64,000 nt of DNA from Spinacia oleracea. Taxonomy: Eukaryota; Streptophyta; Magnoliopsida; Caryophyllales; Amaranthaceae. The position numbers and the translations under genes were made by a program. The notes under the pieces are model-generated. The model worked only from the letters and a program-made list of their open reading frames with translations, did not search any database and was not told the DNA's origin. Positions within the stretch are counted from its first letter, which is position 1; each line of letters begins with the position of its first letter. The stretch spans positions 15,028,001 through 15,092,000 of the forward strand of contig NC_079489.1 in the NCBI RefSeq assembly GCF_020520425.1. Direction: 5' to 3'. Positions 1 to 64,000 of this stretch are shown here, piece by piece.

Positions 1-15
1 ATGTGAAAAAATTAT

Positions 16-283
16 AAAAATTTGATATTCTGAAAATATATCCCGAGACCAATCTAACAAGATCTTACATGTAACGTTTTGATGTACATAATGGTGAGAA
101 TTTACGGTCAAAGTTTTTATACTTTGAACACATTTTCCAAAGTGTATAAAAATTTGATATTCTGAAAATATATCCCGAGACCAATCTAACAAGATCTTAC
201 CTGTAACGTTTTGATGTACATAATGGTGAAAATTTACGGTCAAATTAAGTTTTTATACTTTAAACACATTTTTCAAAGTGTAA
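16..283. repeat. Tandem duplication, period about 132 bp
   Basis: Two near-identical units start at about 16 and 148, each beginning AAAAATTTGATATTCTG and ending near AAAGTGTA. The second unit differs by a few substitutions and a small insertion (AATTA). No coding potential is seen. It may continue to the left of the window. Confidence 0.85.
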
Positions 284-435
284 AGAACTTTCTAAAACGG
301 AAGTAGTACTACCTTATTTTTAAGGTCCAATGACTACGGAGAAAAGAAGAATAAGATGTTATGCAAGTTATTTCAAGTACTTTTATATTTTGCAAAGTAA
401 ATAGTATAACGACAGAAGACTACCCCTCTAATCAC

Positions 436-756
436 TACTCCCTCCGTCCGTCCCATATTTATAGTTCCGTTTGAAAAAAAATATGGATTTTAAGAAAAAT
501 TGAAGTACATGAAAAAGTGGAATAAATTACAAATGATTATTGAGTTGCATAAAAAAGTGGAATAGATTATATGGGAAAGAGAATATAGTACATAGGAAAG
601 TGGAATATAGTAATGGGTTGAGATTTTCAATGCATTTTTAATTAATATAGTACATGAGAAATTGGAGAACCTTACTAGTCAAAATTAGAAACATGATTAT
701 AATTTTGGAACATTCGATTTGAAAAACAGGACTATCATTTTGGAATAGAGGGAGTA
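436..756. mobile_element. Stowaway-like MITE
   Basis: The segment starts TACTCCCTCCGTCC and ends GAATAGAGGGAGTA, so the short terminal inverted repeat is TACTCCCTC with a TA at the boundary. The interior is AT-rich and noncoding. This end type is the familiar Tc1/mariner-derived MITE signature of plants. The arms beyond the first nine bases match poorly, so exact ends are approximate. A partial end of similar type (CTTCCTCCATTCC) occurs near 1069. Confidence 0.7.
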
Positions 757-837
757 ATTAAATAGAGCTGGAAGTAAAAATATTTACCAGGCTTGAAAAG
801 CCGAACTCGTTCCACCAGGAATTTGTTATTTCTTTGT

Positions 838-1552
838 TTACTGCAAACTGCTCTGAGTTTTGATGGACACACGTAAAGCAAAAGGATCACAAGCCTGAAT
901 CAAAATATGTCTCTGCAGGGCAGTATTACCCATGTTTGCTCTTAACACATTCACAAATTCAAGTTTCAATCTCTGCACATAATAACAATTGTATGATAAG
1001 AACATTTATAATAATGACAGCATTAATAATAGTAATGATACAATATTACTACTCCGCAAAATACTACTTCCTCCATTCCGCAATAGATGCATCGTTTTTC
1101 TTTTAGACACTATTCATTAACTTCACGTCTACAAATCAAATTGAAGTAAACCAATTACTTTCTCCTTGTTATACTGCATAACGGCGAGCTGGGCCATTTG
1201 ACAAACAGTGGGATCATCAGTATCCAGTTCTGTATTACCTTGATAGCCACGCATGGGACGAAGAAAGAAATCATTTGTTTTTCGGTCCACTGAGGTATTT
1301 TTGAGTTTGCAGAGGGTGTGTCCCTTCTTTCGTTGAGGCGGAGGTGATTTTGGAATAGTTGTTGTTTTTCCTATTGTACTTCTTGGCATCCTTTAACAGA
1401 CTCTTCAAAGTGTTATAGTCATTACTTTGAATTCGATCCAAACGTTCAATTTCATTGGAATAATTGGCAATTTGATGCTCATCTATAATTTTGTCGAAGA
1501 TATATAGACGACGCGAATCCTCATATTCGAGGGATAAACGGTTACTGCTCAA
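838..1552 (-). pseudogene. Cystatin-like domain gene, 3' exons, probably frameshifted
   Basis: The last exon (972 to 838) reads RLKLEFVNVLRANMGN and ends with TAA at 838-840. It is preceded by a good acceptor (TGTGCAG). The exon before it ends at 1159 with donor GTAATT and carries DDPTVCQMAQLAVMQYNKEK, in frame with the last exon. Together these resemble the cystatin-like fold, in which a helix with A-V-x-x-Y-N is followed by LEFV-type strands. I do not see the QxVxG inhibitor loop, so protease inhibition is not shown. Upstream, an open frame of 93 codons (1552-1271) looks like the N-terminal part, but it lies in another frame, and a TAA precedes the ATG at 1389. Either a frameshift or an unrecognised intron separates the parts. 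A Copia element has landed 58 bp upstream of 1552. The family call is moderate; activity is doubtful. Confidence 0.55.
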
Positions 1553-1615
1553 AGACGGCGAAAACCTCGTCTTTAAGCTTGAGTTAGGGACTTAGGGTTA
1601 CTGCTCAAAGATGAC

Positions 1616-1891
1616 TGACAAAATCTGGAAAGAGAAACAACAGGAAGAGAGAATTTTATGCTTTTCTTAATTGATGAAAAAACTGAATAATGATTATTAC
1701 AATGGTGCTTGCCTTTTATAGCTTAAACTAATTCTAGAAGCTACTAAAACTGTTACAACTAACTCCTAGAAATAAGGGAGCTACAATAACAGAATATGCC
1801 AGCATGGCAGCTCATGTGCATTACTTGTTTTGCACGAAATGATCTTATGCTCAAAGCTGAGTTAATGCAATGCTCGATCATAAGCTTAACA
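1616..1891 (-). repeat. 3' LTR of Copia A
   Basis: 276 bp with TG...CA ends. It matches the 272-bp right LTR base for base except for four extra bases (GATC) at about 1875. Confidence 0.95.
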
Positions 1892-1904
1892 GTCCCCCTC
1901 AAGA
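1892..1904 (-). other. Polypurine tract of Copia A
   Basis: On the minus strand TTGAGGGGGAC lies directly before the LTR start TGTTAAGC. This is the expected place and composition for the plus-strand primer. Confidence 0.8.
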
Positions 1905-1924
1905 TGGAACATCACATGTTCCAA

Positions 1925-4900
1925 TCTTGGATAGTAGTTGTTGAAACTATGCAGAAGAAAGTGGTTTAGTAAACACATCTGCTAGCTGATTTTCAGTAGG
2001 CAAGTATGCAAGATGTAGTAGCCCTTCCAACACTTTGTCACGAGTAAAGTGACAATCAATCTCAATATGTTTTGTTCTTTCATGAAAAACTGGGTTTCTA
2101 GCAATATGCAAGGCTGACTGATTATCACAGTGGAGACTATAGATTTGAGATTGATGACTCCCATATCTTCTAATAAATTAACCAACCAAGTTACTTCAGC
2201 TGATGCTGCAGCCATTGCCCTGTATTCTGCTTTTGCAGATGACTTTGAGACTGTGTTTTGCTTTTTAGACTTCCATGAGACTGGTGATCCTCCTAAGAGT
2301 AACACATAACCAGTGATGGACCTTCTAGAATCTGGACATGAAGCCCAATCTGAGTCTGAAAAGGCTTGTAAGCTGATACTATCTGTAGCTTTCAACAATA
2401 TTCCTTGCTCTGCAGTGTGAGCTAGATACCTTAATGTATGATGTAAGGCTGTAATGTGAGGTACTCTAGGGTGTTGTAGAAACTGACTTAGTAACTGAAC
2501 TGCAAAGGACAAATCAGGTCTGGTGTGGGTTAGAAAGTTAAGTTTCCCAACCAATGATCTGTATTTTTCTGTGTCAGAATACAACTCTCCATAAGACAAT
2601 GTCAACTTCACATTCACTGGAAGTGGTGTTATGGCCTTCTTTGTGATGTCAAAACCACAATCACTGAGCAACTCTTTGGTAAACTTCTTTTGACTAAGGA
2701 TGATCCCTTCAGTTGAATAGCCAACTTCAATCCCTAGAAAGTAGTTAAGTTTCCCCTTCAGTTTATGTTGATATCATCAACATAAACTGCTGCAATGCTA
2801 ATATGACCATGTTCTCTATGAATAAACAGACTGTAATCATGCTTGGATTGAATAAAACCCTGTGTTTCAAGAGCAGTCGGAAGTTTCTCATGCCATTGTC
2901 TTGAAGCTTGTTTTAAGCCATAAATAGATTTGAGTAGTTTGCACACTTTATTATCAGGATTGTCAACACCTTCAGGAACTTGCATGTACACCTCTTCTTT
3001 CAAATCTCCATGGAGAAATGCATTATTAACATCTAGCTGATAGAGAGGCCAATTTCTGCTTGCTGCAACAGCAATCAAGCATCTCACAGTTGTCATTTTA
3101 ACCACTGGACTGAAGGTCTCTTCATAATCTATCCCATATTTCTGGTTGAACCCCTTTGCAACAAGTCTTGCTTTACATCTTTCCAGGGCCCCTGTTGACT
3201 TCAACTTGACTTTGAATACCCACTTGCATCCTATTGCCTTTTTTCCTTTAGGTAGCTTTACCAGTTCCCATGTCAAGTTATGATCAAGTGCATTGAGTTC
3301 CTTTTGCATAGCTTCCACCCACAGTGGATGTTGTACAGCTTCATCATAGGATAAAGGCTCTGTAATATCACAAAGTTGTGACAAAAGAGCCTGAAATGCT
3401 GCAGGAAAAGTGTCAAAAGAAACCAGATTGCACCAATGTTGAGTGTACTGTGGAGGAATGATGGATTCTGGATTTAGAACAGATGAATAGCATTGGTATG
3501 AATCTAGGTATGATGGTTTTCTGTGTGTTCTTGTAGACTGTCTAGGTGGTGGAATTGTGGAAGCATTCTCAGCAGTATCTTGTCTGTGAGAATCAGGTGG
3601 AGAAGGAACATCAGTGGGACTAGATGAGGGATGAAGATCATCATTGTTTGAACTAGATGGAGAAAAAGGTTGAGTGTATGTAGGTGTTGAATGTGGTGAA
3701 GGAAATATGGTGTTTGGTGAGTTGTAATGTTGCTGGATGGTAGAAGATGAGTTAGATGAAGGTGAGTTAGGTGAGGGAAATGTGGTTTCTGGGGAAGAAA
3801 AATCTGGTGTATCAAAGATTACAGGTGATGTGACAGCAGGTAGATAAATGGCATGGATATAGGGATGATCAGAAGAACTGTGTGTGTGATAAATGTGGAA
3901 GGGAAAATGTTTTTCATGAAAGTGAACATCCCTTGACACAAACAGTTTGTTTGTATCAAGTACGTTCTAGAACCTTGTATCCTTTCTGAGAAGTGGAGTA
4001 TCCTAAGAAAACACATGGTGTAGCTCTGTGATTTAGTTTAGTTCTCCCTACTTTGGTTGTAGATACATAACACAGACATCCAAATGTTCTTAGGTGAGAC
4101 AAATTAGTGGTTTTCTTGTATAATCTGAAATGTGGGGTATCAAGATTGATTGACTGCAATGGCATCCTATTGATCAGATATGCAGCACATAACACACATT
4201 CACCCCAAAACCTAGCAAGTACTTTGGATTGAATGTACAAAGCTCTTGCTGTCTCTAAAAAGTGCTTGTGTTTCCTTTCTACCACCCCATTTTGTTGTGG
4301 TGTATCACTACAGCTAGTTTGATTTATAATTCCAAACTTTAGACATAGTTTCTTCATTTCCCCTTCACACAACTCTTTAGCATTGTCAGACCTAATGCAT
4401 TTAACCATGACTCCAAACTGTGTCTAAACCATATTAAGAAAATCAGTCATGACAATAACAGAATCACTCTTATTTTTCAACAAATGTATCCAAGTAAATC
4501 TGCTGTAATCATCTACAATTGTCAAGAATTGATTATATCCAGAAGGTGTTTTAACAGAGTGAGGACCCCATACATCAAGGTGAATCAACTCAAAAGGAGC
4601 AACAGTCTTAATACTACTGTGAGGGAAGCTAACTATAGTCTGTTTAGCAGCAGGGCATACTTGACAAATTGTATCCTGTATACAAGTATTCACCTCACAC
4701 TTAGGATTTATTAACTTCAATTGACTAAAAGGCAGATGTCCTAATCTTAAATGCCAAAGTTTAGCATTGTCTACAGAACTAGAACAAACTGCATTACAAA
4801 CATGTTCTTGTTTCTTCTGCTGCAATTCTCCCACATTGTACAGATCTGATTTCACTTCACCAAGAGGAATCAAATTCCCTTTCTGACAACAAACAAAACA

Positions 4901-6355
4901 CTGATCATGAGTAAATCGAATTTCACACTTCAGATCTTGACACAATTTGTGGACAGATATAAGGTTGTACTTGAAGTTTGGAACATATAAAACATTCTGT
5001 AGAGTTATGTCAGGATTTAAAACCACAGAACCAACATGAGTCACAGGAATTCTACTTCCATCTGGTATGGTTATAAAGGTGTTTTGTATGTCAACTGGTT
5101 TATAAGTAGTGAATTGAGACAAATCATGACAGAAATGGTCAGATGCACCACTATCTAACAGCCACTTAGAATTAGATTGTGATAGTAAGCATATACCTGC
5201 CATCAAAGCAAGATTAGTCTGATTTCCAGAGGTTTGTTGTTGTTGTTGTTGTTTCGACATCATATCCAAGAGTTGCTGGTACTGTTCAGTTGTTATTGTG
5301 GGAGCAGTCACAGTCTGTGTTTCAGCACAAACATCAGAATTAGTGCCAGATGAGAGTGCAGCTACTTTAGAATCTCTGGAACCTTTGAAACCTGGTGGAT
5401 AACCATGAATCTTGAAACATCTATCCACACTGTGTCCTTGCACTTGGCAGTGTGTGCAAAAATAGCTAGAACCTGTTCTTCCATATCTGTTTGTGTTTCC
5501 AGTTTGAAAACCACCACCAGTCTGCTGTGTTTTGAATGTTTTGTTGTTGTTGTTGTTATTCCAATGATCTCCTCCAAAACGTCTCTTCTCAGCTGCAAAG
5601 GCCAGTGTCTCTACTTGTTTGTTTGAGTGTGAGATTTCTTTGTGTCTTTCTTCTTGAGCAAACAGTCTGTATGCTTCAGATACTTTAGGCAAAGTAGGCA
5701 CCATCAACACATTTCCTCTGATAGTAGCAAACTGATCATTAAGCTTCATCATAAATTGCATCACCATCCTCTCCTGTTGCCTCAGAAAAAACTTCTTAGT
5801 GACATTACAAGTGCAGTTGTTACATGTGCAATATGGCATAGGATTAGCTTCCTCAATTGCATCCTAAACAGATTTAATTTCATTGAAAAACTCTGAAATA
5901 TTCTTATCTCCTTGAGTGATCTCAGCTAGCTTTTGTTCAAGAGAATAAATCTGTGCCAAAGATGCAAAACCAAACCTGTCTTCTAAATCAGTCCACACAT
6001 CTCTAGCTGATTTCAGAAACATCACACTCTTAGCAATCCTATCATCCAGATTACCTAGAATTAAAGAACACACCAAATCATTGCACCTTTCCCAAGCCTT
6101 ACTCTCCATTGAACCAGGATCAGGTTTGATGTAGCTTCCATCAATGAAACCAATCTTATTCTTTGCTGACAATGCCAGCAGCATTGACCTCTTCCAGCTA
6201 GCAAATCCTTCACCATTAAACTTGAATGTAACCAACTGAGTTGAATTTGCGTCTGATGGATGAATATAGTAGATACTTGCAGGATCTTGATTAGGAGGTA
6301 ATACAGAATTTCGTCTTGAGGTTTCTGCACTTGAATCAAAATCTTCAGCAGCCAT
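1925..6355 (-). pseudogene. Copia A gag-pol polyprotein, disabled
   Basis: Translation would start at ATG 6353-6355 (MAAEDFDS). Visible parts in order are: a gag region; a CCHC knuckle (CTHCQVQGHSVDRC, about 5420-5460); an aspartic protease DSGA (about 5150-5165); the integrase zinc region (HLRLGH, CQVC) and catalytic core (WGP, D in SDNAKE near 4395, E in VVERKH near 4280); reverse transcriptase with YVDD (about 2770); and RNase H (SKSSAKAEYRAMAAA, about 2220-2260). Lesions are an in-frame TAG at 5864-5866, where tryptophan is expected; a TAG at 4424-4426; a one-base frameshift near 3956; a deletion just after YVDDI (about 2755) that removes part of the reverse transcriptase; and a frameshift near 2110 in RNase H. 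It cannot make its own enzymes. Confidence 0.9.
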
Positions 6356-6560
6356 TTTTAGAAGTAACAACTCTTGGATTAAGAATCAGAAGATCAGGAA
6401 TATAGAAAGAAATTTGGAGTTTAAACTTCGAAGTTGCTACTAACACCAGAAAATCAGTGTAACAAATTGTAGAATCAGGAAGAACAGAAAGCAATTTTTG
6501 AAGAAATCAGAAAGAATTTTGCGGAATTTCAGAAAAAATGAGCCAAGAATCTTTGATTCT

Positions 6561-6572
6561 TCTCTGATACCA
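6561..6572 (-). other. Primer binding site of Copia A
   Basis: Minus strand TGGTATCAGAGA follows the 5' LTR directly. It complements the 3' end of plant initiator tRNA-Met, the usual Copia primer. Confidence 0.85.
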
Positions 6573-6844
6573 TGACAAAATCTGGAAAGAGAAACAACAG
6601 GAAGAGAGAATTTTATGCTTTTCTTAATTGATGAAAAAACTGAATAATGATTATTACAATGGTGCTTGCCTTTTATAGCTTAAACTAATTCTAGAAGCTA
6701 CTAAAACTGTTACAACTAACTCCTAGAAATAAGGGAGCTACAATAACAGAATATGCCAGCATGGCAGCTCATGTGCATTACTTGTTTTGCACGAAATGAT
6801 CTTATGCTCAAAGCTGAGTTAATGCAATGCTCATAAGCTTAACA
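6573..6844 (-). repeat. 5' LTR of Copia A
   Basis: 272 bp, TG...CA. This copy adjoins the primer site, which fixes the element's minus-strand orientation. Confidence 0.95.
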
Positions 6845-6849
6845 ATGAC

Positions 6850-7000
6850 AAACACCTCGGAAATGAATTTGAGTTTGCCAATAACTGAAGATGCATAGCC
6901 GTGGAATGTCTCGTGCTCCACTTTCCAACTAGGCGTCGAAGCGCAATCACGCTCTCAAGTTGTGCAGTGTAAATACTGGACAAATCAAAAATTCCATCAA
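6850..7000 (-). other. Gene-like remnant left of the Copia A insertion point
   Basis: Read on the minus strand, this flank is open in one frame and includes VEHETFHGYASSVIGKLKF. It runs through the target site into GAGCAGTAA when the Copia element is ignored. GAGCAGTAACC occurs twice in the rejoined host DNA, at about 1590-1605 and 1540-1550. The Copia therefore landed in a locally duplicated stretch upstream of the cystatin-like exons. I do not recognise the peptide. Confidence 0.3.
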
Positions 7001-7099
7001 ACTACTCCACAAAAGAAGAAATGACAAGGAAATAAGGTGCTGAATATAAACAAAATAAAAGCTAAATACATCACTTAAATGGAAAATTGTAAAAAACTT

Positions 7100-7310
7100 G
7101 CGGGCTTTGGGCAACGCAAAACAACATTTTTAGTTATAAATTTGGCCCGACCCGAAAATGGCCCGAAAAGCCCGCTAATTTTGGCCCGAAATAGCGGGTT
7201 TTGGGCACACAAAATTGGCCTGAACCAGCACGGCCCGACACAATGGGTAGTTTTTATTCTCTCGGCCCGGCCCAAACCGGCCCGACCCGACTTTTGATCA
7301 GGTCTAATCA
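7100..7310. repeat. GGCCCG-rich degenerate repeat tract
   Basis: Many copies of GGCCCG, GCCCGAC and CCCGAAA are scattered over about 210 bp on both strands. Open frames here on both strands are by-products of the repeat. Such tracts occur as subterminal repeats of plant DNA transposons, but I see no clear element ends. Confidence 0.6.
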
Positions 7311-7530
7311 TTGATTCATCTTCATGTGATTCTTGAATACTTCTATCAAGGCTGCTTTTTTGAGTCTCTTTCTCTTCTCTTCATTTGTGAGATTCTTCTT
7401 TGTCCATTGTAGTTGCTTAGCTACCTGTTTCTGATATCACTAGGTAGAGTTTGTAAGTATAGTTATGAGCTTTTCATCATCAAAATCCTAGAGTCAACAG
7501 TTAAATTGCCAATTACCACTGTTGAAGGCA
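7311..7530. other. Noncoding stretch
   Basis: AT-rich sequence with no recognisable gene or repeat end. Confidence 0.4.
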
Positions 7531-7534
7531 GGGG

Positions 7535-8232
7535 CGGGGGAAGGAATTTTTAGATGGTGTGTCACCTTCGTCTTGTCGTACTCCACAAACTACACCCTTC
7601 AATAAACTATTTCAAAAACCCGTAATTTGTCTCATATGCTAAAATACATTGAATACCTTATTTAAATTATAAACAGTGATTACATTAAATACGTAGTGTA
7701 TATTTACTAAAAACTGAGTTAAAGTACCCTCAAAATTATTTACTTTTTAGTTTTTTTTCCCAAAAATACATTTATTGGGTTTTGATTTTTAAACCAACAT
7801 AAACATAGATAACAAAGGACTAAGAGGTGGGGGAAATGTTTAAAAGTAAAAAAGACGAAAAGAATTTGCCAATAAATAAATAAATAAATACATACTGCAA
7901 AAATAAAGAGCACGGGAGCCCATGGGGTTGTTAACCCGCAAAGAAATATGCAGAAAATAGAGGACTAAATAAATTTGGGGGAATTGAATCAACAACTAAT
8001 TAAATAGGGAAGAAGGTAAAAATAAAATGAAGGTGTTGCAGTCTTGAGGGATCGAACACAAGACATAGGTAAGAAAATTAAGGGCACTGACCAGTAAACC
8101 AAACACACATAGTATGATAGATTATGCACGACTTTGTATATAACCTTTTTTTTGTTTGAACTTTGTTCATTTTTTTTGGAAATGGTGTGACCCGTGACAT
8201 ATTATGCCCAAGGGTGGCTCCGCCACTGGTCG
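7535..8232. mobile_element. Possible degraded DNA transposon
   Basis: The left end has GGGGCGGGGGAAGG. The right end reads, on the minus strand, CAGTGGCGGAGCCACC, a sequence common at the ends of plant DNA transposons. The text between is noncoding and includes (AAAT) runs near 7878. The inverted ends match only loosely and I see no target duplication, so this is tentative. Confidence 0.3.
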
Positions 8233-8529
8233 AAGGAGACGATGATGCAATGGTAAGTAATTCTTTTTGAGAGTGTGTATATGTATTGTAGAAATTTGGA
8301 GAAAGGTTTTGAAAGGAGTGATCATGTTTGGCAATGTGCCGAAAGATTTGACAACTTTTCCGGGTTGAAAATGCGAAGACAAGAGAAAAGGTGACAAAAA
8401 TAGGGCTCAAACTCTGTCATTTTCATTAATTCTCAACGTGTATATATTATATAGGAAGGTTAATTAGGTAACTCCGTATATTTATAATATTAGAATATTA
8501 ACATAATATACTCCGTATATTCCGTATAT

Positions 8530-8950
8530 ACTATCGTAACATCCCTCACAAGGTGGAGCATGAAAGTCTCGAATGCCTATCTTGTTTAGAAAAAACTCAA
8601 ATGGTGCCTAACCCAATACTTTCGTGAAAATATCCGCTAAGTGGACCTTCGTCGATACATACGAAGGAAAGATGATTATCTCCTTGATTGCATCACGAAT
8701 AAAATGACAATCCGACTTAATATGCTTTGTCCGCTCATGAAACACCGGATTCTGTGCAATATGCAACACAGATTGACTATCACATAACATGTTCATACCT
8801 TGCTTGTGCGTTATCCCCAAATCTCGTAGTAGTTGCTTCAACCACTTTAATTCATACGTCAATGCGGCCATCGAACGATATTCCACCTCTGCAGACAAAC
8901 GAGAGACAATATGTTGTTTCTTGGTCTTCCAAGATAGGGGAGACAAATTA
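8530..8950 (-). pseudogene. Copia RNase H fragment
   Basis: The minus frame 8946-8608 reads SWKTKKQHIVSRLSAEVEYR, then [20 protein letters not shown] and LADIFTKVLG. This is the C-terminal RNase H of a Copia polyprotein. A purine-rich end lies near 8540-8560 (CCTTGTGAGGGATG on the minus strand). No LTR is visible on either side. It is a stranded 3' end unrelated in detail to Copia A. Confidence 0.85.
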
Positions 8951-8960
8951 CTAAAAAAAA

Positions 8961-9110
8961 ACCTCGTATAGCGACGGATTTATAACCGTTTCTAATTTAA
9001 AGACGGAATATTTAGAGACTGATATTGTAAATCCATCGTTACTTTTATCGAGGGATTTATAAATACGTCTCTAAATCAGGGGCGGATTTCAAAATCCCTC
9101 TCACCATTAC
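8961..9110. repeat. Remnant with internal inverted repeats
   Basis: Short repeated words such as GACGGATTTATAA and its complement-like partners occur here. They suggest a decayed CACTA-type MITE with GACGG motifs. Ends are not clear. Confidence 0.35.
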
Positions 9111-9343
9111 GTACCCCACAATGAAGCTTCTTACTTCATGAGGCATGTAACCCAAAAGTCAAAGTCCACTCGATCCAAAAGTCAAAAAGTCTACTTAATT
9201 TTTTTCTTCTTTCTCTTCTGCACAAATGGTGGCACTAATTATATGGGATTTATTCGGGGAGATACATAACTACATATCCCAACAACTAGCATATCATCCA
9301 CATTTGTTAATTATTTGTACCATGGAACAATGCAAGCAGCACC

Positions 9344-9418
<75 letters not shown>
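9344..9418. repeat. (TTA)n microsatellite
   Basis: About 25 uninterrupted TTA/TAT units, ending about 160 bp upstream of the first GLR start codon. Being a perfect array it is likely length-polymorphic. Confidence 0.97.
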
Positions 9419-9581
9419 TTTTCCTGGTTGGACAAATTAAATAACATTTTAGTGTATTATAGACTTAAAATTGTATTTAAAAACCAAAAGTCAGAAGAAC
9501 TATGGATCAGATTTTGCTTGAGTTGAATTATCTTAAGAACATAACAAAATAATTAAACTCCAAACACAAAGAAAGTAAACA

Positions 9582-12500
9582 ATGATGAAGAAACAATGTT
9601 GTATTTTCTACGTGATGATGATGAATGTGTTCGTCTTCATACCCATCCTGGTATTGGGGCAAGGCAATACAACAGAAACAACGCCAAGAGAACTAAGAAT
9701 CGCGATCCCGGTGCGCGAGTTCAAGGATTGGGTAAGTGTCGAACATGATCCCAATACAGGAGAGCAGATCATCAGTGGGTTCGCTATCGAAGTCTTTAAA
9801 GCTGTTGTAAATAAAGGTCTTCTTTCCCCAATTCCTTACAAATTCATCCCCTTTGTTAAGTCTGATGGTGTCACCATGAATGGCACTTTCGATGATATGC
9901 TTCGAGCCGTCTTCAATCAGGTACATAATTAAAGTCATAATTTTATCTGTATCTATACACTACAAGAAATTGTACCATTAACGACGGGAAATCCCGTCAC
10001 TAAAAGCTAATAATCGTTGATTAATGATAGAATTTTCTGTCGCGAACCCGTCGGGTCCGTCATTAATGAAAAATCCCGTCGTTAAGCCGTCATAAAAGAC
10101 ATTTGCGACGGTTGCTCCCGTGTTTGTTTGGTTGTTATCCCCGTCACAAAAGTCTTTTACAACGAAATTTTTGACCCGTCGTTATTAGGTTGTCATTAAA
10201 AATACAAATTATTGTAGTGCTAATATACAAAAGGATAAATTACCTAATGATAGGAGTAAAATATCTTTTAATTAACGACTAGATGTGTGCATTCATGGTA
10301 CAACTAGTTGTTCACTTATTGATCAACAACGGAAACATTGAAGATTGCCTAACAAGTCCATACCTAAAATAATAAATAAACCTGAGACGTGTCTTTCAGT
10401 GAGAAATAGTTCAAAATAAAAGTAACATATCACATGTTGTTCTTTATAATGTCATAGTCTTTTTTACATATGAACTCAGTGTTCTCTTTGTGCACAATAT
10501 GTCCATAGTCCAAGCACTTTGAAAACTTTTGATTTCGTATTTCTCTATAGTGTTTCATAGCAATACCTTTCTAATTTTCCGAAAATGATAAAGGTCGCAA
10601 CATGCGACCTTTAAGCCGTGTCATAATGATAATATGACATTCTTATGTGTCATGATTTAAATTGGAAACTAAAATATTTAATTTATATAACCTATTTTAA
10701 AAAAAAGGTAGGAAAATTTTAATATTCTAATGTGTTTCTTTCTTTATATCGAGTATCTTATTTACATATTTTGATAGTAAAAATATTCTGATGACACATA
10801 GCATACGTGACGCCTATATATACCAATTATACTCCAACACGTAAAATTGCGACAACTAAATATTGTCGCTACTTGCAACCTTTTAATTTTTTTATATGAG
10901 AGTTTTATAGAAATATTGCACTAACATACATACATAACATATTACAAGCAGGAATTCGACGGTGCGGTGGGGGAGATATCGATTCTATATTATAGAACGG
11001 AGTGGGTTGATTTTACATTACCATACATGGATACTCAAATATCAATGTTGATTCGCCAAAATCAACAGCCATTTTCAAAGGGGGGAGGAATTTCATTAGC
11101 ATCAGCCACTAAGTATGTTGTTGCTGCAACACTTTCCTTCAGCTTCATTGTAGCAATGGTTTTCTGGATTTTGGAATACAGAACTGACAAGCATGCTTCA
11201 CAATTCACAAACACAAGCTCATTAGCACAACCCCCTCGATCTCTTGATGACGATTGGCGAAGTAAGTAGCTCGTTTTTGCTCTTAATTTGACAAATAAAC
11301 ACCACAAGAATTTGTATCTTTAATGACAACCTAACAACGACGGGTCAAAAATTCCGTCGTAAAAGCCTTTTGCGACGGACTAACAACCAAACAAAGACGG
11401 GAATAACCGTTGCAAATGTCTTTTACGACGGGTTAACGACGGGTTTTTCCATTTATGACGGCCCCATTTTATGACGGGTTTGCGACAGGAAATCTCGTCG
11501 TTAATCAACGATTATTTGGCCTTTAGCGACGAGATTTCTCGACATTAATGGTATAATTTCACTACAAGAATTTGTATCTTTAACGACAACCTAATTACGA
11601 CGGGTCAAAAATCCCGTCGCAAAAGCCTTTTGCGACGGGGCTAACAACCAAACAACGACGGGAATAACCGTCGCAAATGTCTTTTACGACGGGTTTACGA
11701 CGGGATTTCTATTAACGACGGCCCCCTTTTATGACGGGTTCGCGACAGAAAATCCCTTCGTTAATCAACGATTATTGGCCTTTTGCGACGAGATTTCACG
11801 TCGTTAATAGTACAATTTCTTGTAGTGTTTCTTGTAGTGAAAATATGGCTTTGGTTAATTATTTTTTGTTGTAGGAGACATGTTGGGGTCAATAACACAT
11901 ACAAGGCTTGTGATGATACTATTCTTCATGGTATTGTTAATCCTAATGGCTTGTTATTCTGCGAGCCAGACATCATCCCTTACCTCACGAAGTCGGAGTG
12001 GCGGCTTCAACAACTTGAACCAATTGATAAGGAAGGGATCAAATGTGGGTTATCGAGAAGGTTCATTTATCAAAAACCTTCTTATCGAAAAAGGTTTTTC
12101 AGAATCGAAGTTAATAATCCTTGATTCCGAGGAACAAATGGTGGAAATGTTAACCAAAGGAACTGAAAATGGTGGTGTTGATTCTATTGTTGCTGATTCC
12201 CCTAATCTAAGGCTTCTCCTTGCTAAGCATTGCGACTCTTTTACCATCGTCCCTTCCGTCAATCTCCCCGCTGCTGGATTTGGCTTTGTACGTATACATT
12301 ACTACTCCCTCTGTTTCCTTTTGTTGGCTACGCTTCCTTTTTAGGCGTTCCTTTTTGTTGGTTACGTTTCTAGTTTTGGACACTTTTTTTTCCCAAAACA
12401 CCCTTATATCCTTTCTTATTTACCAAAATTACCAAAGATTCCTTCCAAATTCCCACCTAATTTTCCTAACCATCAATATTGAATTCATTTACTTTCCCCA

Positions 12501-13561
12501 TACCCTCTCATCCACCCTTTTCCTATTTCTTTAATACTTTCTCTCTCCTTACTTTGTTCTTTAAATATACAATCTCTTTCACCCAATCATTACTCAGATT
12601 CCAATACAAACCAAGATTCTAGTTTTCTTAAAACGAAAATGATAAAGGTCGCAACATGCGACCTTTAAGCCGTGTCACAATAATGACATGGCATGCTTAT
12701 GTGTCATGATTTAAATTGGAATCTAAAATATTTAACTTATATATATCCTATTATACATGTTTAAAATAAGGGTAGAAAAATCTTAATGTTCTAATTTGTT
12801 TTTTTCTTTATATCGATTACCTTATTTACATATTTTCATAGTAAAATTTTTGCATTGATAGTAAAAATATTATGATGACTAATATCCTACGTGGCGCCTA
12901 TATGTACCAATTAAACGCCGACACGTAAGATTGTGACAACTAAATGTTGTCGCAACTTGCTACCTGTATCATCACCCTTCTTAAAAACCACCCCATTTCC
13001 CAAAAGTAACCAACAAAAGGGAACGGAGGGAGTACCTTGTTAGCTTCAAATTTTCTCAATATGTTTTCATGAATATTAAGAGAAAACGGATGTGATTAGC
13101 AGATAAATATAAGGTAGTTAATTACAACATTTTTTCCATAAGATAAATTTTCACAAAATTATAAATCCAATTTTATAAGGTATTTTTAGACAAATTTATC
13201 TATGTTTAACTTGCTTGTGCTAACATAAATTGGTTAATATGTCGTGCAGGCTCTACGCAAAGGTTCCGCTTTAGTAAATGAGTTTTCAAAGGGAGTATTA
13301 AGAGTGATTGACAATGGTGACTTGGGAAGGATCCAAGAGAGGACAATTGGAAGTTTTGAAGCGTGTGAAAATGACCCGTACAATTCGGGTTCAAACCAGC
13401 TTTTGGATAGTGATAGTTTATGGATCTTGATTGCCGGTGGTATTAGTGTGTTCATCCTCATGGTTATCATCTTTGTACTCTATTGCGGATTCAGACACAA
13501 GGGTACTAATAAGAAGAACAAATCCGTTGCCTATCCGTGTTACTTACTCCCATGTTGTTAG
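9582..13561 (+). CDS. Glutamate-receptor-like protein without pore, copy 1 (GLR1)
   Basis: Exons are 9582-9920, 10952-11261, 11875-12287 and 13250-13561, all with GT-AG borders and one open frame of 457 codons. There is a signal peptide (about 1-26). Ligand-binding half S1 starts at LRIAIPVREF and includes the arginine in YYRTEWVDFTLPYMD (about residue 128), the position that holds the ligand carboxylate in this family. A membrane segment M1 (167-190) is followed by a hydrophilic linker, then M3 (about 225-247) with CYSASQTSSLT in place of SYTASLTS. S2 carries two conserved cysteines (KHC, FEAC), and M4 (412-436) follows. Normal plant GLRs have about 900 residues, an N-terminal LIVBP domain, and a pore helix between M1 and M3; both are absent here. 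Introns 1 to 3 hold MITEs. Ion conduction is unlikely; ligand binding is inferred. Confidence 0.85.
9958..10219. mobile_element. CACTA-type MITE (GACGGG family) in GLR1 intron 1
   Basis: 262 bp, starting CACTACAAGAAATTGT and ending ATTATTGTAGTG. The interior has repeated CGTCG/CGACGGG words in both orientations. Flanks are ATA and CTA, a possible 3-bp duplication with one change. It is the most diverged of the copies here. Confidence 0.85.
10585..10885. mobile_element. MITE with GATAAAGGTCGCAA end, copy 1
   Basis: It begins ATGATAAAGGTCGCAACATG and is closely similar to the copy at 12639-12973, for example in the shared GCGACCTTTAAGCCGTGTCA. Its right end is degraded (TTGCAACCTTTT). It lies in GLR1 intron 1 and is noncoding. 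The superfamily is not certain. Confidence 0.7.
11300..11839. mobile_element. CACTA-type MITE (GACGGG family), outer copy with nested copy
   Basis: It starts CACCACAAGAATTTG (one change from CACTAC) and its last nine bases are CTTGTAGTG at 11831-11839. It is flanked by AAA on both sides as a 3-bp target duplication. Without the nested copy it is about 269 bp. It lies in GLR1 intron 2. Confidence 0.9.
11560..11827. mobile_element. CACTA-type MITE nested inside the outer copy
   Basis: 268 bp from CACTACAAGAATTTG to TTCTTGTAGTG, flanked by TTT on both sides (11557-11559 and 11828-11830). It inserted 12 bp from the right end of an older copy of the same family, leaving the tandem TTCTTGTAGTG motifs seen at 11817-11839. 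Confidence 0.92.
12303..13034. mobile_element. Stowaway-like MITE in GLR1 intron 3, interrupted
   Basis: The left arm reads TACTCCCTCTGTTTCC with TTTTGTTGG. The right arm reads CCAACAAAAGGGAACGG, then AGGGAGTA. These form a clear terminal inverted repeat of about 30 bp. Its middle is interrupted by another MITE at 12639-12973. The start is only 15 bp after the exon 3 donor site. Confidence 0.85.
12639..12973. mobile_element. MITE with GATAAAGGTCGCAA end, copy 2
   Basis: The left end is ATGATAAAGGTCGCAACATG. The right end, read on the minus strand, is GATGATACAGGTAGCAAG. This gives an imperfect inverted repeat of about 25 bp. It is related to the copy at 10585-10885 and nested in the Stowaway-like MITE. 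Confidence 0.8.
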
Positions 13562-14990
13562 CTTGCTAGTCTTGAACAAATTATAAGTTCAAGTGGTAAC
13601 TTATGTATATATATAATTATAAGTTTAAGCCGTGTTAAATTTTTATGAATGTCATCCGCATTTAGACTTCTTTAAGTACTTCAACTAGGATAATGATTGA
13701 TTTGTAAGGGTTTGATTTCGAGTTATTGCTCACTTGGCCGGTGGAGTGACTATGTACGTTGTGCCGTGTCAAATTCTATTTACGGACTATGGATAAAAAG
13801 TACATATGTGGATGAGTGTATATATAGACTAATTCTTGGTCATCCTATTTGCTAGAAAAAATAAATAATATCTTTGTCATCCTTAAATCTTATATTGAAA
13901 ATTGATTGTTTAAAGTTGGTGAAAGCGACTTAGAATATGTTCTCTTCACATGGTCGAATATGATTTTTCGATTTTCTGATTTGGTCTGGTCTGATCTGAT
14001 TTTTATTTTGTCTGAATTTTTTCTGTGAATGCTTTTCACTTTTACTATTCTGTGATGGTAACATATTTTCTTATTTGGTATGGTAATAATTTTTCTTTTT
14101 CTATTCTAGTATGATTTATGAAAAAATGAGTAATAAGTAATAAAAATAAGGTGAAAAAGACAAAGCCTTAATTAGGCCGATGTACAATGAATTGTTTTAA
14201 ATATACTTGTGAGAGTATCTCTATCCACAGTTAGACTGGTAGTCCAATGAATATAGGTTTAAGGTCAATTTAATAGGCTGGGCTTTGTTGGTCAGAGCTC
14301 TTACTAACATGATTTTTATTGGACATGATCAATATAAGGTGAAACTTATAACATAGTAATTTTGGACACTAAAATAGTAATGATGTTAAATAATTATGTG
14401 TATAACCTCGTATTCACTTAGCTTGTATTCGCATACGGATTTTTTTTTTAATATTTTCGTTGCTCGTTTATTGACCCGCCCTTTATCCTGTTATCAACCG
14501 CCAATCCGCTTTGACCCGCCCATTATTAACCCTTTAAAAATAACTCTAGACCCGCACTGACTATAACCCGATCCGCTCAATAACTTGGTCTATCCACTGC
14601 CCAGTGGACATGAATTATCCGTAATTTGGCAGTCCATCGATGATCGATCACCATGTCGATCGCTTCATATATCGTTCGTTTCTCATCCTTTAAATTCGTG
14701 CTCCGTCCATCTAATAACATTGTGGATGAATATGATAGTTGACTATCCGTTTAATTAATAATATATGTCATCCCAGTACAATCAATCTATAATACAGCAA
14801 TAATTTAGTAACAAGGTAGACAAAAAGATCACACACGTATCTGAACAATTTTGGACACATCAATTTAATTTGCATGGTGAGCTTAACAGGCCCGTGATGC
14901 ATGTTTTCCGTGACCATCCGCTGTTCATTTTGTCCTTCGTATTATTGAAGGCCGATTCTCTTTTATATACTACGATATCAAAACATGCAT
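13562..14990. other. Intergenic DNA downstream of GLR1
   Basis: AT-rich DNA with no gene. A degenerate tract of GACCCGC words lies at about 14470-14585 and resembles the larger GACCC/CCCACC tract in GLR2 intron 2. The LINE insertion site ends this stretch. Confidence 0.5.
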
Positions 14991-15087
14991 AAACCGAACC
15001 ATAAAGTACGGTTCAGTATTCACAGCGTCCCTGACTTTCTCTCCAAATTTCTCTCTGGTGCATGATACCTTATCGTGCACCCCTGCC

Positions 15088-16413
15088 ATGGCAAGAAAAT
15101 CTGGATCGAAAAATCAGGGGAACAAGCATGGAAATGGTAAGTCGAAACCTCGAGGTCCATCATCTGATTCTCAAGCTCTGAAAACTCGCTCATTGGAGGA
15201 AGTTCTTGGGGTGGAAGCAATTGATTTTGGCATTGAGAATGAAGTGCTGACGCCTAAATCGAGTTTGCACCAACTTCAAATTCGCTCTGAATTGCGACAT
15301 TCCTTCAATGATTACTTGCAAGCAATACACAATTCCAATGGTATTGCGAGTCGCACTCAATCCAGAAGCAATTTGGACGTAGGTACAATCCCTATCCTAC
15401 TTGATGAAACTGTTGATGATAATACTGATGATGAATCGAATAATATTGTGATTGATAATGAGGTTGGGAATAAAGTTGAACCTCTGGATGTGAATGGTGA
15501 TGATTCTACTGAGACTGAACTCAATAATCCTGTAGAAATTGAGTTGGAAGATATTCAGGAAGAGGTTGAGTTTTGGATGTCAGCTGTAGTTTGTTATGTT
15601 GTGGGTGCTAATCCTCCAATCAATGTTATGGAGGGATTCATTAGGCGCATCTGGAAACAGTTGAATGTTGATAAAGTGATTATGGTGAAGAGGGGAGTAT
15701 TCATTGTTAGATTTCTAACCATGGACTCGAGGGATAAGGTTTTAAATGGCCATTACTTTTTTGATAGCAAACCCTTAATAATGAAGCCATGGGATTCTGA
15801 TATGGACATGGATAGAGAGGAGGTGAAATCAGTGCCTATTTGGGTGCAATTGAAGCTTGGTTTCAAATACTGGGGGGAGAGAGCTCTGTTCAAGATCATT
15901 AGCCAAATAGGGAAACCTATTAAGAGAGATCAAGCTACAATAAATAGGGACAAGTTGCAATTTGCTCGAGTGATGGTGGATGTTCCATTATCTAAGGAGC
16001 TCCCTGATTGTATTTCCTTTAGAGATGAGAATGGTTTGATGGTGAAAGTAGGATTGTATTATGAATGGAGGCCTACTTTGTGTTCTAAATGCAAGATGAT
16101 AGGACATTTGCAGGAGGAGTGTAGACAGGGCAAAGCTAAAAGAGTATGGGTGCAGAAGGCTAAGCAAGTGCAGCCAGATACAGCACTGCATACTGCTACA
16201 AGTCCAGTGGTTGATCCAGATGGGTTCCAAAGATCTCTAAGACCTATTAGAGTTAGAACATCTCCAAGGGAACCAGTTAGAACCTCCAATGTGTTTCAGA
16301 TTCTTGATACTAGATTGAATGGAGATGCAGGTGTGTGTGATGATGGCAACATTGGTGAGGACCATAGAGTTACTACTCCTGGAAGGGGGGACCCTTCCCA
16401 CCCTCATGGATAG
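15088..16413 (+). CDS. LINE ORF1: DUF4283/zinc-knuckle RNA-binding protein
   Basis: I chose the ATG at 15088 (context GCCATGG), giving 441 residues; an upstream in-frame ATG at 15058 would add ten. After a basic start (MARKSGSKNQGNKHG) there is an acidic, low-complexity stretch rich in D, E and N (about residues 100-170). A DUF4283-type region follows (VEFWMSAVVCYVVG to MKPWDSDMDMDREEV). Then comes a knuckle CSKCKMIGHLQEEC with C-x2-C-x4-H-x4-C spacing (about 337-350). These parts are typical of the gag-like first protein of plant L1 elements, which binds the element's RNA. Its stop overlaps the start of ORF2 by 8 bp, which suggests translational reinitiation or coupling. The frame is intact. 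Confidence 0.85.
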   Translation: MARKSGSKNQGNKHGNGKSKPRGPSSDSQALKTRSLEEVLGVEAIDFGIENEVLTPKSSLHQLQIRSELRHSFNDYLQAIHNSNGIASRTQSRSNLDVGTIPILLDETVDDNTDDESNNIVIDNEVGNKVEPLDVNGDDSTETELNNPVEIELEDIQEEVEFWMSAVVCYVVGANPPINVMEGFIRRIWKQLNVDKVIMVKRGVFIVRFLTMDSRDKVLNGHYFFDSKPLIMKPWDSDMDMDREEVKSVPIWVQLKLGFKYWGERALFKIISQIGKPIKRDQATINRDKLQFARVMVDVPLSKELPDCISFRDENGLMVKVGLYYEWRPTLCSKCKMIGHLQEECRQGKAKRVWVQKAKQVQPDTALHTATSPVVDPDGFQRSLRPIRVRTSPREPVRTSNVFQILDTRLNGDAGVCDDGNIGEDHRVTTPGRGDPSHPHG

Positions 16414-18841
16414 AATAGCTGCTTGGAATGTCAGAGGCCTTAACTCACTTCAGAAGCAGAATGAAGTTAAACACTTCATTCAGAAATATGAAGTAGGATT
16501 GGTGGGGCTTCTGGAGCATAAGGTGAAGCTGCCTAACCTGGGTAAGCTTTATCAGAAAGTTTTTACAAAGTGGTGTTTTACTAGTAATGCTAGTTATCAT
16601 CCTGGTGGTAGAATAGTTGTGGCTTGGAAGGCTAGTAGCTTTAATGTCAATATAGTTGCTGCATCTAGTCAGTTTTTGCATTGTCATATTACTCCTGCTA
16701 GTGGTATGCCTGCTTTTTTCTGTACTTTTATATATGCACATAATGAAGCTGGGTTGAGACAGGATCAATGGAGAGATTTAAATCTAATCCATACTGCTGC
16801 CCCTTGGATTTTATCTGGAGATTTTAATTGTGTTATAGCCCCTGAGGAAAGGATAGGTGCTCCTGTTAAACAATGTGATATAGTGGAAATGTATGGGTGT
16901 ATGCATAATTGTGGTATGGAGGATTTGAAGAGTGTAGGGAATTTGTTTACTTGGAATAATAAACAACAAGGGAGTAAGAGAGTCTTTTCAAAAATTGATA
17001 GAATGTTATCAAATCAAGCATGGTTAGATGCTTATCCTGATGCAGAAGTTTGTTACCTACCTGAGGGTCAGTTTGATCATTCCCCAGGGTTACTTACTGT
17101 TTATCCTAGAGTAAATGGAGGAAAAAAACCTTTTAAATACTTTACTATGTGGAAATCATCTCCAGTTTTTGCTGATACTATTAAGACAGCCTAGAACACT
17201 CAGATTGGGGGGAGTAAAATGTTTATAGTTGTCAGCAAGTTGAAAAAAGTGAAGATTGCTCTCAAGGAATTGAACAAGAGTGGTTTTACTGATGTGCATG
17301 CTTATGACTTGAGAGCTCACAATGAGCTCATTGCAGCTCAAGAAGCTATGCATAAAGATCCCACTAATATGGAGCTAGCTGATGCTGAGTTGAGAGCTAT
17401 TCAGGAGTACAAAGAGAAGCATAAGATTTATTTAGAGTTTTTGAGCCAAAAAGCTAAAGTAGCATGGCTAAAAGATGGAGATGAAAATACTGCTTTGTTT
17501 CATCAGAGTATCAGAAGCAGAAATTTGAAGAATCAAATTTACAGTATCCATGATATGGGTGGTGTATGGAAAGATAATCCTACTGAGGTTGCTGATGCCT
17601 TTCTAGATTATTACAAGCAGCTGTTGGGGAGTAAACATGAGAATAGAACCCCTGTATTGAAGGAGGTGGTGCAGTTAGGCCCTGTGTGTCAAGCTCATCA
17701 CAAAGCAATTTTAAATGCAAGTTACACTGCAGATGAAGTTAGGGCTGCCCTTTTTTCTATTCCAGGAGCCAAGGCACCTGGTCCAGATGGTTTTGGCTCT
17801 CATTTTTATAGAGATTCTTGGCATATTGTTGGTGATGAAGTGGTTGCTGCTGTTCTTGATATGCTGCAGCATGGCAAAATTTTGAAAGAGTTGAATCATA
17901 CAGTGATTACCTTGATTCCAAAAACCAATTGCCCTAGAGATGTGACTGAATTTAGACCAATATCTTGTTGTAACACACTTTACAAGTGTCTTACTAAGGT
18001 GCTGCGTGGAAGGCTTAGACAGATTCTGCCAGATCTTATCTTAGAAAACCAAGAGGGCTTTGTGCATGGTAGGTTCATTGTTCATAATATAATGGTTGTT
18101 CAGGATTTGGTGAGACAGTATGGAAGGAAGGGTGTGAAGCCTAGTTGTCTCATGAAGATTGATTTACAAAAAGCTTATGATACTGTGGATTGGCAATTTC
18201 TTCAGGAAATGTTAGAGCAGTTAGAGTTTCCACAACATTTTGTAAACTTGGTGATGCAATGTGTTTCCACTCCCATGTTCTCTCTGATGTTCAATGGTTC
18301 CATGCATGGGTTTTTTAAATCCAAGAGGGGTTTGAGGCAGGGTGATCCCATTTCACCACTCTTATTTGTCATATGCATGGAGTATCTGTCAAGACTCTTA
18401 CATAAGATGAGTGATATGTCTTTGTTTGGTTTTCATCCAAGGTGTAGAGAGATCAAGCTCACCCATCTATGCTTTGCTGATGATTTGATCTTATGTTGTA
18501 AGGGTGAGTATCCTTCTATTCTTTTGCTGCTCAAGACTTTTAAAATCTTTTCTGTTTCTTCTGGCCTCAAAGCTAATCAACAGAAGTCATCTATTTACTG
18601 TCATGGCATGTCAGATACTGAAGTTCAGAGGGTGGTAGATGTTTCTGGTTTTACCAGAAGCAATCTTCCTTTCAAATATTTGGGGGTCCCAATTTGCTCT
18701 AAAAAGATCTCTGTGGCTCAATGTAGTCATTTGGTGGATAAAATTGTAGCTAGAATCAAAATTTGGAGCTCCAAAAATCTGTCTTATTCTGCAAGAGTGC
18801 AGTTGATCAATTCTGTTTTGTTGAGTCTGCATATCTACTGG
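16406..18841 (+). pseudogene. LINE ORF2, 5' part: endonuclease and reverse transcriptase
   Basis: It starts at ATG 16406, inside the last codons of ORF1. The apurinic-type endonuclease is recognisable from AAWNVRGLN, the glutamate in LLEHKVK, LSGDFNC and FDHSPGLL (to about 17100). A TAG at 17192-17194 falls where W is expected, and the same frame then runs on. The reverse transcriptase shows GAKAPGPDGFGSHFY, ITLIPKTNCPRDVTEFRPIS, KIDLQKAYDTVDW, GLRQGDPISPLLF and the catalytic FADD (about 18475-18483). The frame is cut at HIYW by the CACTA element and resumes at 31353 in the same phase. The endonuclease nicks target DNA and the transcriptase copies element RNA there. Confidence 0.9.
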
Positions 18842-18859
18842 CACTAGTGGAAAAAAATA

Positions 18860-19205
18860 CCTGTTGAGGGGGGCACTTTGGGCTTATTGAGGCGAACAAG
18901 GCCCGCTTCGACAGACGTGGCTTCAACAGCTCACATAGCTGTTGAGGCGGGCTTTGTTCGCCTCAACAGGTGGTCTGTTGTGGGGGGCTTTCAAAAGCCC
19001 GCCTCAACAGCCCAAAACCAAAGCGAAAAAATAAGGACCTGTTGTGGGGGGCTTTACAAAAGCCCGCCTCAACAGACACCTCTGTTGAGGCTCACTTTTA
19101 AATGCCCCCCTCAACAGACCTGTATTCTTGCGCCAATACCTGTACATTGGCGCCATAAATTCATATGTTGTCGAGGCGTACATTAAAAGCCCCCTTCAAC
19201 AACAT
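18860..19205. repeat. Left subterminal repeat zone of the outer CACTA
   Basis: Multiple direct and inverted copies of CTGTTGAGG, CCTCAACAG, AAAGCCC and GGGGGGC over about 345 bp. The right zone at 31165-31330 carries the related TTGTTGAAGCG words. Confidence 0.85.
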
Positions 19206-19740
19206 TATTTTGTTTTCCAAATTCTTTTAAAATATAAAATAGGTGGCAATAACCAAATCTATATATATATACACCATTGAGTATTGAAACCTGTACACGC
19301 ACCAATCAACACCAGAATAGCAAAGGTATGAATCTGCTTATTTTTTTATTAACAAATCGATCATTAAATTAACTTCATTTATATTAGCCTAATAAAGAAA
19401 AACGTATAGTACGTACGTTTACCATTTTTAAACACCTAGCTAGCTAGTCTAACAAATTAAAACTAATATTAACAAATAAAGACAAAAGGCTAGAGACCTA
19501 GTCTAACAAATTTCTCTAATCCGGCCACTTAGCTCCCTTTAGATCGATCATGCATTACGTACAAACCTTAATTAAGGCCGTGTTGACTTTCTAATTCCAA
19601 TCGACTCGATCCCTGCAAGATGGAAGGAAAATATATGAGCTATAGAGTACCAAAGTTCACACTCACGATATTATCTTTACATTCCATTGAAGCATAAAAA
19701 GATATAGTTGCAGACTATAGAGATAATTAAGTTGTTAAAA

Positions 19741-20116
19741 ATATGACCTATAACGAGCCTTAAATGTGCATAAATAGATTCGAATGAGTTTTAGAAAGTT
19801 AAAACTATGCATATTAATCATGTAATAAGAATCAAATGAGTCCTTAGGTTCTTTAGTTCAAAGTTGGGAGAGAAAATGTTATTTTAGCTCTAAACATGAC
19901 CTATAACCACCCAATGAGCCTTAAATGTGCATACGTAGATTGGAATGAGTTTTAGAAAGTTAAAACTATGCATATTAATCATGTAATAAGAATCAAATGA
20001 GTCCTTAGGTTCTTTAGTTCAAAGTTGGGAGCGGAAATGTCACCTAAATATGACCTATAACGATCCTATGAGCCTTACATGTGCATAAATAGATTCAACT
20101 GAGTTTTAGAAAGTTA
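19741..20116. repeat. Tandem repeat, about 155-bp period, three units
   Basis: Units start at about 19743, 19898 and 20049, each with ATGACCTATAAC and GAGTTTTAGAAAGTTAAA. The third is incomplete. It is noncoding and inside the outer CACTA element. Confidence 0.8.
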
Positions 20117-20270
20117 AATTGTGTTCTTTCACTTAGTTCTTAATGCTAAAATCAGAATAAGTGTCTATATTTCTAGATGCACAGATGTATGCTTGGATTT
20201 CATGGAAATTCCTGAGAATCATCCATGTCTCAGGAACTAACACTGCCAGGTTAAATAAACATATTGTCTG

Positions 20271-20395
20271 CTGATTCCTAGAAAGTGACAGACGTTGAAG
20301 AAACCAGAGGGATATTTTTATTTATGCCTTATCAGTTGGTAGAAGAAGGTAACTATGTGATTTATAAAATGAAAATAATGGTTTGTTGTAGCTTA
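20271..20395 (+). pseudogene. Unidentified exon-like fragment
   Basis: Open plus frame VTDVEETRGIFLFMPYQLVE after a TTCCTAG acceptor-like site. It looks like host coding sequence picked up by the outer CACTA element, but I cannot name the gene. Confidence 0.3.
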
Positions 20396-20682
20396 AAACC
20401 ATTATTTTTACGGTTTTTTCATGAAATGCCCCTGAGGTTTGCAAAAACGCACCAAATACCCTCGCGTCTTTTGAATCACATAATATACCCCTATTTTTTC
20501 ATACTGTTCATGAGATGCACTTGGAGTTAACGGACGTTAGTCCTCCGTTAGCTGCAGTTTACCATTTTGCCCTTAATATATATTTTTTGACCTAAAATCA
20601 AAAAAAAAAAAAATTCTCAAACTTCTCTCCAAACTCTTCCTTCGATTCCCTAACCTCAAACATATCTCCCTTTCCGATTTCC

Positions 20683-21222
20683 ATGGCGAACCATTCTTCA
20701 ATTCATTTCACTTTCCTTGGCCTATCTAATCACACCGATTTCCCTTCGAATTCGATTCAACAATTTCCCAATTCATCTCTCAAGTCGATTAAATCGCTCA
20801 AGTTGCACAATTTTTCAATTGTTACTGATTCCGATTTGGGGGTTATTTCCCAGTTCATCACAAATTTGGAGGAGTTGGATGTAAGTAATCCAAAGGATGA
20901 TTACTGCGTTACTGGTGTTTCTGGTGGTGGTGGTGCTGCTTTAGGGATCACTGATGAAGGCGTTGATTTGATTGCTTCGAAGCTCCCTCATCTCAGAAAA
21001 GTTAATTTGTCTAGTAATTACTTCATTTCTGATAAATCTCTTATTAATCTTTCTGAGAAATGCTTAAATTTGGAGGAGATTATAGTAAACAATTGCAATT
21101 TCGTGACTCAAACTGGGTTTGCTTTTGCTTTACAAAATTGCCAGAATTTGAATTCTATATCTGTTCTAGGGATGGATTTGGTTTTTTCTCCTGAGATTGA
21201 TTGCAAGTCTGCAAGGGTCTGA
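20683..21222 (+). pseudogene. Captured F-box/LRR-type gene fragment
   Basis: An open frame of 179 codons starts MANHSSIHFTFLGLSNHTDF and holds cysteine-type leucine-rich repeats of the F-box/LRR kind: SLKLHNFSIVTDSDLGVISQ, then ITDEGVDLIASKLPHLRKVN, ISDKSLINLSEKCLNLEEI and FALQNCQNLNSISVLG. In full genes of this class such repeats select substrates for SCF ubiquitin ligases. Here the F-box is missing and the repeats stop early at 21220, so the protein cannot act as a ligase subunit unless the fragment does something new. It fills much of the Pack-MULE and is in plus orientation with its own ATG. Confidence 0.65.
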
Positions 21223-21384
21223 TGTTTTTGTTGATGTTCCTCTGTCAAAGTATCCTGAGATTGATGTTTTTGTTGTAACATGCTGGTGGCTCTGGTGGAT
21301 TGGTGGTCAATATACAGCTCTAGAATTTTGGCCTTAAAATCAATATGCAGTTCTAGAATTTTTATAAGGTGATGGTGAGCCGAT

Positions 21385-21663
21385 ATGTCACTGGCTATGT
21401 TACTTTTGCTCTTCATTTCTGGGGATACTTTGACAGAGGAATATGCTCAGTACCAATTAAGTAATGTTGCATCAAATTATGAAAATATTTACTCTTCTAG
21501 CAGCAGCAGTGAGTTCGATTTTCCAACTTGGAATACACAATCTCCTGCTACTCTTTATCCTAGCACAGCAGGCCGAATTACTAGTGAATTCATTTTGTTT
21601 GTAGCTTTGCTTAGAATTCAAAATGTTACTGGTAGAAGCTACTTTGCAGACCACTTGTATTAA
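21385..21663 (+). pseudogene. Second captured fragment in the Pack-MULE, unidentified
   Basis: Open frame with LTEEYAQYQLSNVASNYENI, a serine run and EFDFPTWNTQSPATLYPS. The composition is protein-like, not repeat-like. I do not recognise the source gene. Confidence 0.35.
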
Positions 21664-22209
21664 ACATGGTTGTTACGCAACTTTCTTTCTTTTGATAGTA
21701 TAAAACTTACTGGACTAGCCATTTGAATCAAATTCTGCCGTTTAAAAGCAGTTTGGGTATTTCGTGCAAATAAGTTTACAAGTAGGTGTATATTGTGTAA
21801 TACATTTATAAATAGGTGCATTTGATGAATTATAAACATGACTTAACGGAGGACTAACGGAAGGTCGGCTTAGGGGTATTTGGTGCAAACTTAGGCAAAA
21901 ATAGGGGTATATTATGTGATTCAAAAGACGCGAGGGTATTTGGTGCGTTTTTGCAAACCTCAGGGGCATTTCATGAAAAAACCGTTATTTTTAATTATTT
22001 ACAGAAAACCCACCTCCTAAAAACAGACTACTTTACCTGCTACTTGATAAAACGTTATCCTTAAGAAATTTCTGGGTAGATACAGATCGTTGTTGAATAA
22101 ATACAGTATTTTATTCCATATTGGTTTAACCCATATCCTAATAATCAATTTTCCTAATGGTTGTGTATGAAGATCATAGTCTCATGGAAATAGAAGAATA
22201 AAAGGGTCA

Positions 22210-22402
22210 ATGCCTATAGTATTTGCATCAATTTTAGCAAGAAAATTAACTAAGAAACGGCTAGCAGTTGTCGTCTTGTTACACTAGCATTACTAGTTCA
22301 TGTCATAGTTTGTTTTACTCTGATCAAAGCTGCACCTCAAACTTCACTAATTACCAACTTACCAGGATTCACTGGCAACTTCCCTTCTAAGCACTACTCA
22401 GG
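22210..22402 (+). pseudogene. Captured first exon of a serine carboxypeptidase-like gene
   Basis: The reading has a hydrophobic leader (ALLVHVIVCFTLIKAA) and then SLITNLPGFTGNFPSKHYSG followed by a good donor (GTAAGC). This is the N-terminal signature of plant serine carboxypeptidase-like (SCPL) proteins, which are secreted or vacuolar hydrolases and acyltransferases. The likely ATG at 22210 is in another frame from the leader, so one base has been gained or lost. No catalytic residues are included. It lies in the outer CACTA element. Confidence 0.7.
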
Positions 22403-22955
22403 GTAAGCTCTTCAAATCGCGTTCATTTTTGTCTTCTAATTTTGTCTGGTGTTATGCTGATCAAGTCAGCCAGGCCTGCCAGCCATTTTCCTGCTTGATT
22501 AGTTTGGCCAATTTTGGGATGTACTTAGCCTGATTAGATTGTTTAGGCCATTTAGGTTTTAAGGCTACTTCAGGTCAATCCAGTCCCCAGTGCACCCTAT
22601 GAATCTATGATCAACTCTAGTCAGTCCCCAATACAAGTATCTATTTTGACTATCAATTGTGATTTATACGGAATACTTGAGAAAAAAATACTTAAGATTT
22701 TCTTACCTTTTTTGTGACACCACTAAGGTATCAGGAAAGCTACCTACTATCGGGCAACATACCAAATATTTGCAATAACAAGTATATCTGAACCATCTGA
22801 CTAAATCAACAAAACCAATCATAACCACCAGAACTTAATGAAATAAACTGGAGAAAACAGATAATAACCACTTCAAACTTTCGTATTAAAGGCAGCATAA
22901 AATAATAAAAATGCAGCAAATTAAAATAACCAACAAAACTTTAACATCATCTCAC

Positions 22956-23092
22956 CTTGACAAATCCAGGACGACGATCCAGATTCAAATGCAGGTTCTT
23001 AATATGACCGACATCTCCGAAAGCATTAAGGAGATCCTCTTCCTGTGCCTCTTCATGCACTCCTGTGACAAGTACAATCCAGCCTTCAATTG
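22956..23092 (-). pseudogene. Captured exon of Y14/RBM8A
   Basis: A 137-bp exon with acceptor TTGCAG and donor GTGAGA reads [20 protein letters not shown] and [18 protein letters not shown]. This is the first half of the RNA-recognition motif of the exon-junction-complex protein Y14 (RBM8A), with the RNP2 strand but not RNP1. It is in minus orientation in the outer CACTA element. Splice sites and frame are intact, so it could be included in a transcript, but it cannot form a complete RRM. Confidence 0.8.
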
Positions 23093-23430
23093 CTGCAATG
23101 AATCAAACTTTGTTAGAATTCTGCTTGCAGAAATTTCAACTTAATTGTAATCATATAAAAGGAAAGAGAAATACAGGGAAATTTAAAATTCAACTACTAC
23201 AACTCTGAAATTCACAACCACAAGCAAGACTTCAGCAGTACATATATAAGAGCTTGTATCCTTTCCTTTTAGATATAAGAGAATTGAAACGAAACATAAA
23301 TACCTTTCCATATCTAAGGAAAGGAAACAAGCTCGGACCCCTTGTTTATCAGAGTTGGTTATGTTTGATCTGTCAAGCTACCAAGGAATACAGACAAGAG
23401 AAAAAGAAAAGAATATGTCTAAAGGTTTAC

Positions 23431-23531
23431 CTTCAAGGGAGGAGACTTGGTGACCTCTACAGTCGGAGGCTCGGAGTCAATTTGGTCAGGATTCTCTATT
23501 CCCAAGTTTGGAATTACAAATTCATCAGTGT
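23431..23531 (-). pseudogene. Captured exon of unknown origin
   Basis: 101 bp bounded by CTTCCAG and GTAAAC, open as TDEFVIPNLGIENPDQIDSE then PPTVEVTKSPPLK. It is upstream of the Y14 exon on the same strand. Its end phase (0) does not fit the start phase of the Y14 exon, so the two were probably captured separately. Source gene not recognised. Confidence 0.5.
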
Positions 23532-24008
23532 CTGGAAGTAGCATGAGAATGAATTAAATAATACAATGAAAAACTGACTAAAAAGTACGAACGTTCAGGT
23601 TCAGAAATCAACAGAAATTCCAACAAACTAAAAACATGGTTTGCTAATCATGGAAGAGCAATATGCTTTTTTTCCCAACCTCCTACCCACATATTCTACT
23701 CCGTACTGTCTTCTTCCCTATCTTCCCTATATTTATTTATGTAGCCTTGGCCTATATCCATGCATAAGACCAAGAAAGTGTGGATCAAAATTACAATAGC
23801 GGGTTAGCACTCCATTTACAAGAACTCACGATTCTAGTCCTTGTAACTTCTATCTTGCATCACTTTAGTAATTAAACACTTTTTTCAGTTTTCAAACATT
23901 TTGCCTACACAAAAACTTCTAAAAAAAGGAAATTTTAACATGAATGAGAACCTAATAGGTCATTCTCATTCCTTTCATGTATATATATACTCCTTATATC
24001 TATAAGTT

Positions 24009-24279
24009 ATTCCCTCCGTATTTTAAAAAGACATACTTTGACCGATACATAATTTTAGGAGAGTGAGTTGAGTTTATTAAAATAAGATGAAAGTGGGGTA
24101 GTGGGTGGTGAATTATTTATTATAGTAAAAAGATGATGTGAGTAAGTGTGGTAAGAAAGAGAGAAATATTAATATAAGAGAAGTGAAGACCAAAATATGT
24201 AAAAAAAAGAAAGTGTATATCTTTTTAAAATTCAACCGTTTACGAAAAGTGTATCTCTTTTTAAAATACGGAGGCAGTA
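24009..24279. mobile_element. Stowaway-like MITE
   Basis: The left arm is TATTCCCTCCGTATTTTAAA and the right arm TTTAAAATACGGAGGCAGTA, giving an inverted repeat of over 20 bp. The interior is AT-rich and noncoding. It is nested in the outer CACTA element. Confidence 0.85.
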
Positions 24280-25711
24280 TTTAAATTCTTATAGGTTCTA
24301 ATTTTAATTTTCAGACAATGTGAACGACTACCCAAATTTTGTTCTCGTCAAATTTAATATATTATTACTAATTTACTATGTCTACATGTTAGTGAAGGAC
24401 TACCCAAAATATATTTTTAGAACCAGAGGGGGCAGATCAATTGATCTGACTTCAGTTGCGTAACATGATTTTGAATATTTCAAAAAAAACAAACACTACT
24501 ACAAAAAAGGGCATAGAGTACTGTTGAAATACACTTTATAGGACGCCTTAGAGGCGTTCTCCAACTCAGCGCACTATAAAGTTTATAAAACGCGTAAAAT
24601 AAGCGTTTTATATACCTAGTTATAAAGTACAGTGATAAGAGATAAGCGTCCTCTATTCCCTTCCTAAAATCAGAAAATAAAGAAGGAATGTAGAACGGTT
24701 AACGTACATAACCGTCTCCTATACTCTATAATAAAGCGCGCCTTCCGTACATAACCGTCCTCTATTCTTCCTGTTAAATATTGAGATATAGAACATCTTA
24801 CGTACATAGGCGTACTATATACTTCATGTTTAATATTAAGATAGAAAGTTGTTTTCTTACACAAACGTTCTATATTCTACCTTTTTTTAATATTATTTAA
24901 AAATAGCAGCACACACATCCCTAAAATAGGATATTACGATTCTAGTATGTAAACCAAATCTAAATAGATAAAATAAAAATGATATTCACATGATCTTTCC
25001 AAAAATCCTTTCATTCAATAACAAAATAATATTGTTCGTTCAATAACAAAATCCTATTATTCATTGATAAAATATAAATGATCTACACAAGGTACGGCAA
25101 AAACAAAAAATCCAATATTACTATAAAAATAAAAATAAAAATAAAAAATAAAAAATTCAAAGACCTAGCCTCTGCAGCAGCCACTGGAGCTTCTGCAGCA
25201 ACTGGGGATGGTGTAGCAGCAAGAGCAGCTTCTGCAGCAATAACAGATTCTGCAGCAACAACTTCTACAGCAACAGCAGAAACCCGTCTTGGCAGTTCTT
25301 CTGCAGGAATGAACTGAGGTAACCATCTACTTGAGCTAGCTTTAGTCACACTAGATCATCGTCATCATCATCATCTTCTTCGTTATTTGGTTGGTGATAT
25401 TCGGTAACGTATGAGCCTTTATTGGTGTTCGGCTACCATAGCAAGAATTTGAGTTCGGATATTTTTGCACTTTTAAGCTTAGCTAGAAGCAAGAGTAAAA
25501 TACTTCAAAGTACCTATAATAAAAATTGGGGAAAAACCGATGCAAAGTGTTAACGATCAACTCTACGATTGCTAATCTGCAGTCGTAGTGTTGGTCATGT
25601 GAGTGTGCTGTAAAATAACAGGGGGCAAAAGAAACACTAAGACTTAGGACTTGGATCCACATTTTACAAAATTAATAATGGAAAATACTTTAACAGTACG
25701 GAAGTTGTAAC

Positions 25712-27105
25712 CTTCACAGCGACTTTTTGGCCATTACGCAAATGTGCAACATGAACTTGTACAAGGGAAGCACTTGCTATGGGAACAAGATTAAATTTGG
25801 TGAAAATCTGCACATAACAGGGCATAAATCAGTTGCAAAGATGTGTTGCTACCGAACAGATTTCAAGTATGTTTCATTAAGAAGGAAATAAAATTTTGAG
25901 CTCCAGCTCCTCATAGGAGGAAGCAACTTGCTCTGTTTCCTGCCTATTGGCTAGGCACCAATACGAGTGAGTGAAGTAAGCCCTCATCTTACTGGGGAAA
26001 ATAAAATCTAGCAAGAAGTTGGAAGAAGCAAAGAATAAAAGGGGAGAAATATAACAGGAGTTCTTCTTAAATAGACACCTCCTCCACCATAGAACCCTAC
26101 TATTAGATGAGTCGTCTCGTCTAGCTTAGGCAACAAATTCAGTCCCCCTCTTATCAGTATTAAGAAATCCGAAAAGGATAATTCAAATCGTTCAAGTACC
26201 ATTCCAAAACACCACCTCATCCAGCCTAGCCTTTTTGAGGAGAGACCCCACAAGAATCGGGAACTGTCATGCCAAAAGGGTACTTAGAAGTTAGAACTAC
26301 TCTATATGTATATTAAGCTCTCCTACTGTCGTTATTTCAAAGCAGTGCCAAGTCCTGAATAAAATCATACTTCTTTACTAAAAGTTACATTTCCTCAACC
26401 TGCCACTCTCTTAAATCTTAATGGAAGCATATAGTTTCTTGGTGGTGCTTCTCTCTAATGTACTATTGTATATTGGAACTGCCCATTTGGTTGCTATCTC
26501 AACTTTTCAAGAACATAGAAAACATAAATGAAGAAAGATGTAAGAGTAAAATAGCAATGTATGAGCTCAAGGAAGAAGATACACAATACACAAAAACATG
26601 CACAAACTTTGCTTAAAAAGGTCCCGTGGGAGAAAAAGGACAAAGATGAACATACTTCATCTGGCATCACTCTAAGCTCCTTCTTAATGACATCACACAC
26701 TTGATCATATGACGAAACCAGACATCTATTCAATATAGACTCCCTCGTCATTTTTACATACTCTTCGGGCACCAGATATTCCTGACTCGAAGATGAAAGA
26801 AAAACCATCAGAACTGTAGAAAAAAAGAAAGAAATCATACATGCCCTATAACAAGTCTATTAGATATACTCATGCCAAGCCTACAAGTCTATCACAAGTA
26901 GAAATTTCGGTTTGATTTCTGTCATCAACGCTAGAGAGTATAAGGCATACCAATTGACTAATATGTTGACTAAGCTTAATATATATTCCTCCGTTTCTGA
27001 AGCATAGATCTTGAAGCTTATGAGCACTACTAAGATGAACTTCATGTTTCATTTTTGAATACTCAGTTCTCCCTTCTGATAATCCCCACAGAGAATATTC
27101 ATAAT
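25712..27105 (-). pseudogene. Captured ABC1 (aarF/ADCK) kinase exons
   Basis: At least three exons with sound borders are visible. Exon 27105-26951 has DYEYSLWGLSEGRTEYSKMK and HEVHLSSAHKLQDLCFRNGG. Exon 26781-26656 has EYLVPEEYVKMTRESILNRC. Exon 25807-25712 has PIASASLVQVHVAHLRNGQK followed by VAVK. These match the N-terminal KxGQ-like region and the alanine-rich nucleotide loop of ABC1 atypical kinases, which act in plastids or mitochondria. Here the KxGQ motif reads KLSQ, losing the family's glycine, and the later catalytic parts are absent. Downstream of PWP2 exons on the same strand. Confidence 0.75.
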
Positions 27106-27579
27106 CTGATTCATGCAGAAAGAAATCAGGCAAATCAGGGAAAGAGTCAGTGTAGTCTAAACTGACTGAATTTTGTACTTTTATGCTAATATATGACCTT
27201 AGGCATCTGTTTGCCATTCTTAAATCTGATTAAGCTGAATGGTTAACACTACCAATATAACTACTGACTTTCAGTTCGTCATTCTTAAATCTGATTAAGC
27301 TGAAGGGTTAACACGTACCTTATTTCAGGGAAAACCAAATGAACATGCCAAATAAAAAATCATGACTCTTGGTATTAAAATAAAAGTTGGGTAAAGGAAA
27401 TTCAGATATTGCTTACATGAGGAGTCTGAGGACATAGGGAGGAATCGGGGATTTGGAGGGGTATATGGGTCATTGTAACAAATTATTAAGTCCTTTGTTA
27501 CATTAAAAGTAAAAATTGGCAATTTGAGTAATGAATGCAGCTACAAATTGAAAGAAAGAAAGAAAGAAAGAATACATAC

Positions 27580-28857
27580 ATTTGACGGTGAAAACATTAA
27601 TTCATGCACAGGCCCTTCATGACCACTTAGAACATCAAGCAAACGTCTTGTTTTCATTGACCAAACAAAAATCTGACAGAAAAAAGAGCATATTGTATAA
27701 GATATGTTCTACAACACAATACCAATATGAGGATTGAGGGGTGAAACCTTTTAAATAAATATGTACCTCAAATGAGTCTAAAGTACCAACACATATCACT
27801 TCACCACTCTGATCAGCAGTTAAAGAAACAAACTGCCTAGGAGAAGGTGTAGTAAATGTCCTAAAGTTCTGATACCGGAAAAGATCCCATGCACGAACTG
27901 TTCCACCCAAAGACGCACTTAACAGGCTATGATGGTTAGCCATAAAATGGAGGGTTGTGACTGCATTAGTATGTTCGGGAAATGTCACAAAACAAAATCC
28001 TGATGAGACATTCCAAACCTGCAAAACGGAGGTAAACTTAAGCATCTAGTCACGGAAGCCTGCGAAAATAGCAAAGCCTGCTATTATATAGCACAAATGC
28101 AATATACAGTGCAAGATGAATACATCTATATTCAACCGCAAATACACAAAGTAACCTTTCAAATAATCATGTCAATTTACTCAATGACAGTTCAAAGGTT
28201 GGAGCTCAAAATATCTGACAAACATAACAGATCAACGAAATACAAAAGGAGGGAATAAGCAACAAATAGACACTGGCTATGCAAGAAAAGAAAATAGACT
28301 GCAATAAATTCAACATCAGCTCACCTTGATTTAGTTATCATCAGCTCCAGTAGCCAGGAGCTGAGAATCAGGTGAATAAGCAAGACAATTCACGTCCAAA
28401 TAATGGCCCTGTTGCTTCAAAATATAACTCTCTGACTTCCATTCCCACACAAGCAGCGGGCCAAACCTTGCACATCCAAAGGTCAACCAGTTACCCAAGT
28501 CATTAAAAACAACAGTAGTGATCTTCTCCCGCAAAATCGATAACAAGTGTATGCAAACAAAATCAGGCATTAGTACAACCCAAAAGCCCCACTTGAATAC
28601 CCCACAACTACAAGATCAATCCCCTGGTGATAATCGCAGGCAGTCACTTTAGCCGGTGCTTGCATAAAGTAATCCTTCTTCAGTAACTCCCACTTCATCT
28701 TATGCAACAAAAGCTCACTTCCTTCATCCTCAAAATCCTTTTCTTTCCCATCAAACTCCTTCCTCTTCTTCACACTATCCACGACATTAACATCATCGCC
28801 ACCAACACCACCCTCCTCGTCCATCTTATCAGGCGTCTCTCTAACTGCAAATTTCAA
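27580..28857 (-). pseudogene. Captured PWP2 (UTP1) WD40 exons
   Basis: Four pieces follow the order of periodic tryptophan protein 2, a WD40 subunit of the U3 small-subunit processome. 28857-28570 has KVTACDYHQGIDLVVVGYSS. 28570-28325 has LGNWLTFGCARFGPLLVWEW and HYLDVNCLAYSPDSQLLATG. 28018-27767 has LFRYQNFRTFTTPSPRQFVS. 27672-27580 has KTRRLLDVLSGHEGPVHELM. Damage: TAA plus a frameshift at about 28568-28573 where LYQMPDF is expected, and a nonsense TAA at 28333-28331 after ATGADDN. Introns with GT-AG borders are retained, so genomic DNA, not cDNA, was captured. It cannot encode a working beta-propeller. Confidence 0.85.
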
Positions 28858-29699
28858 TTTAATAAGACTTAAATCATATTAACAATGTGATTGGACTAAA
28901 TTCACTAGATTTTTCGACAATAATCCTACTAAATTAAATGTAATAATTATTATACCCTCGTCTTTGATTCGACCTAAAACTTCAATTATGAAAGTCTTTT
29001 CCACACAAGTATCAACATGGATTCGACATTACAATTTCATAAATAAGAAAATTATTAGTTGACGGATAAAGATATACAACAAAATTAAGATTACCAACCT
29101 CGAAATTCGGAGTGTGGAGAGTCGACGTTCACCAGAAGTTGCAAAGAAGCAGCGGTACAGTAGTGCGGCGGTGATCCGTGGTGGTGCGTGATTATGGTTT
29201 AGGTTTTGCGGGAGATTGAATTTGGGGGGTTTTGTCAGAAAAGTTTAGGTTTTGCTCGATTATGGTTTAGGTTATGCAGGAGATAGAATTAAAAGTTAGA
29301 ATGTGTAGGTTTTGGTTTTTCCTAGAGGTTTTGATTTTGCGGGAGGTTTGATTAATTTAGCCTGCCGCCATTGCTTTGGTAGAATTAGTGTTTTTTTTAT
29401 AAAATAAATAAATTAGAATATAGTACGCAGTTATCAACGACTTAAAACACCGCTTTATATGTTATTGATAGATTCGATTCATATACATGTATATATTAAA
29501 TATAATTATTATTTTATTATGGTACAAAATATGAAACGGTTAGGTGACGCAATCGTTCTCTATTCTTTCTCCCATAGAACTGTTATTAGAGAAAACCGTA
29601 CTCTATTCTCCTATGAAACGCTTAACACATGTAACCGTACTCTATTTAGCGTTACTTATTCCAACTTTTGTAGTAGTGAAAATCAGAATCCAAACAAAT

Positions 29700-30490
29700 T
29701 TATAGATGAAATCAGGAAACTTTGATTAAGTAATTAAGTTGTACTGTTGTAGATGAAAAGAGAAGTTACCTGGGACTCATCATATCGATCTACAATTAAC
29801 AATTTTATCTCCGAAATTCAATCAGACACTTGCTAAATAAGATCAATATCAAAGAAAATTCGAGTCAAACTACATCGCATCATCAACAACAAATAAAAAA
29901 AATACTAAGTTCATTTTGCTAACTGCTTAGAGACTCCATAATCAAATTCAATTGAGAACAAGTACATAGTTTGCTAGCTATCTTATTGATTGCACACAGT
30001 TATGAAAAATAAATAACATAACATAACTTAAAGGTGATGTAAACACCATTCAAGACACATAATTTCTGGAAAATATTCATGTTAGTTGAAGAATGATCGA
30101 GAAATAAAGTCCGACGTATATGCGTAGTATCATAGAAGTAGTTTCAAAGATTCAATATTGAAGAACCACCTCATTCTACTAAACACTCTCCATTTAATCC
30201 ACCCCAATGAACATTTCTCTACATCTTTACATCAAGAAAACAGTCTACTAGGGACACAAACACAGTGCCTATCCGAAACCACACAAGGCAGCCACATACA
30301 CGGATACACCCAAAGACATGGGAAACTCAAAATTAGCTGCCAATCATAAACATATATGGCAACATACTGAAATTCCAAATTCTCATAATCTTTCTTCAAT
30401 TAGATTCAAGATATCTAGTTTGAAGTTCAGTTTTAGCACAACAAAAAAGACCAGGAATCAAGAGGAATTCATAAAAATAAAAATTAGGAG
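29700..30490. other. Noncoding stretch in the outer CACTA element
   Basis: No convincing gene. It may be intron sequence captured along with the RBX1 exons that follow on the minus strand. Confidence 0.35.
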
Positions 30491-30499
30491 AGAGAATAC

Positions 30500-30925
30500 C
30501 CCAAGCAACAGTACACTCTTCACTGGTAGCACTCGCCTGGTTTGCTTGGCACTCAATGCCTATTCAAAATCAACATCAACAAATCAAAATCAATTTTTGA
30601 CAAAAACCTTTAAAATAAATTACCCTAAAAAATTGAGGGAAAAGAACTCACAGAGATCCATGATGTGGTTCCTACAAATTGCGCAATTATCGACCACAAT
30701 ATCTGCCGAAAATCGACCCCGAAAATCAACAAAAAACAGTAGAGAATCCTCCATTAAATTAGGGTTAGGGTTTATGAAGATATTTGAAGCTAAAATGGTA
30801 GAAATAATAATTACCCCAAGCCCAGAGAGAAACGGCGTTCCTTTTTTTGATCTCGAAACGCTTCGATTTCTTGATAGATGAAGATGGGCCAGCAGCAGCG
30901 TTAGAACCCTCGCCGACGGGAACAA
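30500..30925 (-). pseudogene. Captured RBX1 exons 1-3 (half RING domain)
   Basis: Exons 30925-30815, 30702-30652 and 30559-30500 join in frame. Pieces read [20 protein letters not shown], then DIVVDNCAICRNHIMDLC, then [20 protein letters not shown]. This is the N-terminal half of RING-box protein 1, the cullin-binding RING subunit of SCF-type ubiquitin ligases: the cullin-binding strand and the first zinc ligands are present. The second half of the RING is missing. No start Met is seen at the left border of the match. It lies in the outer CACTA element, minus strand, with all splice sites intact, unlike the damaged PWP2 copy. Confidence 0.85.
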
Positions 30926-31352
30926 AATTTGACACCAAAAACCAATCTCTATTCCCAAGAACAATAATTCAAAATTAACAGAAAAATTCAGTTATGAAGA
31001 CACCTTCTTTGAAATTATAGAGAATGAGGGAGAGAAGATCTTCCATGGAAAGGGGCGGATGGTTTGAGGAGTTTTGAACCGGGAAGAGAAGAGAGAGAAA
31101 TGAATATTTCAGGCTAACAGAAGAAATGAGGAGGAGAGAGAATTAAAAATTAGAGTATATGCGAGTAGTATTTGTTGAAGCGAACATTTAATGCCCCCTT
31201 CAACAATTGCTATTGAAGCGAACAATAAAAATGTTCGCTTCAACAACCCTTTATAATGTTTGACCCGCGTTGACCAATTACTTGTTGAAGCGTATTTCTC
31301 TATGCCCCCTTCAATAAGGGGGCTGTAATAAGTGTTTTTTCTACTAGTGTGG

Positions 31353-32285
31353 GCTCAAATTTATGTGTTGCCAAAGAGTGTGTTGCATGACATTGGGAAG
31401 ATCTGTAGGGCCTTCTTGTGGAGTGGACAAGCATACAGTCAGAAACCTAGCAATGTTTCTTGGGATAATACTTGTTGTGGCAAGAAATTTGGTGGTTTGG
31501 GTTTTAGGGATATAATTCTGTGGAATACAGCAGCAATGGGCAAATATGTTTGGGCTCTGACTATTAAGCAGGATAATGTGTGGATCAAGTGGATCTCTTC
31601 AGTGTATCTCAAAGATGGGGATTGGTGGGAGTACAAACCTCCAGTTGCTGCAAGTTGGTATTGGAAGCAAATCTGTAAAACAAAAGAACACCTGAAGCAG
31701 TTCTTCACTCAGTCTGACTTCAGAGGTATGACAACTTATTCTGTGAAGCAGGTTTATGAAACCATAATTGGCAATAAACCTAGAGTACATTGGGACAAAG
31801 TAGTTTGGAATAGATTGAATAACCCCAAACATAGATTTATTGGCTGGCTAGCTATGCAGTCAAGACTCCAGACCACCTCAAAGCTGGCCAGAATTGGAGT
31901 TAGTCAGTCAGCTATGTGTTTGATCTGTGGGCAAGGAGATGAAACTCATCAGCATCTGTTTTTTCAATGTGTTTATAGTTGTGCCTGCATCAGAGCTGTT
32001 AAATCCTGGTTGGGTATGTCCACTAATAGTAACAACCTCATCAGTTTGATTAATCAAATTGGTCATAGCAGGTGGTCTAAATTTAAGAAGCAGGTATATT
32101 ATGCAGTTTTGATGGTTGCAGTGTATCTGATTTGGAATTGTAGGAATACTAGTTTCTGGGAAAACTATGTTCCTACTGTGAATCATACTGTGAACAAGGT
32201 GAAGCAAGTGGTGAGAGGTAGAATACATGCTGTCATGCCTAAGAGTGTTAGCAAAAGAGACAGTGAGTGGTTCATGAGTTTGTAA
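31353..32285 (+). pseudogene. LINE ORF2, 3' part
   Basis: This continues ORF2 in frame after the CACTA insertion, from AQIYVLPKSVLHDIGKICRA. It includes the C-terminal zinc region common in plant L1 elements (RFIGWLAMQSRLQTTSKLAR, then CLICGQGDETHQHLFFQC). It ends at TAA 32283-32285 after EWFMSL. No RNase H domain is visible. A 3' tail of about 150 bp and the poly(A) run follow. Confidence 0.88.
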
Positions 32286-32587
32286 TGTTGTAGCTTGTTG
32301 TTTTTTGCAGCTTTGTATAGCTGGTTGTTGCTGACTCCTTGTGATTAGGGTCCAACCTAGTTGGTTCGTAATGCTTGGAGTTAGCTTAGGTTGTATTCTT
32401 GTTTGACATTAATATATCTCTCACTTGCTTAGCAAAAAAAAAAACCGAACCATAGTAATCATCACATGATACGATATTAAGTATAGATAAATAAAACTTT
32501 GGTAATTTTATTAGTAACCTTAATCGAATTAATTACTCGACTTTGGCAATCACAACAATTAATGTACTAGGTGTGATTGTGTGAAGC

Positions 32588-35500
32588 TCAGTCCCGTACA
32601 GTAAGATAAAAGTATAACAGTATAACCACAAGTACGACAACAAATATGGCACTCGCTATTGGGAGCCAAAGAGACACTCGTTCTTGAAACGTGGAACCAA
32701 TGGCTTCAGTCGTCTTTTCCGGACATTTATTATCCAAATCACCAATCGTCCTGTCTTGAATCGTTTTGATCTCACCATTGTCAATTAGTCTTACAATTGC
32801 TTCCGAGAATTTGTCAACTAAACGAGGTGATTGATTTTTAGGAAATGCCTACATGAGAAACCAGATCGAACATAATGTGAGAGTGGATGCATCACCAGAT
32901 AAACATATATACAACAATTTAGTACTTTTGATAGATCGAGGGGAAAAGATACTTAAGCTAGCTTGAATATACTACACAAAGTTTAAAGTGTTTTTAATCA
33001 ATGCAAAAAGGTGGAGAATAAGTATTGGAAATAAAAAATGATGAAGAGAGAGTTACAAAGTAAAAATGATGTAAACTGTATTTGATCTTTGGTCTTGAAC
33101 CCCCAAGACGTACTTTAACTCACTACAAGAATTTGTATCTTTAATGACAACCTAATAACGACGGGTCAAATATCACGTCGTAAAAGCCTTTTGTAACGGG
33201 GATAACAAACAAACAATGATGGGAACAACCGTCGCAAATGTCTTTCAAGACGAGTTTACGATGGGATTTTTCATTAATGACGGCCCCCTTTTATGACGGG
33301 TTCGTTACAGGAAATCCCGTCGTTAATCAACGATTATGCGCCTTTAGCGACGGAATTTCCCGTCGTTAATGGTACAATTTCTTGTAGTGACTAACTAAGA
33401 TCATTGACGTCCACAAGATTTTCAATATGCCATTACTTGTACTTAGGTTTTATTATAATTAACAAAAATGTATACCCCCTCCGTCCCTTAATACTCGCAC
33501 CAGTTTGACCTGTGCGGAGTTTAATACATTTGAATTGACTTATTAATTTAATGGGTGTTAATTGATAGTGGAGTATTTTTTAATATAGTTAGTGGGAAAT
33601 GTGTAAGCGGTGGGGAGTAGTGAGTGAGGGGTGTGGATTTTTAAATGATTTTTTGTAGGAAGTTAGGGGTGTAGGTGGGGTAGTAGGTAAGTGTGAGAAA
33701 TAATATATAATATTGATAAAGATTTTCATTTATAAAAGCGGTGCAAATATTAAGGGACGGCCCGAAAAGGAAAGCGATACGAGTATTAAGGGACGGAGGG
33801 AGTACATACAAAGGAGAAGAGGAGTGAAAGAGACATACAAAGCCAAGTCCTGTGGATTTGAGACGGAAATTGGGGACTAGAACAAAATCATCGCAATGAT
33901 TCTCTTGGAAAAGCTTAAGATGATGAGTTCCAGCAATAAGAGCGTCAACACCGCCCTCTTCGGTTCCTTTTTGTAGCTTGTCGAGCATTTCCACTTCTGA
34001 ATCCAACTCTACCAATTGCGATTCCGATAGACCTCCTTTACTTACCAACAAATTTTTAACAAAGGCACCTTGTCGATAACCTACCTTCGATCCCTTTCTT
34101 TTAAGGTCATCTAGGGTTTTTATATCACTAACCTGGCGTTGGGTTGGAAGCGATAATGATGAAGTTTGGCGTGGCATATAAGAAGATATCGTGAGCAGTG
34201 AAACCATTAGAACTAGTATAATAGCTAGTCTTGTGTACATTATTGATCCCATTATTGGCTCTGCATTATTAAAACACAATTAAAACATAATACAAGGCTA
34301 ATAATTGGGGATGTCAACCATATTGTATGTACGTTAGATTATATACCCGTTTTTCTTATATGCACCCGGAATAAGGTACCTCCACTAATATAAAAAAGTT
34401 TACATGCTCATGTACCTATGTTAGAGATGGTCAGTGGGTCGGGTCTGACTCAATCCACCGTGACACAGCTCCCATAATGGTCACGTGGGTAGGAACCACT
34501 TATGATCCTTGACACAATCCGCCCCACTCAGATATTTTTCTTGATTTGTCATGGGACGAGCTTTTTCAACACAACCCATATCAACCCACCACATCAGACC
34601 TGACACAACCCACCATGACACACCCGACCCACCCAACCCGAAACACAAACCCAACCCTGTGACCCACCAAACCCTCCATCCTAATTTAAACTATTTTTAA
34701 TATTTAAAATGCTAATAAATTTTAGTTTTATAGTTTAAATGTACATTAACTACACTTATAAGAGTATGAAATAACATAAAAATTTATTAAGTTCATATAA
34801 AATTTATAATTTTTTAACGCTTAAGTAATCATGCAAACCCACCTGACCCAAATAAGCTCCTAAAACTCGTCTAAATCCTTCTAACCCACCTGAGCCCTCA
34901 GAGTCACACCAAGCCCCATAACCTATCGTAAATCACCAAACACATCGGACCCACTCAACCCGCACAACCCATCACGACCCATGACCCATGTAACCCACGA
35001 CCCATCATGTACTGTGTCCATTTTTCCGGACACAACCCATGATTCGACCCACCTTAAGTTAACTGAGATAGGTTGTGTGTCAATTATCCTTGACCCACGA
35101 CACACCAAACTCACCCTACAGGCCATCTCTAACCTAGGTGCACCATTCTTTTTCAACTTATTACAAATTGTATATATTTACCTGCAGGTCGTAGCGGTAA
35201 CTTCTTACGGTTGTATTGACAAAATATCCTAATCCAGAAGACAACTGCGAGAAAGACGCCAATGCCGAGTATACCGATTAGTGTCGAAATCACTATTGTG
35301 GCTGGTGTGAGAAGAGCGCTTTCTCGGGGTTTAGAGGCCTGCACTCGAACCAACATGCCTATCTCCGAGTCCAAGTAAGGCATTGTAAAATCCACCATTT
35401 GCATCCTATAATGTAATATTGTTGTCTCCGCAATCGCACCATCGTACTCCTGTTCTTGTAATGGAATTATTTGTGGTTTAATTATCAATCGAATATCCAA

Positions 35501-35882
35501 AATATGACTATTAATTCTAGATGGTAGAAGGGGGAAAAAGATGCACCTTATTGTTGACGGCCCGAAGCATATCATCGAAAGTGCCATTCATGGTACCATC
35601 TTCCTTAGAAAAGGTAAAGAACTTGTAACGAATAGAAGGTATGGCAAACTCGGCTGCAGCGTTGAAGACATCGATGGAGAAACCACTAAAATTCTTCTGC
35701 CCGTTGCTCAAATCTATGATTTTCACAAACTCGTTCAATTCTCTGACAGGAACTAAAAATCGTAGCTCCTTTGGCAACGTTGTTGTTTGGTTTGTGCTAT
35801 TCTGGCCTATTACATGGACAGGGTAAGCAATGAAAGAAATTGCGAAAAGCAATATCAGAAGGGAATTAAAATATTTCTTCAT
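32588..35882 (-). CDS. Glutamate-receptor-like protein without pore, copy 2 (GLR2)
   Basis: Exons are 35882-35547, 35449-35182, 34260-33839 and 32848-32588, with GT-AG borders, the same phases as GLR1, and 428 codons open throughout. Signal peptide 1-26. S1 begins ELRFLVPVREL. The family arginine is in LHYRMQMVDFTMPYLD (about 127). M1 is about 163-188. The linker is only about 24 residues, hydrophilic, with no pore helix. M3 is about 211-230 and is followed by SYMPRQTSS. S2 has the cysteine pair (NHC, NKC); M4 is about 400-424. At the S2 site where GLRs carry an acidic residue, this copy reads ALIAGTHHLKLF. Intron 2 is filled with GACCC/CCCACC words; intron 3 holds two MITEs. It is divergent from the kinase at 37174. 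Any binding function is inferred from the fold. Confidence 0.85.
33121..33389. mobile_element. CACTA-type MITE (GACGGG family) in GLR2 intron 3
   Basis: 269 bp from CACTACAAGAATTTG to TTTCTTGTAGTG, flanked by ACT at 33118-33120 and 33390-33392. Closely similar to the copies in GLR1 and the second kinase. Confidence 0.93.
33473..33804. mobile_element. Stowaway-like MITE in GLR2 intron 3
   Basis: The left arm has CCTCCGTCCCTTAATACTCG and the right arm CGAGTATTAAGGGACGGAGG, a strong inverted repeat with a TA border. It ends 35 bp from the exon 3 donor. A second copy of the same family is at 36167-36482. Confidence 0.9.
34430..35130. repeat. GACCC/CCCACC-rich degenerate tract in GLR2 intron 2
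   Basis: About 700 bp dense in ACCCACC, GACCCA, CGACCCA and GACACA words. It is not a simple tandem array. It makes up much of intron 2 and includes frames that look open but are repeat by-products. Confidence 0.65.
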
Positions 35883-35962
35883 TTTGTATTAGTATTTGTT
35901 TTGTGAATAAGAAAAAAGATGGCAAAAGTAAGGTTGATTTGTTAATTGTATGACCTTGTATC

Positions 35963-35968
35963 TATATA
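35963..35968 (-). promoter_or_regulatory. Possible TATA box of GLR2
   Basis: Minus strand GATATATAGATAC about 81 bp upstream of the ATG. Position and sequence fit a TATA box with a leader of roughly 50 bp. No other evidence. Confidence 0.35.
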
Positions 35969-36166
35969 TCAACTATGCCAGTATTTTAGTGCTACTTGCA
36001 GTGTTTTATAAGAAACCATACAAGTTGCAACATTAATTTTACCCAGATAGATCAAACAAGTTAAGAAATGGGTCTAGATAAGACGATAAGTTAGGATGAA
36101 TAATGTTGAAACTTCATGTTGGACATGAACCTGTGAGTTGTCCCGTATTGAATTACAATTACAATG

Positions 36167-36482
36167 TACTCCCTCCGTCCCTTAATACTCGCACCGGTTT
36201 GACCGGTGCGGAGTTTAAGACATTTGAATTGACTTATTAATTTAATGGTGTTAGTTGATAGTGGGGTATTTTTTTAATATGGTTAGTGGGAAATGTGTAA
36301 GAGGTGGGGAGTGATGAGTGGACAATGTGAATTTTTAAATAATGTTTTGTAAAGAATAGGGTTGTAGGTGAGGTAGTAGGTAAGTGTGAGAAATAATATA
36401 GTATTTGATAAAAATTTCCATTTATAGAAGCGGTGCAAGTATTAAGGGACGGCCCGAAAAGGAAAGCGGTGCGGAGGGAGTA
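36167..36482. mobile_element. Stowaway-like MITE between GLR2 and the first kinase
   Basis: The left arm has CCTCCGTCCCTTAATACTCG. The right arm retains ATTAAGGGACGGCCCG and ends GCGGAGGGAGTA. It is the same family as 33473-33804, and the right end has a small deletion. It lies in the shared upstream region of a divergent gene pair; the other pair (42503-43296) has no such insertion. Confidence 0.88.
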
Positions 36483-36782
36483 CGTGACAAGGGTATCAAA
36501 TTAGATGTTTACAAAGAAGAGTTTACAAGTCCGCCTATTCATGATGCTTGAGTGTTGATTCATGACTAGGATTCTCGTTGCACTACTGCAGTTGAATGAT
36601 TCGTTGTTCATAAGATGTTGACTTTGATATGTTAGTTCTAGTTTCTGATTGGTAATTGGTATATCCTATACTTAATTAGGAGATTCAATTATTTGTATTA
36701 CTTAATCATTGCAAGTTGTATCAAGAGTATATTATTAATCGCTGTCTCATTTTGACTAACAATATTTTAGTTATGTTGGGAC

Positions 36783-36962
36783 GCGGGTGCAGACCTCGAA
36801 CAAGCATATCGAATGCATTGACCGGAAGAGTTAATTAACCAGAGCTGTCCAAGTCGTCCCTAGTTGTTAATTTAAGAACTTGAAGATGCAATCATGAAGT
36901 GTACAAGAATCTCAAGCTTGCAAGTTGGATTTTATTTTTTAATTTGTCAACTTTGGCACTAA
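36783..36962. promoter_or_regulatory. Conserved upstream blocks, GLR2/kinase-1 pair
   Basis: GTGCAGACCT with a nearby CAAGCAT and ATTGACC (36788-36822), and TTGTCAACTTTGGCACTAA (36944-36962), recur in the same order upstream of the second kinase (42800-42942). Both blocks carry TTGAC on one strand, the W-box core. Regulation by WRKY factors is an inference. Confidence 0.5.
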
Positions 36963-37173
36963 AAACAAGCATGACATATTGATACGTACTTCTTTATTCT
37001 ATATTTGAATGGTCTGCTTTATTAGAAATCATGTCATCTCATCTTAGATTGACTGATCCATCTAAAAGCTAAGAACATCTGTACTTCGATTTGGAGTAAA
37101 TTAAGAAATTAATCGAGGCACAAAGCGCATTTTCGCTTTGTATTCCTCTAATTTGAGTACAATAATTTGAGAA

Positions 37174-40062
<2,889 letters not shown>

Positions 40063-40490
40063 TACGTATATACTATCATGACTCATAAGAGCTAGCTGCC
40101 TGATTTAGTACATAAAATATGGGTTTTATCTGTAGTTATTGTTAGTAGCAGTTAGATGCCTCTAATTACCGGCTTTGTCATTGGTTTCGATGGACAATTG
40201 AAAATATATTTTTGTTTTCTTTGCTTTGAATTTACAACGTAGTTTTCGTCTTTCAAACCCGAGATCCCCTCATCACCCGTGTTGCCTATCAGTGGATCCT
40301 TCTGAGTTTAGACTAGTTATAGTGGAGAAAATGATCAGATCACAAATCAACCAAAGCAGAAACAGTTGCATTTACATATGTATATACATTAACTTTGTGT
40401 CTGGGGTAAAGCAGTCATCATAAGAATGAATGAAAACATGACTATAGAACAAGCACGAGACATACGTCATGGAAGCCGGAAGGTGGTGAC
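40063..40490. other. Tail-to-tail spacer between kinase 1 and GLR3
   Basis: About 430 bp without a gene; it must hold the 3' ends of both convergent transcripts. Confidence 0.5.
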
Positions 40491-42502
40491 TTATTTCATC
40501 ATGCTCATTACTCCACAATAAGATAAAAGCATAACAAGCACGAGTACAACAACGAATATGGCACTCGCGACTGGGAGCCAAAGAGAGATAATATCTTGAA
40601 CCGTGGAACGGGAACCAACACTGCTGTTACTGTTATCTTGACATATCTTATCCAAATCCCCAATTGTCCTTGCTTGAATATCTGCGATACCTCCATTGTC
40701 AATCAATGCTACAATTGCTCTTGAGAATTTATTTGCTAAAGAAAGAGGATGACCTATTCTAAAAGCCTGCATGAGAAAACCAGCAATTATGTAAGCGCAT
40801 CATCTAGTAGAAACAGAGGAACTAGAAACAGAGAAAGAGAGGTATGTACAAAGCCAAGTCCTGCAGATTTGAGACGGAAATCCTCGACGAGTGTAAAATT
40901 AACACAATTCTTTTCTTGGAAAAGTTTGAGATGATGTATCCCAGCAACAAGAGCATCGATACCATCCTCTTCACCTCCTTTCTGCAGCTTGTGAAGCAAT
41001 TCTACTTCAGATTTCAGTTCTACCAATTGTGATTCCTCCAGACCTTTACCAACCAACAACTCTCTCACAAAGGCTCCTTGTCGATAGCCTACCCTTGATT
41101 TCTTCCTTATAAGATCATCAAACGTCTTTATGTTGCTAACCGAACGTGGTGTTGAAAGTAGTGAATTTGAAGTTTGGCGTGGCGTATAAGAAGCTATTGT
41201 GAGGAATAGTACCATTAGAGCTAGTATAATCACTAGTTTCGTATACATTATTGATCCCAAAATTGATCCTGCATTATATGAAATGGGTATTCGTAATCAA
41301 GATACATGGTAAATAAACGTTTGCTAAAACAAATGTTGATTAAGGTAAGCAGCATTCTGAGACATGTTACTGAGGTAAACAAACTTTGAATGTCTTAATT
41401 CTCTCGACATAACTACCTAGATAAGGTACAGTCTTGATAAGATATACTCTACATGCCAATTTTCTAGGAAGACTAAGAAATGGACCACAGCTAGACGAAG
41501 AAGAGCACTGTTCCGACTACTAAAGAGCCGAAGAGACGTGTCATTTCCAAACGACAAAATTAATTGGCAAAAAGGGGACTAACTCCTCAAGTCTATAAGT
41601 TTTCACAATATTAGACAATTCAGATGCGCACAAGAAGAGGATTAAACACTTCCATGTTATCATTCAAGTTAACAACGATTATAGATAAGGCAATCATGAT
41701 AATACGATGATTAAACACTTCCCTATCTTTATGTCTAATTTCATATTATTATATTATTACCTGAGGCTTGTGTCGATGGCGATGCATATTTGAATTTACA
41801 TAGTTTCCAAATCCAGAATACTACTGCAACGAAGATGGCAGAGCCAAGTATAATGACTAAAACCAGAATTATTTTTGTGATTGGTGTGAGTCCCGTAAGT
41901 CTTTCTCTGTTTTCTGTGAGCTGCACACGCACTAGGATGCCTATCTCTGTGTCCAAGTAAGGCGTTGTAAAATCGACCAAGCCCATGTCAATCCTATTAC
42001 TTACTATTGTTATCTCCCCAACTGCGCCATCGTAGTCCTGCACTTGCAATATGAATTCTGTTCTGTCAATTATTCAATGTATATGGAATATCAAAAATAT
42101 ATGCTCCCTTCAATTCGTCCAATAGCATTTGCATACCAAGTTAATTAACAACATACTCACCTGAATATCGACTTCCTTGAGCATTTCATCAAAAGTGCCT
42201 TTCATCGTCCCTGCAACATTAATATAGGGCTCGAATTCGTATTTATGCGAAGGGATGGCGATTTTCGCGGCTTGCTCGAAGACTAAAATGGAGAAACCAC
42301 TGTATTCATAGCTACCATTTTTCAAATCTCTAACTTTTACAAAATCATCCAACTCTCTTTTAGGTACTAAAAACTTTAGGGTTCGCGACGTATCTGTTTC
42401 ATTCGTCGAACCCGTACCATCCTGACCGATTACATGGGTGGCTATGCAGAAAATTGTGAAGAGTGATATTAGAAGGGAAGTACCACAATTCTTCCTCTTC
42501 AT
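40491..42502 (-). CDS. Glutamate-receptor-like protein without pore, copy 3 (GLR3)
   Basis: Exons are 42502-42161, 42037-41761, 41268-40850 and 40766-40491, with GT-AG borders and 437 codons in frame. Signal peptide 1-26. S1 begins TLKFLVPKREL. The family arginine is in IVSNRIDMGLVDFTTPYLD (about 129), with two extra residues before VDFT relative to the other copies. M1 is about 167-191, followed by a hydrophilic linker of about 25 residues. M3 is about 216-235 and runs into SYTPRQTSN. S2 has the cysteine pair (KNC, KIC) and ALVAGIHHLKLF, again without the acidic residue. M4 is about 407-430. This is the most compact copy, with the shortest introns and no MITE. I searched intron 2 for a skipped pore exon and saw none. 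Head to head with the second kinase. Confidence 0.87.
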
Positions 42503-43296
42503 ATGTTTCTGATTCTGGTGCAGGTGGCTTAACAGTTAACAGTTTTCGTGTGTTTGTACTTATGTTGTTATAGTCTCGAAATGCCGCTGGAAATATCATA
42601 TCTGTCAACATTGTAAAACACATGAAAATAATTGGTCGGTTCGGATTTCGGAAGGCTGAATCATCTATTTGCCTAAGTCAGCTCTAGTAATAGTGGCGTA
42701 GTGCATATGATGGACGTTTTATAAATTGTAATTTAGGGAATAACCGGTAAACATGTATAGTTTTGTGTTAAATTATCGATTTATATTCATTTCGACGTGC
42801 GTGCAGACCTTGATCAAGCATAAGAAACGCATCGATGATTGACCAAAGTATCAAGTTGCATAAAAAGAATTGAGAGAGAAATGTCTATCCCTTTAAGTTA
42901 ACCTATTCAAATAATATTGTAAATTGTCAACTTTGGCACTAAGAGGAGCAAGTTCATATACTTCCCGCACTCAAAAACTTAAACGTTGACAATGCGCGTA
43001 AATAAAAAGTAGAACATATCTCGTGCAACTGTTGTATTGGAGTAGGAACCTTCAAAGACGAAAGGGACTATTTTTGGATAATTTTTTTTTTTAGGAATTT
43101 GGCTTTTTGAGTACTTGGAAATGGATTGCATCTATATTGATAGGGTCAACTTGATCAATTAGTCAAAATACTATCTCGATCAGCTCATCTCAAATCACAA
43201 AAAGTTCGCCGGAAAGCTGTAATGGTTTGATTTTGAGTAGTGAATTGGTGTATAAACTCAACAGACCTGAATTCCACCAATTGCAACAATTAGATA
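42503..43296. promoter_or_regulatory. Divergent intergenic region, GLR3/kinase-2 pair
   Basis: 794 bp between two start codons pointing apart. Blocks GTGCAGACCT (about 42801-42810), ATTGACCAAAG (42838-42848) and TTGTCAACTTTGGCACTAA (42924-42942) match those between GLR2 and kinase 1. No MITE is present. It probably holds both promoters. Confidence 0.6.
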
Positions 43297-46366
<3,070 letters not shown>

Positions 46367-46522
46367 TGAAAGACAAAAAACGTTAACCAGTATTACGGTA
46401 TATTAATTTACTTTCGGTTATGTATGTATTAAATTTTTTTTTTGTATATATTCGTATAAAGTTGTGAAAATTTTAGCTATTGCTTATTTGAACAGGAAAA
46501 ATAAAACATTGGTTATAGCTAA

Positions 46523-46937
46523 TATTGGAGTTCATGCTCATAGCATGAATGCTGACAGCAACAAACACAAAACAGATCATAGTACTACTGCTGACAACAA
46601 GCACAAGAGCCAGCTTCTAACTGCCTTGCTCTCACAACTGTTTACTCTAGCTGATCTTAATGCAAGGACTGGTGACATGTCACTTGTGTACACAGATTGA
46701 TGACATGTACACAGGTTGTTAGAGAAGTTGTTAGAGTCTATTCCTAGTTAGTTGTAGTTGTAACTAACTAACTGATCTAGCTGATCAGTTACTTGTAATA
46801 GACTAAGCTTGCTAGCATGACTATAAATACTTGTACATAGTCATGCTCAATAATTAATGTATTCACTTCTTCAAGAACTAAATAAAAAATCTCTCCTCTC
46901 TTTCTCTCTAATGAAGTTCTGATTCTGAACTTCTATA
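46523..46937 (+). repeat. 5' LTR of Copia B
   Basis: About 415 bp starting TATTGGAGTTCATG and ending near TTCTATA, directly before the primer site. The same start follows the purine tract at 61709, so TAT is the true border in both copies. Confidence 0.85.
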
Positions 46938-46949
46938 TGGTATCAGAGC
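46938..46949 (+). other. Primer binding site of Copia B
   Basis: TGGTATCAGAGC, complementary to the initiator tRNA-Met 3' end. Confidence 0.85.
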
Positions 46950-47108
46950 AGGCAAGATCCTGCCACATCAAGTCAGAACAAAGAAAGTTCAACAATCTGT
47001 TTGATAAATCTAGTTGATCATTGATCAAATCAAACTTTTCAACTCAATTCAAAGCAAATCAAACTCAATTCCACTCTTCTCAAAGTTCCTGATCAATTCT
47101 CAGTTTCA

Positions 47109-47603
47109 ATGGAAACACCTATCAATTCAATGCAAGACCCCAACAGTGTATATTTCATACACACATCTGAAAATCCATATGCAGCTGTGGTTTCTGACAA
47201 ATTTGATGGAGAAGGATATTCTGAATGGAAAAGGGCCGGGGTATCTTACTGGTTTTTGCAGTCAAGAACAAAGTTCGATTCATTGATGGTTCACTACCCA
47301 AACCAGCCCTTAATCATGTTGATTACCAAGGTTGGGACAAGTGCAACAGTATGGTGATGTCTTATCTGTTAAGATCTTTAAGTCCTACAATTGCTAAGAG
47401 TGTAGTTTTTCTGTCAACTGCAAGGGAGATCTGGAAAGATTTAGAGGAAAGATTCTCAGTAACCTCAGGTCCACAGTTCTATGGCTTACGGCTAAACCTA
47501 AGTGAAATTTCTCAAGGTGGTAGTAGTATCACTGACTTCTCTACCAAACTCAAGATGATATGGGATGAGTTGAGTAGTGCTAAGGCTGTACCAGTGTGTG
47601 TTT
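47109..47603 (+). pseudogene. Copia B gag, 5' part
   Basis: It starts METPINSMQDPNSVYFIHTS. A frameshift near 47235 moves the reading to the frame with NKVRFIDGSLPKPALNHVDY and KDLEERFSVTSGPQFYGL. It is cut after PVC by the nested LTR element, and the sequence resumes at 57902 with TGCTCNVSQKFLQEKEEERL. Confidence 0.88.
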
Positions 47604-49001
47604 TGAAGGAAATAATGCCCTTGGTCCAAGTATGCATTCAATGTTAAGTCTAATAAATGCGGTTCAGTATTAATTAACAAGTTAATAATTCAGTGAGATC
47701 AAGTGAGCTGAATGCCTAGCTAGAGGCCGCTTCAGTTCAAGTGGAATTAATGATATTAATCCACAGCTTACTCTTGACTGAACCCGTAGGGTCACACAAA
47801 TAGTACGTAAACGGATCAAGTATTTAATGGCATTAAATGCTCCATCTATGGATATTCGAAATCGACGGATCTTGGTTTCAGTGGGAGCTGAGATCGTCAC
47901 AGGCAAGAAATGAATACTCCGGAAACGATGATATCGCCGGAAACGGAAATATGGATCGTATCGGAAATATAAATATTATCCAAGTCGTAGATGTTGCCGG
48001 AAACGGAAACATGGTACGTATTGGAAAATATTATCGGAAATGGAAATATTGCCGGAATCGGAAATATTGCCGGAAACGGAAATATTGTCATAATCGGAAA
48101 TATTATCGGAATCGGAAAATAATTCCGGAAACGGAAATATTAAATATTTGTTCGAAACGGAAATTGATTCCGGAATCGGAAATGTTGAATATTGTTCGTA
48201 TCGGAAATGAGTTCCGAAATCGGGAAATTAATCGGAAGCGTATCGTACGAATTAGCATCGGACGAGGCCTGCCAGACGAAGGCCCAGCACGAAGCCGGGC
48301 CATCGCCCAGCAAGCCAGCGCGCCACAAACGCACCATCCAAGGCTGCGCCAGGCCCACCGCAAGGCAGGCCCAGCGCGCGCCAAGGTTGCGGCAGCGTGT
48401 GGGCTTGTGGCAGTGGGCTGCGAGCTCGCGGGCTGCGCGCGCGCGCGCATAGCGCCCCTCGTGGGCTGCTGTGCGTGCGTGTGTGTTTGTGTGCTACTCG
48501 AATCCTAAAGCTACCGGGATTTGTCATATGATTAAATCTAATCCGAAAAGATTTAGTTAATTTAATTAGAGTCCTAGTAGGATTATAATTAAATAAATTA
48601 GTATCCTAATAGGATTCCAAATCCTTTTCCATAACTCTATAAATACGTGCCTAGGGTCACATATTTACATCGAGCATTCAAGTATTTAAAGTGAGTTTTT
48701 GAGAGCAAAAATGAGTCATACATTTGCCTATAAAGTGCCGAAAATTCAGAGTACCTTAAGGGCGATTCTAGTTGGTCAATCTTAAGGCGGATCCGGACGT
48801 GCTGTGGACTATCTACGGAGGGACGACACTTGGAGACCTAAAGACTTGTTCTTGTTCGGTTCGGGCGCAGCTAGGGAAGGCACGCAACAAAGAGTATGCA
48901 TCTAAACTATGCTAAATGATTATGTGTAAATAATATGTATTCCTGGCTTAATGGTTTTTTCCGCATGATTTATGAATTGTCATATGTATCATAACCTAAC
49001 A
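47604..49001. repeat. Left LTR of element C
   Basis: 1398 bp. It contains an array of short GGAAATATT-like repeats (about 47925-48245), then a GC-rich segment with CGCGCGCG (about 48260-48480), then AT-rich sequence. Long open frames across it are composition artefacts. Confidence 0.92.
47925..48245. repeat. CGGAAAYGGAAATATT-type short repeat array in the LTR
   Basis: Words such as CCGGAAACGGAAATATT, CGGAATCGGAAATATT and ATCGGAAAT repeat irregularly for about 320 bp. The right LTR has the same array at 56825-57145. Confidence 0.85.
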
Positions 49002-52000
49002 GTGGTATCACGAGCCTCTTATTATTTTCATAATCTAAATTGCATGAACATGGTTAAATATTACAAATTTGCAAGAATTAAAAGGGGTGATTAATTTTCG
49101 TAATTGTTAATTAATTGCAAATTGCGTTTATTTAATTATACGTACGTAGTTTTTCTGCAGTTTCTTCGTTACTCATCCAAATCGAGTGATTTTTGTGTCA
49201 ATTCCGCATGTAAAAAGGCATTCTAAAATTTTGACAAAAAATAAGTATTTTTCTGCCGAATCCAGAATTCTCAAATTCGAAGCCTAACTATGACTTTTCG
49301 GAGGTTTTAGTTTTTCGAATGCAAAATTTCGTAAATTTAAGATGTTAAATTAAATGTTTGCGATTCTTGTTGATAAATCTTGAATTTTTGATTGACCTAC
49401 TGTATATGTTTAACAAGTTTGAATGCCTAGCCTTGTTAATTATGCAATCTAATTTGTAATTATGATTAATTTGTTGAAAATTAGAATAATTTAGAATTAA
49501 TTTGATTTTCATAATTAATTATAATTTAATTAGATACCTATGATTAAAAACCACCATAAAAATTGTAAATTTATGTTAAATTTTAAATTTTTATGACCTA
49601 TACTTGAATCCATGTTAATCGGAAATCAATTGAATAATAAATTTTCGATTTTTCGCCCTAAAATTATGAAATTAATATTATTTATTAATTTGTCATTAAT
49701 TTTAAATATAAATTTTTAAATTCGCTCATATAACTTGCACGCACAAAGCAATGGACGCTACGTGTTACCCTTAAGGGGTGTTGTATAGTGCGGGCATGTG
49801 ACGACGAGCAAGGGAGCTCGTCGCCCATGCGGCACGAATGCAATGAGCAAGGCCATGGTGCACGAGCACAAGGCAGCAGCCCTGCCTTGTGTCGTGGGCT
49901 GTGAGCAATGGACGAATGGGCGAGGGCGAAAGCAAGGCAAAGCAGTCGCGTGTGGGCAGCAAGCGAGCTGCGCCACAACGCGCACTGCCTCGCGCAAGCG
50001 TGCGGAGCCTCGCGCGCAGCGAGCGCAAGCTCGCGTGCCACGAGTGCTACGCCCAGCGTCGATGCCTCGCGCAGCGAGCGCTGGCGAGCGCGCGCAGCGA
50101 GCAATAGCCCGCACAAAGCGAGCGCTGGCGAGCGCGCGCAGCGAGCAATGGCCCGCATGGAGCGAGCGCTGGCGAGCGAGCGCAGCGAGCGATGGCTCGC
50201 GTGCATCGAATGCTGGCGCGCGCAGCGAGCACCAGCTCGCGTGATGCCTTGCGAGGGAAAGCAGCAGCAGCGATGCGACGCAGCGCATGGGCTGCGCGCA
50301 CATGGCCAGCGATGGCTGTGTGCGTGTGGCCCATGGGCGTACGTTGCGTGGGGTTGTTGCGTTGCGATTAGATCGTTTTGAAATTTTAATTTGAAATTTT
50401 CAGTTTACGTAATTTTAGTTGATTTTAAAATTAATAATTTAAATTATTTTCTTGGATTTTAATTTTGAATATTGTAATTATAATAAATTTTATTTATTCT
50501 AATTATTTTACTAAAATTAAAATCATGAATTAATTTAAATACGACTGAAATTAAATTAAACTTTTTGGATTCAATTATAAATTTATATGAGCTTTAAATT
50601 TTAATTAAATTTGTATGTTTCCGGTTAGACTAGAAATACATTTTTATGTTTAAAATTAGTAAAGCATATGAATTTATTGGTTTAAGTGGGACCCCTTTTA
50701 GTCATAAACTCTTGATTAGGTCTACAAAAACTTGAGGTTAAAACAACTTGATTAGAATTAATAAGGACTGAATAATTTGTAGATTATTGGTGCCCTTGAT
50801 TAATTGATGCAAATGTTTATGTGATGCATAATGTGTTTTACTAACCAGCTATGTGGGCCATTCATGTTAATGAATGGATGAATGGTATATATTGTATATG
50901 TACTGTTTTGCAGGTTATGAAGTGACTAGTATGGCCCAAATAGGATAGAAAATATGGTCTGCGTACCATTAATTTGAATGTAATTGGTCTAAAGCACCAA
51001 AGTTATTTTTCAATTCAAATATGGTCTGCGTACCATCAAATAGTTGTAATTAGTTTTAATTATAGCTTATCCTATTTGAAGAAAATGGTGCCTCCCACGG
51101 AGATTTTCAAGACGGACTTTGAAGTTGAAGCTTCAAGATGAAGTCGGGCCATACTAGATCACATTTATCTTATGCATGTTTTAAGTTATTTATTGCTTTT
51201 AAATATGTCTTAAATATGCATGAGATCAAAGCTTGATTATGTTGCATGATTAAGAATTTTAGTTCACTTAAAATTTAACCAACATAGTAAGAGCCTTAAG
51301 TTCCAAACTTAAAAATTGAGTTAAAAGGTGCCATGCCAAAATATACACTTGCTTGGATATCCTTTACATCAATCTAGTAATAGTTTTCGCTCAGCGAGGT
51401 GTTACTTATTGGTCCTAAAGGGGCAAGGTACACAAATAATTGTGAGTACATGTTAGTTTTGGTGAAACTCAACGATATAAGTAAGGAGTCCTTTTATGTC
51501 GTGGCAAAATCGATAGGTTTACCTAATAAGTTCTTAGACGTACCTATCAACCAAGAGTAGTTTCTAGACTATTAGCAAAAGGCTTTTGCTTACCTAAAAT
51601 GTTTTAGAATTGAGTCGACAAACTGTGCTTAATTCTTCAATGGTTTTAGGGTCTTGGAATCATTTTATTCACACCTGCCGGAACACATAATTCGAATAAA
51701 ATGCTAATGACTTGTTTAAATTGCATGATTGCTTTCATTTTCAAGTTATTATTCATGATAAATGTTTAGACTTTGCATGTTTCAATGAATGTTTTAATTA
51801 TTGTTTATAATTAAAAATCTTGCACTGCGGTAAATCCTTTTAGAAAGGTAACAGTAAATTTCCTCGATTGGTAGTGAATCCAAGAACGATTCATGGAAAT
51901 GAGAGAAAGTGAGCAATTTAAAATGTACGTTTCTTATAGCGACTTTTATGGTTGTTTTCGAGTATCAAAATCGAATGGCAAACTGATTGGTGCTTGTGAA

Positions 52001-55000
52001 TTCAAAATACAATGTAGTTTTGAGATCATAATGCATTGAGTTTAAACGCTCAGCTTTACCAATGGTTAACAACCTAATATCTTTGTCCATTTAATTCTCG
52101 AATGAGTCTAGTCCTTAGACATTCGAATAGATCGATACTTAGAGAACTTTAGAAGCTTCTGGTAAGATCATCTAGTTGAAACAAAATATTCAACGTAAAT
52201 GGTAAGAACCTTGTTGGAGTGACATTGGACATGTCTAACAAAATATAAAAGTCAACACTAGAGAATTCAATTCTTAAGGCTATAAGAAAGGGTACAAGAA
52301 ATAGGAAAACAAAGGAACAGATGAAAGGAATTTACAATTCCGTTTCTACCTGTAAGTTTATGTTTAAAGAAAAGTGACCTAGCAATCAAACTTCCTTGGT
52401 ATCATATACCGCTTGAGGTTCTTACTTCGGTAATAACTCAAACAATGGAAGCTATAGCTAGGCTACACTAATGGCCTACAAGTGGGAAATGAAGCATGGC
52501 AATGCTACATTAGTTGTAGGGTCATCTAGTTTGTTTTAAGTCCTTTCAAGGCTGGAACTTAATGGCAATTTTGTTCCATAATCAGCATACCTAAATTTCT
52601 GCTTCAAACACAGAAAGACTCACATTCAAGAAAAACAAAAACAATGTTTGTTTGTTTATTTGAATGAAATGGTCATTTACGGGTTGAGTCAATATGCTTG
52701 ATTAAAACAAACAACTTTTTAACAATAAGAACTTCACTAGGTTCAAATCAATCTCTTGATTTGAGTTCCACTAACCTTTAGCATTGTTGCTTAGACCATA
52801 TCAACAAGTTAACATTCATAAGCTCTATTTTGATGGACTTTTGAAAGTTGATTGATTTCTAGATCAATTTAAGACAACTAGTCTTACTTGTTGAAAGTAA
52901 CAAAAGATATGAACTATTGTTAGAACGCCTAGACAATAGAGTTCAAAGCTAAAGAAAGATTTTATGACTTTATTATTTCACATGGATTTGAGTGAATATA
53001 GGTTTATTTACTCAAATGTGATATAAGTTGAATCTGTTTGGCTAGTTCAAAGATTCAGAAGTATAAAATCCACTTGGCAAGAAATCATAAAGATCTAGGT
53101 TAGATTATGTTGATGATTACTTGAGACCAAATATGATCATCAATGATTGTGTGTTGTAATTTCACAATCTAACTCCATAAGATATGGCATATCTACGTTG
53201 GAATGATCGAAGTCAATTAGTACTTCATTCGATCAATGATGAATCATAAAGACTTTTCCTATAATTTCTAAAACAAAATGCTCAACTACCACCAAACTAA
53301 ATCAAATTCGTCAAAGCTATTGAAAAGTAATTTCAGAATAACTTTTCATAAAATATATCTAGAGAGTTGCAAAAATCAGTGGGAGCTTAGTGTTTGTCAT
53401 TCGACAAACTAAAGCCCAAGTATAGATATATGTTTCATTGTGATTTATTCAAATGAGACACAAGGGTATTGTTTCTACCACGGATTTTTGAGAACATAAT
53501 GTTTGTTTGCTCGAAATAATGTCCTTTTGGAGATTCGTTTCCAAAATGACAAGTGGGAGAAAATAGACCTCGAAAGTCTTCGAGGCGAACAACAAACATA
53601 AACGGACATTCCGGAGGCTTTTCGAAATGCTTCAGAAAATCCGAACTTATTCTGTAAGGACTTTACAAGTGGCTTTAAAGAATAGACATCTCTTAGAAGA
53701 CTTTACAAGTGCTTCAAGGAGAACAGAATATTCAAAGGACTTTCAAGTGGCTATTGATATTCTATTGTTTGATGTTCTATACCCAAGTAGGCATAGAGTT
53801 CAGGTCACTGAATCTATGCGATTCTTATATTAGATAGTGAAGAAACCTACAACTTGCAGTCAAACTATTATCATGTAGGTTAATGAGTTTGTGACCTGTA
53901 AGAAAGCTATGACGAAACCCAGATTCCCTAAAATGGTTAGAGGCCATATATAGACTCAAATGTTTTAGATGGTTAAAGGCCATAAAACATAACCAATGTT
54001 TTGATGACAAAATTGAAATTTTGTTGATTTGCAAGAATAGTTTCACACCTATTGGTTGCAAGTTTGTTTTAAGGATAAAAACCATCAAACATGGAATTGT
54101 GTTCACACACAAAGCTAGATTAGTTGCTAAAGGTTACAAGCAAATTCACGGCGTGGATTGTGTTGAAACCTCATGCATAATCGTAATGCTCAAGTCTATA
54201 AATCAAGCAATGATTGCATATTGGTACATATGACAATTGGATGACAAAACGTATTCCTCAATCAAATGTTGGAAGAAAACTATGTACATGGCATGTCATA
54301 GGATTTGTGGATCCAAATAAATGCTTGAAAAAGGAATGCTAACTTATGAAATCTAAGTACAGATTTAAGCAAGCAATTGGGAATTGGAACTGTATTTTAG
54401 TGAAGCTAATAAGCATTTTAGTTTCATAAAATATACATGATTCTTATAGATATATAAGAAGTTTAGTGGGAGTACGTAAAACTTAATTGGTCCTATGTGT
54501 ATTACACACATATCTCTCTATTGTGAAATAACATTCAAATGCTAATGACTTAGGTTTGAAATTATTCATCAATGATGGACCAAGGCGAAACTTAGTACAT
54601 ACTGGGTATTAAGATCTATTTACAAAGATCTTATGATATTGTTTAGTAATGGCATTTACTAAATCAAACACGAAAGACTCCATTGGAGATATTCGATCCA
54701 TATGAATAAATCTAAGTAAAGAATGTTTGAACTATGTATAAGCATTTACTAAGTTAAACATCAAAGGATCTAAGTGAGATTCTTAACCTATATTATATGT
54801 CAAAGAATTTAGCTGGATTCAGTATCTACTGAAATTGAATGAGCTAAATTTACATGAATAGAATTCAATTGGGAATTATTCTGCAAAAGAATTTATCATG
54901 TATGATATAATATGAGGATCGCCAAAAACGTATCGTATGACTTTAGGCATGACGAACATATACCAATCTCTATTGATCTAAGTGAAGATCAACTAGATTG

Positions 55001-56503
55001 AGATCAAGAATACTTATGGTACTTGAAAAGGTACATAGGAATAGTTCTTGATTCAAGGAAATAAAGATATGCTAAATATTGATGCTACACGCATAAACAC
55101 TGGCAAAGGATCAAGCAAGACCCTTTGGAGTTAACCATTGATAAGGACGAGCTATAGAGCATCGTGTTTTGAAATGGCAACATGGATTGAAGACCATGAG
55201 TTGTTGCGTGGGAAATTAAATATTAATTTCTATGTTCTAAGATACAGCTGGAAAGTCTTCCACATATCCGTGAACTGCTTGGATAAGAAAATCCAAACCA
55301 AAGTATTACTAGCAACCTATACAGTTGAAGCAGAAGTACTTATTGCCTAAGAAGCAATAAAACTGAGTTGTTTACATTAAAAGTTCTTCACTGAACTTGG
55401 CTGGATCACATGTCTGCTGACTTGATGGTTCTTCATTGCAAAATGCGTAGAACCACTATTTAAGTAAGAAAGACTAGATCACAAAATAAACATACTCAAA
55501 AGATCTTATCATCATATCTCGGAGAACATTCGATGAAAAGGATATTAAGATTGGCAAAGCATAATAACTAAACCTATGCAACAAGTGAGAAGCAACACTC
55601 ACATTGTAGCACTGGAAATCAAGCATAGCTTTGAATTCCATGAAATGTTTTAAAGATGGGTTAGAGGCCCATGGTTGTAAAACGTTGGGGTTGAACATTT
55701 ATCATATATGAAATGTATTTTTCATATTCCATTTAATCTTGGTTTAGTATTAAATGATGAGTCCCTTCAATTTGACAATATATTCAAGATAGACTGTCAG
55801 GACCAGTCCTGTGACTAAGAAATGTCTATCAAGTGAACTTGAATGTCAAAGGTTGAAAATGGTCCCTAGTCGGAGTTTTCTATAAAATTGGACGCATAGA
55901 AAACGTTAGACGACTAGAATGCAAGATGACTAGTAGTTCTGTTTCTTGAACTATGTGGACATGGCAATGTCATAATCATTTGCATAGATACTTACTTTGG
56001 GAAGACTAGTATCGGACAAGACCTATGAAACTTTACTGTAAGAGATGAAAATCTGTCATAAGTAAATTTCATTAAAATTATTAGACACTAAATCCTCAAA
56101 TACCTGAATGATTTGAGATTACTTGTTTGAGAACTGGTTGCTTTGACGTTGACCAACCGTCGCACCGTAAAAGGAGGCTATAAAGGCAACGCTCAGGTAA
56201 TCACCTATCAAACGAAGTCTAATCTCAAGATCGCAAGATTGGGATTGTCCTCCCATAAATCGGGATGAGATGCTTAAAAGTTGTACAAGGCCACTCGGAG
56301 AGCTAGAAACTGTGAAATGCATGGCCGTGCTCGGATGAATCATAGGCTATGATTATCTGTTTATTTGATCAGTTGAACTCTGAAACCGAGGAACACCTCT
56401 GGACATAATAAGGATGACAACTCTTACCTTATGTTCAAGAGCAAGCATCGAGCGACAAAGGAATTAGGAAATGCACACTTGTCCCTAAGGACAAGTGGGA
56501 GAC
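49002..56503. pseudogene. Decayed internal region of element C
   Basis: No long reading frame survives. On the plus strand, 54102-54230 reads HKARLVAKGYKQIHGVDCVE, the start of a Copia reverse transcriptase. Nearby text in shifting frames echoes later parts (for example YILGIKIYLQRS near 54600). Plus-orientation relics thus occupy roughly 52700-55400. 50390-52700 is AT-rich with no recognisable gene. The gag is not recognisable. Confidence 0.7.
49790..50360. repeat. GC-rich tract with GCGAGCGCTGGCGAGC tandem units
   Basis: In an AT-rich region, about 570 bp are strongly GC-rich. From about 50065 to 50245 a unit of about 43 bp (core GCGAGCGCTGGCGAGCGCGC, with GCAGCGAGCAATGGC) repeats roughly four times. 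Frames on both strands stay open and give Ala/Arg/Ser-rich products, which I regard as artefacts. Confidence 0.85.
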
Positions 56504-57901
56504 TGAAGGAAATAATGCCCTTGGTCCAAGTATGCATTCAATGTTAAGTCTAATAAATGCGGTTCAGTATTAATTAATAAGTAAATAATTCAGTGAGATC
56601 AAGTGAGCTGAATGCCTAGCTAGAGGCCGCTTCAATTCAAGTGGAATTAATGATATTAATCCACAGCTTACTCTTGACTGAACCCGTAGGGTCACACAAA
56701 TAGTACGTAAACGGATCAAGTATTTAATGGCATTAAATGCTCCATCTATGGATATTCGAAATCGACGGATCTTGGTTTCAGTGGGAGCTGAGATCGTCAC
56801 AGGCAAGAAATGAATACTCCAGAAACGATGATATCGCCGGAAACGGAAATATGGATCGTATCGGAAATATAAATATTATCCAAGTCGTAGATGTTGCCGG
56901 AAACGGAAACATGGTACGTATCGGAAAATATTATCGGAAATGGAAATATTGCCGGAATCGGAAATATTGCCGGAAACGGAAATATTGTCAGAATCGGAAA
57001 TATTATCGGAATCGGAAAATAATTCCGGAAACGGAAATATTAAATATTTGTTCGAAACGGAAATTGATTCCGGAATCGGAAATGTTGAATATTGTTCGTA
57101 TCGGAAATGAGTTCCGGAATCGGGAAATTAATCGGAAGCGTATCGTACGAATTAGCATCGGACGAGGCCTGCCAGACGAAGGCCCAGCACGAAGCCGGGC
57201 CATCGCCCAGCAAGCCAGCGCGCCACAAACGCACCAGCGAAGGCTGCGCCAGGCCCACCGCAAGGCAGGCCCAGCGCGCGCCAAGGCTGCGGCAGCGTGT
57301 GGGCTTGCGGCAGTGGGCTGCGAGCTCGCGGGCTGCACGCGCGCGCGCATAGCGCCCCTCGTGGGCTGCTGTGCGTGCGTGTGTGTTTGTGTGCTACTCG
57401 AATCCTAAAGCTACCGGGATTTGTCATATGATTAAATCTAATCCGAAAAGATTTAGTTAATTTAATTAGAGTCCTAGTAGGATTATAATTAAATAAATTA
57501 GTATCCTAATAGGATTCCAAATCCTTTTCCATAACTATATAAATACGTGCCTAGGGTCACATATTTACATCGAGCATTCAAGTATTCAAAGTGAGTTTTT
57601 GAGAGCAAAAATGAGTCATACATTTGCCTATAAAGTGCCGAAAATTCAGAGTACCTTAAGGGCGATTCTAGTTGGTCAATCTTAAGGCGGATCCGGACGT
57701 GATGTGGACTATCTACGGAGGGACGACACTTGGAGTCCTAAAGACTTGTTCTTGTTCGGTTCGGGCGCAGCTAGGGAAGGCACGCAACAAAGAGTATGCA
57801 TCTAAACTATGCTAAATGATTATGTGTAAATAATATGTATTCCTGGCTTAATGGTTTTTTCCGCATGATTTATGAATTGTCATATGTATCATAACCTAAC
57901 A
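56504..57901. repeat. Right LTR of element C
   Basis: 1398 bp, the same length as the left copy. Differences are scattered single bases and no indel was noticed. Confidence 0.92.
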
Positions 57902-60900
57902 TGTTTGTACTGGTTGCACATGTAATGTTAGCCAGAAGTTTTTGCAAGAAAAAGAAGAGGAAAGATTGGTTCAACTTCTGATGAAATTACACAAGAAGCA
58001 TGCACAAGTTCGAACTAATATTTTGATGATGAACCCTTTACCTAGCATCACAACTGCATATAGGCTACTAATTCAAGATGAGAAACAACAACAAATGTCA
58101 GAAGATCAGGAACCTAAGCCAATGGTTTTTGCTGCTGCTGGTGATAGAAGGAATAACTACAGTAACAATAAGAATTTTCAGCCAAAGATGTTACAAGGAC
58201 CTGGAAATCATAAGTTTGCAGTTTCTCACAAAAGGAACTCTTATTTTTGCAACCATTGCAATATGGCAGGACACTCTACGGAGAGGTATTGGAAGCTCCA
58301 TGGTTATCCACCTACTCACAGAAACAGTAAGTTTGCAGGAGTGATAAAAGGTGATGATGATACACAGAATGAAGAAAATATCACACCCATTTCAGAAGAA
58401 CAATACCATCAGTTCTTAAGCTTGATCAACAATACTGAACAATCCACTGACAGCAAAGTAAACATGGCAGGTACTTGTCTAATCACATCTTTTAATTCTA
58501 AGTGGATTATTGATAGTGGGGTAGCTAATCACATATGTTCAAACCTAGATCTGTTTCATACATTTTCTGTGATTGATAATGATGCTAAGACAATTACAGT
58601 AGCAGATGGTAAGAAAGTTCAAGTTGCACATGTTGGTGATGTTAAGATTAGCCAAGACATTACACTACACAATGTTCTTCATGTTCCTAGTTGTTAGTTT
58701 AACTTGATCTCCACTCACAAACTTTGCCCAGATTTATCATGCAACATCATCTTTACTCATGACAAGTGTATGATTCAGGGGCTTTCACAGAAAAGATCAG
58801 TTGTTCTTGGTAAAGTTGATTCAGGATTATATACTGTCATTGAAGGAAATCAGGAAAAGGAGAATAAAAGTAACTCAGAAGTTCTGGCATCTAAGAATGG
58901 GCCATCTATCCTTTGACAAGCTGTATTTGGTGAATAAAGACTTGCCTTCTATTGGTAGGAATAGTGATAGTTTCTGTAAAATTTGTCCAAAAGCCAAACA
59001 GTCTAGGCAATCTTTTTCAGAGAGTCATACTAAGACAACTCAATGTTTTGATTTACTCCACATTGATGTTTGGGGACCTTATAGAGTCAAAAGTACTCAT
59101 GACAATTGTAATTTCTTTCTCAGAATTGTAGATGATTTTTCAAGAAATACATGGACCTTTATGATGAAACACAAGACTGACTCTGTTGATATTTTGTCAA
59201 ATTTTTTGATACATATTCATACTCAATTTGGTTTAAAGGCTAAATGTTTTAGAACAAACAATGCAAAGGAACTCTGTGAAGGGAGAATGTTATCCCTGAT
59301 TCAAAGTCATGGAATCAAACATCAAAAAAGCTGTACTGATACTCCACATCAGAATGGAGTTGTTGAAAGGAAGCATAGGCATTTGCTTGAGACTGCAAGG
59401 GCATTATTCTTTCAGTCTAGGCTTCCATTGAGGTTTTGGGGTGAATGTTTATTGACAGCAACACACCTGATCAACAGAATGCCTTTGAGTAGTATTAATT
59501 TTGAATTTCCTTTTGAAAGACTCAACAACACCACAGTAAGTTTGAGTCACCTAAGAGTCTATGGGTGCCTTGGTTATGTCTCAACTATTAAGGCTAACAA
59601 ATCCAAGTTTCATCCTAGGTCCATTCCATGTGTTTTGGTTGGCTATACCCCTAATCAAAAGGGTTACAGAATGCTTAACCTAGAAACAAAACAGATTGTT
59701 GTTTCTAGGGATGTTGTATTCCATGAAAAACATTTGCCATTCCATATTTCAGCAAACCAAAACACAGATTCCAATCCCATCTTTCTTCCTGTACACACTC
59801 CCTTTGATCTCCAAAGTGACTTTGACATACCAAATGCTCTTCAAGTTACACCAGATCCTATTAACCTATCCACTTCACCCTCAAACACATTCTCTCCATC
59901 AAACACATCTCCTTCACAATCTACAAACACTCATGATTCAATCTCTCAGTCTACTCAGTCTACAGTTGATCAACCACCAGTTGATCACACTATTTCTAAT
60001 ACACAACCTACTCAGCCTAGATAGTCAAACAGAATACACAAAAGTCCAGCATGGTTAGATGATTACATTTGTTTGACTTCCACTAATAGCTGGTGTAATA
60101 TTGTTCAGTACCAAGATCTCCCTTTGCAACACAGAACATTAGTCAATCATATGGTTCAGACACAAGAACCAGTTAGTTTTTTGGAAGCCTCTCAATCATC
60201 TGAATGGCTTGAAGCCATGAACAAAGAAATTCAAGCACTCACTGACAATGGTACTTGGGAATTTTGTCTTCTTCCAAAGGGTAAAAAGGCTATTGGATTT
60301 AAATGGGCTTACAAGATCAAGCTGAAGAAAGATGGTTCAGTGGAAAGATATAAAGCAAGGCTTGTAGCAAAGGGTTTTACACAAAAATATGGGGTAGGTT
60401 ATGAAGAAATTTTCTCACCTGTAGTCAAGATGGCTACTGTAAGGTGTTTGATTGCCTTAGCTGTCAACAATGCTTGGGAAATTCACCAATTGGACATCAA
60501 TAATGCCTTCTTACATGGTGATTTATCAGAAGAAGTTTACATGAGGGTCCCTGTTGGTATTTCCAATCCTGATAACAAAGTGTGTAGACTTAAGAAGTCA
60601 CTTTATGGTTTAAAACAGGCTAGCAGGCAATGGTTTGCTAAACTCACAGCTAAGCTCCTTTTACTTGGCTTTGTTCAGTCCAAAAATGACTATTCTCTCT
60701 TTACCAAAAGAACCAACCATGCTTACACATTGGTAGCAGTCTATGTGGATGACATTCTGGTTATTGGCCCAGATACAACAGCTATTCTTTCTCTAAAGGA
60801 TCATTTACATAGAACATTCAGCATCAAAGATTTGGGAGAGCTAAGCTATTTTCTTGGAATTGAGATTTCCAGAATGAAGAATGGGGTACTCCTAACTCAG

Positions 60901-61670
60901 TCTAAGTTCACTAGAGAACTTCTAGCAGATTGTGGCATGGATGTTTCTGAGGTGGCTAAAACTCCTCTACTAACTAAGCTCAAACTCACTTCTTTTATAG
61001 ATGAGCCTTATACTGATCCAACATAATATAGGTGTTTAGTTGGTAAACTAAACTTCCTCACTCATACTCGACCAGACTTGTCTTTTGCAGTTCAGACTTT
61101 AAGTCAGTTCATGCAATCTCCAAAGACATCTCACACTGCAGCCTTACATCACTTGCTGAGATATGTTGCTCACACTGTTGGTCAAGGCATCTCCATTCAA
61201 CCCTCTTTTCAGTTGACTCTGCAAGCCTACTGTGATTCAGATTGGGCTGCATGTCCTGAAACCAGGAGGTCTGTTACAGGATAAATCACTCTTCTTGGTT
61301 CTAGTCTTATATCATGGAGATCCAAGAAACAAAGCACCATTTCTAGATCTTCTTCTAAAGCTGAGTATAGAGCCATGGCTGCAGCTGCTTCTGAAGTAAG
61401 TTGGCTAGTCAGACTTCTACAAGAAATGGGACTTTCTGATCTTACCCCTATTCAACTCAAGTGTGATAATCAATCTGCAATACACATTGCCAAAACCATG
61501 TCCATCATGAACGAACTAAGCACATAGAGCTAGATTGTCATTTCACAAGAGACAAGGTTTTAGAGGGCTTGATTGAACTAACTTATGTACCTACTACTGC
61601 TCAACTTGATGATATCCTTACTAAGGTCCTCCCTTCTACTCAACACTCTAATCTTGTGTCCAAGCTAGGC
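57902..61670 (+). pseudogene. Copia B gag 3' part and pol, disabled
   Basis: In order: rest of gag; knuckle CNHCNMAGHSTERY, whose last cysteine is replaced by tyrosine; protease as DSGV (about 58510-58525), with V where DSGA is usual; integrase ([32 protein letters not shown]); reverse transcriptase with YVDDI (about 60740); RNase H (SRSSSKAEYRAMAAAA). Lesions: TAG 58695-58697, frameshift near 58880, TAG 60022-60024, TAA 61024-61026, TAA 61282-61284 and a frameshift near 61505. The C-terminal TYVPTTAQLDDILTKVLPS precedes the purine tract. Confidence 0.88.
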
Positions 61671-61708
61671 ATGTTTCATCCTGAACCCGTACCTAGCTTG
61701 AGGGGGGC

Positions 61709-61886
61709 TATTGGAGTTCATGATCATAGCATGAATGCTGACAGCAACAAACACAAAACAGATCATAGTACTACTGCTGACAACAAGCACAAGAGCCAGC
61801 TTCTAACTGCCTTGCTCTCACAACTGTTTACTCTAGCTAATCTTGATGCAAGGATTGGTGACATGTCACTTGTGTACACAGATTGA
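61709..61886 (+). repeat. Truncated 3' LTR of Copia B
   Basis: 178 bp matching the start of the 5' LTR with a handful of substitutions, lost after ACAGATTGA where the Copia D fragment begins. Confidence 0.88.
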
Positions 61887-63308
61887 TTTCTATCTCTATC
61901 ATACCCCCGCAGTCAAAGCGGGAGGAGGTCGTACGTTAAACTGGATCTAAATCCAAAAATAATTGTCGAGGAAGGCCCTCGGTGAAAATGTCTGCAAACT
62001 GATACCGCGAAGGAACGTGCAACACCCGTACCTGACCCAGCGCAACTTTTTCGCGAACAAAATGAATGTCCATCTCCACATGTTTAATGCGCTGATGTTG
62101 GACGGGGTTGCTGGATAAATAAATAGCTCTAACACTATCACAATAAACAATGGTGGCCTGACGTAGAGGGCAATGTAACTCTAGAAGAAGGTTACGAAGC
62201 CAACACGCCTCTGCAACGACGTTTGCGACGCCTCTATATTCTGCCCTTGCGCTTGATCTAGAAAGAGTAGGTTGACGCTTAGAAGACCAAGAAATAAGAT
62301 TGTCACCCAAGAAACAACAATATCCTGAAGTCGAACGACGAGTGTCGGGACACCCACCCAATTTGCATCAGTATATGTAATCAAGAGAAAAGTAGATGTA
62401 GGATATAAGTGCAATCTGTGATCAATGGTACCCTGAATGTAGCGAAAAATTAATGCGCTTTAATGCATTAAAATGAGCCTCTCGGAGATCATGCATAAAA
62501 AGGCATACTTGCTGGACAGCATAGGCAATGTCAGGGCGAGTAAAAGTAAGGGACTGAAGTGCACCTGCCAAACTGCGGTGATGAGTAGGATCCTGCACAG
62601 GAGGACCAAAATCTGCACTTAGCTTTGCATTAGTTCGACAAGAGTGGCAGCAGGCTTACAAGTCGCCATGCCTGCACTTTCTAAAATTTTATGTGCATAC
62701 TTTTGCTGGGAAAGAAGCATATAGGAAGGAGTACGTGTGACGGAAATACCCAGAAAATAATTCAATGGCCCCAAATCTGACATGGGAAATTCCGTTCGTA
62801 AATGAGAAATCAAATGATCACGCAAAGCATTAGAGGAAGTGCCGAGAATAATATCATCAACATAAAGCAATAGGTAAGGCATATCATCACCATGTTGAAA
62901 AGTGAACAAGGAGGTGTCACTCTTGCCAATAGTGATACCACACCCGACGAGCCTGTTTTAGGCCATAAAGCGCTTTCCTAAGTAAGCACACATAATTAGG
63001 GGGCCGCCTGTCAACAAAGCCCGGTGGTTGATGCATATAAACTGTCTCCTGTAGATCACCATGTAAAAAGGCATTTTTCACATCAAGTTGATGAATAGAC
63101 CATTTTCTAGCCATTGCTAGACCCAGAACAGTGCGGATAGTAGTCGGCTTAACAACTGGGCTGAAAGTCTCATCACAATCAATACATTTTTCCTGTGACC
63201 TACCATCACAAACAAGACGGGCTTTGTGCCTTTGTAAGTCACCTTTATCATTTTCTTTGTGAGAAAAAATCCACATACAATTAACAATATTCACCCCCGT
63301 AGGCCTAG
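61887..63308 (-). pseudogene. Copia D fragment: reverse transcriptase and RNase H
   Basis: Minus strand, a different Copia lineage. 63308-62920 holds the first half of reverse transcriptase ([40 protein letters not shown]). 62909-62619 has YVDDIILG and LGPLNYFLGISVTRTPSYML. 62361-61936 has RNase H ([31 protein letters not shown]). Frameshifts separate these pieces. A CCGC-rich end (61905-61925) lies where its 3' LTR should start, but none is present. The upstream part is cut by an LTR starting at 63309. Confidence 0.87.
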
Positions 63309-63830
63309 TGTTAGAATCCAACCTTTCTTTACTTGTATATCTCTTTTCTATTGCTTTCTAGGATCTTTCTAATAGTTTTCTAGGCTTTAGGGAGAATTAT
63401 TGTGCTACTGTAATTTCAGTGTTCACTGGATGCAAGTTTTAGCCAATTCAAAATAAACCTTTATCAGGGGTATGAACCAATACCTCTCATCAGAAGTTTC
63501 CTTTGCTTAATCACTTGCGTTGTTGTTAGCCTTTATAGATATTGTGCTGTCGAATGTTTTTAAGCTTTCCAAGACCCATCAAAGTCCCAAAAATAGATCC
63601 ACTCTCGTCGTCGGTCCCGCTTGTTCCTACTGTGCGCACACAAGCGCCTCGATTGACCCTCATCCCTCGCTCTTGTCGCCAATAGGAAAGAATGCCCTTT
63701 CTGAATCAGATGCTTACTCGTGCCCCTACAAGTCACAAGACAGTCATTCCGCACAAGGCCCGCATCCTTGCCGCCAATAGGCAAGAGTGCGCCGCACGGA
63801 TCCGGTGTCAAAACATTCTGACCGTGATAG
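63309..63830 (+). repeat. 5' LTR of element E, cutting Copia D
   Basis: It begins TGTTAGAATCCAACC immediately after the Copia D coding sequence and runs to just before TTGGTATCAGAGCC at 63831. About 520 bp. The 3' end is not exact. A GC-rich section near 63600-63800 gives spurious frames. The other end of this element is outside the window. Confidence 0.7.
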
Positions 63831-63831
63831 T

Positions 63832-63844
63832 TGGTATCAGAGCC
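63832..63844 (+). other. Primer binding site of element E
   Basis: TGGTATCAGAGCC, initiator-Met type, one base after the inferred LTR end. Confidence 0.75.
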
Positions 63845-63871
63845 AGGGCTCGACCTAGGCCCCGAAAGACG

Positions 63872-64000
63872 CACTACTAGAAATGGCACATAAACGACCA
63901 ATCTTTAACGGCGAAAGTAAAAAAGTACTTGTTAAAACCAAGAAAGTAGAAAGAGTTAATTAATTAACGCGGGTTATCCAAAACTTTTAACAAATTAAGA
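63872..64000. mobile_element. End of a CACTA-type element, continuing past the window
   Basis: CACTACTAGAAATGGCAC is a CACTA-type terminus, lying 28 bp into element E's interior. The sequence to the window edge is noncoding. Its partner end is not visible, so this is a likely but unproven insertion. Confidence 0.55.

What the first reader, a model, noticed from the sequence alone, without database searches (positions are those of the whole stretch)
9582..42502. Three paralogous GLR proteins with the ligand clamshell but no channel pore
Seen: GLR1, GLR2 and GLR3 are each intact in frame (457, 428 and 437 codons), with signal peptide, S1, M1, M3, S2 and M4. Between M1 and M3 there are only 24-35 hydrophilic residues and none of the aromatic pore-helix sequence that plant GLRs carry. 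All lack the N-terminal LIVBP domain. The loss coincides with the phase-1 intron 2 in every copy, and frames are kept open, so this is not decay of one gene. Known: iGluR/GLR gating needs the re-entrant loop. Inference: a family of ligand-binding, non-conducting GLR-like receptors, perhaps regulators or decoys for true GLRs, or signalling partners of the neighbouring kinases.
Basis: partly seen in the sequence, partly recalled or inferred. Interest (0 to 1): 0.88.

Follow-up and report, generated by a model that had tools for sequence, protein, structure and literature searches.

The report
Poreless glutamate receptor-like gene clade
This plant genome, probably spinach, carries a clade of seven intact glutamate-receptor-like genes that kept the ligand-binding clamshell but have no ion-channel pore, and most sit beside one small family of receptor kinases, so they may be channels turned into pure sensors.

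Summary
GLR1-GLR3 are intact, GT-AG spliced genes (457, 428, 437 codons) encoding signal peptide, S1, M1, M3, S2 and M4, without pore helix or amino-terminal domain. The window's genome (894 Mb, probably spinach) has at least four more intact members, GLR4-GLR7, plus an exon-1 fragment. The seven form one clade (100/100) apart from 11 pore-bearing GLR loci of this genome and AtGLR3.4. GLR6 intron 2 (108 nt) is too short to hide a pore exon; the other six introns 2 show none above shuffle level. Intron 2 is ancestral: the pore was lost within the 3' end of exon 2, and in GLR1, 4 and 6 replaced by hydrophilic residues. S1 and S2 are under purifying selection and keep key pocket residues, though GLR2, 3 and 5 lost one. 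The six best genomic matches to the neighbouring DUF26 receptor-kinase ectodomain (five open, one broken) all lie within 3 kb of a poreless GLR. Best reading: non-conducting ligand sensors, perhaps coupled to these kinases. Not tested: expression, binding, conduction, other plant species.

The parts
9582..9920 (+). GLR1 exon 1: signal peptide and first part of S1
   Evidence: model; Pfam Lig_chan-Glu_bd and SBP_bac_3
10952..11261 (+). GLR1 exon 2: rest of S1, M1, and the hydrophilic tail ending DDDWR that stands where the pore helix should be
11262..11874 (+). GLR1 intron 2 (613 nt, phase 1; contains MITE-like sequence); no pore-coding exon found
11875..12287 (+). GLR1 exon 3: M3 and most of S2
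13250..13561 (+). GLR1 exon 4: end of S2, M4, C-terminal tail
35547..35882 (-). GLR2 exon 1: signal peptide and S1
35182..35449 (-). GLR2 exon 2: S1 and M1, shortened tail (donor CAG|GTAAAT)
34261..35181 (-). GLR2 intron 2 (921 nt); no pore-coding exon found
33839..34260 (-). GLR2 exon 3: M3 and S2
32588..32848 (-). GLR2 exon 4: end of S2 and M4
42161..42502 (-). GLR3 exon 1: signal peptide and S1
41761..42037 (-). GLR3 exon 2: S1 and M1, shortened tail (donor CAG|GTAATA)
41269..41760 (-). GLR3 intron 2 (492 nt); no pore-coding exon found
40850..41268 (-). GLR3 exon 3: M3 and S2
40491..40766 (-). GLR3 exon 4: end of S2 and M4
37174..40062 (+). DUF26 receptor-kinase gene CRKa, head-to-head with GLR2 (1.29 kb between starts); two Stress-antifung domains and a kinase with [21 protein letters not shown] and DFGF; exon borders not fully modelled
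43297..46366 (+). DUF26 receptor-kinase gene CRKb, head-to-head with GLR3 (0.79 kb between starts); same kinase motifs; exon borders not fully modelled

Best explanation
GLR1-GLR3 belong to a clade of GLR-derived, three-pass membrane receptors that have lost the ion pore. Shown here: intact genes, one clade, two-lobe ligand domain kept under purifying selection, key pocket residues kept, pore helix absent from the gene, and linkage to one DUF26 receptor-kinase subfamily. Inferred: ligand closure of the S1/S2 clamshell is not used to open a pore. It moves M1, M3 and M4 and signals by contact, most likely to a partner, the best candidate being the linked DUF26 receptor kinases, three of which have complete catalytic motifs. 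The pore went first (GLR6 and GLR7 still have the canonical acidic pocket residue). The chromosome-3 copies then diverged into two pocket types, so ligand choice probably diversified afterwards.
For: Seven intact genes, no internal stops, GT-AG introns. One clade 100/100 with the pore region cut out of the alignment. Pore motif between the M1 and M3 exons: 7-10 of 10 in 11 of 11 pore-bearing loci (nine score 9-10; L016 scores 8 and L017 scores 7, which shuffles can reach); at most 6 of 10 in intron 2 of 7 of 7 poreless genes, within the range of mono- and dinucleotide shuffles. GLR6 intron 2 is 108 nt. Linker lacks a hydrophobic aromatic helix. dN/dS whole gene, 95% bootstrap: GLR1-GLR4 0.28 (0.20-0.39), GLR2-GLR3 0.43 (0.32-0.56), GLR6-GLR7 0.38 (0.27-0.52). 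Pocket residues numbered as in 6R85: Arg88 7/7, Phe133 7/7, Asp or Glu at 81 7/7. The 6 best of 126 genomic matches to the CRKa ectodomain are all beside poreless GLRs, identity 53-100%; ranks 7-11 are 35-38%. Matching divergence of one block pair: dS GLR2-GLR3 0.73, CRKa-CRKb ectodomain 0.72. Kinase motifs complete in CRKa, CRKb and CRKd.
Against: No transcript, protein, topology or binding data. Linkage can be simple block duplication; GLR1 (nearest such kinase 23.6 kb) and GLR7 (none found near) have no adjacent kinase, and orientation varies (three head-to-head, two downstream). Other block pairs match less well: dS GLR3-GLR5 0.64 against CRKb-CRKd ectodomain 0.86 and kinase 0.18. The M1-tail-M3 part is close to relaxed in GLR2-GLR3 (dN/dS 0.73, 0.45-1.30) and GLR2-GLR5 (0.87, 0.54-1.54), and M1 alone (26 codons) is above 1 in GLR2-GLR5 and GLR3-GLR5, which weakens a signalling role for those helices. 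GLR2, 3 and 5 have Gly where AtGLR3.3 has Glu177, so amino-acid binding is doubtful in these three. GLR4's Lig_chan match spans profile positions 7-137, so it still aligns over M1 and across the pore stretch. GLR7 exon borders were set by hand. dS near or above 0.7 makes dN/dS rough, and the YN00 method failed on many of the comparisons.
Confidence: 0.5

Rival explanations
1. Dominant-negative or regulatory subunits: poreless GLRs enter tetramers with pore-bearing GLRs through S1/S2 and M1/M3/M4 and silence or tune them, or compete for ligand as decoys.
For: GLRs are thought to work as tetramers and heteromers are likely (PMC11479355, passages). M1 and M3 are kept and constrained in GLR1-GLR4 (dN/dS 0.21, 0.12-0.36). 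Pore-bearing GLRs exist in the same genome.
Against: They lack the amino-terminal domain that helps drive assembly in animal receptors (recalled). They form a deep separate branch from all pore-bearing GLRs compared, and the M3 gate motif has decayed in most copies (alignment).
Confidence: 0.25
2. Ordinary decay: tandem copies of a clade-2-like GLR that lost function and persist as open frames.
For: One relative is a bare exon-1 fragment with a stop (L013). A pear GLR lacking the amino-terminal domain was not detected in any sample (PMC4995503, passage). GLR2-GLR3 membrane region near relaxed.
Against: 7 of 7 full-length copies open across four exons at 44-61% identity in the six pairs compared; S1 and S2 dN/dS upper limits below 1 in all five pairs bootstrapped; splice sites of intron 2 conserved.
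Confidence: 0.12
3. Hidden pore: an unrecognised exon in intron 2 restores the pore in some transcripts.
For: Five pore-bearing loci here (L016-L020) appear to carry part of the pore helix in a small separate exon (inferred from motif position; splice sites not modelled), so the idea is not fanciful.
Against: GLR6 intron 2 is 108 nt, too short for an exon with two flanking introns of usual plant length (length limit recalled). No motif above shuffle level in the other six introns 2; the scan is less sure for a diverged exon, since L016 and L017 score only 8 and 7. Whole-window tblastn with two recalled pore sequences found only M3 and chance matches.
Confidence: 0.04

Closest known systems
Plant GLR channels (AtGLR3.4, PDB 7lzh; AtGLR3.3 ligand domain, 6r85)
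   Same: S1-M1-M3-S2-M4 order, two-lobe ligand domain, Arg88 and Phe133 of the pocket
   Different: No pore helix or selectivity segment, no amino-terminal domain, degenerate M3 gate motif in most copies
Clade-2-like pore-bearing GLRs of the same genome (L014a, L014b, L015)
   Same: Exon 2/3 junction at the same place and phase; the best pore-bearing matches to GLR1 exon 3
   Different: These keep YSFSTLVFSH-type pore sequence at the end of exon 2; the poreless clade is a separate deep branch
CRK-type DUF26 receptor kinases (the linked genes)
   Same: Two DUF26 domains, then a kinase with complete catalytic motifs in three copies
   Different: A small divergent subfamily whose six best genomic matches are all beside poreless GLRs; its kinase looks unlike the usual CRK kinase (recalled, not tested)
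Kainate-binding proteins and GluD receptors of animals (recalled)
   Same: iGluR relatives that bind ligand but, alone, conduct little or nothing
   Different: They still encode the pore loop

Membership tests
Plant GLR / iGluR family | Two-lobe S1/S2 ligand domain | tested here: met
   Lig_chan-Glu_bd and SBP_bac_3 above cut-off in GLR1 and GLR2, both below cut-off in GLR3 (28.7 of 30; 22.6 of 26.4 bits); profile of the three matches the AtGLR3.3 and 3.4 ligand domains
Plant GLR / iGluR family | Membrane segments M1, M3 and M4 in order | tested here: met
   Alignment to AtGLR3.4 through M4 and exon models; topology itself not tested
Plant GLR / iGluR family | Re-entrant pore loop (M2) between M1 and M3 | tested here: not met
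   motif at most 6 of 10 in 7 of 7 poreless introns 2, against 7-10 in 11 of 11 pore-bearing loci; linker hydropathy and aromatic content
Plant GLR / iGluR family | Pfam Lig_chan (PF00060) above its gathering cut-off | tested here: inconclusive
   GLR1 34.5, GLR4 37.2, GLR6 43.6 bits above 30.8; GLR2 17.5, GLR3 17.2, GLR7 21.5 below; GLR5 not scanned. Matches start at profile position 60-66 except GLR4 (7)
Plant GLR / iGluR family | Amino-terminal (LIVBP-like) domain, usual but not universal | tested here: not met
   No hit in the six proteins scanned (GLR5 not scanned); 11.03% of plant GLRs lack it (PMC4995503, passage)
Plant GLR / iGluR family | Ligand-gated cation conduction | not testable with these tools
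   needs expression and electrophysiology
Plant GLR / iGluR family | Amino-acid pocket residues of AtGLR3.3 | tested here: inconclusive
   Arg88, Phe133 and an acid at 81 in 7/7; Glu177 is E in GLR6 and GLR7, D in GLR1 and GLR4, G in GLR2, 3 and 5
DUF26 receptor kinases (CRKs) | Two Stress-antifung (DUF26) domains | tested here: met
   two stretches each in CRKa and in the L011 and L030 copies, the three scanned
DUF26 receptor kinases (CRKs) | Kinase domain with Gly-loop, Lys, HRD and DFG | tested here: met
   all four in CRKa, CRKb and CRKd; in the GLR6-linked copy (L033) only HRD and DFG were matched; CRKe lacked a DFG match and one stop lies in the stretches read
DUF26 receptor kinases (CRKs) | Kinase of the CRK subfamily rather than another receptor-kinase class | not tested
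   no kinase tree was made

The most novel reading that the evidence does not exclude
An ion-channel family has been converted into a non-conducting receptor: a plant 'metabotropic' GLR whose amino-acid-type clamshell signals through a co-inherited DUF26 receptor kinase, duplicated and kept as a gene pair, with pocket types that diversified after the pore was lost.
Probability: 0.3. Interest if true: 0.92.

Novelty: new variant of a known kind. Interest (0 to 1): 0.74.

Why it matters
The M2-pore was reported as the most conserved part of GLRs of four Rosaceae species and Arabidopsis (PMC4995503, passage). A maintained clade of seven genes without it shows that the GLR ligand domain can be kept for something other than gating a channel. 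It gives a test of whether GLR-type amino-acid sensing can feed kinase signalling directly. It also warns that surveys which drop proteins without Lig_chan, as that paper did, would miss part of such a clade: GLR2, GLR3 and GLR7 fall below the cut-off.

Tried and rejected
Pore-coding exon in intron 2: no signal in tblastn with recalled pore sequences or in the motif scan with 50 mononucleotide and 100 dinucleotide shuffles per intron. The motif sets were chosen by me after seeing pore-bearing sequences, so the positive control is not independent, and two of its 11 loci (L016 at 8, L017 at 7) score no higher than the best shuffles. Frameshift origin of the hydrophilic tail: 0 of 36 comparisons (4 tails x 3 genes x 3 frames) at p 0.05 or less. 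Homologous intron-2 sequence among the poreless copies: blastn found none at E 0.01. Plasmid collection: no match, as expected for a plant gene. Structure prediction was not attempted, because the spliced proteins are not readable letter for letter from contiguous DNA as that tool asks. Relatives in other plants could not be searched: the genome tool said this genome has no relatives here, and the other collections are prokaryotic, viral or plasmid. Dropped before counts: L024 (an M3 fragment) and L025 (one of four near-identical copies with a stop; the other three at C6:137.0, C1:101.0 and C1:134.4 Mb were not fetched); neither is among the 11 pore-bearing loci, whose own intactness was not checked. 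L017, L021 and L022 entered the trees with parts missing. In one search one canonical linker (L014a) was typed with wrong letters in its last part; one search recomputed six linkers from the genome and those values are used here. Genome searches score only the best candidates, so family counts are lower bounds. Literature: ten searches listed no paper on pore-lacking plant GLRs, judged from listings, and from passages in four papers (PMC4995503, PMC3483616, PMC10281673, PMC11479355); subscription journals are mostly missing from that library.
Full report
Check of the observation. Each reported gene was rebuilt from the sequence. The codon counts (457, 428, 437), strands and span agree exactly with the finding, all nine introns are GT-AG and no frame is broken. 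Pfam sees the ligand-binding domain in each (in GLR3 below the curated cut-offs), but the channel domain only from profile position 64-66 of 146, i.e. from M3 onward, and no amino-terminal receptor domain. A profile of the three aligns to AtGLR3.4 from S1 through M4 (E 3.8e-45) with a gap at its pore. They share 58% (GLR2-GLR3) and 43% (GLR2-GLR1) identity.

The genome. Searches with GLR1, GLR6 and GLR7 proteins found four more intact members: GLR4 (L010) and GLR5 (L009 plus L026), in the same chromosome-3 cluster just beyond the window end, and GLR6 (L011) and GLR7 (L012) on contig C1. A bare exon-1 fragment with a stop lies at C1:15.29 Mb; no other exon was found in the two stretches around it. 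GLR4-GLR7 have 464, 434, 489 and 423 codons and no internal stop.

Where the pore went. In 11 pore-bearing GLR loci of the same genome, S1-M1 sits in one exon and M3 begins a later one. In six of them (L014a, L014b, L015, L021, L022, L023) the pore helix ends the S1-M1 exon, and all six splice in frame from there to M3. In five (L016-L020) it appears to be split off into a small separate exon (inferred from the motif position; splice sites not modelled). In the six, the intron falls in the same place and phase as intron 2 of the poreless genes. Intron 2 is therefore ancestral, and the loss lies in the 3' end of exon 2. Measured between M1 and M3, GLR1, GLR4 and GLR6 keep 33 residues against 37-40 in the six canonical genes, but these are hydrophilic, with one or two aromatic residues against four to seven. 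So the pore helix was replaced in place rather than simply cut out. GLR2 and GLR3 are shorter because they use an earlier donor (CAG|GTAAAT, CAG|GTAATA) where GLR5 has CAGGGAATAGGG and splices 24 bases later. GLR7 keeps six residues (exon borders set by hand). A frameshift origin was not supported (0 of 36).

No hidden pore exon. GLR6 introns are 73, 108 and 120 nt, so its intron 2 is too short for an exon with two introns of usual plant length. A ten-position pore motif scores 7-10 in 11 of 11 pore-bearing loci (nine at 9-10, L016 at 8, L017 at 7) and at most 6 in 7 of 7 poreless introns. Shuffles reach 6-8, and none of 100 dinucleotide shuffles per intron reaches 9. A badly diverged pore exon like that of L017 would not stand out in this scan.

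One clade, maintained. With the pore region and linker removed, the seven poreless proteins are one side of a branch with support 100/100 against 12 pore-bearing sequences (11 own loci and AtGLR3.4). Whole-gene dN/dS with 95% limits from 200 bootstraps: GLR1-GLR4 0.28 (0.20-0.39), GLR2-GLR3 0.43 (0.32-0.56), GLR2-GLR5 0.48 (0.37-0.62), GLR3-GLR5 0.56 (0.42-0.72), GLR6-GLR7 0.38 (0.27-0.52). S1 and S2 separately stay below 1 in all five pairs. The membrane part (M1-tail-M3) is constrained in GLR1-GLR4 (0.21, 0.12-0.36) but near relaxed in GLR2-GLR3 (0.73, 0.45-1.30) and GLR2-GLR5 (0.87, 0.54-1.54); M1 alone exceeds 1 in GLR2-GLR5 and GLR3-GLR5 (26 codons). Synonymous divergence is high, so these are rough values.

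The pocket. Seven residues were reported to bind glutamate in AtGLR3.3 (6R85; figure legend in PMC10281673). In the poreless proteins Arg88 and Phe133 are kept in 7 of 7 and position 81 is acidic in 7 of 7. Position 83 (Ala in AtGLR3.3) is Ser or Thr in 7 of 7, as in AtGLR3.4 and most pore-bearing loci. Glu177 is E in GLR6 and GLR7, D in GLR1 and GLR4, G in GLR2, GLR3 and GLR5. Tyr180 is Y in GLR6, F in GLR7, N in GLR1 and GLR4, H in GLR2, GLR3 and GLR5. Arg11 is kept in GLR1-GLR5 only. On the tree GLR7 and GLR6 branch first (95/94 for the split between them and 100/99 for the rest), so the pore was lost before the canonical Glu177. This suggests that the ligand domain was still in use after pore loss (inference).

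The neighbouring kinases. CRKa (37174-40062) starts 1.29 kb from GLR2 and CRKb (43297-46366) 0.79 kb from GLR3, both head-to-head. The CRKa ectodomain finds 126 places in the genome. The six best are CRKa itself, CRKb (63%), a copy downstream of GLR4 (54%), one downstream of GLR6 on C1 (54%), one head-to-head with GLR5 (53%), and a broken copy (89%, a stop and a frame change) 2.7 kb from the 3' end of GLR5. Ranks 7-11 are 35-38%; among lower-ranked short pieces, a second piece of the broken copy has 80%, one on C6 41%, and two beside the exon-1 fragment on C1 have 44 and 51%. Five of seven intact poreless GLRs have such a kinase within about 2.1 kb; GLR1 and GLR7 do not. None of the DUF26 places lies in the stretches fetched around the 11 pore-bearing loci (flanks of a few kb only). 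Divergence runs in parallel for one block pair: dS 0.73 for GLR2-GLR3 and 0.72 for the CRKa-CRKb ectodomains. It runs less so for others: 0.64 for GLR3-GLR5 against 0.86 for the CRKb-CRKd ectodomains. Short conserved blocks lie in the shared upstream regions. The four kinase motifs are complete in CRKa, CRKb and the GLR5-linked copy. Common block duplication explains the linkage; that it reflects joint function is inference.

Most likely working. The S1/S2 clamshell binds a small extracellular ligand and its closure is passed through M1, M3 and M4 to a partner rather than to a pore. The best candidate partner is the linked DUF26 receptor kinase. The main rival is silencing or tuning of pore-bearing GLRs by co-assembly. 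Both are open; simple decay and a hidden pore are unlikely on this evidence.

Known or new. No paper describing pore-lacking plant GLRs appeared in ten full-text searches. A survey of 144 GLRs from four Rosaceae species calls the M2-pore the most conserved region and discarded proteins without the channel domain (PMC4995503, passages). By the pore test these are not GLR channels; by descent and domain order they are GLR-derived. I file them as a new variant of a known kind.

Noticed in passing
window 18842-31349: A 12.5-kb CACTA-type DNA transposon (ends CACTAGTGGAAAAAA / TTTTTTCTACTAGTG, TGG on both flanks) sits inside what looks like a LINE and carries host-like gene pieces (an F-box/leucine-rich-repeat-like ORF near 20596 and WD-repeat-like exons near 27635-28878; names recalled from ORF appearance).
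   Followed up: partly
window 9958, 11560-11827, 33121-33389, 45205-45473: Short elements with CACTACAAGAAATT-type ends (MITE-like) lie in introns of GLR1 and GLR2 and inside CRKb.
   Followed up: partly
window 37174-40062 and 43297-46366: The DUF26 ectodomains are joined to a kinase with [11 protein letters not shown] and GTPGYVDP motifs, which by recall resembles leucine-rich-repeat class I kinases more than usual CRK kinases: a possible domain swap.
   Followed up: no
L030:3704-4397 against window 45554-46345: The kinase ends of CRKb and the GLR5-linked copy are 97% identical while their ectodomains are 47% identical, which looks like gene conversion or recombination within the array.
   Followed up: partly
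GLR1 exon 2 end (11246-11261), L011:2666-2681, L009 reverse 3529-3544: Just before intron 2 three of the replaced tails share an acidic-aromatic end (DDDWR, DDFWR, DVYWK), a possible cytosolic docking motif that GLR2 and GLR3 lack because of the earlier donor.
   Followed up: no
L016-L020: In five pore-bearing GLR loci of this genome the pore-helix core seems to be encoded by a very small separate exon, easily missed in gene prediction.
   Followed up: partly
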